Shown here piece after piece: positions 1 through 64,000 of a stretch of DNA of 64,000 nt. Source of the DNA: Beroe forskalii. Lineage: Eukaryota; Ctenophora; Nuda; Beroida; Beroidae. The notes beneath the pieces were generated by a model. It was not told the origin of the DNA and did not search any database. It saw nothing but the letters and a program-made list of their open reading frames with translations. Both the position numbers and the translations under genes were made by a program. The stretch is from contig WFMF01000054.1 of NCBI GenBank assembly GCA_011033025.1, positions 124,001 through 188,000 on the forward strand, in the 5' to 3' direction. Position 1 is the stretch's first letter. The number at the start of each line of letters is the position of its first letter.

Positions 1-842
1 GTTATACTAGCAGGCCCGTTGGGCCTGCAAACACATAGCTCACTCGGCGCTGCTACGCAGCACCTCGTTCGCAAGTTTTAAACACTGCCATTCGAATTGA
101 TTGGATACTTTTACCGCATCAAAAGCTTCCAATTTGGTCAAAAAAAGTTATGCGCAAAATAGAATATTCAAAAAATTTTTATGAAGGAGCAGAGTGGAAA
201 ATAGATCGAATTCGTCGGTTATTCTTAGACGTGCTAAACCATGTGAGTTTTGTTCCAGCGTTCCGTTTTGATTGTAAGATGATGTTAATTTTGACAACTG
301 ATTATCATACTGACACTGACATTGGATAATTTTGTTTTTTCACAGGCCAGGAACTGTCCTCGTAATCTGCTTCACCTACATTCGACTCGATTGAATTGTA
401 CACACCTTGTAACCTTAACGGTTAATTTTACAATTGCAGTTACTACTGTTTTCACCAACTAAACTTTGATTATCGACCAACCTCTGCCACACTGAAAGCA
501 ATCCAACTGCAATATCCTCCGTTATTCAAGTTATACCCATTCCCCATCTTGAGATCTTAAATTTGAAGGAAACGTCAAAAAATCTCAAAAAGCTACAGCA
601 CAGCATTAAACAGTAGTAGCGTAATAGAAAGCTCTCGCATAGAACTGATTGTAATCTGCACGTGCGCAAAATTGGTTTCCATAGCAACAGCACCAATATG
701 CACCACTTCGCCTTCGTTTTCCTTGATATTTTCTTGGCAAGCTCAAATTTAAACTGTGCGCCCGCACAGACATAATTCACGTGCTCTTACGAAATTATAT
801 ATAAGATGTACAGAGCAGGCTATACAATAAACTTTATATTAA
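1..842. other. Unassigned AT-rich sequence
   Basis: No gene seen. A short GC hairpin (GCAGGCCC / GGGCCTGC) lies at about 10-30. The 84-codon minus-strand ORF at 526-780 has no recognisable domain and no splice support. Confidence 0.5.
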
Positions 843-1040
843 GGTGAGCAAATGTATATCTATATACAAGCATGCTGATCACATGGTTTTGTCCCGCATA
901 TCGTAGGTATATAATATAGATCACATTATATACTATGTAAATATATGGACCAATTTCATATGGGTAAACTGGTAGGAGATGGCAGAATGTCTGCATTTAC
1001 AATTATATACACGCTACACATTGCCGGTCGCATGATATTA
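843..1040. repeat. Dispersed repeat P, left fragment
   Basis: This is the reverse complement of 7,770-7,975, with near-identical wording around GATCACATGGTTTTGTCCC. It stops abruptly at the edge of the palindrome starting at 1,041 and resumes at 3,293. The right-hand copy is therefore an uninterrupted version of the same repeat. Confidence 0.8.
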
Positions 1041-2351
1041 TCAGGGGGCTGGCAAGCCCCCCGCGGCGGTTTGCGAGCCCGAGGGCCCGAAGGGCCCGAG
1101 GGCGAGCATTGGACGGCGGTCCTAACAATGCGAGGGCCGAAGGCCCGAGGACCCGAAGGGTCCGAGGGCGAGCATTGGACGGCGGACCTAACAGTGCGAG
1201 GGCCGAAGGCCCGAGCGCGAGCCCGAGGACCCGAAGGGTCTGAGGGCGAGCATTGAACGGCGATCCTAACAGTACACGAGCCTCCGAGCATCGGGAGTGA
1301 GTTTTGTTAACTTTGCTTGCCAGCCCCCAACTATATGTTTTCATGGATTGGCCATATTTCACGTTAAAATTTGAGTAAGTTCCCGTTGCCGAAATTGCAC
1401 CAAAATTTGAACATCGCATATTTAGAGGTCAAAGGTGCAACTGTCAAAATTTCAGATCGATTGGATTAAAAATGGCCGAGTTATTACAACTTGAATATTG
1501 CCAAAATCGAGGGTGTTCTTGTTAAATAGGGTTACGACCATATATATACACATATATCCCAAAACCAAAATGGATTTGGTTGTGATGGTCCGCGGCGGTT
1601 TTAAGGCGTTCTTTACTGTAAAACCCATGATATGAGAAAGAACGCGACGGTTAAAACTGCTGCAACGTCACTTATAAAATATACAGCATTCACGTAACTT
1701 TAATGCATCAAAAAAAGTGCCGTTGCGGCAGTTTTAACCGTCGCGTTCTTTCTCATATCATGGGTTTTACAGTAAAGAACGCCTTAAAACCGCCGCGGAC
1801 CATCACAACCAAATCCTTTTTGGTTTTGGGATATATGTGTATATATATGGTCGTAACCCTATTTAACAAGAACACCCTCGATTTTGGCAATATTCAAGTT
1901 GTAATAACTCGGCCATTTTTAATCCAATCGATCTGACAGTTGCACCTTTGACCTCTAAACATGCGATGTTCAAATTTTGGTGCAATTTCGGCAACGGGAA
2001 CTTACTCAAATTTTAACGTGAAATATGGCCAATCCATGAAAACATATAGTTGGGGGCTGGCAAGCAAAGTTAAAAAACTCACTTCCGATGTCCGGAAGCT
2101 CGTGTACTGTAAGGATTGCCGTTCAATGCTCGCCCTCGGACCCTTCGGGTCCTCAGGCTCACGCTCGGGCCTTCGGCCCTCGCACTGTTAGGTCCGCCGT
2201 CAATGCTCGCCCCTCGGACCCTTCGGGTCCTCAGGCTCACGGCTCGGGCCTTCGGCCCTCGCACTGTTAGGACCGCCGTTCAATGCTCGCCCTCGGGCCC
2301 TTCGGGCCCTCGGGCTCGCAAACCGCCGCGGGGGGCTTGCCAGCCCCCTGA
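1041..2351. repeat. 1.3-kb palindromic insertion with GC-rich ends
   Basis: The two halves are inverted copies centred near 1,694. Ends read TCAGGGGGCTGGCAAGCC and its complement. Each arm has a GC-rich terminal stretch of short GGCCCGAAGGGCC-type palindromes (1,080-1,290 and 2,100-2,320), then about 250 bp of AT-rich arm, then a shared central hairpin element. ORFs through the GC arms are by-products of the repeat. Confidence 0.85.
1558..1830. mobile_element. Hairpin MITE family A, copy 1
   Basis: A 273-bp near-perfect inverted repeat beginning CCCAAAACCAAAA and ending in the complement. It contains GGTCCGCGGCGG and AGAAAGAACGCGACGG in both arms. It forms the exact centre of the larger 1,041-2,351 palindrome. 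A second copy is at 3,017-3,287. No coding capacity. Confidence 0.85.
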
Positions 2352-3016
2352 TGTATATACATACATATATACAGATATATAGAGGTATATACATATAGAG
2401 AGATGACGCTTTAGTGCAAGAAGTGTACCCTATTTAAACGGCGATATCTTGGGAACCATGAAAGATACAGAGCTCATCGACCCAGCGTTGGAAAGAAGAA
2501 AGATAGAACTTGCAGTTAGTGACCTTAAAAACTATTTTACGTCATGATAATGACATCATAATGACGTCACAAAACTAAGAATTTCAAATGTCGATTTTCC
2601 CAAAAATAGGCGTTTTTCAACGCAATTTTTCGGTATGAAGCTTTCGAGATAGGAAAAAATGCTCCTCCTAGCGTAGAAAGGAAATTTAATGTACTTTTCA
2701 AAATGTGGTCGAAAAGTTCTGGGCTCCCCGGCATCATTGAGATATATGCGATTGTTTGAAACACTTTGACACGAAAAAATTCCAAAAAGTGGCAAAACTT
2801 GTGAAGCTAGTGGAGAGAGAACGGGACCACCCAGAACTTCATCTTTGGATATGTTGTCGGTCATAGTCCCAATTGTGTTAATGAATGGGTCTCAGATAGC
2901 TTATCTAATTTTATGACGTAATTGTGACGTCATCAGTAATGCTAGGTAACGCGAATTTTTACGCGTGATTTGACATAAATTTCAATATCTGGGCACAGAA
3001 AAGGGTGATATTTTTT
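2352..3016. other. Unassigned sequence between two MITE A copies
   Basis: AT dinucleotide-rich start, then several TGACGTCA-like words near 2,540-2,570 and 2,915-2,935. The 102-codon minus-strand ORF at 2,556-2,864 has no recognisable motif. No gene supported. Confidence 0.5.
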
Positions 3017-3287
3017 CCCAAAACCAAAAAGGATTTGGTTGTGATGGTCCGCGGCGGTTTTAAAGCGTTCTTTACTGTAAAACCCATGATATGAGAAAGA
3101 ACGCGACGGTTAAAACTGCCGCAACGGCACTTTTTCGAAGCATTAAAGTTACGTGAATGCTGTACATTTTGAAGTGACGTTGCAGCAGTTTTAACCGTCG
3201 CGTTCTTTCTCATATCATGGGTTTTACAGTAAAGAACGCTTTAAAACCGCCGCGGACCATCACAACCAAATCCTTTTTGGTTTTGGG
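3017..3287. mobile_element. Hairpin MITE family A, copy 2
   Basis: A 271-bp hairpin very close in sequence to 1,558-1,830 (same CCCAAAACCAAAA ends and GGTCCGCGGCGG core), flanked by T-run / A-run. No ORF of its own. Confidence 0.85.
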
Positions 3288-3292
3288 AAAAA

Positions 3293-3465
3293 ATCAGGTG
3301 ATACATTTGAGGCAGTGGTGTGTAGTGTGTACGTCAAAAATGGATGGTGATGTAATGAAAGAATGGAATTGGTACAGGACATTTTACAGTAGGTACATGT
3401 TTCGGTGCACGTAGTAGCTTAATACTTTAGTAGCAGTGCGCTGTTTCTGAGTCTCATGATAACTG
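3293..3465. repeat. Dispersed repeat P, continuation
   Basis: Resumes the repeat cut at 1,040. It matches the reverse complement of 7,600-7,770, including GGCAGTGGTGTGTAGTGTG and GCGCTGTTTCTGAGTCTC. Confidence 0.8.
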
Positions 3466-3590
3466 ATATTTCAAAATTTTTAATTCTTTCTGAGTTGACT
3501 CAATTATAAGCAGTTTAATGAAGCTCGAGTAATTTGAAAACTGCTTCTAATTGAGTCTACTCAGAAAGAACTAAAAATTTTGAAATTATA
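3466..3590. mobile_element. Short hairpin element (about 125 bp)
   Basis: Arms 3,466-3,516 and 3,538-3,590 are inverted copies (TTTCTGAGTTGACTCAATTA / TAATTGAGTCTACTCAGAAA). The matching region near 7,600 follows a different sequence after GATATTTCA, consistent with an insertion here. Confidence 0.65.
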
Positions 3591-4440
3591 TCTGTTTCGG
3601 TACTTCAATACAACATTCACGCTGCACACAAATCACAATAATATGTTATTTTCCTCGTGATTGTATACGTCATGGATCACATCACAATGTGATCGTACAA
3701 ATCTCTTGAACCCAATTTTTGTCGATTTGAACTTCAAAATTTATCTTGAAATGAACCAATATCGACCCCCTACTGACCCCTGGTGAACCCCCACTGACCC
3801 CATGGTGAAACCCTACTGACCCTCATTTGTGCCATTTCTAACCAAAATGCTTCCAATTTTACCAATGAAATTCGGCACATTTTTGATAAGTTGCACTCGC
3901 AGATTTTAACGCAGATATTCAAATTGAGTTAAATTCTTCTGGGTTCATCGTGCTTTTTAAATGTTACCCTTTCACCCCGTCAACTCGGTATTATTAAAAA
4001 GCACTTGATCTGTCCTGTAGTTTGTAGTTAGATAGGTATATAAAATATAAATGTGACTGACGTGCGAAATTTAACGGAAGATTATTACATCCTTACATCT
4101 ATGACATGCCCGGAATCAACACTTCATGAAATGCATTTGATAACGATATATATCAAAATGACTTAATTGGCATGGACTTGATACAACCATTAACATTTTA
4201 CAAAGAATGGCTGGAAGTTCTACGAATTAAAAGCGAAAATGGCAATAAACAAACTAATGCTGTCCGTTTATTAATTAAATAAATAATTACTATTTCTGAA
4301 AGGTGCAAATCAACGGATTAACGACGGGCCAACTTTAATAACACTTAAAGAAAATTTAAGGGTACGAAATGAACAAAAGTGTTCGAAATCAATGTGAGAT
4401 CAAAATGCAATATAATGTTGTGGTTTGTGTACAGCGTGAA
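3591..4440. other. Unassigned AT-rich sequence
   Basis: Only a short run of CTACTGACCCC-type repeats at about 3,765-3,830 stands out. No gene supported. Confidence 0.5.
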
Positions 4441-4830
4441 TGTTGTTCTGAAGTACTGAAACACTTTCTTAAATTGTCACTGTAAAATGTACATCATGTT
4501 CATTGCATCGCCATCCATTGATGACGTACACACTACACACTTTTGAAGTCAGTACCACGATTGTACCATGTGACCAGCACTGTGTGTATAATTGTACATG
4601 CAGACATTCTGCCATCGCCCACCAGTTCACCAATACAGAATTGGTCCATATATTTACACCAGGAGCACACCCTAGGGCATCTGCCCGAAGGGCAGATGCC
4701 CTCGGCCCGAAGGGGGCGAGGGCAACCAGCAGTCCCGGCCCGAAGGGCCGGGACTGCTGGCCAGTCACTCCAAACAAGCCGGTAGTACAAGCATGAAGTG
4801 CTAAGAGTGGTAGTGGAATCGTTTTTCAAG
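4441..4830. repeat. Diverged repeat P copy joined to GC-rich palindromes
   Basis: 4,441-4,665 is a diverged version of 7,650-7,880 in the same orientation (GCAGACATTCTGCCATC, TTGGTCCATATAT). It runs into stacked GC palindromes at about 4,675-4,765 (GGGCAGATGCCC, GGCCCGAAGGGCC) that recur inverted at 47,688-47,775. Confidence 0.75.
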
Positions 4831-4839
4831 TATTGAAAA

Positions 4840-6130
4840 ACTTGTTTGCCAGCGCCCATTATATAAAAATACAGTGATTTGCGAAAATCGCAATTTTCGA
4901 GTCGTGTTTTCAAGATGTTAATTTCAGTTGTTGATCACGAAAATTTGCACAGGTTTAGTCCATCACATGATTAAGAAACCCTGAAAATTTCATCATAATC
5001 GGCCGTACGGTTTTTGGCAGGAAAAATTATTGAAAAATGCCTAAAATCACGGAAATTAGTGTTATCGTCGTCTCTCTCGAAACTACGACAGTTTTATAAA
5101 TCACTTTATTGGGAAAACCAAAACATATTGACATCAATCCAAAAAGTATCGTAAACTTTTCCATAGGGCACGTGTAGTAGGCTATATGAAATTTTCATTT
5201 CAAATTGCTTAATTAGATAATTGGCCAATTAAACCAATTATCGCTTATATCTCGGCTCAGGAGGGTGATAGCGCCTTAAATCTGACGGCAAATTAATCTA
5301 CGTCATAAATTGTATTTAGAAAACAATATAAAAATTTCCATGACAACTTCGATAATTAGATAATTAGCCAATCAAACTAATTATCGCCAATATTTCGGCT
5401 CAAGAGGGTGATAGCGCCTTGAATTTGACGGGAAATGAAGCTACGTCATGAACTGTATTTAGAAAATAATATCTAAATTTCATTTCAACTTCCTTAATTG
5501 AATAGTGGCCAATTAAACCAATTATCGTCAATATTGTCAACCCAGGAGGGCGATAGCGCCTTAAATCTAACAGTAAACCAAACTATGGCATAAATTGTGA
5601 CCAAGAAATATCAAACTTTCGTAACAACTTTTTTAATTAGATAATTGGCCAATTAAACCAATTATCGTCAATATCTCAGCCCAGGAGGGCGATAGTGCCT
5701 TAAATCTAACGGTAAATCAAACTATGGCATAAATTGTATTTAGAAAGTAATATCCAAATTTTCATGACAACTTTCTTAATTAGATAATTGACCAATTAAA
5801 CCAATTATCGGCAATATCTCAGCCTAGGAAGGCGATAGCGCCTTAAATCTAACGGTAAATCAAACTATGGCATAAATTGTATTTAGAAAGGAATATCCAA
5901 ATTTTCATGACAACTTTCTTAATTAGATAATTGGCCAATTAAACCAATTATCGTCAATATCTCAGCCTAGGAGGGCGATAGCGCCTTAAATCTAACAGGA
6001 AATCAAACTATTACATGAATTTTATTTAGAAAGTAATATCCAAATTTTCATGACAACTTCCGTAATTAGATAATTAGCCAATAAAACCAATTATCGCTTA
6101 TATCTCGTCTCAGGAGCATGGTATCGACTT
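4840..6130. repeat. Repeat Y copy 1, with seven ~143-bp tandem units
   Basis: From TTGCCAGCGCCCATTATATA onward this is an inverted counterpart of 46,730-47,610. From about 5,210 to 6,130 it consists of some seven tandem units of 140-146 bp, each with AATTGGCCAATTAAACCAAT and a GGAGGGCGATAGCGCC-like word. No ORF of note. Confidence 0.8.
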
Positions 6131-6173
6131 GAATCTAACGGCATTGGAAACACCAAAAAGATTGATATGAACA

Positions 6174-6524
6174 TGACAAAAAAACAATTGAAAATTGTGT
6201 AGGTTCCGCAGCGCTCTTTTAAAATTTTGCGATTAAAAGAGGTGATATGGACTTTAATCGCAGCGCTGGTGTGGCAGTGAGCTGTAGCTGCAGGGAATAA
6301 ATAAATACATTGCAAACCAAAGTTGAAATTCAATTTAACTTGTCATTCATAATAGATGAATGAAACTTTTAATTTTATTTAATTAATTAGCCTATATTCA
6401 TTCCTTGCAACAAACAGCTCACTGCCACGCCAGCGCTGCGATTAAAGTCCATATCACCTCTTTTAATCGCAAAATTTTACAAGGGCGCTGCGTAACCTAC
6501 ACAATTTCCAATTGTTTTTTGTCA
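6174..6524. mobile_element. Hairpin MITE family B, copy 1
   Basis: A 351-bp inverted repeat with ends TGACAAAAAACAATTG. Arms carry GTAGGTTCCGCAGCGC and GATTAAAAGAGGTGATAT. It abuts the end of the repeat Y tandem units. A second copy at 46,305-46,639 sits beside the other repeat Y copy, so the two travel together. Confidence 0.85.
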
Positions 6525-6529
6525 TACCT

Positions 6530-7535
6530 GTGATATATATATATCACAAGGTGCGCCAAAAGTCTTGACCCCTTTTACTTTTTTGATCATTCGTAAAATA
6601 CAGCCGATATGTCGATTCTGTAAAAATATTCTTTAAATATAACCAAAGAATGGCGAATTCTGAGATTTCTAGGTTGCTATGACATCCAGAGCAACCACAG
6701 GGGTCCCCATGGCAACCGACCTAAAAATTAAAGATTTTTGGCATTCTTGACATTTAGATCTAAGCCACAATTTTCTGTTTTGATAACTCATCATGTTGGT
6801 GATAGATATTTCGATTTTGTGTAAAGTTTCAGTAATCATGACCAGTCAACGCTGAATATCGAGATTTTCAGGTTGCTATGACTTTCATAGCAACCACAAG
6901 AGTTTCCATAGCAACCGAACTCAAAATGGAAAAATCTGGGTTTCTTTAAGAAATAAACTCAAGCACTGCCATTCATTTCAATGCTATTGTTGATAGAAAG
7001 GGTAGTAGACAAAAAACAAAATGTTCAAATACAGTTAATCTAGCTCAATATGGGTTCAATGCATGTTCGATGTAGTCTCTTTGGGTGGAATTTGGGACTT
7101 ATTTAAGTGAAAACTTTGAATTTCAAATCCGGTTGCTATGGAAACTCGTGTGGTTGCTAAGAAAGTGAATAGCAACCTGAAAATCTCGAAATTCAGCATT
7201 GAATGGTCATTATTATTATTATTATTGTTATTTATTATTATTATTATTATTATTAAATCAAGATAATATATAACAAAATTACACATTATTAACCTCTTTA
7301 TGTAGGTGTAACATACCATTGTTAAAAAGCTAGTAAAATCTAGTGAATTTGATATAGGGTCAGACTTAGAAATGGTCATGAATACTGAAACTTTTCAGAA
7401 AATCGAAATATCTATCCTGTATGATGAGTAATCAAAACAGAAAATGTGGCCTAGATCTAAATGTCAAAATACCAAAATCTTCAATTTTAGGTCGGTTGCT
7501 ATGGGAACTCGTGTGGTTGCTATGCCTGTATATAC
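6530..7535. repeat. Imperfect ~1-kb palindrome rich in GGTTGCTATGGCAACC words
   Basis: 6,650-6,930 and 7,120-7,520 are inverted relatives (GGTTGCTATG, TAGATCTAA, GATAGATATTTCGATTTT). The right arm is interrupted at about 7,205-7,370 by an ATT-microsatellite-bearing insert absent from the left arm. No coding potential. Confidence 0.75.
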
Positions 7536-8480
7536 CTATGATATGCGGGACAAAACCATGTGATCAGCATGCTTGTATATAGATATACATTTGCTGAAAT
7601 ATCAGTTATCATGAGACTCAGAAACAGCGCACTGCTACTAAAGTATTACGCTACTACGTGCACCGAAACATGTACTGTAAAATGTCCTGTACCAATTCCA
7701 TTCTTTCATTACATCACCATCCATTTTTGACGTACACACTACACACCACTGCCTCAAATGTATCACCTGATAATATCATGCGACCGGCAATGTGTAGCGT
7801 GTATAATTGTAAATGCAGACATTCTGCCATCTCCTACCAGTTTACCCGTATAATGAAATTGGTCCATATATCTACATAGTATATAATGTGATCTATATTA
7901 TATACCTACGATATGCGGGACAAAACCATGTGATCAGCATGCTTGTATATAGGTATACATTTGCTCACCTTAATATAAAGTTTATTGTATAGCCTGCTCT
8001 GTACATATAACATAACCTTATTCATGTGAAATGCCTTGAATGTACCTTCATCACCGCGTTGCTGTTGAAGTCCCATTGGCTCATCGGTACCGAAATTCAG
8101 CGTTGAATGGTCATGATTACCTACTGAAACTTTCAAAAATCGAAATATCTATCCTGTATGATGAGTAATCAAACAGAAAATGTGGCGTAGATCTAAATGT
8201 CAAAATACCAAAATCTTCAATTTTAGGTCGGTTGCTATGGGGAACTCGTGTGGTTGCTATGGCTGTATATACCTATGATATGCGGGGACAAAACCATGTG
8301 ATCAGCATGCTTGTATATAGATATAATACATTTGCTCACCTTATATAGAGTGTATTACTGTATTGTACCTATAGCTCTATAGCCTGCTCTGTACGTAATC
8401 TTATTCATGTGAAATGCCTTGAATGTACCTTCATCACCGCGTTGCTGTTGAAGTCCCATTGGCTCATCGGCACCCCTGCC
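7530..8480. repeat. Repeat P, intact copy plus tandem duplicates
   Basis: 7,600-7,975 is the uninterrupted repeat P. The block with GCGGGACAAAACCATGTGATC occurs at about 7,540, 7,915 and 8,283. The block TTCATCACCGCGTTGCTGTT occurs at about 8,047 and 8,433. At least two tandem duplications shaped this stretch. Confidence 0.8.
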
Positions 8481-9535
8481 TGAAAAATGTAACTTTTCAA
8501 TTACATCGCATAATTAGTTGTGTACAATCACGAGATTAACACCCTGCTATTGAGTTTTGTGAAAAACATGAATGTTGTACTGAAGTACCGCCACACTGTT
8601 TAATGTACTAAAGGGTGTACATTACATTCTAAATCTAAGTAGGTACACTGCATCACCATCCAGTGATGACGTGTACTGTATATGTGCATATAATTATATG
8701 ATAACTTGTTAGTAGTCATTGATAACATAACTTAAAAATGAAATTGACAAAAAGCATCTACTTCGATTTTATACTCATTGTCAATGTCACCAGTACTACT
8801 GTTGAAACAAGAATAAGTTTGTTGTTCCTTATCGAATCACTGCCGGTTGCCACAGTTGCAAGAAATCTGAAATGGTATCACTGTTAAAGACGGTGGGGTG
8901 GACAAGGGTCTCTCGCTATTTTGGCAAACAAGAGTCTGGCGTTTTAAATCGCGCGCGCGCGTTGTCCACCCCACGCTTGTCCACCCCACGAAATAGCACA
9001 ACTGTGTGCTTTTTTTCCAACAATTGACTGGCAATCCCTAAGGCTCCTAAGCATTTTGAGCTATCGACATGGGTTTTTTGTAATGCCTAGATAAATCTAT
9101 TCTACACTGAAAGTCCATCTTTTTTTTGAATTAGCCTCACAAGCTCGTCAATCAATCAATGTTCACGCGCAATTGGAACTCGACGTTTTTCAACATTTGT
9201 ACATAATGAGACATTGCGAACGTTGTGATTGGAGTTCCCAGATGATCCTTATATCTCTGGATAGCTGAGACTTTCCTCTATTGATTCCATGCAAGTTTTA
9301 AGAGAAATTTTAACTCTTTTGTCGTTTTTCGAACAGGAACGTTGTTCTAATTGGCGACTCGTCGCTACCTGCGCACAAAGTACTAGCAAAGGTGTCCACC
9401 CCACGTGCGCAGGGTGTATAGGTCACGTGAACAGGACCAAGCAGGGGTCAACACCCATCTCATCTGCAGACACCATTTCCTTGATGCTGCTATGCGATCC
9501 GTTGTTTGCTCTGACTCTCTGGTTGCCTTGACTCA
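8481..9535. other. Mostly unassigned; GTGGGGTGGACA words
   Basis: 8,891-8,990 holds GTGGGGTGGACA and two inverted copies TGTCCACCCCAC around a GC-alternating run; another copy is at about 9,391. No ORF with recognisable content. Confidence 0.5.
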
Positions 9536-9539
9536 CTGA

Positions 9540-9665
9540 CATAGGTTGCATTATACTGGTTGCCTTGACTCTTGTTGCCTTGACTCTTGTTGCCTTGACT
9601 CTTGTTGCCTTGACTCTGTTTGCCTTGATTCTGGAGGATCGGAGTTTGACTCTGGTGGCTTTGAC
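9540..9665. repeat. Minisatellite, 15-bp GTTGCCTTGACTCTT
   Basis: About eight tandem or near-tandem copies. The open minus-strand frame (RVKAT repeats) is a by-product of a repeat length divisible by three. Confidence 0.8.
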
Positions 9666-9779
9666 TCTTGATGTTGTAAAATACCTAGTGATTTGCTTCA
9701 ATTACCTTGATCATTGACCTTCGTTTGCTGCAAGCTTCACCTCTTTATCGCAAGAAATTTGGGGATAAATGCGCGCGCA

Positions 9780-9912
9780 GAGGCGATACGTACCGCGGTA
9801 TGTACCGACTAGTTAGGATTTGTTCCGGGGTATGTACCGCGGAACATGTTCTAACTAATCGGTACATACCGTGGTACGTACCGCGGTATGTACCGACTAG
9901 TTGGGGTCTTAC
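9780..9912. repeat. Palindromic GGTATGTACCG cluster
   Basis: Stacked palindromic words (CGCGGTATGTACCGACTAGT and its inverse) that can fold over about 120 bp. No gene. Confidence 0.7.
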
Positions 9913-10019
9913 CGGCTAAGGGGAGATATCTTGTTTTTTTTAAAACACGTTTTTCGAAATTTTTCAGTTTTGAGATTCTTAAATTTCTATTTTCGCGATG
10001 GCTATTGCAATAAGCAACC

Positions 10020-10330
10020 ACCCAGACACCACTCGGGGGCTAGAGTTTCCACAAAAATACATTATAAAGTTATAATGAAAAGGGTGAGGGCTGATGGTGG
10101 CTAAATTTCCAGTGAGACCAAATGGGGCCTAGTGACGGCTAATTCATCATTAGGGTTGCTGGGTGGGGGCTAATGGAAGCTTATGGGGGCTTATTAGCCA
10201 CCATAAGCTTCCACCGTGGATTGTGGAAGCTAATGGTGCCCCCATTAGCCACCGTGGGGGTGGGTCATGGGTTGTAAGCAACCACCCAGCCGCTTCAGCC
10301 CCCACGGTGGCTAATGGGGGCTTATTTTCT
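10020..10330. repeat. GGCTAATGG-rich inverted repeat region
   Basis: Short words GGGGGCTTATTAGCC and CCCATTAGCCACCGTGG are repeated in both orientations. The flanks share AAGCAACCACCCAG at about 10,013 and 10,277. Low-complexity, non-coding. Confidence 0.65.
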
Positions 10331-10693
10331 GCTTGGATTTTAATATATTTTTCTCATTTGGTTCTATGTTTTTGCGGTAGTGAAATTTGAAATTTCGTCA
10401 GAGCTTCGACAGGGCGAAGTAGCCCTGCTTCAACTGTCAAAGGAACACACTAAGATTAACAGTACTATTTAAACTATAATGCCTAGTACATGACCCGTGT
10501 TCCAACACCTTTCATTTGGCCCTACAAAGATACAGGTACCTATTTTATTCTCAATTGACGGGAAAAACACTTGCCCACTAACTAGTAAGTTTTCAATCCA
10601 AACGACTCTAGTAGACTTAAAGTACTGAAATACAAAGAACTGAACGAATATCAAGTAAAACGCCTTCACTAAATACAATTCATACTAAAATCA

Positions 10694-10900
<207 letters not shown>

Positions 10901-10984
10901 CTACACCACCGCAAATCTGACAGCACTAGCTCCTGATTGATGATGGTAATAAGGTCGTTGGCCGCTGATTCGTCAATGTAGGCA

Positions 10985-11035
10985 ATGCTTGACTCTCATT
11001 GGCTGATATGGCGCATTCTCATTGGCTGAAATAAA
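10985..11035 (-). promoter_or_regulatory. CCAAT-box promoter of the H3.3 exon
   Basis: On the minus strand, two copies of AGCCAATGAGA lie about 25 bp apart (near 10,995-11,005 and 11,018-11,030), some 160-190 bp upstream of the ATG. Paired CCAAT boxes (NF-Y sites) are common in H3.3 promoters. No clear TATA box seen. Confidence 0.6.
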
Positions 11036-11039
11036 GTTT

Positions 11040-11700
11040 GAGTTGAGCGCGCGCTCAGTGCAATGTTAAGAAAAGTTGAGCTTTTGGAGGACACAATTTC
11101 CGATCAATTTGAGGCGCCAACTAAATTGCGCCATATCTCAACCATTTTCCAGAGAATCGACTTGAAATTTTGGAGGCTTGTTCATCAGTATCAAACCCAC
11201 CACCTATCCAAATTTCATGAAAATCGGTGCAATATTGCGGAAAATATGGCCAAATTTCAAACAGATTATTGTTGAGGACTTTTCTGGGCATCTAGTGAAA
11301 TTTCTCACATTTTGGCGATTTTCAAATAATCTGCGAAGGATTTTGCTTGAATCGAGCTCAGAAGCGATGGACCCTAAGCAAATAAATAGATTGCAACCAT
11401 AATCGTGAAATTTCGTTCAGCCAAAAATTTTTAAGTTAACTTTTTGTATTTTTATTGATAAAAACTATGAATATTTCTGCGAAACTTCACGTTGGCTTGT
11501 TTCCAAATCATAATTTGGGTTGTTATAAATTTATTTCACTACATCAGTTCTCTTATCTCAAAAAACTTTCTTCATTGCCGAAAAATTCGGCAAAGTTGCC
11601 GAAATTCGGCACAATGACGTCACATGAAAACCGTACAGCCGCATATTCTCGAAGCTGCGTACTGTGCATATGCCAGATAATTACTCGGCGCGTGACCTGG
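11040..11700. other. Unassigned AT-rich sequence
   Basis: Short overlapping ORFs without recognisable domains. A GCCGAAAAATTCGGC hairpin is near 11,577-11,591. No gene supported. Confidence 0.5.
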
Positions 11701-11719
11701 CGCGTGTGTGCAATTGACC

Positions 11720-11845
11720 TAGCACGTGACTAGATGTTGTGAGAGTTGCGAGCAGTAAGCGATGGCACGTGGGGTAAAGGTAGGTCACATGACCCATCAC
11801 AGAGTGTGCAGAGCTCATCACGTGACAGCTAATGGGTCACGTGGC
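11720..11845. promoter_or_regulatory. Cluster of four CACGTG E-boxes
   Basis: Exact CACGTG occurs at 11,723, 11,766, 11,819 and 11,838, with GGTCACATGACC at about 11,783. Three are in a TCACGTGAC-like or GCACGTGAC context, the preference of bHLH-zip factors such as USF and MITF/TFE. The stretch is less AT-rich than its neighbours and looks like a regulatory element. Its target gene is unclear; the nearest coding exon is H3.3, 0.9 kb away. Confidence 0.5.
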
Positions 11846-11849
11846 TGTG

Positions 11850-12420
11850 TATACAAGGCGCAAGGAGCTTGGCAGGCCATGTAAATATCGTATTATTATG
11901 CACTGAGTTACGTCATGGGTATCATGTTACTACTTTATTATAGACAACGTGAACGACAGGAAATTAAGAAAGCACGAAATTATTGTGATTATAAGCAATA
12001 TTTGTCATGGTCACGTCATAAGTTTTCACTTTTTAATTTGTGAGTAGACATAATAGGGGCTTGTATTTGAGTCAGGACACCATAGAGACATGGTTGATCA
12101 TAAAAATAACTCTGTAATCAGATCCTGCAGTATCCACCAATCACTATTCACTGATTGTTTTCTTGACAGCAAGATTGAGACCCTTTTCCTTATTCGTCAA
12201 AGTCAAAAGGAGGCGCCTACCATCAAGTTTTGTCCATAAAGCTATAAGTCTGAAGATTCCAAATAATGAAAGTGGCTGTGAATGATGAATGAGCTAATGA
12301 GACTCAGATAATGATGATAATTCAAATGGGTAGATCAGCGCAAGGCTTAACTGAGCGCTCAATTGCGCTCAGTCACCTTATAGTAATTAGTTTTTAAGAG
12401 TTTAAGTAATAGGATTCTAG
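11850..12420. other. Unassigned sequence
   Basis: No coherent ORF. Ends near the palindromic word GGACATTTGTCCG (12,421 and again at 12,480), which also recurs beside the LINE copies. Confidence 0.45.
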
Positions 12421-12450
12421 GACATTTGTCCGACCCCTAAAGTTAGCTAT

Positions 12451-13413
12451 TTGTTCATGTCGGACAAGAGTCCGAATTCGGACATTTGTCCGAAAGTCAG
12501 ACGCAATTTTATTCAAATGGGCAGGGAACTACTGTGTTTACATAGGATAATCATACGGCCAGGTTCCCCGAATGATGTGGGTACAAGATCATGTGATGCC
12601 AGTCCTAGGCTCGATACTGACAAGATCAGACGAGATGGAACGTTCTCATGTAATGTGATGCGAGGTGATGCCTGCCAACCCTCCTTCCTTGCTCGGATGG
12701 CCAGACGGACTCTCCAGGCAGCTGACAAGCATCCCTGCTCCCCCAGAGACCTGGAACACCTCACCAACCCAAGTACACCAACATCCACCAGCCCTGCCCG
12801 TTCTCAACCGTGACCTACTCCTCCCTCTCAAGCCCAACCTAATCCTCCATCCTCCGCCTCCGACCACCTCCCACTGCCACCTCTACAGATCGATGACAAC
12901 ACCTCTGATCCCAACCTGCCCTCTGGCGCTGACATCCTCAACATGCTGCAAGATGAACCTGACCCCTTCCAGCTCTTGACTAAAGACCTGCTCGATGCTG
13001 GCGCAATCCCGGACACAACCCCCTCAGAAGAACCTGCGAAGAAGAAGAGGAGACAGAGGCTGGCTACATCCTTCACAGACGACGTGACTGCTTACCACCA
13101 AGTCAGACAGAAAGTCCAATCTGGAGAACGCCTCCTGGATGCCTGCAGCAGTGTACAGATAAAGAAGTCATCCTTCTACGATCGCCGCTTCATTGTGGAG
13201 CTCATGGAGACAGATCCTGAATCTTTTGGCACCCTGTTCCAGGCAGAGAAGAGGGTGAAGCTGCTGAACAAGCTGTGCAAGGAGAAGTTGGAAGAGTCTC
13301 CCATCAAGAGGAGCTACCAGTCTCTGAAGGAGGATGGGTCGTGCAAATCATCAGATTTATATAACTGTACAACTGTGTATCAGATTGTGTATAATCAGTT
13401 ATTACTGTATTGA
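12451..13413 (+). pseudogene. HTH-like transposon-associated protein, broken by one stop
   Basis: One frame runs from 12,451 to 13,413 interrupted only by a TGA at 12,811-12,813. The second part (156 codons from the ATG at 12,943) is GC-richer than its surroundings. It begins after a Pro/Ser-rich stretch, has a basic nuclear-localisation-like run (KKKRRQR, about residues 34-40), then a helical region: VRQKVQSGERLLDACSSVQ, then KKSSFYDRRFIVEL. That looks like a helix-turn-helix fold of the kind found in invertebrate transposon-linked proteins; this is a judgement from pattern, not a search. The Pro-rich segment spans the stop. The I-type LINE starts about 300 bp downstream on the same strand, so this may be part of the same composite element. 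Confidence 0.4.
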
Positions 13414-13465
13414 TTTAATATTGATTTAATTGATTTTATTGAATCTTTCGTTTCAATTTCCGCCT

Positions 13466-13642
13466 TCAATTTCCGTTATCAATTTCCGATTAGGTTCCGA
13501 GTAAGGTCCGATTAGGTTCCGAGTAAGGTCCGATTAGGTTCCGACTAAGTTCCGACAAGGTTCCGATTAAGTTCCGATTAAGTTCCGACAAGGTTCCGAT
13601 TAAGGTCCGACTAAGTTCCGACTAAGTTCCGACAAGGTTCCA
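13466..13642. repeat. Minisatellite, 11-bp AGGTTCCGATT
   Basis: About sixteen units of 11 bp alternating GGTTCCGATTA / AGTTCCGACTA, between the HTH-like ORF and the LINE. Confidence 0.85.
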
Positions 13643-13739
13643 CTTATCCCGGTCGGTCTTCGTTAATACTGCCGCAGACTGCAACTTCTCCTACAACTAG
13701 GAGTGCCTCATGCTCTGGGACTCTGATTACTGGGACAAG

Positions 13740-14760
13740 GGAGATGAGAGGAAAGATCAGGAAGGTATCTAAAAGGAAAAACCGAGACCCTACCCTCAAT
13801 TCGTTGAAGAAGGACTCTCGGAAGAAATATGAAAAACTTCGGGATCGGGTGATCTCGTCGAGAAGTATAGACATTTCTGCGCGAAGTTGGAGTCAAAATC
13901 CGAATCGAAAAGAATCTCTAGCTTTATTAAGGACAACAAGGACACAAAGTCATGCGCAGTAAGGAAGAAAGACGGGAGTCTCACTGAGACCCCGACAGAA
14001 ACCTTGGAGCGCATGACGGAAGTGCACTTTGGCGACCTTGGGAACCATGTGGATAGCAATCCACAGGAAACAGCCAATGAGACTGAGCAGCCGTGGAGCC
14101 TCGATCACATATTCTCTGAGAATAGAGTGAAAAGGGCACTGCAGGAGTTCAGTCCTCTATCGGCGGCAGGTCCGGACGGGATACGGCCCATCATGCTTCA
14201 GAAGGGTTGGGGCAGTATTAGTGACGCTTTCATTAGCATTGCTAGAGCAAGCTACCAATTGGGGCACACTCCTGAAACATGGAGGAACTCCAGTGGTATC
14301 TTTCTGCCTAAACCTGGGAAGGATGATTACCACAATCCCAAGTCCTTTAGGACAATCACCTTGTCACCCGTCCTCCTTAAGTGGATGGAACGGGTGATAC
14401 TGTGGCACATGGAAGCGGACCTCAAAGTTTACGAGAAACTTAGCAAGAAACAATTTGATTTCAAGCGAGGTCACTCGACTACGGCCGCTATCCACAAACT
14501 TGTCAGGAAAATCGAGATGGCCCTCCTTAACAAAGGAATGGCACTCGGCACTTTCCTAGACATAGAAGGAGCATTCGACAACGTGTAGTTTGACTCCATA
14601 GACAAGGCCCTATCCAAGAACTGCAAATCACAGGGTGTAAACAGATCATGGATCATGTCAATGATCCGCTGCCGCCGCACCACAGTCGAATTGCAGGGCA
14701 AGGAGAAGGTCTGGAACCTCGTAATAAACGACCTACTAGAGTACACAAGATTCAATGCGA
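13740..14760 (+). pseudogene. I-type LINE reverse transcriptase, internally deleted
   Basis: The frame from 13,887 to 14,588 carries the N-terminal half of a non-LTR reverse transcriptase: SAAGPDGIRP (about residues 90-100), FLPKPGKDDYHNPKSFRTI, and the motif A region LDIEGAFDNV at its end, where a TAG stops it. The fingers region continues after the stop (FDSIDKAL, then KVWNLV). The usual motif B glycine-rich segment (PQG) between motif A and the FADD motif C is missing: sequence jumps from KVWNLVINDLLEYTR to the catalytic FADD. Frameshifts join three frames. The catalytic Asp of motif A and both Asp of motif C are still present, but the enzyme cannot be functional. Confidence 0.8.
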
Positions 14761-15732
14761 CCTGCAAGGGTTCGCGGATGATATCTCCCTGGTCTCTGTG
14801 GTCACCACCCCCCAAAAACCAGCAGGTTGTAACATCCAAGGCTTCGATGCGGACACCTCGAGAGAGGTTACGCAGAAAAGCCTCAACAGTATCAACCAGT
14901 GGTGCAAATCACACGGGCTTACCTTGAGCCACGTGAAAACACAGGAATTGGTCATTCACCAGGCCCCTGAAAGTGGACGGCGTAGAGATAGAAATGCGAA
15001 CGACCACGAAATTCCTGGGTATCAGTTGGCAAATGTTTTGATAAAAGGAGCCCTACCCTCGACACCCAACATAGCGCTGGATGTGATCACGGGTTTGCCC
15101 CCAATAACAATGTGGATTAACGAGTGTGCAGCGAGGGAGGCCCTACGGTTGAAGACCAATGGTCATTGGTCTCTTCCACCGCCTGGGAAACCCTCGATCC
15201 GCATCGCTAGCCACATTGACACAAACGAGAAGCTCCTCAGGGCTTTGCCCAGGGAGGTACCCTCTTCGGAACACGATCCAATGACGCCAATTCTGAGTAT
15301 TGACCAAAAGTTCACCGTGCGTTTCCCCTCGAGGGACGACTATGGAGGACCGGAGGAAGGTAATTATGACATTGTGTGTTATACTGATGGATCTAGAATC
15401 ACCGACCAATCAGGAGCAGGGGTGGTGATACGTGGAGGGCCACATTTGAATCACAGTGAACCCTTCCACCTGGGTCAACACAGTACAGTGTTCCAAGCGG
15501 AAGTCTTTGCAGTCGCAAAAACAGCCGAAATTCTAGAGGAACACGCACTGAAGGACAGAAAGATCTTGATAAACTGTGACAGTAAATCTGCTATCCATGC
15601 GATTAACAGCACGATTATGAAGAACAAGATGCCCCTCAGGTTCGGTCCAATGACGTAACACTCAGTTGGATTCCGGCCCACAGTGGCTTTGAGGGAAACG
15701 AGTTGGCCGACCTCACAGCGAAAGCTGGGTAG
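14760..15732 (+). pseudogene. LINE reverse transcriptase C-terminus and RNase H domain
   Basis: The frame from 14,648 to 15,658 becomes meaningful at about codon 38, with QGFADDISLV (RT motif C) and a connecting region. From about 15,366 an RNase H domain follows: YTDGS (first catalytic Asp), FQAEVFAV (Glu), NCDSKSAIHAI (second Asp). After a frameshift near 15,650 comes WIPAHSGFEGNELAD (last Asp, about 15,667-15,711), then a stop. All four RNase H acidic residues are visible, though in two frames. An RNase H downstream of RT places the element in the I group of LINEs. A near-identical copy of 15,067-15,732 lies at 22,554-23,219. Confidence 0.85.
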
Positions 15733-16500
15733 GCCAATGAAAACAACAGCGCAACCAGTGTCTTACTTCCTATTCCGCGTAACGTCTGCTACGCGGCTCT
15801 TACTAAGAGTCTTAGCTTAGGAGGAAGACGTCCTCGAATTCGAAATGTGCCCAACCCTGGGCAGTATTAGGGTGCAGTATTTCGGCACCTACCATTGCTC
15901 AGGGACCGACATCTTCGACAAGTTGAAGATCAACAGGATCGTTAGCTATGCTCATAGGACTGGGCAACTGGAACCTAGAAAAGCCGATAACGTTCCTGAA
16001 ACTAACTAACCATGGAATCCTCCTGGACTTGCGACGGGAAGATCCACACCAAAGGGTACCACGAGTCCCAAACCTGGTTGGGACTCGACGGTACCCCGGA
16101 ACACCAACACTGGGCAGGAAGTCTCTTCCCGTAACCATGTTGTCAACACCAATGTGCTCCCGGCATATTGGTCCTCCTGGGGAGGTACGGGACTCGTTCC
16201 CATCCCAGCCCTGGCAACAGGGACCTCCCAGCGGGAGGTCCCGTGCTGGGGACTCTGTTTGGATCTCTTGTAGATCCATCCCCCGTGTAGTAGTTGATTA
16301 CTCAGAACATACCAGAAGATCCTCTCCAGCAAGACCACCACCCTCTACAGAAAACTTGTCGAAGAAGTCGACAGCTGGGGTCCCTGGCAACTTCCTGGAC
16401 TACGAACTGGCGATCCAAAACGCTATTGCTGATGTGTGGCCCTCTACTGCCTCTACTGATGCGTTGTATTTAGTAGCAGTTGGTAACATGACTTGAAGTA
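15733..16500 (+). pseudogene. LINE 3' coding remnant
   Basis: Decayed continuation of the LINE with fragments in several frames. The 182-codon frame 15,948-16,496 looks partly spurious; only its end (AIADVWPSTASTDALYLV) reads like protein. Repeated at 23,233-23,975 with small indels. Confidence 0.5.
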
Positions 16501-16539
16501 TTTTTGATTATATAAAACTTATCTTTGTGTGAAACATGC

Positions 16540-16885
16540 AGCTTATACAATTCTTTATTCTGTTGAATACCTCATTAAGTTTAACTATGTTTGCTATTCG
16601 ATAAATCATTCGCAGTAACTGGCCCAAAGCTTTGGAACATTCTCCCTTGCAGCGTCACCTGTGCTCCGTCCATCGAGGCTTTCAAATCGATATTGACATC
16701 CCACATCATGAGCACTTATCCAGATCAACCACCAGTACCCGGGTATACCTCACCTAATTGTAAATCGCTACTGGACTGGAGCACAGGTGGTCTACAACAG
16801 ATGTTCTAGCTCGGATTTCCAGCAAGAATCTACAAGAGGTACAAGAGGTAGGTACCGACAAATATCCGTGTCGGACAAGTGAAAC
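16540..16885 (+). pseudogene. LINE C-terminal tail
   Basis: Frame 16,591-16,809 encodes SFAVTGPKLWNILPCSV, then IEAFKSILTSHI and SLLDWSTGG. This is the typical C-terminal signature found after reverse transcriptase in many invertebrate non-LTR elements. The same sequence is at 24,072-24,290, where a stop truncates it earlier (after SLLD). Confidence 0.65.
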
Positions 16886-16903
16886 TGAAAGGCTCCTCCC
16901 ATT

Positions 16904-19900
16904 TAGTAAGGGATTGATCCATAACCCCCCGTGAACTAAATCCTCCCAAAGATGTTAGAACGGAATTCGGTAGTCCATAGGCCCAAGAACCACCAAAAAA
17001 AAGTTGCCCAAGAAAATCCTTGGGGAACCTTTGATTTTACCCCTTTTACCCACGCGTGAGGGTAAAAAACTTTTAAGAGAGCCATATTTCTGCTTCCTTT
17101 TGAGATAGAGAGGTCAACGACCAGTCTAAAATGTGCGCAATGGTCATATTTGGTTCAAGGGTCAAGGTTTGAAGTCGTTATCTCGAACCGTTTTCGAGAT
17201 AATCCCAAAACCCCCTTTTCGCTAAGCGCAAAGGGGTAAAAAAGTGGTACTGCTAAATTTGGCTCTACTGCAGGCAACTGACCATTTTTTGTAATTGTAG
17301 AAACGTTTCTGGAGTCGCATATAGTCTAAAGTTGCACCGAAAAAAGTTGCCCAAGATATTCCATAAGGAACCCCATTTTACCCCTTTTTTGTACCCCCGC
17401 ATAAGCGAAAATTTGAAATTGGGATATCTCCGCTTCCTTTTGAGATAGAGAGGTCAACGACCAGTCTAAAATGATTGCAATGGTCATATTTAGCGGGGCG
17501 GATCAAGGTTTCAAGTCATTATCTCAAACCGTTTTCGAGATAATCCCCAAAAACCCTTTTTCGCTAAAAAGCATAAAGGGGTAAAAAAGTGGTACTGCTA
17601 AATTTGGCTCTATGCTGCAGGTAAATTGACCATTTTCATGATTGGAGACACATTTCTGAGTCGTTTTACAGTCTAAAGTTGCACCAAGAAAAAGTTGCCC
17701 AAGATATTCCATAGGGAACCTCCATTTTAACCCCTTTTTCATACCCCGCCATCAGCGAAAATTAGAAATGGATATCTCGGCTTCCTTTGGCGATACAAAA
17801 GGTCAGCAATCAATCTAGAATATGTTGAATGAGAATATATTTGGTGGGGTAGAGCATAGTTTGAGGCCGCTTTTTCCATCGGCTTTGAAGATAATTGCTC
17901 AAAATTCCATTTTTCGTCACTTCTATGGAGTCAGCTAGATTTTCCTTCATCCCTAATTAGTGCAATTAAAAATGGTATTATCAAGCTTTTAAATTTAGAA
18001 ATGGTTTCAATAATGGCATAAACCATCGTGGGTTGTCAATCTACAGTCAACTTCAAATTAGTTAATTATTAATGGTGGCAAATCCTGTACCCAATATCGA
18101 TTAATCCTCGTTGACTTGCCCCAGTTATTGTTAATTTGGGTAAATGCAAGACTAGTCACAATTAAATCCATTATTTGTTTGTAGAAATACAAGTCAACAA
18201 AAACCTATATAACTGTCAAATTTTTGCTGCTTTTAGTTATTGCTGGTTGTTTGTTTTCTGTAATGTCAATAATTTTAGATCTTGTAATAAAATTGTTGAC
18301 CTGAAGTGCGGAAGAAGAAAAACGAAAAGCCATTCTTCACGAGCTCAGTGATTCGGAAAAGCCCTGGCTAGATTTTATCTAGCTTTCGCAATTGAGTTCA
18401 ATATCATAGACCTATTTTCAAGCCAAATATTCTGTCGACTGTCAGTGTCCTACAATTCCGGGACAATCCAGATGAATTGCGTGGTTCAATCCAAAGAATG
18501 CGAAAAAGTTGGAACTTTTGTCTCGAGACACGAAGACAGCGTTCTTTTAAGGAAGTTTTTACTTTTATTTCTTTCTCAGGTTGTCTTGCCCTTATATGAT
18601 AGCCACTGTTCGCCCAAGAAATGCATCTTGCTTGTCTGTTTATTAGAATTGTGTAATTATCGTTGTTTAGAATGAAAACGATCCTGGAACATGAAACCCA
18701 GATCAATATCATAATTAATTGGTCGCCCCCGAAGTGCTGAATTTGGTTTCCCTATTTTTCCCAATAATTTTTAATCTTTAAGAAATTTTGTTAATATGAT
18801 GTCAAATTAAAATCGAAAGTTCATGGCAAAATCTGAAGACTGAAACCTATGCATCAAACGCGCACCTGAAATCCCTATTCACTAAGGTATAATTTATGTT
18901 CAATCATGTCAGTACCCATAGTACCTACTCAGTACTCGACGTGAAAAATCCAACACAATCAGCGGAAACGGATCAATGAATATCTCCTGAATTCCCCCGT
19001 CTGAACGTGAAAGCGTTGTAACATTAATGAACCAAATTAACTCCTAGGTCATAGGTGCAAATCGCCGTTACATTTATTTCATCATTCAGCCTCGGTTCAG
19101 CTATGTAAAATTATATCTGCTTGGCTCAAAGAAAGTCTCGAAGTAACGTATCGGATTACTCATCTTGATATAGCTTAACAATCATACTCTCCTCCTCACT
19201 GCGTTGAGGCTCCCAAATCTAATTTGATTAGGGTCCAAATCGAATGAAACCAAGAGATATTATTCAAACTAAATTACGACCAACGTTGAAGTAACATTTT
19301 CGTTCGTTTGGGGGTCAGATTCATGAAACCTGCGAACGCGTTCGTCTTGAGCTCGCTATTAATAAGATTACGACAAGGAACAGGAATTGCTATCACCTAG
19401 CACAAACTGCACATTAAACAATAGATGATTCCGATATAGAGTAGTAAGTATCAAGTAGGTAGGTACTGGCTTTCTAGGTATTATAAAATTGATTGAATGA
19501 ATAAAATGATGCATTGTTGTTAATGGAGTTAAGTATTAAACTAAAGAACTAATTGATAAAACAGTAAATTTTTTGATTAATCCACTCAAATTTGGTCGCC
19601 CCCATATGAACCTTCGTTCGCCATGATATTGATTAGGGACTCGAAACACACATTGTTCCATTTTTTCGCTTGATCCACAACCGTTATAAATAAATAAACA
19701 CGAACCTATCGGGTCCATTTAAGGTTACTTCCCGAGGGATGTATCCGATTTAGGCCCGAGCCCGTGGGGCGAGGGTCTAAACCAATATGGACCCGATCAG
19801 GCAAGTGTCTTTGTAGACTTCAGAGGGTTCTATGCTCAACTACTACAGAATGGTTAAAATGCATCTTTACAGGGTTTCAGGATCAAACTGTTCGTGTACA

Positions 19901-21411
19901 ATGGCATTGTCACATTGAAAGCAGCTGTCAAATTTTATAATGGATGATGGCATTTTTGCTCACTAGCAATCATCAAGTATTTTCTGTCAACATAACTTGG
20001 CATTGGTGGAAGTTTGCTCACAATGGATCTGTCTTTATAACCTGGTCTGGTTTGTCTCGAATTGAAGTAGAAGGGCAATCCCCCAGCTCGTATCATAAGA
20101 CACTCTACCCACCTTTGAAAAAATGTGACCTTTAAAGCAGAGATTTTCCGAACTCAGACAAGGGGAAACGAGATATAATTGGTTGGATATACCATGCTAA
20201 CCACTCACTAGAGAATGACTATATGAGGATGACAGTCAATGAGGCGCAACTGATAAAAGAAGCAATGCCAATGAAAACTCACATCTTTGTTTTGGGCCTC
20301 GTTGGCAATCTTGATCGTTTTTATTGTGATTCACTTTGCTGTCTGTATGAGAATTACGTTTAGAAACACTGTGTTTATTCAAACATCCACAGTATAAACA
20401 GAAGCAACTATCATTACCTTTGCTGATTACATTGTAAATGATAATAATCTATGGGCTTTGTTTACGAATCAAGGCTTCAGTTTTTTTTTAAATCTTTTCT
20501 ACAAATAGTACAACAAAAGTATTAAAATTTGCTGAGATTTCTAATTTTCGCTCATGCAGGGGTATGAAAAAGGGGTTAAAACGGAGGTTCCCTATAAGAT
20601 ATCTTGAGCAAATTTTTCTTGGTGCAACTTTAGACTGTTAACGACTCAGAAATGTGTCTCCAATCATGAAAATGGTCAATTTACCTGCAGTATAGAGCCA
20701 AATTTGGCAGTACCACTTTTTTACCCCTTTGCACTTAGCGAAAAAGGGGTTTTTGGGGATTATCTCGAAAACGGTTTGAGATAACGACTTGAAACCTTGA
20801 TCCGCCCCACTTAATGTGACCATTGCGCTCATTTTAGACTGGTCGTTGACCTCTCTATCTCAAAAGGAAGGGGAGATATCCCAATTTTAAATTTTTGCTT
20901 ACGCGGGGGTACGAAAAAGGGGTAAAAATGGGGGTTCCTTATGGAATATCTTGGGCAACTTTTTTTGGTGCAACTTTAGACTATATGCGACTCAGAAACG
21001 TTTCTACAATTACAAAAATGGTCAATTTGCCTGCAGTAGAGCCAAATTTAGCAGTACCACTTTTTACCCCCCTTTGCGCTTAGCGAAAAAGGGGGTTTTT
21101 AGAATTATCTCGAAAACGGTTCGAGATAACGACTTCAAACCTTGACCCGCCCAACCAAATGTGACCATTGCGCACATTTTAGAATGGTCGTTGACCTCTC
21201 TATCTCAAAAGGAAGCAGAGATATGCCCTCTTAAAGTTTTACCCTACGCGTGGGTAAAAAAGGGGTAAAAAATCAAGGTTCCCCAAGGATTTTCTTGGGC
21301 AACTTTTTTTGGTGGTTCTTGGGCCTATGGACTACCAAATTCCGTTCTAACATCTTTGGGAGGATTTAGTTCACGGGGGGTTACAGCCTGGGGCAGATAC
21401 ATCCCTTACTA
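16904..21411. mobile_element. Foldback-type element 1 (4.5 kb, TAGTAAGGGAT termini)
   Basis: Both ends begin TAGTAAGGGAT. Arms of about 1 kb (16,904-17,930 and 20,520-21,411) are inverted copies, each made of tandem ~345-bp units with CCCCTTTT, TTTTGAGATAGAGAGGTC and TCGAGATAAT words. Flanking ATT at 16,901-16,903 and 21,412-21,414 is a 3-bp target duplication. The duplicated copy of the region at 24,470 lacks it, giving an empty site. The interior (17,930-20,500) is mostly unassigned AT-rich DNA plus a coding remnant at 19,860-20,400. No transposase recognised, so it is probably non-autonomous. Confidence 0.85.
19860..20400 (+). pseudogene. Envelope-like remnant inside element 1
   Basis: Diverged relative of the remnants inside elements 2 and 3. 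It has a readable 63-codon piece (19,944-20,135) and, in other frames, a helix-forming stretch followed by a hydrophobic segment and basic residues near 20,290-20,360. Disrupted by stops and frame changes. Assignment to a retroelement envelope-type membrane glycoprotein is inference from layout only. Confidence 0.3.
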
Positions 21412-21479
21412 ATTCCCAATCAGTGTTCAATGAGTTTGAATAAATAGTTATGGGATTTCCGGACAAATGTCCGTGTCGG

Positions 21480-21930
21480 TAAACTTAGTTATATTTGCGC
21501 TCAATTGCGCCCATTTGCGCTAATTCTAAGAATTGTTGCGCCAATTTGCGCTTTAGATCCTCAAATAAGGCTGAGCGCAAATGAACGCAAATGAGCACAA
21601 ATTTTTGCGCTCATTTGCGCCCATTTGCGCTCTGTATCGCGATCATTTGTCCCTAGGCTGAGCGCAAATGAACGCAAAATCAAATGAGCACAAATTTTTG
21701 CGCTCATTTGCGCTCTGTATCGCGATCATTTGTGATTTGCGCTCAACTGCGCCCGTTTTGCGACCATTTTGAAAAAACCTCCTTTTATTTGCGCTCAATT
21801 GTGCTCAATAACAATAACGCTATGCTATAGGTAAGTATAATTTGCAGTCAGTTGCGCTTATTCTCGATGAGTGCATTTCTTTTTCGATTGCGCTCAGCTG
21901 TGCTCAATTTTGTTCAGTATGAATATACTA
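21480..21930. repeat. Degenerate TTTGCGCTCAATTGCGCC repeats (copy 1)
   Basis: Irregular repeats of CATTTGCGCTC and GCGCAAATGAGC in both orientations. Duplicated at 24,585-24,990 by the tandem duplication; the same word family recurs at 29,420-29,720. Confidence 0.8.
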
Positions 21931-22553
21931 CAGTAAATTTGTGAGTGAATTCGCCTATTTGGAAATGGACAGGATTTGGAAAGGTCGTGAAATGGATGAG
22001 AAGCAAATGAGAACCAATTCCAAATGAAGCGTTAAATGACTTCAAGTTCAAGTTCAAAACCGGTTCAGGGTTGAAGAAGGCATTGAGTTAGAGTAGATAT
22101 ATATTGTCAGGCGTTGCCTGACCCCCTCGCGCGATATATATATATATATATATCAGACAAGATATATAGATCAAGATGACTTGTGCAAATTTTTGGCAAC
22201 TTTGGACTTTCGGGGCGCTGGGTTACGCTCTTTTTTATAACAAAATCGAAAATTTTAGAATTGCGTAAAAAGACTCAAAACCGGTTGAAACGTGCTTAGT
22301 TCCTAGGCGCGCGCGCCGTCGTTCTTCTTCAGGAAGCTCCATTTAACCAAAATGAAGGCATCAACTCAATACATATGAGAGCATTTTCTTATCAATTTTG
22401 ATGAATTTTTATTGAGAGTGCGAGTGTTGCCTCACTTTGATTCGACGGACTTTGCCCGTCTAATGTTGTTTATGCAAAAAAAAGGCACAGTACACACGGA
22501 AAAATTCTGATCGGCCTGATCCAGTCCTTGCTTCTTTTAGTTTGATAACTATT
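21930..22553. other. Unassigned tail of duplication unit 1
   Basis: Non-coding, shared with 24,990-25,800. Contains a GC hairpin GTCAGGCGTTGCCTGAC at about 22,108 and an (AT)n run (22,136-22,154). Confidence 0.6.
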
Positions 22554-23232
22554 CAACATAGCGCTGGATGTGATCACGGGTTTGCCCCCAATAACAATGT
22601 GGATTAACGAGTGTGCAGCGAGGGAGGCCCTACGGTTGAAGACCAATGGTAATTGGTCTCTTCCACCGCCTGGGAAACCCTCGATCCGCATCGCTAGCCA
22701 CATTGACACAAACGAGAAGCTCCTCAGGGCTTTGCCCAGGGAGGTACCCTCTTCGGAACACGATCCAATGACGCCAATTCTGAGTATTGACCAAAAGTTC
22801 ACCGTGCGTTTCCCCTCGAGGGACGACTATGGAGGACCGGAGGAAGGTAATTATGACATTGTGTGTTATACTGATGGATCTAGAATCACCGACCAATCAG
22901 GAGCAGGGTGGTGATACGTGGAGGGCCACATTTGAATCACAGTGAACCCTTCCACCTGGGTCAACACAGTACAGTGTTCCAAGCGGAAGTCTTTGCAGTC
23001 GCAAAAACAGCCGAAATTCTAGAGGAACACGCACTGAAGGACAGAAAGATCTTGATAAACTGTGACAGTAAATCTGCTATCCATGCGATTAACAGCACGA
23101 TTATGAAGAACAAGATGCCCCTCAGGTTCGGTCCAATGACGTAACACTCAGTTGAATTCCGGCCCACAGTGGCTTTGAGGGAAACGAGTTGGCCGACCTC
23201 ACAGCGAAAGCTGGGTAGGCCAATGAAAACAA
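22554..23232 (+). pseudogene. LINE RNase H region, duplicate copy
   Basis: Nearly identical to 15,067-15,745. It differs by scattered substitutions and a 1-base loss in the GGAGCAGGG run near 22,905, which splits the RNase H frame into 22,570-22,914 and 22,908-23,144. The copy begins abruptly inside the coding region, not at an element end, so it arose by duplication rather than by retrotransposition. Confidence 0.85.
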
Positions 23233-24440
23233 CAGCGCAACCAGTGTCTTACTTCCTATTCCGCGTAACGTCTGCTACGCGGCTCTTACTAAGAGTCTTA
23301 GCTTAGGAGGAAGACGTCCTCGAATTCGAAATGTGCCCAACCCTGGGCAGTATTAGGGTGCAGTATTTCAGTACCTACTACTGCTCAGGGACCGACATCT
23401 TCGACAAGTTCAAGATGAACAGGATCGTTAGCTATGCTCATAGGACTGGGCAACTGGAACCTAGAAAAGCCGATAACGTTCCTGAAACTAACTAACCATG
23501 GAATCCTCCTGGACTTGCGACGGGAAGATCCACACCAAAGGGTACCACGAGTCCCAATCCTGGTTCAGGTTGGGACTCGACGGTACCCCGGAACACCAAC
23601 ACTGGGCAGTAATTCTCTTCCCGTAACCATGTTGTCAACACCAATGTGCTCCCGGCATATTGGTTCTCCTGGGGAGGTACGGGACTCGTTCCCATCCACA
23701 GTAGCCCTGGCAACAGGTCCCGTGCTGGGGACTCTGTTTGGATCTCTTGTAGATCCATCCCCGTGTAGTAGTTGATTACTCAGAACATACCAGAAGATCC
23801 TCTCCAGCAAGACCACCACCCTCTACAGAAAACTTGTCGAAGAAGTCGACAGCTGGGGTCCCTGGCAACTTCCTGGACTACGAACTGGCGATCCAAAACG
23901 CTATTGCTGATGTGTGGCCCTCTACTGCCTCTACTGATGCGTTGTATTTAGTAGCAGTTGGTAACATGACTTGAAGTATTTTTGATTATATAAAACTTAT
24001 CTTTGTGTGAAACATGCAGCTTATACAATTCTTTATTCTGTTGAATACCTCATTAAGTTTAACTTATATGTTTGCTATTCGGTAAATCATTCGCAGCAAC
24101 TGGCCCAAAGCTTTGGAACATTCTCCCTTGCAGCGTCACCTGTGCTCCGTCCATCGAGGCTTTCAAATCGAGATTGACATCCCACATCATGAGCACGTAT
24201 CCAGATCAACCACCAGTACCCGGGTATACCTCACCTAATTCTAACTCGCTACTGGACTAGAGCACAGGTGGTCTACAACAGATGGTCTAGTTCGGATTTC
24301 CAGCAAGATCTACAAGAGTTGTCGTACGATGTATGACCCGCTGACGCCAGCGCTGATTCTCGAGAGGGTCTGTCAACGTCAGACAACTACAAGAGGACAG
24401 AGGTACAAGAGGTAGGTACCGACAAATATCCGTGTCGGAC
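23233..24440 (+). pseudogene. LINE 3' part and C-terminal tail, duplicate copy
   Basis: Matches 15,746-16,885 with small indels near 23,560-23,710 and extra sequence around 24,318-24,390. The C-terminal signature TGPKLWNILPCSV is at 24,072-24,260. It then runs straight into AATCAGTGTTCAATAAG, the sequence that in the other copy lies beyond foldback element 1. Confidence 0.8.
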
Positions 24441-24584
24441 AAGTGAAACTGAAAGGCTCCTCCCAATCAGTGTTCAATAAGTTTGAATAAATAGTTATGG
24501 GATTTTCGGACAAATGTCCGTGTCGGACAAAAGTCCGCAAAATTTCGTACTGGGTTTCGGACAACTGTCCGTGTCGGAAAACCT

Positions 24585-24990
24585 AGTATTTGCGCTAATT
24601 CTAACTCTAAGAATTGTTGCGCCAATTTGCGCTTTAGATCCTCAAATTAGGCTGAGCGCAAATGAACGCAATTGAGCACAAATTTTTTGCGCTCATTTGC
24701 GCCTATTTGCGCTCTGTATCGCGATCATTTGTCCCTTGGCTGAGCGCAAATGAACGCAAATGAGCACAAATTTTTGCGCTCATTTGCGCTCTGTATCGCA
24801 ATCATTTGTGCTCAACTGCGCCCGTTTTGCGACCATTTTGAAAAAGCCTCCTTTTATTTGCACTCAATTGTGCTCATCAATTAAAATAACGCTATGGTAT
24901 AGGTAAGTATAATTTGCGGTCAGTTGCGCTTTTATTCATATTGTCGATGAGTGCATTTCTTTTTCGATTGCGCTCAGCTGTGCTCAATTT
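24585..24990. repeat. Degenerate TTTGCGCTC repeats (copy 2)
   Basis: Duplicate of 21,480-21,930 with minor length changes. Confidence 0.8.
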
Positions 24991-25229
24991 TGCATTGTTC
25001 AGTATGAATATACTACAAGAAATTTGTGAGTGTATTCGCCTTTTTGGAAATGGAAAGGATTTGGAAAGGTCGTGAAATGGATGAGAAGCAAATGAGAAAC
25101 AATTCCAAATGAGGCGTTAAATGACTTCAAGTTCAAGTTCAGGGTTAAAGAAGTCATTGAGTAGATATAGATCAAGATAACTTGTGCAAATTTTTGGCGA
25201 CATTGGACTTTCGGGTCGCTGGGTTACTC

Positions 25230-25320
25230 GACGGACGTTGCTCGTCTATTTCCTCTGACAAATGTGGAATTGTGGAACGTTGCGCCGCGCGCGCGAGGGT
25301 AGGGTAACATCCTACGACTG
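25230..25320. repeat. GC-rich insert in duplication unit 2
   Basis: Absent from the matching place in unit 1 (near 22,210). Carries GCGCGCGCGAGGGTAGGG and TAACATCCTACGA, words seen again at 25,838-25,873 and 61,614-61,653. Confidence 0.6.
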
Positions 25321-25565
25321 GGTTACGCCCTTTTTCGTAACAAAATCGAAAATTTTAGAATTGCGTAAAATGACTCAAAACGCGAACGGCAAAACCGGTT
25401 GAAACGTGTTAATGTAGTTCCTAAGCGCGCCGTCGTTCTTCTTCAGGTAGCTTCATGTTCATCTAACCAAAATGAGGGCATCAATTCAATTTGTCTGACG
25501 TCGTCAGACCCATTATTTCCAATTTTAAATTTATTTAAAATAAAAAGTCGTGGCGACGTGCAGGC

Positions 25566-25606
25566 GGCGCGCGCGCGAGGGGGCCAGGCAACGCCTGACA
25601 ATCACA
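25566..25606. repeat. GGCAACGCCTGAC GC-rich motif
   Basis: Inverted version of the 22,105-22,135 motif; related copies at 31,236-31,300 and 42,693-42,750. Confidence 0.6.
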
Positions 25607-25669
25607 AAATTCAATACATATGAGAGCATTTTCTTATCAATTTTGATGAATTGAGATTCCCCTAACCAG

Positions 25670-25733
25670 GGGTGTCGCGAGAGAGCTTGCCGCGTCGCGC
25701 ACCCTGTGTACGAAAGCAGGGCGCTGGTTAGGG
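25670..25733. mobile_element. 64-bp hairpin, CCCTAACCAG...CTGGTTAGGG
   Basis: Perfect 10-bp terminal inverted repeats around a GC-rich core. Absent at the matching position of duplication unit 1 (about 22,408), which supports mobility. Related CCCTAACCAGG sequences at 31,156 and 61,281. Confidence 0.65.
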
Positions 25734-26049
25734 CAAAATTGAAAGTGCGAGTGTTGTCTCACTTTGATTCGATGGACGTTGCCCGTTTAAAATTTCCTCT
25801 GACGAAGGCGCAAAGTGACGTCCAAATTTGGAATGCTACGCCGCGCGCGCGAGAGTAGGGTAGCATCCTACGTTACTAAGCCTGCATAGGTGTGTACGCG
25901 TCGCGCGCTTCCCAACGTGTACGCGCCGTGCGCAACGCAAACAGGGGTATACGTGTTTAGCAACATCCTACGACACTTTGACCCTCACTTTTTTCTTTTT
26001 TATGAAAAAATAATCAGTTTTCATCTAAATGTTATTTCTACTATCCAGT

Positions 26050-26310
26050 ACGGTGGCCGAGCAGGCTCACTTTTTTTCACATAAAAAATTTTTCATAAAA
26101 AATTTTTTTATAAAAAATTTTACTTGAAAAATTTTTTATATAAAATTTTTTGATCCTCTTTGTCCAACCCCGTGGCCGAGGAGGATCACTTTTTTTACTA
26201 TAAAAAATTTTTCAAGAAAAAAAAAACATGAAAAAATTTTTTAGGCTCACTTTTTTTTATGTAAAAAAAAGTGAGCCTCTTCGTCCATGCCCGTGGCCGA
26301 GGAGGCTCAC
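26050..26310. repeat. CCGTGGCCGAGGAGGCTCAC repeats with A/T hairpins
   Basis: Three copies of CGTGGCCGAG(G/C)AGG(C/A)TCAC at about 26,050, 26,170 and 26,290, separated by AAAAAATTTTTT palindromes. No gene. Confidence 0.75.
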
Positions 26311-26329
26311 TCCAGGGCATCACTTTTTT

Positions 26330-28000
26330 CAATAAAAACTCGCGTGCGCGCTCAAATCCCGCGCTGAAATGCTGCTAAGAGAACAGTCGCGTGTTCCATA
26401 ATATACGAAATTCATGCACATTTGATGAATAAGCGGCCAAGATGGCGTCATTATTACATTTCAATATGGTGCGTTGATGACGCACAACAGCCTATTTTAA
26501 TATGGGGCATAGCAGAATCGACAAGCTGCCACACTTACGTACGAATTCGACTACGGACAAAGGTCACCATATTCGTATAATTCAAAGTTTTCACATTTAT
26601 TCGTCTTTATCAGAAACTCAACCAGGAGAGCGGACCAGTACTGATAGCCCCATTTCATACCTAGCTATCCAGGTGTCCCGAAAGGCATAACAAAATTAAA
26701 TCAATATTCGAGGTATATGGCGACCGATTCTTCAGTACTTCACTTATATATGGCGACCGTTGGAGTTCTTCACTAAATTCTTAAGTGAGTCGTGACTCGT
26801 AAGTATTAATGTTCTCACTGAGGCATTTTGAAAGAACGTATTACAATAACATTCTGTAATTTTCCTTGACAAAACGAAGCTTTGTCAAGGAGTTTTATCA
26901 TTTAATCTTGTCGCCTTTAGGGTCCCTGATGCAATTTTGAGTTTTCTCTTTTGGTTCAGTTCTGGTATAGCTAATTTGAAATGAAAGAGTTCAAACAAAT
27001 TTTAAGAGACAAAATAATACACTTCATATATTTAGTTCATTAATTGTTCAATTATATTTCACAATCATTATAGATACAATGAGTATATCTTTCAAAATTC
27101 TTATCACCACTCCCGTTCAAATAACTCCTACTATGCAGTTAAAAGAAGAATATAACTGGCATTTTCACGGGCGTGCAAATTTAGGAATCATGTTACATGT
27201 AATATACGGTAAATGCACACTTGCGAGTGGGATCCATGCAATAAATGCACGAGGCTAGTGGGATTCATGCAATAAATGCATGAGCTTGCGAGTGCAATTA
27301 CGATGGTTATTCTAATTCCCATGTGAGCATTTACTGTATTATAATACCCTGTCATATACGAAACAATGAAAGCAAACGCTATAAAAACAATTCATACGAA
27401 TCAGTGTTTCATATGGATAATCGTTTCAAGAATTATATGCACATCATACATTATTTCTTTATATCATGATCGAAGAGGTTGAAAAAGTTGACACTCCCTT
27501 CACCATTCGTTAATTCATAAAAAGTATATGTAGCAAATAAATACAGAGGCCAATGATCATAACATGTTCAAATGTAAAATTTTATAGCAATCATAAGTTC
27601 TAAAAGCAATGGGAATGGCGCAATATGCATGTATATTTAATATCTATACCAATCTTAAAACCTAACTTAAAACTCAAAAATAAACTCTGACACACGGCAG
27701 CAAAAGCTATGAAACATAACAAACAAAATCATAAAATGGACCACAAGTCTGTGTTATCTTTAGATGAATTTCGATGATAGTGATGGAAAAGGATTAAATA
27801 TCGAAAAGAATAGGACGTGATAAAGGAAGAAATGATTAATTTACAGATTAAACGTGATTAAAATTAAGAAATTATAGCGTGAATTAATGAACTGATGACG
27901 TCAAACCGCCTACGGACACGCACCAATCAGGTCCATTTGCTCGTGGCCCGAGAGATGTATTCTGCAGTTCAGACCCGGATACATCCCTTTTGTTACAATT
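26330..28000. other. Unassigned AT-rich sequence
   Basis: No supported gene. Notable only: a TTCCTTGACAAAACG / TTTGTCAAGGAG hairpin near 26,865-26,895 and repeats of CATGCAATAAATGCA at 27,230-27,290. Confidence 0.5.
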
Positions 28001-28019
28001 GATCAATCGACCGACTGAT

Positions 28020-28210
28020 CGACCAATTAAAAAGCCGATTCATCGATTGATTCATTGATTAATCGATTGATTGATCGAGCGATCAATCGATTGATTGATT
28101 GATCGATTGATTGATTGATCGATTGATTGATTGATCGATTGATCGATTGATCGATTGATCGATTGATTGATTGATCAATTGATTGATTGATTGACCGATT
28201 GATCGATAAA
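28020..28210. repeat. GATTGATTGATC microsatellite
   Basis: About 190 bp of 4-bp-based GATT/GATC repeats, self-complementary at many points. Confidence 0.9.
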
Positions 28211-28330
28211 CTGATTGTTTTGTAAGTTTATCTTTCAAAGATTTATCAGTATTAATAAAATAACCCGATAATTCGATGTTTATTTACAAACTTCCTACTC
28301 TCTCCCAGGCACAGAGAGGAGGGAGGAGGG

Positions 28331-28642
28331 AGTCCCTCTGCTGCGCGCTCATTGGTTCCTGCTGTACCACGTGACAGGGATGCGCGTCACTGATTGGCTG
28401 CTCGCAGTAACAGTGTGCGAGGGGGTACTCAAGTAGGGAGAGATAACGCTTGTGTAAACTGATAAATCCGTGTTCAGTGTGTGTCGGAGAGTGGAATGTG
28501 CAGAGGGGATGGAACCAGTGCTCAAACTGTGTGTAGGATGGAGAGGATGCTCATTGCCCCTGCGTGCAGCCAATCAGAGACGAGCACCCCCGTCACGTGA
28601 CAGCAGGAACCAATGAGCGCGCAGCAGAGGGACGACTCCCCA
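28331..28642. promoter_or_regulatory. Head-to-head promoter-like inverted repeat
   Basis: Arms 28,331-28,408 and 28,562-28,642 are inverted copies about 80 bp long. Each contains two CCAAT boxes (AACCAATGAG and CAGCCAATCA) and a CACGTGAC E-box, with a roughly 150-bp spacer. Each arm ends in a coding-like start, ATGAGCGCGCAGCAG, facing outward. This is the layout of a bidirectional promoter made by inverted duplication of a gene's 5' end. Confidence 0.5.
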
Positions 28643-28777
28643 CTTCTTGTGCCTGATACCGAATTTAAGGGAGAGGAGGAAGTTTTCGTAAGACAGCCAG
28701 ACTTGGAGGCGCCAAAGCCCCAGCTGATTGAGTGTGACGTCGCATTATTACGTCCATTATTTCGAATTGAAGAATGA
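28613..28777 (+). CDS. Short ORF at promoter arm, possible first exon
   Basis: The ATG is embedded in the right promoter arm and is followed by 54 codons: MSAQQRDDSPLLVPDTEFKG, then an acidic run (EEEVF) and APKPQLIE. It has an acidic-dileucine-like N-terminus (DDSPLL) such as cytosolic tails of membrane proteins carry. It could be a first coding exon ending at a donor near 28,735-28,745, or a short spurious ORF. The left arm encodes the same first residues in the opposite direction before diverging. I do not recognise the family. Confidence 0.3.
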   Translation: MSAQQRDDSPLLVPDTEFKGEEEVFVRQPDLEAPKPQLIECDVALLRPLFRIEE

Positions 28778-28779
28778 TG

Positions 28780-29400
28780 ACGCAATATAATAGTTCTAAG
28801 GCCAAAACTTTCTCTGGGGGCATTTTAGGGTCTAAGCCTTTACGACGTTACAGAGCCGAAATAATGCTTTTTCTCGTCATTTCAACAGATAAGCAGATAA
28901 GCCTCAATCTTGGAGCGGGCACTCAAAACAACATGGTTGATGTATCTACTTATCTCTAGACGCCAAAACTGAAATATTTGCTCAAGGGATTGAAGTTTAA
29001 ACGAGATAACTGATACGAGAGAATTGTTATCAGAAGCTTTCGAAAATCATGCGATTATTGTCGTCAGCTGAGAGTGCAGAAGGATGGAGCGGTGTTTAAA
29101 TATGAGTGATCATTGAGTGTGAAGGGTGGCGGGTGGGTGAAATATTTATTATAAATTATAACGGGAATAAAATAACAATTAATCTGTATTATGAAACAAT
29201 TAACAAAATCTGATCAATGTTAAAGAGAATGGAGAACCTAAAGGAACTCTTGAAGAGCCAGGGCTTTTGAGTGTTTTTCAATCAGCGTCGATATTAAAAC
29301 TAAAAGTAAAAGCAGGAACCACCCGGAACCCAGCCGAATCCACCTGAAACTTCGTTTTTCCCAATATTTTTAATTCAAATATGAAAATTGGCCCCAACCC
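28780..29400. other. Unassigned sequence
   Basis: No supported gene; AT-rich with one 61-codon ORF of no recognisable content (28,774-28,959). Confidence 0.5.
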
Positions 29401-29419
29401 TTATCCTTGGTATCACTTC

Positions 29420-30200
29420 TTTGCGCTCAACTGCGCCCATTTTGCGCTCAGAGTGCAAAAATTTGCGCTCAATCTCATTGAGCACAAATTGCAAAAGAGT
29501 GCAAAATTATTTGCATCCAGCAAAAATGAGGGCAAATTTGCTCAAATGCGTCCATTTGCGCCGAATTCGCAACCATTTTAAATTTAATGCGCCCATTTTG
29601 CGCCTTGGGCGCAAAATTTGCAGCAAAACCTAAAGTAAAAGTTTGAAAACGGAAAATTGAGCTCAATTAGGCGCAGATGAGCGCAAATGGGCGTATATGA
29701 GCGCAAAATTTTGGGTATGTCTCCCATGTAAACGGCACTGAGTGACGTCACAGATCTAAGCGTCAATTTTCTAATGTCCTTACCAAAATCCTAACCCTAA
29801 CCAAAACCCTAACCTTTATCCTCATCCTAAACCTAACAAATCCTGACCCTAATCCTGATCCTGATCCCTAGGACTTAAAGCGCTAGATGCACTTAATTAT
29901 ATTTTCTGAGTGACGTCATGGTCATAGATAATGAACTTGAAGGCTCTCGTGAGATTGAGAGACTAGCCAAATTTTGCGCCCATTTGCGTTCAGCTTAATT
30001 TGAGGGTCTAAAGCAAAAATGGGCGCATCTCTGATTCTCTGAAGATTGTGCGCACATCTCTCAAAAGTCAAAGCAAATGGTGCGCGTGCGCACCTTTCAA
30101 TCATGGTGCGCACGGATATCTCAATGGTGCGCGTATCTCTCAGATCAATATGGCGCGCTCGCATTTCTAATTCTTAAAATGGTGCGTGCATCATTCAAAT
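29420..30200. repeat. Degenerate TTTGCGC repeats merging into a 21-bp satellite
   Basis: GCGCTCAACTGCGCCCATTT-type words to about 29,720 and again at 29,970-30,020. From 30,040 the spacing and wording change to GCGCATCTCT, the start of the minisatellite that follows. Confidence 0.7.
29785..29880. repeat. Degenerate telomere-like CCCTAA tract
   Basis: CCTAACCCTAACCAAAACCC followed by decayed CCTAA/CCTGA words. Interstitial, short and impure; a second such tract is at 48,067-48,150. Confidence 0.7.
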
Positions 30201-30339
30201 TTTCAATGTGGTGCGCGCATCTCTGAAAAGTTTGCTAAACACGTATCTATATCCTGTTATCGTCGCGCAGCGCGTACACAGACCTATGCGGGCTTTAAAA
30301 AAAGGAACTATGCGTGCTCGGGCTTAGGAACTGAAAAGT

Positions 30340-31150
30340 GCACGCGGCACGCGCATCTGTCAACAGTGCATGCGCATCTCTCAACAGTGCGCGCGCATCT
30401 CTCATGTCTCAAGAATGCGCGCGCATCTCTCAAGAGTGTGCGCGCATCTCTCAAGAGTGTGCGCGCATTTCTCAAGAGTATATATGCATCTCTCAAAAGT
30501 ATATACGCATCTCTCAAAAGTGCGCGCGCATCTCTCAAGAGTGCGCGCGCATCTCTCAAGAGTGCGCGTGCATCTAGATCTCTCAAGAGTGCGCGCGCAT
30601 CTCTCAATTCTCTCAAGAGTGCGCGCGCATCTCTCAAAAGTGCGCGTACATCTCTCAAAAGCGCGCGTGCATCTCTCAAGAGTGCGCGCACATCTCTCAA
30701 GAGTGCGCGCGCATCTCTCAAGAGTGCGCGCGCATCTCTCAAGAGTGTGCAAGCATCTCTCAAAAGTATATGTTCATCTCTCAAAAGTGCGCGCGCATCT
30801 CTCAAGAGTGCGCGCGCATCTTTCAAGAGCGCGGGCGCATCTCTCAAGAGTGCGCGCGCATCTTTCAAGAGCGCGGGCGCATCTCTCAAGAGTGCGCGCG
30901 CATCTCTCAAAAGTGCGCGTGCATCTTTCAAAGGTGCGCGTGCATCTTTCAAAGGTGCGCGCGCATCTTTCAAGGGTGCGCGTGCATCTTTCAAGGGTGC
31001 GCGTGCATCTTTCAAGGGTGCGCGTGCATCTTTCAAAGGTGCGCGCGCATCTTTCAAGGATGCGCACGCATCTTTCAAGGGTGCGTGCGCATCTTTCAAA
31101 GATGCGTGCGCATCTTTCAAAGATGCGTGCGCATTTTTCAAAGATGCGCG
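30340..31150. repeat. 21-bp minisatellite GTGCGCGCGCATCTCTCAAGA
   Basis: Roughly 38 units, nearly all 21 bp, with variants (CATCTTTCAAG) grouped in the right half. Because 21 is a multiple of three, several frames on both strands stay open and mimic proteins of 130-390 residues. The translations are 7-residue repeats (such as SARASLK) with no domain. Confidence 0.95.
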
Positions 31151-31154
31151 TGCT

Positions 31155-31335
31155 TGCCCTAACCAGGGCCCTGGTTACGCGCACAGGGTGCGCGGCGCGG
31201 CAAGCGCTAAACCAGGGGTGTCGTATCGACACCCTTGTCAGACGTTGTCTGACCCCTTCGCCTTCGGTGGGCGCGCGCGCGAAGCGCGCGCGTCCGCCGA
31301 ATGCGCGCGCATCTGTCAAAAGTGCGCGCGCATCT
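31155..31335. repeat. GC-rich CCCTAACCAGG / GTCAGACGTTGTCTGAC block
   Basis: Inserted before the last two satellite units, which resume at 31,300. Begins CCCTAACCAGGGCCCTGG and holds GGTGTCGTATCGACACCC and GTCAGACGTTGTCTGACCCC hairpins. Related to 61,278-61,470. Confidence 0.7.
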
Positions 31336-31379
31336 CTCAACAAAAGATGAAGTTCATAACTTACTTTTGAAAATGAATC

Positions 31380-32079
31380 ATCTTACTTGGAAGTAAAATT
31401 GGTATATTTATAGATCTTCCACATTGCATTACTTAAAGGGATCATGTTGGTGTTCAAGTACAGAGTTAGATAAAAGTCTTCCAGATTGGTGTCTTCAAGA
31501 AAGATTTATTTTTTAATTTTTATTTGTTGTAGGACCTTAAGTAGATTGCAACCATTTTAGTTGTATGTAACTTTTTGAAGAGCAGGCACTATTTGTTTAT
31601 TGTGTATGAATCAATGTTTAATGAATCATGGACAAATAATGTTTCATAGTGAATCATGGACACTTTCTTTACTAAAAACTTCAACTAAGCCTATCTCCAA
31701 TAAATACAGTTGGGGTAGTTTTATGTACATGTTTGCAAATTATGCATTTTAGTTCAAATCAAAAAGTTATTTCACAGCAATCAATAGCTGATGCTTGGAC
31801 ATATATTCCTAAGCTCACAAAAGTGTATGTACACAGCACTCCCGCTAAGAAAAATATTCTGCAGGATTGCACAAGCCATAGTGGTGTCAACTGGTTTTAG
31901 TTTAAGCAATTAGTAGGTACTTCTCTTGAACTTGTGGATTTAGTATGAAGTAGCTGTTACTTAATTAATAATAAGTACTTGTAATACTTCTATCCGATTT
32001 AATTTTAAATATCTTTGGAAGTTTTACATATAACTTTTCTCTAGGTTCTGGCAGTTCTTCTGCACCTGAGTCAAATTGA
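31380..32079. other. Unassigned AT-rich sequence
   Basis: No gene supported. Upstream flank of the small gene that follows. Confidence 0.45.
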
Positions 32080-32462
32080 ATGTCATTAAACCGTGTGCGA
32101 TGCAGGTTGTCATTTAATTCCCCAAAAGAACAACCTGTAAACACTGATGGCAACACTTCAGGTTCATCTCTGTCTTCAGTTGCAGCTGATACTGCTGTGA
32201 AAGAGCAGGTAGTTGTCACCCCAAATGTGTACATTGGATTACATTTTTTTTGTAATCAGATCTTATAATAATCTGTTTGATGTGATTGATCTTGTTAAAT
32301 CAACTATGACATAAATGAAATATATATTTGCAGAAAAATTTGTCACAAATGGAAGCTCACAAAAGAAGATTAGACAACATGAGAGGTCTTGTTGATGAGC
32401 TAGAGAAAACAAAATGGATGTATCCACCATTACCAAAAGAGTTATCAAGAAGTAACCAGTGA
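32080..32462 (+). CDS. Small two-exon gene, acidic/coiled-coil protein (85 aa)
   Basis: Exon 1, 32,080-32,208, starts at an ATG directly after an in-frame TGA. It encodes 43 residues rich in Ser/Asn, ending AVKEQ before a donor GTAGTT. Exon 2, 32,334-32,462, follows acceptor TATTTGCAG in phase 0. It encodes KNLSQMEAHKRRLDNMR, then GLVDELEKTKWMYPP and ends at TGA. The C-terminal half is a strongly helical heptad-like segment followed by W-x-x-P-P. The pattern GLV-x-ELE-x3-W is reminiscent of the C-terminus of APC/C subunit 16, but that is only a resemblance noticed by eye. Exon 1 could also be a downstream exon using the acceptor GATGCAG near 32,105. Confidence 0.5.
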
Positions 32463-33096
32463 AAAAATGTGTTACATGATTAGATGTTTGCCTCAGTCTC
32501 TTAAATGAAGTTACTTCAAAAGTCATTGTATATTTTATAATCTTCCAGTTGCTTGAACTAGAGGAAAATTTTTAAGATATTGAAACAAAATACTTTAACT
32601 AATATGGTGAGCTAGTCACTTTCTAGGATTTTATTAAATTATTTGTGTATATTGTGTTGAAAGGGAAATCAAAGAATAATTTATGCTAGCAATTTATCTT
32701 ATATCATTGAATTTATTTGACCATAATATATTTAATGTGGTTTATTTATATTTGGTTTGCTACATTCATTATTGTTTAGGTTTGCTACATTGTTATACAA
32801 TGGTAAGCCTTGTTTCTGTTATGATTATGGATACTGCATTTACCATATATTTTTGTTTTTATGAGGTTCTGCACAGACATCCATGCATTTACATCTTCTT
32901 GATAAATGATATCATTTATAAATTTAAACCCATTACAAGCTATGGAAGATTCAGGTAACAGCCACCCATTGGTATCATTTCTGTTTCTGCATGATGTTTG
33001 CTTGATATCAGCTATTTTGTGCAGATTAATGGTTTTAAAAATATTGAGGTATTGGGAATATCACAATTACTTAAACGACTCTATGTTCACAGGCAG
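32463..33096. other. Intergenic AT-rich sequence
   Basis: No gene supported; contains the promoter and 5' UTR region of the I29 gene that follows, without an obvious TATA box. Confidence 0.45.
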
Positions 33097-33186
33097 ATGG
33101 CATTGTTGAAAGTTCTCCTCATTTTGTCTGTCACTTTATGTGCCATCAGTATAAAAACGATTGAAGATCTTGAAGCAGAGAACAAG
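33097..33186 (+). CDS. Signal-peptide exon of tandem I29 inhibitor gene
   Basis: A 30-codon exon starting at ATG 33,097: MALLKVLLILSVTLCAIS, then KTIEDLEAENK, ending at donor GTATTA in phase 0. The first 18 residues are a classic secretory signal peptide: a basic residue, a leucine-rich core, and small residues at a likely cleavage site after C-A-I-S. All later first exons of modules also begin in phase 0, so this exon joins cleanly to module 1. The encoded protein is thus expected to be secreted or sent to the endolysosomal lumen. The start is chosen because it is the only ATG that gives a signal peptide and joins in frame. Confidence 0.7.
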
Positions 33187-33395
33187 GTATTAGTTTTTAG
33201 ATGAGAATTAACATTAATTACAATTTTCCTCAAATTTCAATGGTACCTGCACAGATTCCCAGCTGGATAGTCGTAGTATTACATAGCTATTCCAAATACT
33301 ATCAATCCTGACAATAACTATCAATACTGATTGATTTTTTGTTAATAAGCCAAGATAAGAATGTCTAAACCCTAACAAGAGATAAATTACTGAAG

Positions 33396-34329
33396 GTTAG
33401 CAAAATCGTGAGACTGCCATATGATGAAGAAACAGAAATTTTGACCATCAAAACGGAAGGAGACAGGCTTGGACAAGTTCAAACTTTGAAGCTTGAAGAT
33501 TGTATCAGTGAAGAGATGTACAGTAATGCAAAACTAAAAGAGTATGATGATGAAAGTAAATCATTTTGCATTTTTTTCATCCTAGCACTGAAACAGATAT
33601 AATTTATCACAAGTTGTACTCACTTTTATCATATAAATCATTGATCAATCAAAGATATTGCATATGCTTTTTCTGAATAGTCCGTAACAGATCACAGACA
33701 TACACAGTACACACAAACAGTTTGAAATTATCAATCATACAGTATAGATGATACCTACAATTTTTTGGTTTATTTCGAGATTTTTATCTTTTAAGAGGTG
33801 CGAACTGCATTAATTCTTTTGCAGGTGATGTTTTGTGTGGATTTTATGCATTCCAAGCCAACAAGAAAGAGGGCAATGGAGTGGGAAGTTACTCAAGTGC
33901 CGAGGAAAGTGCCATGAGACTTCAGTATTTCTCTGAAAGTGTAAAGCTGGTACAGGAAGTCAATTCCCAGTTTGACAAGGGAGAAATCACATGGACTGCT
34001 GGTAAGAATACTTCTGAAACACTAATCGGTTTTGTAATGTTTATTATTGTTTATTCAATTCCATAAATTATCTATAGGTATTTATTAAATCTATTTGAAT
34101 GATAAAAAAGATGCTATCAAATAACTTTTGCCACATAACAATTGACATGGAATGTTTTTCAGAGATCAACTTCTTTTCTGACATGTCTCCCGAAGAAAAA
34201 TACCCATACAGCCATGGTATCAGAATGCCAGGCGACTTGGTTGGTCTAGATGAAGAAACTGACAGGCCAAGGGTTATGGGAATGGGAATGGGAATGGGAT
34301 CTCCATCCATTTTCGGGGATCAAAAAGAG
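33396..34329 (+). CDS. I29 module 1 (exons A1, B1, C1), intact
   Basis: Three exons: A1 33,396-33,555, B1 33,825-34,001, C1 34,163-34,329, with intron phases 1 and 1 inside the module and phase 0 at its ends. A1 encodes an acidic linker with one Cys (KLEDCISEEMY). B1 encodes DVLCGFYAFQANKK and the helix with E-x3-R-x3-F and a final N (EESAMRLQYFSESV, then QEVN). C1 encodes INFFSDMSPEEKYPYSHG, matching the NxFxD core, and ends in a Met/Gly-rich tail. This is the inhibitor I29 fold that folds over and blocks papain-family cysteine proteases. No protease domain follows, so it is likely a stand-alone inhibitor. The acceptor of A1 (TTACTGAAG) has a poor pyrimidine tract. Confidence 0.7.
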
Positions 34330-34527
34330 GTAAAAGCAAAAGATTCGCTTATTAATTCATAAAATTGTATTTTCACTAATTTTAAACTCTTCCTCCATCG
34401 ATAGCTGCTTATTGCTTTTTTGGAAATTGTATCAAAATAACGGATCTGTATTTCACACTGAACAATGAAAATTAGCATAAATGATGATAAACACGTACTA
34501 CGTAGATAAAACCCGATTATTTTAAAG

Positions 34528-35621
34528 AAAGAAGACAAGGTCAGTAAGATTGTTAGGCTGCCAGAAGCTGAGGAAAGAGAAATTTTGACTATCAAAACTG
34601 AAGGAGACATGCTAGGACAAGTCCGGACTTTGAAACTTGAGGATTGTGTTGATGAAGAGATGTATGGCAATGAGAAACTGAAAGAGTACAAGGATGAAAG
34701 TATGTTTTTATTATTATTAGTTAGGGTGGTTCAGAGAATTGTACCTGGTTGTCTCCTGTGGATTCACGGAATTTATACACAACTAATGTAATATCGAGGT
34801 GTTCTAGTGCAATGAAATGCGATTAGCTGCCTTATTTCAAAATTATTTTGAATCTGATTCTGTTTTGATTGATTCAAATAATCTGTTGCCAAAGGGCTAT
34901 TATTTTCACATCTCTATCTTCAGGTGATGTTCTGTGCGGATTCTACGCATTCCAAGCCAACAAAAAGGCAGAATCTGGGGTAGGGGCATACTCAAGTGCT
35001 GAGGAAAGTGCCATGAGACTGAAGTATTTCTCTGAGAATGTGAAGAGCGTGCAGGAGACCAACGCTCTCTTTGACAAGGGAGAAATCACATGGACAGCAG
35101 GGATTCGGTGTTTTTTACCATTTTCAATTTAAGAATATTTTAGTCCGATTTATCCATTATTTAAAGGTTACAAATGGCAACATAATATGCACCATTATGT
35201 GTGTATCCATAGACAACGTAACGATATTAACGTATATTAACGGTTCCTTCTTATTGACAAGCAATTACATTTTGTAGTTGATATTTAGATAAGAGTTTAA
35301 GAGAACTTGAAATCACATTATGCGTGTATTCATAGACAACGTAACGTTATTAACGTATATTAACGGTTAATTCTCATTGACAAGCAATTACATTTTGTAA
35401 TCGATGTTAAGATAAGAGAATTTGAAATCACATTAAAACCTGCTGATTGAAAAGCTGCATTTTCAGGGATTAACTTCTTCGCCGACATGTCACCTGAAGA
35501 GAAGTACCCGTATAGTCACGGGTTAAGGTTCCCTGAAGATGATGATTGGGATGAGGAGTTGTGGGGACCCAGACTTGGGGCCTCTGCTGGGGGCGCAGTG
35601 CCAGAACCCAAGGAGAGAGAG
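34528..35621 (+). CDS. I29 module 2 (exons A2, B2, C2), donor of B2 lost
   Basis: A2 34,528-34,699, B2 34,924-35,100, C2 35,467-35,621. B2 has the full ERFNIN series: E-x3-R-x3-F-x2-N-x3-V-x3-N in EESAMRLKYFSENVKSVQ, then ETN. C2 starts GINFFADMSPEEKYPYSHG, an exact GxNxFxD. B2 is the same length (177 bp) as the other B exons, but the bases after it are GGATTC instead of a GT donor. Read-through stops at a TAA near 35,130, giving ...TAGIRCFLPFSI. The lost site is replaced by the first five bases of exon C2. If real, the longest intact product of the gene is the signal peptide, module 1, and module 2 without its C exon. Confidence 0.65.
35180..35430. repeat. Two ~134-bp direct repeats in a module 2 intron
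   Basis: ATAGACAACGTAACG, ATTAACGTATATTAACGGTT and GACAAGCAATTACATTTTGT recur in order about 134 bp apart, in the B2-C2 intron. Confidence 0.85.
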
Positions 35622-35828
35622 GTAAGGAGAGAGAGGGGGAGTGATTAGTTTTTAGTGGGATCTTAATTATCTTTGTTAAAGTTTGATAGGCTTCTAAAAT
35701 TGAAGAGAAAAACGTAAATTGAAGAGAAACGCTTAGACCTAGACTACAGATTATAACATTTGTGTGAAGAATATTCGACGGTTTATGAATATCCTTATTC
35801 GTGTTCCTAACATTTATTTCCTCACCAG

Positions 35829-36762
35829 AGCGAGGAAGTGAGGATGGGGAGGATTATGAGACTTCCCAAGGCTCTGGAAGATGAGATGGTGACCAGTGGA
35901 GAGGGAGCCTTCAGTCTCAAGGACTGTCTCGATGAGGAGATGTACAGCAACGATAATCTCAAGGAGTTCAGAACTCACCGGGACATGCTGTTATGAAAAT
36001 CGTCTTTTATTTTCTGAATTCCCTTAGTTAACGGGAAATATCGATTAATTTGAATATATTTTCTTATCTCGATTACTTTCTTCTTTTCTCTCCAGAAAAT
36101 GGCGGTAAATATATATTACCATGAAAACTGATACCCTCACCCCGCATATTTTCTATTCTGTTCGATATCAGCTATCCGGATATAACCAGAAGAAACCTTG
36201 GACCAATTTCAGGCGTTCCCAAGTTTTTGTAAATAATAGTTTCAAAATCTCACTCCCATCAGGGGACATGCTGTGTGGATTCTACGCATTCCAAGCCAAC
36301 AAACAAGAAGGAAATGGCATAGAGAAGTACGAGTCTGCTTTGGAAAGTGCCAAGAGACTCACGATATTTGCTCGGTCTGTAGCCGAGGTGCTCCGGATTA
36401 ACGCCAGATACGAGAAGGGAGAAATCTCATGGACTGCTGGTGTGTGAAATACACTGTTGAGGGGGAGAAGTTACAAAATTTTGAACCATTGATCCTTATC
36501 CTCACGTGCCTAAACCTCTGCATGTCTCCTAGGAATCAACTGATGCCTGGCGATTGGCGAATTATTCCATATTTGGTTATCACGTGATTTAACCGCTGTA
36601 TATCTCCTAGGAATCAATAAGTTCGCTGATATGACAGAAGAGGAGCTCTACCACCGGGCTGGTCACAAGGACGATGAGGACTATATGATACTTGGAGGAG
36701 GGGGAAGGGGCATGAAGCTGGGAGGAGGAAGAATGGTGGTTCCTCCTGAGGGAGATGAGGAG
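35829..36762 (+). CDS. I29 module 3 (exons A3, B3, C3), A3 ends in a stop
   Basis: A3 from 35,829, B3 36,263-36,439, C3 36,611-36,762. A3 encodes SEEVRMGRIMRLPKALEDEM and the Cys-bearing KDCLDEEMYS. At the position where the phase-1 donor is expected (after 35,979) it runs into GGGACATGCTGT, exactly the first 12 bases of exon B3, and then a stop (35,994-35,996). B3 encodes DMLCGFYAFQANKQ, which fits the family, and ESAKRLTIFARSV. C3 encodes GINKFADMTEEELYHRAG, the most cathepsin-propeptide-like of all copies. The donor after C3 is GTGTTA. A 15-bp copy of the C3 acceptor (TCTCCTAGGAATCAA) lies 80 bp upstream at 36,526. Confidence 0.55.
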
Positions 36763-36968
36763 GTGTTATAAAAGGGTTATAAAAGGGTCCGGGAAATTAG
36801 ACCAGGACCGAGAATCAGTTGCTTTTGAGGGGGCTCAGCTAATCTTATTTAGCCCTACCTACCTGATTCCTAACCTGACTCAAGTTCAATACAGGTCTGC
36901 AGTTATCCAAGATTTTATAAGCATTTAGCATATATAATGTTTGAGGCTTGAGCTAGGTCTCATTGCAG

Positions 36969-37852
36969 ACGGTGGAGGAGAAAGTTAAGAAGATAGTTCG
37001 ACTGAGTGAAGCTGAGGAAAGCGAGGTGATGAATGCTGATAACGATGATGATGAGGAGGCTTCCCACTTCAAGACCATTACCATTGAGGACTGTGTGGAT
37101 AAGAGTGTCTACAGCTACAAGAACCTCCCTCTATAGACTCCGGCGGTTAGTGTTTCTCTGATTTTGATATGAATGATATGGAAAACTGCTAAGTCCTCCT
37201 CAGAAATTGTGATATTTTATAGCTCGAACCGGCCGAAAGTTCAGAATTCATCCCAAATTACTTGCACTTCTTCCTTAAATTCTGTACTTTTTCTTTGTTC
37301 TTTGTCAGATCAACTTCTTAATAAGTTAATACCCTCAAAGCTTGAGAGTTTTACCTTGCCCTTACCGTCCCTTATCCTTCAACAGAGGAGTTCTTGTGTG
37401 CGTTCTACGCGTTCCAAGCCAACAAGAAGACGGGAGTAGGGGCGTACTCTGACTCAGAAGAAGCAGGGGAGCGTCTGGGATACTTCACTCAGTGTGTCAA
37501 GAACGTGCAGGAGAGAAATGCTCAGTACGAGCAGGGAGAGATCACATACACTTCAGGTAATTGCTTGTGTTAGAAGCTCTTGCGTGCAAAGCCATTGCGT
37601 GGCTCAAGCGTTACGTGCAAGGCTCTCAAATTGAGAGGGTTTTATTTTGAAACCTTTGCCAGGATTCCTTTCGCTTAATTCTTAAATAAATTCTAGTCAG
37701 TCTCGAAATTCTGTGATTGCAGACTTTCTTCTAACTCTCATCCCCTCTTTTCCGCTGTGAATTTCTTCTGTGACATGTCTGACGACGAAAAGTATCCCTA
37801 CTCTCACGGAATTAGACGTGGTAAAGTCGCCTTGATGGAACCGCCCGTCCAG
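36969..37852 (+). CDS. I29 module 4 (exons A4, B4, C4), stop in A4, TG acceptor at C4
   Basis: A4 from 36,969 encodes VRLSEAEESEVMNADNDDDE and IEDCVDKSVYSY but hits TAG at 37,134, before any phase-1 donor. B4 37,386-37,556 encodes EFLCAFYAFQANKKTGVG and the helix with E-x3-R-x3-F (EEAGERLGYFTQCV, then QERN). Its donor is GTAATT in phase 1. C4 fits 37,758-37,852: in phase it reads VNFFCDMSDDEKYPYSHG and ends at GTAAAA in phase 0. The two intron bases before C4 are TG, not AG, right after a strong pyrimidine tract (CATCCCCTCTTTTCCGC). Confidence 0.5.
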
Positions 37853-38397
37853 GTAAAAATATCCTGTATAACTCAAATTGTTCTAGAACTGTTCCAAAAT
37901 ATAACTCAAATTGTTCTAGAATCTTGAGAAATAAGATGTGCAATCATTCAAATAAATGTATTTTACTCTAGTTCAAAACAGTCCTTTGAATATTACACTT
38001 AATATTCTTCTACATCAAACCTTGTCCAACAGATATCGATGCTAAAATGACAGCGTATCCAGAGGTATTTAGTGTGAGCTTTTTTGAGCCTCCTCTTTCT
38101 GAGCCCTTGTTTTGAGCCTCCTTAATGATGCATTGCCGTGTCCATTTGAAATAACACTCTCCTTCGCTGTGAAGCACCTTTGCAGTTTTCTTAGCTGAGC
38201 GCTGTGGTTTTCATAATTCCTAATTCACTACTACATTTCCAATGGTCACTATTATTGTGTCACTACTATTTTCTAAAATCACATGTGCCAGCACTCAAGC
38301 ATTTTTGTTTTCTTGCGATATCAGACGTTATAGTTAATATACTTTCTCCACAAATCTCTCGTTTATTTCGAAGGTAACACCCACATGTTTGCTTCAG

Positions 38398-39028
38398 ACT
38401 GAGGAAGATAAAGTCGCCCGGATAGTTCGACTGAGTGAAGCTGAGGAAAGTGAGATAATGAATGCTGATAACGACGATGAGGAAGCTTCTCACTTCAAAA
38501 CCATTGTCATTGAGGACTGTGTGGATAAGAGTGTCTATGAGAACGAGAATCTAAAGCACATTAACACCAGTGGTAGGTTCTGATTAGTTTGATCCAACTA
38601 ACAAAATTCTTCTTTCAGAATATTGAATTTCGGCCATTAACGATTTACAATTTAAAACCCCTATTTTTGGGGTGAAAAGAACTTCTTTGTCCGAAAAGAC
38701 CAAAAGTATGGCTCAAGAGTGCTTTTCCCATTAACTACATTGCATAATGTGCTTTAGAACCAACTAATGACACAGTTTCACACAGAAATTTCCCCAAGTC
38801 CGAGCTTGTGTCGGAGTATTTCATGATTTTCTCACCATTACTCCCCGTCAGATGAGTACCTGTGTGCATTCTACGCATTCCAAGCCAACAAGATGCTGGG
38901 AGTAGGGGTGAAGGGGTACCAGGATTCTGAGGAGGCTGCTGAGAGGTTCTCTCTGTTCACCAAGTGTGTGGAGAGTGTACAGGAGACAAACAGGGAGTTT
39001 GAGGAGGGGAAGATCACTCACACTGCCG
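38398..39028 (+). CDS. I29 module 5, exons A5 and B5, intact
   Basis: A5 38,398-38,572 follows TTTGCTTCAG and ends at donor GTAGGT in phase 1. It is a close relative of A4 (ARIVRLSEAEESEIMNADND) but without the stop. B5 38,852-39,028 encodes DEYLCAFYAFQANKMLGVG and the ERFNIN-type helix EEAAERFSLFTKCVESVQ, ending ETNREFEEGKITHTA before donor GTGAGT. The expected third exon is not in the next kilobases; it lies at 52,739, on the far side of a 12.2-kb transposon nest. Confidence 0.65.
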
Positions 39029-40324
39029 GTGAGTCATGGGGAATTAGTGGAGATTCAGAGATTACCTAGAGAGTTTGAGATTAGATTCAATGATTCGATT
39101 GTAGATTCAATGATTTGACTGTAAGTGTAGATTCAGAAGTTCATAGGTGAGTGGAGATGATTTTTATTACATCTGGCCAGCCATAATTCAAGAGAACAGG
39201 AATTGAGATCAAATTGAAATGAACTGTTGCATGAAGTAATCGTATGATTTTTTCCGGCTCACTGAACCACAACCCATGACCTTACTCTTGTCTCATATCA
39301 AAGTTTTAAGACCTATGAAGTCATGACGGGTCATGAAGTCAGCTACCTTCTCACAATTCTTACTCTCTGAAATCACCTCATTCACACGAAAGATTATAAT
39401 GATACTTATAGGTATGCCGTATGCGCGTCATACATTTTTAATCGAATGTTCAACTGAAACCTAAAAGCCTTTCTACAGATGAGTAATTTGTAACGAAATT
39501 TTTCGCCGGTATAACTGGTTTCGTTAACAATGGTTATTGTGTTTTTGTAATGTGAAACTCTAGCCGATGTAGGAAGGACTGGTTTTAGGTATGGTGAGAA
39601 TATGCAAACTGTTGCTGATGGAAGATAACTTGAAATCATTGAACTGGAATATGAAAATTATTCCTGACATCATTACTGTGACGTTAGAATGAAACATGGG
39701 AATTTTGTTATCTTACAATTTTACTAACTTTTATGACGTTATTTTTAGGTCACTTTCAAATTTTGTAATAAGCGTGTGCGCAAAAACCAGGAAATACGTC
39801 AACGCCTTTTGGTCGCATCGGAATTATTATTCAAAACTTTTACAATTCATTCTTCCGAAATTAACTTAGTGCGTAAAACCAATATCCTGAAATTACATTT
39901 AATACTAAAACCTTCCCCATATGTTTGCAAAATATTGAGGGAGAAGGAAATAAAACCTGCAACTCATTTACTTATGGCTGCAGAAATTTGTAGTAAATTT
40001 TCAAATTTAATCATCGATAACTTATTAAAGTAATCTTTATTCAATACTGTTCACTGATCTGTATGGCTTCCTTCAGATTCGATTAACTAAACAAAACAGC
40101 TTTTCCATCGCATCATAATCATCAGATTTAAAGGAAGCCGTACATACAAACCGTGTTAAAAAATGGCTAATTATTTGGAAAAGGATAAAAGATGTCCATA
40201 ACACTCCCATATCACTCCCATATCACTCCCGGAAAATCTCAAATAAAAAGCCAGCTATAACCTTATAACGTTAACTGAGTCTGCTTCAAACTATCGGACA
40301 AAAATCTGCTATCACATCCCATAT
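39029..40324. other. Intron of module 5, left part
   Basis: AT-rich sequence without exon-like content. ORFs at 39,406-39,639 (minus) and 39,776-40,033 (plus) show no known motif. Confidence 0.5.
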
Positions 40325-41834
40325 TAGTAAGGGATGGATCCATAACCCCCAGTGAAGTAAATCCTCCCATAGATGTTAGAGCGGATTTTGGTAGTCCATA
40401 GGGTCAAGAACCACCAAAAAAAAGTTGTCCAAAAAATTCCTTGGGGAACCTTGATTTTTACCCCTTTTTTACCCACGCGTAGGGTAAAACTTTGATTGCC
40501 GATATCTCAGGTTCCTTTTGAGATACAAAGCTCAATAACCCCACTAAAATAATCGCAATGGTCGCATTAGGTCGGGCGGATCATGGTTTCAAGTCGCTAT
40601 CTTGCTCCGTTTTCGAGAAAATCGCCAAAAACCCCTTTTTCACCATACGCAAAGGGGCAAAAAATGGTTCAGATAAATATGGCCATACAGTGGGTAAATT
40701 GGCACTTATTCTGATTTGAAATGCATGTATCGGTTGTTCATAGACTAAACTTGTACCAGAAAAAAGTTGTCCAAGATATTCCATGAGGAACCCCCTTTTC
40801 TAACCCCTTTTTTTGAACCCGTGTAAGCCCAAATTTTGAATAAAGATATCTCAGCTTCCTTTTGAGATACAAAGCTCGATAACCACACTAAAATGTTCGC
40901 AATGATCACATTATGTCGGGCGGATCATGGTTCCAAGTCGCTATCTTGCTCCGTTTTCGAGATAATCGCCAAAAACCCCTTTTTCACCATACGCAAAGGG
41001 GCAAAAAATGGTTCAGGTAAATATGGCCATACTGTGGGTAAATTGGCACTTATTCTGATTTGAAATGCATGTATTGGTTGTTTATAGACTAGAGTTGTAC
41101 CAGAAAAAAGTTGTTAAAGATATTCCATGAGGAAAGGCACCCCCCCAGAGGCTCCCAGTGATTCAATATTTTCACTGGTCTACCACCAGTGAGGCAAGAA
41201 TTTCACGGGCCCAGCCCGGTGCACAGAGAGATCATAATGTCATGCGGATGTCATGTGACTGACCCGGGATTCAATATTTTCACTGGTCTACCACCAGTGA
41301 GGCAAGAATTTCACGGGCCCAGCCCGGTGCACAGAGAAATCAAAATGTCATGCGGATGTCACGTGACTGACCGGGATTCAATGTTTTCACTGGTCTACCA
41401 CCAGTGAGGCAAGAATTTCACGGGCCTAGCCTGGTGTAACTTTTATTCTGTTTCATATTACACTATGATATATCATTGTTTACACACATTATCAAATTAC
41501 TTCCGGTAATGTTGTATACACAGCCTTTCCCCACACACTTTACAGCTACATGTTACAGCGTACAAACTACACAATCTGCGTGTAGCAGTGTGTGAATCAT
41601 GGAGTACATTGTATCAGTGCAACAGTGATAGAGTAAAGAGCTCCTGGGACTGGGAACAAACACTGAAACAGTGAAAGGTTCTTGATTTCAAAAGCATGAA
41701 ATTTGAAAATGTAAATACATTTTTCAAAGCTATAGTCATAACTATGTGAATTACCTACATGTTACATACCATATTAAAATGTCCTTAGACCTATAGTCTG
41801 GTCAGTATATGCAGGGGAGAGGGATACACACTAC

Positions 41835-42060
41835 ACAGTGGTCTGCGTGTAGCAGTGGAGTACATTGTATCAGTGCAACAGTGATCGAGTAAAGAGCTCC
41901 TGGGACTGGGAACAAACACTGAAACAGTGAAAGGTTCTTGATTTCAAATTTGAAATTGAAATACATCTTACAAAGCTAGTAATAATTATGTGAATTACGT
42001 TTTACATATATAGCACATAGGTACCATATTAAAATGTCCCTAAACCTATAATAACAGTGT
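41835..42060. repeat. Second, diverged copy of the nested element's arm
   Basis: GTGTAGCAGTGGAGTACATT to CCATATTAAAATGTCCC repeats 41,580-41,790 in direct orientation with small deletions. Confidence 0.8.
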
Positions 42061-42119
42061 TATTGTGTCCTAACGACGTTGTTTTGTCGTAATGACGTTC
42101 ACTATGTCGTAACGATTGA

Positions 42120-42560
42120 CCTAACTGTTTCGCAACGACCTTACTCTCTCACATACTGTTTCGTATCGACCTTACTGTTTCGCAACGACGATACTGTGTC
42201 GTAACGGCATTACTGTGTCGTAACGGCATTACTGTGTCGTAACGGCATTACTGTGTCGTAACGGCATTACTGTGTCGTAACGGCATTACTGTGTCGTAAG
42301 GGCATTACTGTGTCGTAACGGCATTACTGTGTCGTAACGGCATTACTGTGTCGTAACGGCATTACTGTGTCGTAACGGCATTACTGTGTCGTAACGGCAT
42401 TACTGTGTCGTAACGGCATTACTGTGTCGTAACGGCATTACTGTGTCGTAACGGCATTACTGTGTCGTAACGGCATTACTGTGTCGTAACGGCATTACTG
42501 TGTCGTAATGACGATACTGCGCCTTAACAATGTTACTGCGCAGTAACTGTGTCGTAACGG
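42120..42560. repeat. 19-bp minisatellite ACTGTGTCGTAACGGCATT
   Basis: Seventeen or so near-perfect 19-bp units at 42,190-42,505, with decayed variants on both edges. The purity of the core suggests recent expansion. There are no spacers. Confidence 0.9.
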
Positions 42561-42754
42561 CGTTTCTGTGCCATTACTTCGCGTCGCTGTCGTAACAACG
42601 TTGCTGTCTTGTAAGTAATGGCATAATCCTGGCACCGAGTTATGAACGAAATACGTTCAATACTGATCTCAGAACAATAGTACTTGTCAATGTTGTCAGA
42701 CGTTGCCAGACGTTGTCTGTCGTAGGGGCGCGCGAAGGGGGCCAGGCAACATTT

Positions 42755-44440
42755 TACACACTTATAGTTCACACTAGCGCTTACACACTTACAAACTCGC
42801 GCTGACACACTCACGCTTATAAACTCACACACTTTACACACTCACGCTTACACACTTACACACTCACGCTTACACACTTGCACACTCACGCTTACACACT
42901 CACTTACACACTTACACTCGCGCTTACACACTTACACACTTTACTCACTTACACACTTGACATACTTACACACTTTACACACTTACACACGTTAAACATT
43001 TTACACACTTTACACATTTACACACTCACCCTTACACAATTACGCACTTACACACTCACACTTACACACTTTACACACTCACGCTTACATACTCGTACTT
43101 ACACAATTACACTCGCCCTTACACACTTACACACTTTACACACTTACACTCGCACTTATAACTAAAAAGTTTCACGCTTTACACACGCTTATTTGCTTAC
43201 ACACTCCCACTTACACTTTTAACACACTTGACACACTCACGCTTACACACTAACACACTCGTGCTTACACACTTACACACTCACGCTTACACACTTACAC
43301 ACTCGCACTTACACACTTACACTCGCGCTTACACACTTACACACTTTACTCACTTACACACTTGACACACTTACACACTTTACACACTCACACACTCACG
43401 CACTTACACTTACACACTTAACACACTTTACTCACTCACGTTTACACACTTACATACTCACGCTTGCACATTTACACACTCACGCTTACACACGTACGCA
43501 CTTAACGTGTGAAAGGTTAATGGAAATGAAATTCCAATTAAAACGAAATTTGCTTAATAAAGTTTGATTTCAAATATTGATTTATATAACATATGATTTT
43601 GTGATATGACGGCTAGCGTCAGTTAGCCAATATTTGAATTTTAAACCTGTGTAACCTGTGTAAAACCTGTGTAAACCTGTGTAAACCTGTGTAAACCTGT
43701 GTAAACCACCTACACACTCGCGCTTAAAAACTTACACACTCACGCTTATTCACTTACACACTCGCACTTACACACTTTACACACTCGCACTTACACACTT
43801 ACACACTTACACACTCACGCTTACACACTTACACACTCACGCTTACACACTTACACACTCACCCTTACACACTAACACATTCGCACTTACACACTTACAC
43901 ACTCGCGCTTACACACTTACACACTTTACACACTTACACACTCACGCTTATACACTTACGCACTTACACACACACTCGCGCTTAAAAGCTTACACAATTT
44001 ACACACTCACGCTTATTTTCTTACACACTCGCACTCACACACTTAACACACTTTACACACTCGCGCTTACACACTTTACACACTTACACACTCGCACTTA
44101 TACACTTACACACTCGCACTTACACACTCGCGCTTACACACTCACACACTTACACACTCGCACTTATACACTTACACAATCGCGCTTACACACTTTAAAC
44201 ACTCGCGCTTACACACTTGCACACTCGCACTTACACACTCGCGCTTACACACTCACGCTTACACAATCACGCTTACACACTTACACACTTTAGACACTCA
44301 CGCTTACACACTTACACACTGACGTTTACACACTTTACACACTCGCGCTTACACACTCACACACTTACACACTCGCACTTATACACTTACACAATCGCGC
44401 TTACACACTTTAAACACTCGCGCTTACACACTTGCACACT
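42755..44440. repeat. TTACACACTCACGC minisatellite arrays
   Basis: Two arrays (42,755-43,510 and 43,700-44,440) of 11- and 22-bp units such as CTTACACACTCACGCTTACA. Between them a unique AT-rich piece ends in about five copies of CCTGTGTAAA. The apparent threonine/leucine/histidine-rich ORFs are satellite artefacts. Confidence 0.9.
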
Positions 44441-44747
44441 TGTGCTGGTTAGCAGCGATCTTAGATTCTTAGGTACCTACTTTTCATCCTTTTTGGTTTA
44501 AGGAAAGATCACTCCTCTTTAGAGCTTTACTTTAAAATCAGAACTTGAATGAAACGATTGAACTGAAAGAGTGTGAAATTCGTGTACTAGGTACTTATGT
44601 ACTACTTATGCCAAATACGCCATACAGTATATAAACCATCGGATACCAAATTGATGGTTAATTTGGGACTATACATGTACGGAATTGATTTACACCATCT
44701 CATCTCATGATGATGATGCACGATGATATACCTAATATACAATTATA

Positions 44748-44890
44748 CGTCACCAAAACCGTTGGACGGTTGGTCAAGTAACCCCCCGCTGGTTTGGATG
44801 TGATCAGCCCATTTTGTCTCTTTTCAGGTTCCGTTGTCACATCCAAACCCGCGGGGTTACTTGACCAACCGTCCAACGGTTTTGGTGACG
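44748..44890. mobile_element. 143-bp hairpin MITE with ATA target duplication
   Basis: Ends CGTCACCAAAACCGTTGG; arms of about 55 bp including GGTCAAGTAACCCC. Flanked by ATA on both sides (44,745-44,747; 44,891-44,893). Spacer about 30 bp. Confidence 0.8.
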
Positions 44891-44899
44891 ATATCTTGA

Positions 44900-45650
44900 C
44901 AGATGTATGTAGTTTGAACCCATGTTACTTGCCCAAAGGCAGTTTGGACCCACGTAACTTGCCTCACGTAGTCCGAACCCACGTTACTAGCCCACACGCA
45001 AGTCTAACCCACATAACTCACCCTGACGAAGTCCAAAACTACGTTATTCTAACTTGGAATTACTAGAATTGATATATTTCTTAATTTCTACAAATCGTCC
45101 ACGTGAACTCACGTGCTGGAATATAGCAACTAGATCTAATTTCACGCATTAGTCGTATTTGAACTCATTTCAACGTAACCAAGTCGAAAATCCCGTGTAA
45201 ATATCAATTTCTTCAAATCCCCTAATTTCTACAAAACGTCTGTGTGTAATCACGTGCATAAATATGGCAACCAGATCTGATTTCATGTGCATTAGTCGTA
45301 TTTAAAACTCATTTCAACATAATCAAGTCGAAAATCCTGCGTAAATATCAATTTCTTCAAATCCCCTAATTTCTACAAAACGTCCGCGTGAACTCACGTG
45401 CTTCACTAGTCCATCGTATATTTCCCCCGTTATTCGGACCCCGTTATTTGGACCCCCGTTATTCGGACCCCGGTTATTTGGAACCCCGTTATTCGGACCC
45501 CCATTATTCGGACCCCGTTATTCGGACCCCATTATTCGGACCCCTGTTATTCGGACCCCCGTTATTCGGACCCCCGTTATTCGGACCCCCGACTCGGACC
45601 CCCGTTATTCGGAACCCCGTTATTCGGACCCCCGTTATTCGGACCCACAT
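44900..45650. repeat. Three successive short tandem repeat blocks
   Basis: 44,900-45,050: about four ~34-bp units with ACCCACGTTACT. 45,065-45,400: two-and-a-half units of ~150 bp (CAAGTCGAAAATCC, TATCAATTTCTTCAAATCCC). 45,425-45,650: about 14 units of GTTATTCGGACCCCC. No gene. Confidence 0.85.
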
Positions 45651-45654
45651 AATC

Positions 45655-46300
45655 CGATGAAAACTCTATGAGTTGGAGATGTAAAAGTAGCGCAAAATAG
45701 CGTTCTATTACAAAATACGCTATTTTAGTGGTTTTACGCGATTTTGATGACGTCATCACAGCACACAAATAAGCTCAAACCAACTTCCCATATACTCATA
45801 TAGCCTATAAGACAATTCCGCCTTAGTACAACATACTTTGACCGGTCTCATCTCAAGATATGCTGCAGTTCGTGACATATCACTCGTTTAAGTTTTTCTC
45901 CTAAAATTTTGAAATTGATTTTTCACCGTACCTTAGAAAATCGCGTATATCTCGATGAAAAATCGAGATAGCCCAATGATCCATATGATTTTCTGAAAGC
46001 TCTTTAAATTTGCTAACAATTATTCCGAAAATCAGACCGCTATCTCCTTTCCTTCTTGGTGAAAAAATGCGCTCGAAATTAGCCTATTTTCGCTAAAAAG
46101 CAATAAAATTTCGCTAAGTTGATGACGTCATAATGACGTGAAAATGACGTCACCAGAACTTCTTATAGCCTATAACACTTTCTATCTTAGATCAACAAAA
46201 CCTGACCTCGATCATGGCTCTACCATTTCCGTTCTTGAGATCTCGGCTTTATAAATTGGGTCCCGAATTATCAGCTCTTATTATTATTATTATTATATAT
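45655..46300. other. Unassigned sequence with TGACGTCA words
   Basis: GATGACGTCA occurs at about 45,746 and again near 46,122 with TGACG variants after it. These CRE-like words may be chance in a repeat-rich stretch. No gene. Confidence 0.4.
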
Positions 46301-46304
46301 TATA

Positions 46305-46639
46305 TGACAAAAAACAATTGGAAATTGTGTAGGTTCCGCAGCGCCCTTGTAAATTTTTGCGATTAAAAGAGGTGATATGAACTTTAATCGCAGCGCTGGC
46401 GTGGTTTTGGGCTGTTTGGTGCAAGGAATATAGGCTAATCAATTCAGTACTCAGTAGTTTCATTCATGTATTAATAAATTCAACTGAATTTATACTATGA
46501 ATTGAAATATTCCTTGCAACTACAGCCCGCCACTAGTCACCACGCCAGCGCTGCGATTAAAGTTCATATCACCTCTTTTAATCGCAAAAATTTACAAGGG
46601 CGCTGCGGAACCTACACAATTTCCAATTGTTTTTTGTCA
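46305..46639. mobile_element. Hairpin MITE family B, copy 2
   Basis: A 335-bp hairpin with the same TGACAAAAAACAATTG ends and GTAGGTTCCGCAGCGC arms as 6,174-6,524; the loop differs. Confidence 0.85.
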
Positions 46640-46729
46640 TACCATATCATTCTTTTTTTGAACAAATTTTGCATTACCTATCTCATTCAACATGACTCAT
46701 GATAGTGATTCGAAATTTCTGATGCCGTT

Positions 46730-47830
46730 TGATCTAATTAGTCAATGCCATATTGCCATATTCCTGTGACGAGATATAAGCGATAATTGGTGTAATTGGC
46801 CAATTATCCAATTAAGCAATTTGCAATGAAAATTTTTACATAGCTCACTTCACGCAATCCATGCCAAAGTTTACGATGGCGTTGGAATGAAGTCGATACC
46901 ATATTCCTGAGACGAGATATAAGCGATGATTGGTTTAATTGACCAATTATCCAATTAAACGATTTGCAATGAAAATTTTTACATAGCTCACTTCACGCAA
47001 TCTATGCCAAAGTTTACGATGGCATTGGAATGAAGTCGATACTATCTTCCTGAGGCGAGATATAAGCGATAATTGGTTTAATTGGTCAATTATCCAATTA
47101 AGCGATTTGCAATGAAAATTTTTACATTGCTCACTTCACGCAATCTATGCCAAAGTTTACGATGGCGTTGGAATGAAGTCGATACCATCTTCCTGAAGCG
47201 AAATATAAGCGATAATTGGTTTAATTGGCCAATTATCCAATTAAGCGATTTGATATTAAAAATTACATATAGCCTACGACACGTGCCCTATGCCAAAGTT
47301 TCTGATACCGAAGGACTTACGACGATATCTGTTTTGGTTTTTTCGCAAAGTGATTTATAAAAACTGTGGTGGTTTCGAGAGACGACGATAACACTAATTT
47401 TCGTGATTTTAGGCATTTTTTGATAATTTTTCCTATGAAAATGGTGCGGTCGATTTCCATGAAATTTTCAGAGTTTATTAATCATGTAATGGACTACACC
47501 TGTGCAAATTTTCATGACTAACTTATGTTAATAAGAGCTCTAAATTGCCACTTGAAAACCGAACTTTTTTGAAATCGCTGTATTTTTATATAGTGGGCGC
47601 TGGCATTTCAAGAATAGAAAGACGGGATTGTTGCTACCTACTCTATCATTATAAAACATGTAGCCACGGTTCATCTTTGAGTCTGACCAGCAGTCCCGGC
47701 CCTTCGGGCCGGGACTGCTGATGCCCTCGGCCCTTCGGGCCAAGGGCATCTGCCCTTCGGGCAGATGCCCTCGTTCTTTTTCTTTTTCTTGCGCTGCGGG
47801 CGCTTGCCAGCGCCCTGATTATACACCCTG
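46730..47830. repeat. Repeat Y copy 2, inverted, with GC palindromes
   Basis: Four ~148-bp tandem units (46,730-47,270) with ATAAGCGATAATTGG, then a stretch matching 4,840-5,110 inverted, then stacked GC palindromes (GGCCCTTCGGGCC, GGGCAGATGCCC) at 47,688-47,775. Mirrors 4,675-6,130. Confidence 0.8.
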
Positions 47831-48016
47831 TGACACTGAAATGTCTAACTTATACCCCTGGCCAGTTTTTTTTATTCCGCGGGGGGTTACCTCCCTGGCC
47901 AGGGAGGGAATAGTACGTGGTGCAGTTATTTCTGTTCTAGGTAATTTGGCCAAACGCCTAAACAACTCACACAACTTTCAATTTATCCCTCTCCCCTGCA
48001 TATACTGACCAGACTA

Positions 48017-48221
48017 AAGGTCGGGTGGGCGACATTTCATCTCAGGACACTTCATCTCCCTGTCCTGACCCTAAACATAACCCTAACCCAAACCCTAACC
48101 CTGACCCTAACCCAAACCCTAACCCTGACCCTAACCCAGACCCTTACCTTTGCTTAAAGCTGACTTATTGCGAGATAAAGTGTCGTGAGATGAAGTGTCG
48201 TGAGATGAAATGTCCGTTCCC
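48017..48221. mobile_element. 205-bp insertion with telomere-like core
   Basis: Interrupts the right arm of the nested element; the left arm (near 41,795) gives the empty site CCTATAGTCTGG. CTA flanks both sides (48,014-48,016; 48,222-48,224). Subterminal inverted GACATTTCATCTCA words surround a degenerate CCCTAACCCAAACCCTAACC tract. Confidence 0.75.
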
Positions 48222-49101
48222 CTATAGGTCTAAGGACATTTTAATATGGTATGTAACATGTAATTCACATAGTTATGACTATAGCTTTGAAAAATGTATT
48301 TACATTTTCAAATTTCATGCTTTTGAAATCAAGAACCTTTCACTGTTTCAGTGTTTGTTCCCAGTCCCAGGAGCTCTTTACTCTATCACTGTTGCACTGA
48401 TACAATGTACTCCATGATTCACACACTGCTACACGCAGATTGTGTAGTTTGTACGCTGTAACATGTAGCTGTAAAGTGTGTGGGGGAAAGGCTGTGTATA
48501 CAACATTACCGGAAGTAATTTGATAATGTGTGTAAACAATGATATATCATAGTGTAATATGAAACAGAATAAAACTTACACCAGGCTAGGCCCGTGAAAT
48601 TCTTGCCTCACTGGTGGTAGACCAGTGAAAACATTGAATCCCGGGTCAGTCACGTGACATCCGCATGACATTTTGATTTCTCTGTGCACCGGGCTGGGCC
48701 CGTGAAATTCTTGCCTCACTGGTGGTAGATCAGTGAAAATATTGAATCCCGGGTCAGTCACATGACATCCGCATGACATTTTGATTTCTCTGTGCACCGG
48801 GCTGGGCCCGTGAAATTCTTGCCTCACTGGTGGTAGACCAGTGCAACTGTGGCATTTTTAAATCACTGGGAGCCTCTGGGGGGGTGCCTGAGGAACCCCC
48901 TTTTCTTACCCCTTTTTTGACCTCGCGTAAGCCCAAATATTGAATAAAGAGATCTCAGCTTCCTTTTGAGATAGAAAGCTCAATGACCACACTTAAATGT
49001 TCGCAATGGTCGCACCGCTTTCGAGGTTATCGCCAAAAAACCCTTTTTACCATATGCAAAGGGGAAAAATATGGTTCAGGTTAAAGTTGTCCGAGATATT
49101 C

Positions 49102-49663
49102 CGGGGGGTGATCAGGTACTAAGTGCATGACACAGGGTGGGTGGGTCCCGGCCGAGAGTGAAATACAGTTAGTCATCGTGTACTAAGTTGGGTGGTCCTT
49201 GAACTTTTTGTTCCTTAACAGTTAGTACAGTGTACTAAATTGGGTGGTCCTTCACATTTTTGTATCCAAAAAGTTAGTACAGTGTACTAAATTTGGTAGT
49301 CCTGGACTTTTTCTGACTCAAAAGTTGCTAAAGTGTAATGTAATACATTTGGTGGTCCTTTACATTTTTTTGAATAAAAAGTTGGTTTGTAAAATTTGAT
49401 TGATTGAAAACGCCCAGTCATGGGCGTCTTTTGAAATTCACTACCCATTGCACTTCTGAATTACCTATACTTCACTTTTAGTTCTCAAAAGGTACTCATT
49501 TTTCACTGATTTAATTTAATTAAGGGGTGGTCCCCAATTTTTAGCCCAAAAAACAGTTAGTATAATGTACCAAGTGTAGGGGTGGGTGGTCATGTTTCAA
49601 AATTTACAGAAAAATTCAGTTAGTACACCCTGTGTCATGCACTTAGTACCTGATCACCCCCCG
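49102..49663. mobile_element. 562-bp element with ATATT-core target duplication
   Basis: Ends CGGGGGGTGATCAGGTAC, extended inverted match through TGCATGACACAGGGTG. Flanked by GATATTC on both sides. Element 3 supplies the empty site near 57,930 (AATTCAATAAGGAACCCC, inverted). Interior holds about four ~50-bp repeats of GTTAGTACAGTGTACTAAAT. Confidence 0.8.
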
Positions 49664-49849
49664 GATATTCAATAAGGAACCCCTTTTCTTACCGCTTTTT
49701 TGAAACTGCATAAGCCTAGAGAGGGAATTGATTGAACTGAGATATCTCACCTCCCTTTGAAATAATAAGCTGAACAATCACATTAAAATGTTTCACAGGT
49801 AAATTAGTAGATAGAGGAGGTCGAACTAACTATCACAGTGTTTCTAAAT

Positions 49850-50660
49850 TTTCTTCTGAAACAGGTAACAAGTATAATAATGCAAGTAACAATAAAGAAT
49901 GCCACTAAAGCTCACACAGAAAGGTGTGTTTTCTTTGGTACCGCCTCTTTCTTTATCAGTTGCACCTCATTGACAGTTTTCCTCATGATGTCGTTCTCCA
50001 ATCTCCAGTGAGTGGTTTGCATGGTATATTTCCAACCAAGAGTATCTCATATCTTTGACATCGGAGTTTGGGATCATCTCTGACTTTATAGTAACATTTG
50101 GGGTTGGCGAGTGAAATACCTCGTGGTACTTGATAGGGAATTTCCCTTCAACTTCAATTATTGATAAGTCCATCAAAGGTATAACTGTATAAGAACAGAT
50201 CTATTGTTGGTGAACTTTGTACGATGACCAGTCAAGTTGACTGTGAAAACATCGTGGTTGGTAGTCAGCAAAAAGCCATCATCCATAATTAAGATCGACA
50301 CTTTCTTGCAATGTGACAATATTATTGGGCAGGAAACGTTTGATCCATGATTCAGACAAGAATGGGCAGTTGAGGCTAAATGACTATCTGGCATCTATGC
50401 AGCTGTCCGATTGCCATTCAACTTCGTCGAATGTTCCTTTGTTCCTACCCAGTATGTTGACATGTTGGTAGAATAAATTTCGAGCACGGCAAGCCATAAG
50501 AAGGAATGAAACCAATCTGATGAACCATATATAATGTTGGAATAACATCTTCCCTATAAGCAAGGGAATTTGAATCCGAAGTTATTGCCAGAATATTGGC
50601 TTCTGGTAGAAATGTCAGTTGTGGTATATGAATCCTTTTGCTCAGGTCAAACATTCAGAA
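49850..50660 (-). pseudogene. Envelope-like remnant inside element 2
   Basis: Three overlapping minus-strand fragments (50,445-50,654; 50,173-50,394; 49,967-50,176) closely match the plus-strand fragments in element 3. They include a Cys-rich piece (SCLNHGSNVSC), a membrane-proximal helical piece, and a hydrophobic segment encoded near 49,870-49,930. Stops and frame changes separate them. The general order (ectodomain, helix, membrane anchor, basic tail) suggests a retroelement envelope-type glycoprotein; this is inference and no family was confirmed. Confidence 0.35.
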
Positions 50661-52738
50661 GAGTCGTTATCAAATATGGTCTTATTGATAACATCAATGC
50701 TTTCCATCACATCTTGAACCAAATTTTTGCCGCCTGATACCTGTGGGTATGCTTGGCGGTTCAGCTAGTGCCAATATGTCGTGAATAAATGTTGTGTACC
50801 TCTCCATTTGTATTCATGTGTATTATTTCTACCATTTTACCCCTCTGAAACTGGCAAGAAAGAAGTCTCCCGCAATTGCATCCAAATTGGCTTAGGATAT
50901 TAAGTGACTAAAAAACAGGATGTTTGCCACTTAAGACGAATGTATTCATTGCACGAAATTTGGTCAATTGTAGATTGTGACTATATTTATAACTAATGAG
51001 GAAGATATCTCTAGGTATTCCCTCTCTAAGTCTCTATGCAGTGTCAAAAAGGGGTAAGAAAAGGGGTTTCCTCATGGAATATCTTGGACAACTATTTTGG
51101 TACAACTTCAGTCTATGAACAACCGATACATGCATTTCAAATCAGAATAAGTGCCAATTTACCTACAGTATGGCCATATTTACCTGAACCATTTTTTGCC
51201 CCTTTGAATATGGTGAAAAGGGGTTTTAAGATAATCTCGAAAAAACGGAGCAAGATAGCGACTTGGAACCATGATCCGCCCGACATTATATTGTGATCAT
51301 TGCGAACATTTTAGTGTGGTTATCGAGCTTTGTATCTCAAAAGGAAGCTGAGATCTCTTTATTCAAAATTTGGGCTTACGGGGTCAAAAAGGGGTTAGAA
51401 AAGGGGTTCCTATGGAATATCTTGGACAACTTTTTTCTGGTACAACTTTAGTCTATGAACAACCGATACAAACATTTCAAATCAGAATAAGTGCCAATTT
51501 ACCCACTGTATGGCCATATTTACCTGAACCATTTTTTGCCCCTTTGGGTATGGTGAAAAAGGGGTTTTTGGCGATTTTCTCGAAAACGGAGCAAGATAAG
51601 CGACTTGAAACCATGATCCGCCAGACCTAATGCGACCATTGCGATTATTTTAGTGGGGTTATTGAGCTTTGTATCTCAAAAGGAACCTGAGATATCTTTA
51701 TTCAAAATTTGGGCTTACACGGGGTCAAAAAAAGGGGTTAGAAAAGGGGTTCCTCATGGAATATCTTTAGTCTATGAACAACCGATACATACATTTCAAA
51801 TCAGAATAAGTGCCAATTTACCCACAGTATGGCCATATTTACCTGTACCATTTTTTGCCCCTTTGCGTATGGTGAAAAAGGGTTTTTTGGCGATTATCTC
51901 GAAAACGGAGCAAGATAGCGACTTGGAACCATGATCCGCCCGACATGGTGGATCATTGCGAACATTTTAGTGTGGTTATCGAGCTTTGTATCTCAAAGGA
52001 AGCTGAGATATCTTTATTCAAAATTTGGGCTTACGTGTCAAAAGGGGTTAGAAAAAGGGGTTCCTCATGGAATATCTTGGACAACTTTTTTCTGGTACAA
52101 GTTTAGTCTATGAACAACCGATACATGCATTTCAAATCAGAATAAGTGCCAATTTACCCACTGTATGGCCATAATTACCTGAACCATTTTTGCCCTTTGC
52201 GTATGTGGTGAAAAGGGGTTTTTGGCGATGTTCTCGAAAACGGAGCAAGATAGCGACTTGAAACCATGATCCGCCCGACCTAATGCGACCATTGCGATTA
52301 TTTTAGTGGGGTTAATGAGCTTTGTATCCCAAAAGGAACCTGAGATATCGGCAATCGAAGTTTTACCCTACGCGTGGGTAAAAAAGGGGTAAAAAATCAA
52401 GGTTCCCCAAGGAATTTTTTGGACAACTTTTTTTTGGTGGTTCTTGACCCTATGGACTACCAAAATCCGCTCTAACATCTATGGGAGGATTTACTTCACT
52501 GGGGGTTACAGCCTGGGGCAGATACATCCCTTACTATATTCTGATCTCCCATCTTAAGAAACTGTCATCCCATATATAACCCCCAAGAGAAGGGGCGAAC
52601 TGCAACGACCGAGTACCGACGTTTACCAAACACCTTGAAATTAAAAGATATTAAAAGACTTATTTGATATCATTATATTTGTTTTATTTCAGTGTTTTTC
52701 AGCAGATAATCAACTTCTGTAAATCAACTGTACTGCTG

Positions 52739-52854
52739 CGGTAAACTTCTTCTGCGACATGACGGCTAAAGAGAAGTATCCCTATTCCCACGGTATCAGG
52801 AGTGACATTGCTGAGGAGATGAGTGTCTTCGGGGTGTCTCCTGCCGACCTCAAG
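52739..52854 (+). CDS. I29 module 5, exon C5 beyond the transposon nest
   Basis: Reads VNFFCDMTAKEKYPYSHGIR and ends CAAG before donor GTACAC in phase 0. Entering in phase 1 it fits B5's donor at 39,029 exactly, which makes the intron 13.7 kb, nearly all of it foldback element 2. As in C4, the intron appears to end in TG (TACTGCTG) rather than AG. A decoy acceptor with exon-like sequence (TTTTTCAGCAGATAATCAAC) lies just upstream but leads to a stop. Confidence 0.5.
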
Positions 52855-52859
52855 GTACA

Positions 52860-53708
52860 CAAAGGAGGGAAATAATGGGTTATTAAAGTTGGGGGGGGGG
52901 ATAACGAGTTAAAAGAGGGGGGATAAAAGGCCTGATACTGGCGCGATACTGGCGTGATACTGGCGTGGTACTGGCACGCTACTGGCGTGATACTGGCCTC
53001 GACGGATCGCTCAATTTACCCATTTTCTTTAACTATCGTCAAGGTACGCCCAAGGGGGACTCATAGGGTTTGCTTGGAGGGGAAGCCCCTAAAAACCCCT
53101 TATATGAACCCCTAATATGAACAACAGGTTTAGAGGCAGCTTCCCAAACCTGCTGTACCGTGTAAAAGTAACTTGTTCTTATCATCCAATCCGGTTGGGG
53201 TGACAACATTTTTGACGAAATAAATTCATACCTTACGATGAAATATCGCATAAAATCGTTGCTTTATCAGCGGTTATCGGCTGTGCTGATATAACCGCTG
53301 ATATGTTGCAAGCGGTTTCCACAGATTTGAAAGTGCAAAGGTATTACCTTACCACAATTAATTATGATAAAGCAATATTCGGTAACAACCATTTATTAAG
53401 CATTTCATACGGCATACCGCATAAGTGCATAATTTTCTGCCCATTTAAGTCCTAATTTTCCTTGCTCTTTACTAATTTCCTTACCCTCTTGTTCCATGGC
53501 CAATTGCTACAAGAAAATAAAGTCTCCCATCCCTCTCACTCCATCCCTCTCAATACCTTAATTTCCTCACCGGGCCTGTTTTTACCTGGTTTTAGTAAAG
53601 TTTCACACTTCCGTGTCTATTTTACTCTCGTTTTCAACAAAGATTCACACCTTAAGTGTCTCTTACAATCATTCACAACTCTCGTCTCCCCTCAAGTCAC
53701 ACAAAGAG
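52860..53708. other. Intron C5-A6
   Basis: No exon-like content apart from the short minisatellite; a pyrimidine-rich stretch from 53,500 leads to exon A6. Confidence 0.5.
52925..53000. repeat. Short GATACTGGCGT minisatellite
   Basis: Six or so 11-bp units GATACTGGCGT within the C5-A6 intron. Confidence 0.8.
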
Positions 53709-53862
53709 AAGATGAGTAAGGTGGTGCGACTGGGAATGGAGGACGAGCAGGCTCTGCTCAGCTCTGATAAATCAGATGAAGACTTGGGCATGGTGGACTT
53801 GGAGAGCTGTGTGGACAGTGAGATCTACGATTACGATAACATTGAGGATATCGTTTTGAACC
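53709..53862 (+). CDS. I29 module 6, exon A6
   Basis: Starts KMSKVVRLGMEDEQALLS in phase 0 and keeps the family's Cys-bearing core (VDLESCVDSEIYDYDN). It ends at donor GTGAGT in phase 1, as every intact A exon does. Shorter than A5 because the acidic stretch is reduced. Confidence 0.6.
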
Positions 53863-54136
53863 GTGAGTTACTTTGTTGTTTACGTTTGTTTTAGCCTCTT
53901 TTGTTCTTTTTGCACAATTTTCATAGAAATGTGATATCATAAGATTTGTGTTTGTCTTTTTGCGTTAAAAATGGCTGTTAAACTTAGACATCACGAGTAT
54001 TTAGACTCAAAACGATGTTTCCGTTTTCATTGAATGCTGAGCTCAGTTTTAAAACATGTTTCAATCACATGCACTTGAATGTTATTTCAACTTTAATAAG
54101 TTCAATGATTTAAATGTCACCTTATCCTCTAATCAG

Positions 54137-54760
54137 GTGATTATGTGTGCGCGCACAACGCCTTCCAAGCTAACAAAGTGATTAGTAACCATGGTTATCC
54201 CTCACTAGGTGATTAGTAACCATGGTTACCCCTCACCAGGTAACAAAGTGATTAGTAGCCATGGTTACCTCTCACTAGGTGATTAGTAACCATGGTAAGC
54301 CCTCACTAGGTGATTAGTAACCATGGTAACCCTCACTAGGTGATTAGTAACCATGGTTACCCCTCACTAGGTGATTAGTAACCATGGTTGCCCCTCACTA
54401 GGTGATTAGTAACCATGGTTATCCTCACTAGGTGATTAGTAACCATGGTAACCCCTCACTAGGTGATTAGTAACCATGATAACCCCTCACTAGGTGATTA
54501 GTAACCATGGTTACCCCTCACCAGGTAACAAGGTGATTAGTAACCATGGTTACCCCTCACTAGGTGATTAGTAACCATGGTAACCCTCACTAGGTGATTA
54601 GTAACCATGGTAACCCTCACTAGGTGACTACGTGTGCGCGTACTACGCCTTCCAAGCTAACAAGGTGATGGGGACAGGACTGGGTCAGTACAAGGGAGCT
54701 AAGGAAAGCAAGAAGAGGTATCATCTGTTCAGTGACTGTGTGTTTTTGAAATTTCGGATT
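54137..54760 (+). pseudogene. I29 module 6, exon B6 disrupted by a minisatellite and truncated
   Basis: Acceptor CTAATCAG at 54,136 opens DYVCAHNAFQANKVISN, then the reading frame enters a 31-bp minisatellite. A second exon start at 54,624 (after CACTAG) reads DYVCAYYAFQANKVMGTG, then KESKKRYHLFSDCV. After that the sequence no longer matches the family; the end of the ERFNIN helix and the C exon are missing. The module is therefore split at its 5' end and cut at its 3' end, and no further module is seen. Confidence 0.6.
54178..54623. repeat. 31-bp minisatellite at a splice acceptor
   Basis: About 14 units of GTGATTAGTAACCATGG plus TTACCCCTCACTAG. Each unit keeps a pyrimidine-rich CACTAG followed by GTGATTA, like the acceptor and first bases of exon B6, so the array appears to have grown from the exon boundary. 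Use of any unit as acceptor would put TAG in frame. Confidence 0.85.
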
Positions 54761-55008
54761 GAGAGTATCGTCTATCCTTTCTGTCCTGCCAATCTAAAAT
54801 ATTTTCTTTTATGATCGTCACAAAAGCTATTATTAGAAGTAATATCTACTGCAGCATTTTTATGAAATCATACAATGTACCTGTCATGTTCTCATGTAAG
54901 TGATAAGTATTTAATCAAAATGACTGTCAATCCTGTAGGAACTTAGACAAAGAAGACTGTATTTGTTCTAAAATAAAGATGCAACTGAAGGTTATATCAG
55001 GTAAAAAC

Positions 55009-55144
55009 CTCATGCTTTCTGTTTCCATCTAAGCTGAACAAAACACAGATAGGGTCTGATTTAGAGAATACATCAGCATCTCTCAATCCTTCACATGAAA
55101 CAGAGAGTTCCACTTTCATGACCATTGCAGCAGGGGTGGGGCAC
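55009..55144 (-). CDS. Copine first coding exon (C2A start), isolated
   Basis: Minus-strand exon with acceptor TTCCTGCAG before 55,144 and ATG at 55,125. It encodes [18 protein letters not shown], then [14 protein letters not shown], up to a donor-like GTTTTT after HE (55,009). KVELSVSC and SKSDPICVL are the signature opening of the first C2 domain of copines, Ca2+-dependent membrane-binding proteins, including an Asp used for Ca2+ binding. The next copine exon (the GRTE-type stretch) was not found further down the minus strand. It may lie outside the window, or this may be a stranded exon between repeats. Confidence 0.65.
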
Positions 55145-55473
55145 CTGCAGGAACATATGGTGGAGGTTGTTGCATACACTGAGCTAAAGCATAGAATATT
55201 GTTAGCAATTTCACATATACAATGTCACATATAATAGTCTAAACTTAACATATGATAGTCAGACAACAACAGACAAACAAGAATTGCATCGGCAGGCCAA
55301 ATTCTTGTTCTAGATTAGTAAACAGAAATATACCTGCCTCCTTTTGTAGACAAAATGATTTTAGGGTCATGTATAGTAAATCGGTTGATTGAATTGAATT
55401 GGTCGATCAATCAACTCCATTGAACAACTGATGTGTTTTACTGGTCCAAAATGACTTGAATCATGGTTGAATA

Positions 55474-58400
55474 TAGTAAGGGATGTATCTGCCCCAGGCT
55501 GTAACCCCCAGTGAAGTAAATCCTCCCATAGATGCTAGAGCGGATTTTGGTAGTCCATAGGGTCAAGAACCACCAAAAAAAAGTTGTCCAAAAAATTCCT
55601 TGGGGAACCTTGATTTTTTACCCCTTTTTTACCCACACGTAGGGTAAAACTTCGATTGCCGATATCTCAGGTTCCTTTTGAGATACAAAGCTCAATAACC
55701 CCACTAAAATAATCGCAATGGCCACATTAGGTCGGGCGGATCATGGTTTCAAGTCGCTATCTTGCTCCGTTTTCGAGAAAATCGCCAAAAACCCCCTTTT
55801 TCACCATACGCAAAGGGGCAAAAAATGGTTCAGGTAAATATGGCCATACAGTGGGTAAATTGGCACTTATTCTGATTTGAAATGCATGTATCGGTTGTTC
55901 ATAGACTAAATTTGTACCAGAAAAAAGTTGTCCAAGATATTCCATGAGGAACCCCCTTTTCTAACCCCTTTTTTTGACCCCGCGTAAGCCCAAATTTTGA
56001 ATAAAGATATCTCAGCCTCCTTTTGAGATACAAAGCTCGATAACCACACTTAAATGTTCGCAATGATCACATTATGTCGGGCGGATTATGGTTCCAAGTC
56101 GCTATCTTGCTCTGTTTTCGAGATAATCGCCAAAAACCCCTTTTTAACCATACGCAAAGGGGCAAAAAATGGTTCAGGTAAATATGGCCATACTGTGGGT
56201 AAATTGGCACTTATTCTGATGTGAAATGTATGCATCGGTTGTTCATAGACTAAAGTTGTACCAGAAAAAAGTTGTCCAAGATATTCCATGAGGAACCCCC
56301 TTTTCTAACCTTTTTTTGACCCCACGTAAGCCCAAATTTTGAATAAAGAGATCTCAGCTTCCTTTTGAGATACAAAGCTCGATAACCACACTTAAATGCT
56401 CGCAATGATCACAATATAATGTCGGGCAGATCATGGTTCCAAGTCGCTATCTTGCTCCGTTTTCTAAATTATCGCCAAAAACCCCTTTTTCACCATATTC
56501 AAAGGGGCAAAAAATGGTTCAGGTAAATATGGCCATACTGTGGGTAAATTGGCACTTATTCTGATTTGAAATGCATGTATCGGTTGTTCATAGACTGAAG
56601 TTGTACCAAAAAAGTTGTCCAAGATATTCCATGAGGAACCCCCTTTTCTTACCCTTTTTGACACTGCATAGAGAGGGAATACCTAGAGATATCTTCCTCA
56701 TTAGTTAGAAATATAGACACAATCTACAAATGACCAAATTTCGTGCAATGAATACATTCGTCTTAAGTGGCAAACATCCTGTTTTCTAGTCACTTAATAT
56801 CCCAAGCCAATTTGGATGAAATTGCGGGAGACTTCTTTTTTGCCAGTTTCAGAGGGGTAAAATGGTAGAAATAATACACATGAATACAAATGGAGAGGTA
56901 CACAACATTTATTCACAACATATTGGCACTAGCTGAACCGCCAAGCATACCCATTACCCACAGGTATCAGGCGGCAAAAATTTGGTTCAAGATGTGATGG
57001 AAAGCATTGATGTTATCAATAAGACCATATTTGATAACGACTCTTCTGAAGGTTTGACCTGAGCAAGAGGATTCATATATCACAACTGACATATCTACCA
57101 GAAGCCAATATTGTGGCAATAAATTCGGATTCAAATTCCCTTGCTTATAGGGAAGATGTTATTCCAACATTATATATGGTTCATCAGATTGGTTTCATTC
57201 CTTCTTATGGCTTGCCGTGCTCGAAATTTATTCTACCAACATGTCAACATACTGGGTAGGAACAAAGGAACATTCGACGAAGTTGAATGGCAATCGGACA
57301 GCTGCATAGATGCCAGATAGTCATTTAGCCTCAACTGCCCATTCTTGTCTGAATCATGGATCAAACGTTTCCTGCCCAATAATATTGTCACATTGCAAGA
57401 AAGTGTCGATCTTAATTATGGATGATAGCTTTTTGCTGACTACCAACCACGATGTTTTCACAGTTAACTTGACTGGTCATCGTACAAAGTTCACCAACAA
57501 TAGATCTGTTCTTATACAGTTATACCTTGGATCCCAAACTCCGATGTCAAAGATATGAGATACTCTTGGTTGGAAATATACCATGCAAACCACTCACTGG
57601 AGATTGGAGAACGACATCATGAGGAAAACTGTCAATGAGGTGCAACTGATAAAGAAAGAGGCGGTACCAAAGAAAACACACCTTTCTGTTCGAGCTTTAG
57701 TCATAGTGGCATTCTTTATTGTTACTTGCATAATTATACTTGTTACCTGTTTCAGAAGAAAATTTAGAAACACTGTGATAGTTAGTTCGACCTCCTCTAT
57801 CTACTAATTTACCTGTGAAACATTTTAATGTGATTGTTCAGCTTATTATTTCAAAGGGAGGTGAGATATCTCAGTTCCCTCTCTAGGCTTATGCAGTTTC
57901 AAAAAAGCGGAAAGAAAAGGGGTTCCTTATTGAATTTCTCGGACAACTTTAACCTGAACCATATTTTTCCCCTTTGCATATGGTAAAAAAGGGGTTTTTG
58001 GCGATAACCTCGAAAACGATGCGACCATTGCGAACATTTAAGTGGGGTCATTGAGCTTTCTATCTCAAAAGGAAGCTGAGATCTCTTCATTCTTTCATTC
58101 AATTTTTGGGCTTACGCAAGGTCAAAAAAGGGGTTATAAAAGGGGGTTCCTCATGGAATATCTTTAACAACTTTTTTCTGGTACAACTCTAGTCTATGAA
58201 GTTCAACCGATACATGCATTTCAAATCAGAATAAGTGCCAATTTACCCACAGTATGGCCATATTTACCTGAACCATTTTTTGCCCCTTTAAGGTATGGTG
58301 AAAAAGGGGTTTTTGGCGATTATCTCGAAAACGGAGCAAGATAGCGACTTGGAACCATGATCCGCCCAACATAATGTGATCATTGCGAACATTTTAGTGT

Positions 58401-58960
58401 TGTTATCGAGCTTTGTATCTCAAAAGGAAGCTGAGATATCTTTATTCGAAATATGGGCTTACGCGGGGTCAAAAAAGGGGTTAGAAAAGGGGGTTCCTCA
58501 TGGAATATCTTGGACAACTTTTTTCTGGTACAAATTTAGTCTATGAACAACCGATACATGCATTTCAAATCAGAATAAGTGCCAATTTACCCACTGTATG
58601 GCCATATTTACCTGAACCATTTTTTGCCCCTTTGCGTATGGTGAAAAAGGGGTTTTTGGCGATTTTCTCGAAAACGGAGTAAGATAGCGACTTGAAACCA
58701 TGATCCGCCCGACCTAATGTGACCATTGCGATTATTTTAGTGGGGTTATTGAGCTTTGTATCTCAAAAGGAACCTGAGATATCGGCAATCGAAGTTTTAC
58801 CCTACGCGTGGGTAAAAAAGGGGTAAAAAATCAAGGTTCCCCAAGGAATTTTTTGGACAACTTTTTTTTGGTGGTTCTTGACCCTATGGACTACCAAAAT
58901 CCGCTCTAACATCTATGGGAGGATTTACTTCACTGGGGGTTATGGATCCATCCCTTACTA
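55474..58960. mobile_element. Foldback-type element 3 (3.5 kb)
   Basis: Ends TAGTAAGGGAT / ATCCCTTACTA, flanked by ATA (55,471-55,473 and 58,961-58,963). Inverted arms 55,474-56,690 and 57,890-58,960 are made of ~345-bp units almost identical to those of element 2. The termini are swapped relative to element 2 (GTATCTGCCCC on the left, GGATCCATAACCCC on the right), so it is inserted in the opposite orientation. The interior holds an envelope-like remnant on the plus strand. Confidence 0.85.
57040..57810 (+). pseudogene. Envelope-like remnant inside element 3
   Basis: Fragments at 57,310-57,558 (82 codons) and 57,583-57,807 (74 codons), with an upstream piece near 57,060-57,260. The last fragment has a charged helical region (residues about 8-26), a strongly hydrophobic segment (about 38-57) followed by RRK, and a short Ser/Thr-rich tail ending at TAA. 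The middle fragment is Cys-containing. Stops and a frame change separate the pieces. It could be a degraded retroelement envelope-type protein or another single-pass membrane protein; only the topology supports the former. Confidence 0.35.
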
Positions 58961-58963
58961 ATA

Positions 58964-59850
58964 AACAATATAATAGTTGTTTCCTAATAGCTCAAAGATT
59001 TTCATATTTAATAAAACTGCTGTCTTTCATTGAAAGTAACAATAATGATTCAAGCCAAATAATAATCATAATAATAATATCAATTTTTTACAGCACTCAT
59101 TCTAAAAATATCCTTTCTTCCCATATAAAAAGAGGCAAATTCCATGTGCTGAGGGCAGACATCAAGTCAATTATGAAAACTGTTAATAGAGTCACCCACT
59201 ATGGACTAATAATAGTTATATGGTTAATTATATTGGAAATTAACTTGAATAAATGTAACTAAAAGTGTACTCTTTAAAACTAGTACCTACATACTATTTA
59301 AATTAAGATGTATGAAAATTTAAATAAAAACATATTTACAAAAATAAGGTTGCATTTTTATGACGTGCCGAGGTCAGGCTGCATAACTTGCCCAAGTAAA
59401 ATAAATTGAATAAATTTAAAATGTTTCTTAATAACAGTTGGTAAATGAACATTTAAAAATAGCATAGCACTATTGTCAACATAAAACTGTTATCATAATA
59501 ACTACTCCACAATATCAACTGACAGTTTCGAATCATAACTTTAAGATTGACTTAATGAAAAGCTATGCATCATCTTCAGGATCTCCGAGGAGCAGCCTCA
59601 ACACATCCTCAGTTAGTTAATTTAATATGTGTTGTGTTGTAAGTTTAAAACTCAAAGATTTTCTATGTAAAACATCTCAGTCGATCAAATGGAGTAATTC
59701 CTAATCTGTTGTTAAGTTATTTACCAGTTAGTTGTATTTTATATTTGATATTAAAGTTTGTTTTCCCCATGGTTGCACATAGTATCACCTTTGGTTACTT
59801 TATCATGTTCATTCTTCATTAACTGTGGCATGCTTTTATAGTTTTTACAT
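58964..59850. other. Unassigned AT-rich sequence
   Basis: No supported gene. A minus-strand reading at 59,571-59,622 (LTEDVLRLLLGDPEDDA, then stop) looks protein-like but is too short to assign. Confidence 0.4.
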
Positions 59851-61250
59851 CCTTTTGAATGGTTTTCACATTTCCATTTCACCACACTATCATAATCTCA
59901 GAATGTTGTGTCACACTTTGTGGAGTTCCTGAAGAAGATATATTTTTTGCTTCTATAGTTTTGAGGTTTACGCTTATAGATTTTTGGCTTTCTAGTTTCG
60001 TTAAGAGTTTCGTCAAGAGCCTCTTTTCGCGGTCTGACATTACTTGGAATATATGGTTAAGTATGTTTTGTAATTAGACTGTAATCGATATTTCTATTTC
60101 TATTTCTTTCTCGAAACTGACAGTTGAATAGCGGTGCAAAGTGTATGGGTTCGATTTCATATTTGAGAATTTTTGTGTTTCACTGAAATGATCAATCACT
60201 TCAAACATGTTGTTAAGTTATTTTATCAAATTATTTGCAATATAGTTGCCTGGTGATACCAGACCCGCTGATGCAGCCACGAAGCGGCTGGGTCAGCACT
60301 GAGCAGTACGTGGCGCCTCGCTTGTAAGGGTCTATCATCGATAGACAACAATATAGCTGCACATGTAGCTGCACATGTAGCTGCACATGAATGTGAGGGG
60401 TTAGTTATTTACTTTATCTATTCTTATTGTAGGTACCTCAACGTAAGGGTGCTTAATATGGTGATATGATATGGTGAAATTAGTTAATTAATTGTTTGAG
60501 TTGATTATATGTCAAAAATATTCTACTATTCTACTACTACTATCTATCACCTTGCAAATAACATTTTTGTTATTTTCAGTATTCATGTATATATTAACTA
60601 GTTTTAAATGCCAGTTTCATGCACTTCCCATGGAAAATTTTGATATAGTTGTGTGGCATATATCCCATATGTGACACTAAATTCATGGTGAAATATTTCA
60701 TTATATTGACAATGATTGATTGGCACAATGTCTGAAAATTATGATAATCGACCATTTTTCGATTAAGCAACACACTCAGTGAGGAGAAGTAATAATTAAT
60801 TAATTTATCTAATAGCTCCTATTTGTGAGCCCAAGGTAGAGGACCGGTGGATCGATCCAGGTTAATTTGTGACCTTTTACGTTGCACATTAATAAAATTA
60901 ATGTGAGTGGCATGCACCCTGATCCAATTAATTGTAGAATTGTAGAAAATTTTTGACATATCATCAACTCAAATATTCAAACTAATTTCACCATATTATA
61001 TCACTATATAAAGATAAAAGATATTAAGCACCCTTATGCCAAGGTACCCACAATAAATTACTATAGCCTCCCATTCATGTGAAGCTACATTGCAAATAAT
61101 TTGACAAAATAACTTAACAACAGATTATGAACAATTATAGCAAAGTATTTAATAGAAACAGTTAATGATAACAAGATTAAAACCATCACAATTCATTTCA
61201 TTATATCAAAATAATAGCTTCTACTAAGAGCACACCTTTTTAACTCAGGT
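59850..61250. repeat. Inverted dispersed repeat W, left arm and centre
   Basis: 59,900-60,200 is the reverse complement of 61,690-61,880 (words around GAAGAAGATA and TGTGTCACAC). 60,400-60,490 is an inverted match of about 61,000-61,060 (TAAGGGTGCTTAATAT). Three copies of a 13-bp TAGCTGCACATG-type unit lie near 60,355-60,390. Non-coding. Confidence 0.65.
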
Positions 61251-61269
61251 GACCAGGTGTCCAGTTATT

Positions 61270-61660
61270 CAATTTTCTTGCCCTAACCAGGACCCTGGTT
61301 ACGCGCACGGAGTGCGCGGCGCGGTTGCTAAACACGTATATCCCTGTCTGCGTTGCGCGGCGCGCTTCCTCAGAAGGGTAGCGCGGCGCGCGTACGCACA
61401 CCTATGCGGGCTTAGGAAGCGGCGCGGCAAGCGCTAAAACCAGGGGCGTCGTTTCGCGACGCCCCTGGTTAGGGGAATCATCGACGGGCGATGTCCGTCT
61501 TGCCCTAACCAGGACCCTGGTTACGCGCAAGGAGTTAGTTAGGAAATGTCCGTCCCTTTCTTCTGACTTGTTGTTGGACAAAGGAAGGCGCAAAGTGACG
61601 TCCAAATGTGGAACGTTGCGCCGCGCGCGCGAGGGTAGGGTAACATCCTACGAGGTGATA
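61270..61660. repeat. GC-rich hairpin mosaic (CCCTAACCAGG family)
   Basis: Two CCCTAACCAGGACCCTGG starts (61,281; 61,503), a GGGGCGTCGTTTCGCGACGCC hairpin near 61,445, and the GCGCGCGAGGGTAGGG / AACATCCTACGA module at 61,620-61,653. GC-rich against an AT-rich background. Confidence 0.7.
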
Positions 61661-61689
61661 TGGTGAATGGATTGCTTAAATAATAGAAC

Positions 61690-62600
61690 CAAATATGTTT
61701 GAAGTTGATTGAAGTGATTGATCATTTCAGTGAAACACAAAAATTCTCAAATATGAAATCAAACCCATACACTTTGAACCACTATTCAACTGTCAGCTTC
61801 GAAATAAAATATCTCTTCTTCAGGAACTCCACAAAGTGTGACACAACATTCTCAAATTTGTTTGTATATAGTAGTGTTGTTAAGTTTGAAACCAAAATGA
61901 ATTGATTAGCTTGTGTTGAAGTTGCCCATTGCTCCATTGCGAGAGACCTGCTGCTGCCAGCTGTGAATCAGCTGGCTGCTTTAACATCATGTGCGGTCGT
62001 GTTGGGCCTTTAAAAATCAATAGAGAAGAAGAAGATCAACAGAGATCTTAGTTTTACAGGACTATTTGCCTAGGGATTCAATAGATGCCTTTATAAATCC
62101 CTTCAGTGCAATTTGCCACAGCCAATAAATCATGGTGGGATGTTGTGTGTGCAACTGAAACTGAGTTTGTTTAATATCCTGGGCACAAGCAGGGCAGAGA
62201 GCAATCCATCTATGATTAGGCCATTTGTGAAAAGTCATGCGAACCCACCAAAAATTAGTTTACATAAATCCATTTTGGTGACTAATTAATGAAATATGAA
62301 TTCATATTTAAATCATAAAAACCGTCTTCAAGACATCAATCTGCAAAACTTTTCTCAAACTTCTTCAATTCATATGAATTTATATCCAGTTATCTGTTTG
62401 ATATGATTGATCATTGCAGTGAAACACAGAAATCTCAGTAATGAAAGCAAACCCACACTCTATGAACCACTACTCTTACTGACAGTTTCAAGATAAATAT
62501 ATCTCTTCTTCAGGAACTCCACATAGTGTTACACAAAATTCTCAACTTTGATTGTAAATAGTCGTGTTGTTTATTTAAATTTAAATGAATTTGTCACTAA
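61690..62600. repeat. Repeat W, right arm, two copies
   Basis: 61,690-61,880 and 62,395-62,570 are diverged direct copies (GTGAAACACA, TCTCTTCTTCAGGAACTCCA, GTGTNACACAA). No gene between them. Confidence 0.65.
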
Positions 62601-62879
62601 TTCACATGGAAATCAATAATGTAGCCAGGGTTTGAGATCAGGGTATGCAAGATATTTCCAGGGTATGTGGATTTTTACAGTTTACAGGTGGGTAAATTAA
62701 GCCTGATCAGCTACTCAGCTATGATTTGATATTTTGTCAAAATTTGAGGGGCTTTTTTAGAGTTATGCATTAATGTCTACATACCCTCTGGCTATGTCAC
62801 TGCTGCAAAAAAGAACTTTAAACTGCAGCTAAACACATGCTTAATATGTGTTTGCATTTACACTTTTACATAGTTTCAG
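62600..62879. other. Unassigned upstream flank
   Basis: No gene seen; leads into the acceptor TAGTTTCAG of the next exon. Confidence 0.4.
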
Positions 62880-63772
62880 GGATGACATGAGCCATAAAAA
62901 GAATGATTGTATAAATCCTGGTGGAGCTGTTTTGTGTTTTGTTGTCTATGTAATCCTCTGTGGACAAATTATCACTCTTCTTGAGAGCAAATGGTTGATA
63001 ATTCCCAATGGCTTAGAAAATAGTGTTAACAGGATCAGCATTGATGGTGAAATCGTGAAGGTTAGAACTTGATCATGATCACAGACTCAGGAATCCTCTT
63101 CCCCTATTATTGATACCCTTGCATCCTGAGACCACTCCTTGTTTGCTATTATTTTTGTGATATTGTAATTTTTCTGCTCACTAGCTGTCACCCACCCAAC
63201 ACTTCTCTTTCTGGCTTCTGCTATAATTCAACACTCTCTCATATCTCACACCTTAATTATCACCACACTGCACCCCTGCCTCTCATCTCTCATCTCACTG
63301 CATCTCACACCCTCTCATATGACTCATTCATCTCATCACCCCCTCATGCCTCATTGCACCCTCTCATCTGATTCTTTCATGCAGTCACTCACATTCTTTC
63401 ATTCCTGACATCTGACACCAACACCACGCTGCATGCTCACATGTATGTCGATTCTACCCACACATCATGCACCCCTGGCTGAAGACAATTAGCACATGCT
63501 ATTTGAAAGCTTCTGATTTGATAACTTCTTGTATCATTTCAATGCTTTCAACTTACTCCCTAAGTTGATCATGATTGGCATCTTCAATGACACAAAATTA
63601 TGCTTAAAAACTATGTCCAAAAGGTACTGATAACTGATCCATTTTTGCATTATTTAATCCTTCACTTCACATTTGTGTAAAAACTGATTAAATGTTCCTA
63701 TTCAGGTGAAAAGTAATTCAACTGAGGTTGGTTCTTGTGGCTTGGTTGGAATGTGCTATCCCTATCATACAG
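62880..63772 (+). CDS. Probable multi-pass membrane protein, first two exons (partial)
   Basis: Exon 62,880-63,060 follows ACATAGTTTCAG. A likely start at 62,887 gives MSHKKNDCINPGGAV, then the hydrophobic stretch VLCFVVYVILCGQIITLL and ESKWLIIPNGLENSVN. It ends at donor GTTAGA in phase 0. Exon 63,706-63,772 follows CCTATTCAG: VKSNSTEVGSCGLVGMC, ending YPYHT before donor GTAAGA in phase 1. A single N-terminal membrane segment followed by W and a loop ending G-L-x-x-x-C resembles the first transmembrane helix and loop of claudin/PMP22/LHFPL-type tetraspans. That is a tentative guess. The gene continues past the right edge of the window. Confidence 0.5.
63061..63705. other. Intron of the membrane protein gene
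   Basis: Contains a run of CTCATCTCACTGCA-like words at 63,250-63,420 (degenerate pyrimidine-rich repeats). Confidence 0.5.
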
Positions 63773-64000
63773 GTAAGAAACACGATTTGCATTCAATTTT
63801 TCTCAAAAAACATTCGTGAAACTAAATAGGTAGGTACAAAATATGTCATTTGGAAGATCAAACATAACTAAAAACATGAAAAATCCAACCCACTGTTATG
63901 AATGTCCCATTCAAATAATAATTGGCAAAGAAGATCGAAGTTAGGAGAATTCAATATTCAGGGAAGTGGGAACGAATATTTCCCGGAAAGACAGATAATC

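Follow-up and report, generated by a model that had tools for sequence, protein, structure and literature searches.

Procathepsin plugs are usually single and joined to their own enzyme, and the question raised by this locus is what a gene would make that carries several I29 copies with no protease attached to them. Because the copies stand without a protease, the product is most likely a multi-part protease inhibitor, and we take it that the locus probably encodes a secreted poly-I29 protein that would most likely act as a multi-headed inhibitor against cysteine proteases of the papain type (C1A). This stays the best reading, as it was in the first-pass annotation. The window, which is the whole 64,000-nucleotide stretch of Beroe forskalii DNA that was analysed, contains the locus at 33097-54742 on the + strand, with a signal-peptide exon (SP), six A exons, six B exons and five C exons. 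Downstream of the signal-peptide exon the order A-B-C is repeated as five complete modules and a truncated sixth:

33097..33186, + strand: exon SP, signal peptide and linker MALLKVLLILSVTLCAIS...ENK, exit phase 0
33396..33555, + strand: exon A1, phase 0 in and 1 out, conserved Cys
33825..34001, + strand: exon B1 of 177 bp, with the ERFNIN-type half of the first I29 module
34163..34329, + strand: exon C1, with the NxFxD half of the first I29 module and a linker
34528..34699, + strand: exon A2, HMM match and splice sites, acceptor at 34528
34924..35100, + strand: exon B2, expected donor GG, in-phase GT at 35110-35111
35467..35621, + strand: exon C2, counterpart P0006
35829..35978, + strand: exon A3, 3' end not defined
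36263..36439, + strand: exon B3, 177 bp, probable counterpart P0003
36611..36762, + strand: exon C3, HMM match and splice sites
36969..37127, + strand: exon A4, in-frame stop before any donor at the expected place
37386..37556, + strand: exon B4 of 171 bp, with an additional Cys in place of the ERFNIN Asn
37749..37852, + strand: exon C4, Cys in NFFCDM, lacking an AG where one is expected
38398..38572, + strand: exon A5, HMM match and splice sites
38852..39028, + strand: exon B5 of 177 bp, with an additional Cys in place of the ERFNIN Asn
52733..52854, + strand: exon C5, Cys in NFFCDM, preceded by an intron of about 13.7 kb
53697..53862, + strand: exon A6, HMM match and splice sites
54133..54186, + strand: B6a, where the initial residues of exon B6 occur a second time, heading a 31-bp minisatellite
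54624..54742, + strand: exon B6, homology stopping after ...YHLFSDCV

The exon pieces were chosen by eye among open reading frames and then checked with held-out HMMs of sister exons, each built without the exon under test. All 17 A, B and C exons were recovered, the A exons with E-values of 9.6e-8 or better, the B exons with 1.1e-15 or better, and C1 to C5 with 9.8e-16, 1.6e-17, 5.1e-3, 1.9e-16 and 5.2e-15, the match of C3 being weak. The background of these HMMs is given by unrelated A or C matches in 114 kb, whose best E-values were 0.24 or worse. For the B HMM, the best match outside the listed exons (about 1e-5) is the B6 fragment at 54136, which was judged by its place; a weak B-like match at 88577 was rejected as noise. 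Of the 34 splice sites from the SP donor to the B6 acceptor, 29 have a canonical signal in phase where one is expected, and the phases 0, 1, 1 and 0 proposed earlier for the cassette are true of every exon with both ends defined. The sequence from SP to C2 is open when spliced at canonical sites, and the later cassettes keep the phases. The N-terminus encoded by exon SP is hydrophobic, as judged by eye, and similar to that of P0004, whose order of signal peptide, A and B is as the gene model predicts; among transcript-derived proteins, joined exons are seen in P0004 alone, and there only as SP-A-B. The acceptor of A1 is an AG with a poor pyrimidine tract, and the A1 joins match those of the same protein.

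At the remaining 5 of the 34 splice sites, a canonical signal in phase is missing from the position where it should stand. An in-phase GT occurs in A3 only within the conserved part (last base 35895, 35913 or 35925), with a single in-phase GC at 35946, and in A4 only earlier in the exon (last base 37092 or 37104). Exon C4 has an in-phase AG 48 bp upstream, giving 37701 as first base, and for C5 no in-phase stop-free AG was found in the scan of 52400-52738. The B exon length of 177 bp, previously assigned to modules 1, 2, 3 and 5, is correct for modules 1, 3 and 5; exon B2 has this length only with the GG donor and measures 186 bp with the in-phase GT. Likewise, of the "at least six" modules that had been counted, five are complete and the sixth is truncated, B6 being cut off after 40 residues beside the minisatellite; its counterpart P0005 continues through the rest of B. 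Neither further modules nor a B6 tail were found downstream up to 30 kb beyond the window, and no A or B copies were found elsewhere in the genome among the candidates scored.

Exons B and C together form an I29 unit. With split codons filled, modules 1 to 5 scored 36.4, 39.3, 41.1, 30.6 and 25.5 bits against Pfam Inhibitor_I29 (PF08246), above the curated cut-off of 24.4 bits in every case, modules 4 and 5 exceeding it only under assumed non-canonical acceptors; module 2 with its GT donor still scored 29.9 bits. With split codons omitted and a few extra edge residues, modules 1 to 3 gave 31.3, 32.2 and 33.7 bits and modules 4 and 5 fell under the cut-off (23.6 and 19.9 bits), and the truncated module 6 (split codons omitted) had no Inhibitor_I29 match. 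The I29 identity also follows from likeness to crammer, which module 2 matches best in the PDB (E 2.1e-7), and to procathepsins L, which the module profile matches as well. ERFNIN-type spacing, tested as E-x3-R-x3-F-x2-N-x3-I/V-x3-N, was confirmed in all five full B exons and NxFxD in all five C exons. In the helix E, R, F, V and the last N are invariant, and the middle Asn occurs only in module 2 (S, N, S, C and C in modules 1 to 5, and C in B6). The Gly of GxNxFxD, with its codon split by the intron between B and C, reads E, G, G, A and A, that is Gly in two of five modules, if the GG donor in module 2 and non-canonical acceptors in modules 4 and 5 are assumed. One conserved Cys in each A exon and one in each B exon had been described, and both are present in six of six exons. 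A further co-occurring Cys pair, which the first-pass annotation did not list, is found in modules 4 and 5, with one Cys in B at the ERFNIN-Asn position and the other in C within NFFCDM; the Cys at the same position in B6 is the helix half of this second pair.

The cathepsin L-like pro-regions 3QJ3, 3QT4 and 1CS8 align with the modules in the ERFNIN-type helix and the NxFxD part, and for 3QJ3 the alignment extends to the following Tyr-x-His-Gly segment. However, these pro-regions precede a C1 domain, and none was found at this locus. In 114 kb, including 39 kb downstream of B6, nothing but I29 matches and noise came out of searches for peptidase C1 by tblastn and with an HMM of four own-genome cathepsins, which agrees with the earlier claim that no catalytic domain follows. 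The only listed C1 on the contig lies about 445 kb past B6 on the opposite strand. In the one exon examined of an own-genome cathepsin (L005), the exon ends after the GNFD-type motif and not before it, and the intron place is not shared. The genome as a whole gave at least 153 C1 matches, with 150 of 303 candidates scored, versus 2 cystatin matches, a count that would miss cystatins split by introns.

The reading frame is under constraint. Modules 1 and 2 have a dN of 0.109 and a dS of 2.46 (saturated), with 14, 15 and 62 differences at codon positions 1, 2 and 3 over 134 codons, and the third-position bias is strong in module pairs 1/2 and 4/5. With single joined sequences as queries, no homologue was found at E 1, and only the module profile found relatives, namely six database proteins that match single exons, among them clear counterparts for B6 (P0005) and C2 (P0006).

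Each module begins with an A segment, acidic and bearing a single Cys, and continues with the I29 unit, in which helix 1 comes first, then the ERFNIN-type helix 2 and the NxFxD strand, and finally a C-terminal segment. In procathepsins this last segment sits in the active-site cleft. Bound to a mature protease, each unit would fold and fill the cleft as a cognate propeptide does, and the likely targets are either members of the large C1 family that the organism itself has or proteases of foreign origin. Crammer from Drosophila, CTLA-2 from mouse and BCPI from silkworm are I29 inhibitors without a protease, as predicted here. Crammer residues E24, R28 and E67 are kept in all five modules, as is Gly73, and the Y32 position is aromatic in all five; the W53 position has Trp in modules 1-3 and Tyr or His in modules 4-5, and R29 is kept in none. 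Judging by the residue roles described for crammer, modules 1-3 retain most of what that protein needs for inhibition. Crammer differs in that it has one module, about 80 residues long, and no A segment, and C75 of CTLA-2alpha and C72 of crammer are described as being near the enzyme-contacting C-terminal part, whereas the cysteines here are placed elsewhere.

Salarin from Atlantic salmon (MEROPS family I29) has four domains. Salarin belongs to a kind of inhibitor that is already known, built from one I29 copy or several: the salarin type is described as a cysteine-protease inhibitor with I29 'in one or more copies' (PMC4074843), and I29 inhibitors are described in 'single or multiple copies' (PMC11335235). 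In our best reading the protein encoded here is like salarin in kind, likewise a cysteine-protease inhibitor made from I29 copies when compared by description, with two additions, the Cys-bearing acidic A segment of each I29 unit and the extra Cys pair of modules 4 and 5. As far as the descriptions of salarin go, they include neither an A segment with Cys, nor an A-B-C exon cassette, nor a module-specific second Cys pair. I29 proteins without C1A are also described from the arthropods D. melanogaster, N. vitripennis, T. castaneum and T. urticae; the comparison is by description only, and that description, to the extent considered here, mentions no A segment.

Several other explanations, partly compatible with one another and with the multi-headed inhibitor, have to be weighed. 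The C1 domain usually comes after the I29 domain and about half of the genome-wide C1 candidates were scored, so that the exons might be part of a normal procathepsin gene with catalytic exons that escaped detection; this is very improbable given the 114 kb without C1 and the distance and strand of the nearest listed one, and a procathepsin has no place for six repeated units. A poly-I29 inhibitor that once worked in the lineage may instead have become partly or wholly a pseudogene in this genome, which is possible but in our view doubtful. The five deviating splice sites, the stop in A4, the truncation of B6 and the intron with its repeats would fit such decay, but the exon bodies are open, the third-position bias and the 29 canonical sites argue against it, and the remaining odd sites are explicable by assembly error or unusual splicing.

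The chain might also be a polyprotein precursor, with a proprotein convertase cutting the basic motif that heads each A segment and freeing single-module I29 inhibitors. The motif [KR]-[IV]-[VM]-R-L begins A in all six modules of the window and in P0004, its Arg and Leu belong to only five invariant A residues, it lies immediately within the phase-0 boundary of the module, and cutting there in module 1 would strip the linker following the signal peptide. A non-basic P2 with Leu at P1' does not make a strong convertase site. Here P2 is not basic and P1' is Leu, therefore the motif is not a strong site; it could be structural, and we think processing of this kind rather unlikely. Still less likely is that the units are both cut at [KR]-[IV]-[VM]-R into distinct single inhibitors and pre-folded, each pinned by a disulfide between the A segment and helix 1, with a second putative disulfide between helix 2 and the NxFxD strand in modules 4-5. 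A plug pinned by such a putative disulfide would therefore be folded before meeting the protease, unlike crammer, which is described as a molten globule at acid pH that becomes ordered on binding. Structure predictions were of low confidence (pLDDT 58.5 for P0001 and 48.8 for P0004). Perhaps the I29 units were co-opted for a non-inhibitory role, for example that of a chaperone for cathepsins, of a stabiliser or of a secreted protein with a structural function. CTLA-2alpha is described as additionally stabilising its enzyme (PMC4089206), and modules 4-5 do not have the Trp that in crammer is thought to contact the enzyme; however, the inhibition residues retained in modules 1-3 make such a role quite improbable.

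If the multi-headed inhibitor is the true reading, a secreted chain of at least five constrained plugs with added cysteines would provide a natural collection of inhibitors that act on cathepsins with differing specificities, and the more than 150 papain-type matches of the same genome would be its setting. The locus would also let one ask whether disulfides make a contact-folding plug pre-folded. In the surrounding sequence, an A-like match at 29034 (KLSKIMRL..., E 0.3) resembles the head of an A segment, and the rest of a cassette was not found downstream of it. The window had no Rfam match at the gathering threshold. Genes later on the contig include XRN2 and a histone deacetylase.

The exons that we read as encoding a secreted poly-I29 inhibitor of papain-type (C1A) cysteine proteases were located with HMMs for each exon type (A, B and C of the repeated cassette), scanning in six frames a region of 114 kb made up of the window (bases 124001-188000 of its contig, in a 216-Mb genome of 1134 contigs), the 20 kb before it and the 30 kb after it. 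Matches in this region comprised six exons each of types A and B, a fragment of B6 and five exons of type C, all on the + strand from 33393 to 54742, in an order of five A-B-C rounds and then A-B. The exon pieces had initially been chosen by eye. In a leave-one-out analysis, HMMs of the sister exons recovered 17/17 held-out exons, 16 of them at E <= 9.6e-8 and C3 at 5.1e-3, whereas unrelated A or C matches reached at best E 0.24 and the best additional B match was the B6 fragment at 54136, identified by position. The recovery is far above chance. The first-pass annotation had proposed at least six tandem modules; five are complete, and the sixth consists only of A6 and a cut-off B6. At 29034-29075, 4 kb before the signal-peptide exon, a brief resemblance to A (KLSKIMRL..., E 0.3) is either a chance match or a relic of a further cassette.

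The cassettes follow this exon:

33097-33186, + strand: signal-peptide (SP) exon, exit phase 0

The fixed 0/1/1/0 phases ascribed to the array after the SP exon are kept in every exon with both ends defined (A enters in 0 and leaves in 1, B in 1 and 1, C in 1 and 0). Of the 34 splice sites between the SP donor and the B6 acceptor inclusive, 29 have a canonical, in-phase signal where one is expected. These include the A2 acceptor, at 34528, and that of A1, an AG whose pyrimidine tract is poor. The five others are as follows. B2 ends at a GG donor, with an in-phase GT 9 bases further on; with the resulting 186-bp B2 and canonical sites, SP through C2 forms a single open frame. A3 has an in-phase GT only within its conserved part, plus one GC, and in A4 a stop comes before any donor and in-phase GTs lie only at earlier places. 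C4 lacks an AG at the expected place, the in-phase AG being 48 bases upstream, and for C5 no in-phase, stop-free AG was found within 52400-52738. In the neighbouring XRN2 gene, two exon ends inspected by eye gave one donor GT and one acceptor AG. An AG acceptor-like site (ttcacaggcag, 33083-33097) immediately 5' of the SP-exon ATG points to either trans-splicing or an intron in the 5' UTR. The B5-C5 intron (39029-52732) is about 13.7 kb long and rich in tandem repeats, and parts of ~49-52.5 kb recur inverted at ~55.4-58 kb, with the same open frames on opposite strands. B6 homology stops after ...YHLFSDCV, at 54742. At 54133-54627 the B6 start is present twice, with a 31-bp minisatellite of ~14 copies in between; the repeat unit includes B6's own acceptor-like sequence, TCACTAGGTGATTA.

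Joined B and C exons, scored with split codons as in the DNA, gave 36.4, 39.3, 41.1, 30.6 and 25.5 bits against Inhibitor_I29 for modules 1-5 (Pfam cut-off 24.4), the values for modules 4 and 5 presupposing non-canonical acceptors. This bears out the proposal that B+C is an I29 unit. Module 2 with the GT donor scored 29.9 bits. For A+B+C chains with split codons omitted, the scores were 31.3, 32.2, 33.7, 23.6 and 19.9 bits, and the truncated module 6, treated likewise, had no Inhibitor_I29 match. In neither run of the modules did another Pfam family attain its cut-off, the nearest by E-value being BNR_3 (module 3, 17.3 versus a cut-off of 27), and exon A is consequently without a Pfam family.

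The closest PDB chain to module 2 was crammer, the free-standing single-I29 inhibitor of Drosophila (2L95, E 2.1e-7), followed by cathepsin L-like proenzymes; with the module profile, 3QJ3 and 3QT4 were nearest and crammer came after them. Crammer residues were mapped through the module 2 alignment and the numbering in the excerpted text of PMC3551606, the PDB chain number being taken as one higher. In 5/5 modules the residues aligned with crammer E24, R28, Y32 and E67 are Glu, Arg, Phe and Glu; W53 is matched by Trp, Trp, Trp, Tyr and His in modules 1-5. R29 is kept in 0/5 modules (Leu or Phe instead), and the helix-1 residue F16 probably has no counterpart, judging by eye from the spacing. 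Gly73 is Gly in 5/5 modules; its change to Ala in crammer almost abolishes inhibition, according to the excerpted text of PMC4089206.

Between modules 1 and 2, the first, second and third codon positions differ at 14/15/62 places over 134 codons (dN 0.109; dS 2.46, saturated), and between modules 4 and 5 at 24/17/49 over 127 codons (dN 0.163, dS 1.20), dS not being computable on the short C pairs by themselves. The modules are evidently under constraint.

Protein searches with the joined sequence at E 1 matched 0/7995 and 0/170 candidates. The six-module profile at E 0.1 matched 6/2412 (P0001-P0006), each over one exon except P0004, which spans parts of three. P0005 is 85% identical to B6 over 40 residues and 37-41% to the other B exons, and it continues through the remainder of B, past the break in B6. 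P0006 matches C2 and its linker (64%, E 3e-19), with other C exons far poorer. P0003 is best on B3 (60%, E 9e-26), with B1 close behind (55%, E 8e-25); P0002 is B4- or B5-like and P0001 B1- or B2-like. From the module-specific alignments of P0005 and P0006, particular modules have counterparts in some other organism, most clearly B6 and C2. P0004 comes from 'merc', which we take to be a catalogue from marine eukaryote metatranscriptomes, and is laid out as signal peptide, linker, A and the beginning of B. At the A|B join, KEES-DYLCGFYAF of P0004 aligns without gaps with DDES-DVLCGFYAF of the spliced A1|B1; the P0004 SP linker is longer than that of the window gene, and both end in NK ahead of the A motif. 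Because P0004 is a protein, in which intron places are invisible, it supports the A1|B1 and SP|A1 splice sites short of proving them. The alignment fails over the last nine residues of P0004, perhaps through misassembly.

The conserved cysteines noted in the first pass, one in A and one in B of each module, were found in 6/6 A exons and P0004, and in 6/6 B exons, the B6 fragment and 5/5 relatives covering that part. At the place of the middle ERFNIN Asn, modules 1-6 have S, N, S, C, C and C; at the x of FxD, modules 1-5 have S, A, A, C and C. Neither of these cysteines is present in modules 1-3, and both are in modules 4-5. The ERFNIN-place Cys recurs in P0002 (4/5-like) and P0005 (6-like) and is absent from P0001 and P0003. 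Among I29 loci of the same genome, a Cys at either place was seen by eye in 0/26 (26 readable of 30, excluding L028, L029, L040 and L043, and including near copies such as L006 and L007). The conserved A and B cysteines, together with the co-occurring pair in modules 4-5, suggest two disulfides, A-B in every module and B-C in modules 4-5. The AlphaFold predictions reached pLDDT 58.5 for P0001, which showed two helices, and 48.8 for P0004, too poor for judging disulfides.

The proposed absence of a catalytic domain after the modules was supported: across the 114 kb, ~39 kb of which lie past B6, an HMM and tblastn of four own-genome cathepsins picked up nothing beyond I29-like matches and noise. 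Downstream of the array are an open frame, XRN2 exons (XRN_N, E 1.8e-103) and a histone deacetylase exon:

L012:3276-5696 (coordinates within locus L012): 807-residue open frame between the array and XRN2, without any Pfam match

Among the matches listed in the whole-genome C1 search, with 150 of 303 candidates scored, the only C1 on this contig is at contig positions 624195-624836, on the opposite strand. Genome-wide we counted at least 153 C1 matches, many within long open frames, at least 53 I29 matches and at least two cystatin matches, one containing a stop; these are per-exon lower bounds, and intron-split cystatins escape them. Many C1 loci (e.g. L001-L008, L032-L048) are single open frames of 300-1200 residues; the window gene has many small exons. 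L049, L050 and L051 encode C1-like proteins with the active-site stretch QIKGTCWAH, and their I29 units are the nearest to the modules among 29 listed own-genome open frames (E 2e-10 to 4e-10, in a small set).

Given its hydrophobic N-terminus, recognized by eye, the protein would be secreted, and each I29 unit would fill the cleft of a C1A protease. The better inhibitors are presumably modules 1-3. The animal's own C1 enzymes are plausible targets. Single modules might be freed by a convertase cutting at the [KR]-[IV]-[VM]-R-L motif that opens each A (KIVRL, KIVRL, RIMRL, KIVRL, RIVRL, KVVRL; KVMRL in P0004), the Arg and Leu of which belong to the five invariant residues of A. I29 inhibitors are already known as a kind, and we consider the Cys-bearing A segment and the three-exon cassette a new variation; we found no description of either in the open-access literature searched, the paper on salarin, an Atlantic salmon inhibitor built of I29 copies, aside.

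Elsewhere in the window, 13833-15655 carries parts of a LINE-like element (reverse transcriptase and RNase H), and at 30350-31150 a 21-bp unit is repeated in tandem ~37 times, with several frames open on each strand.
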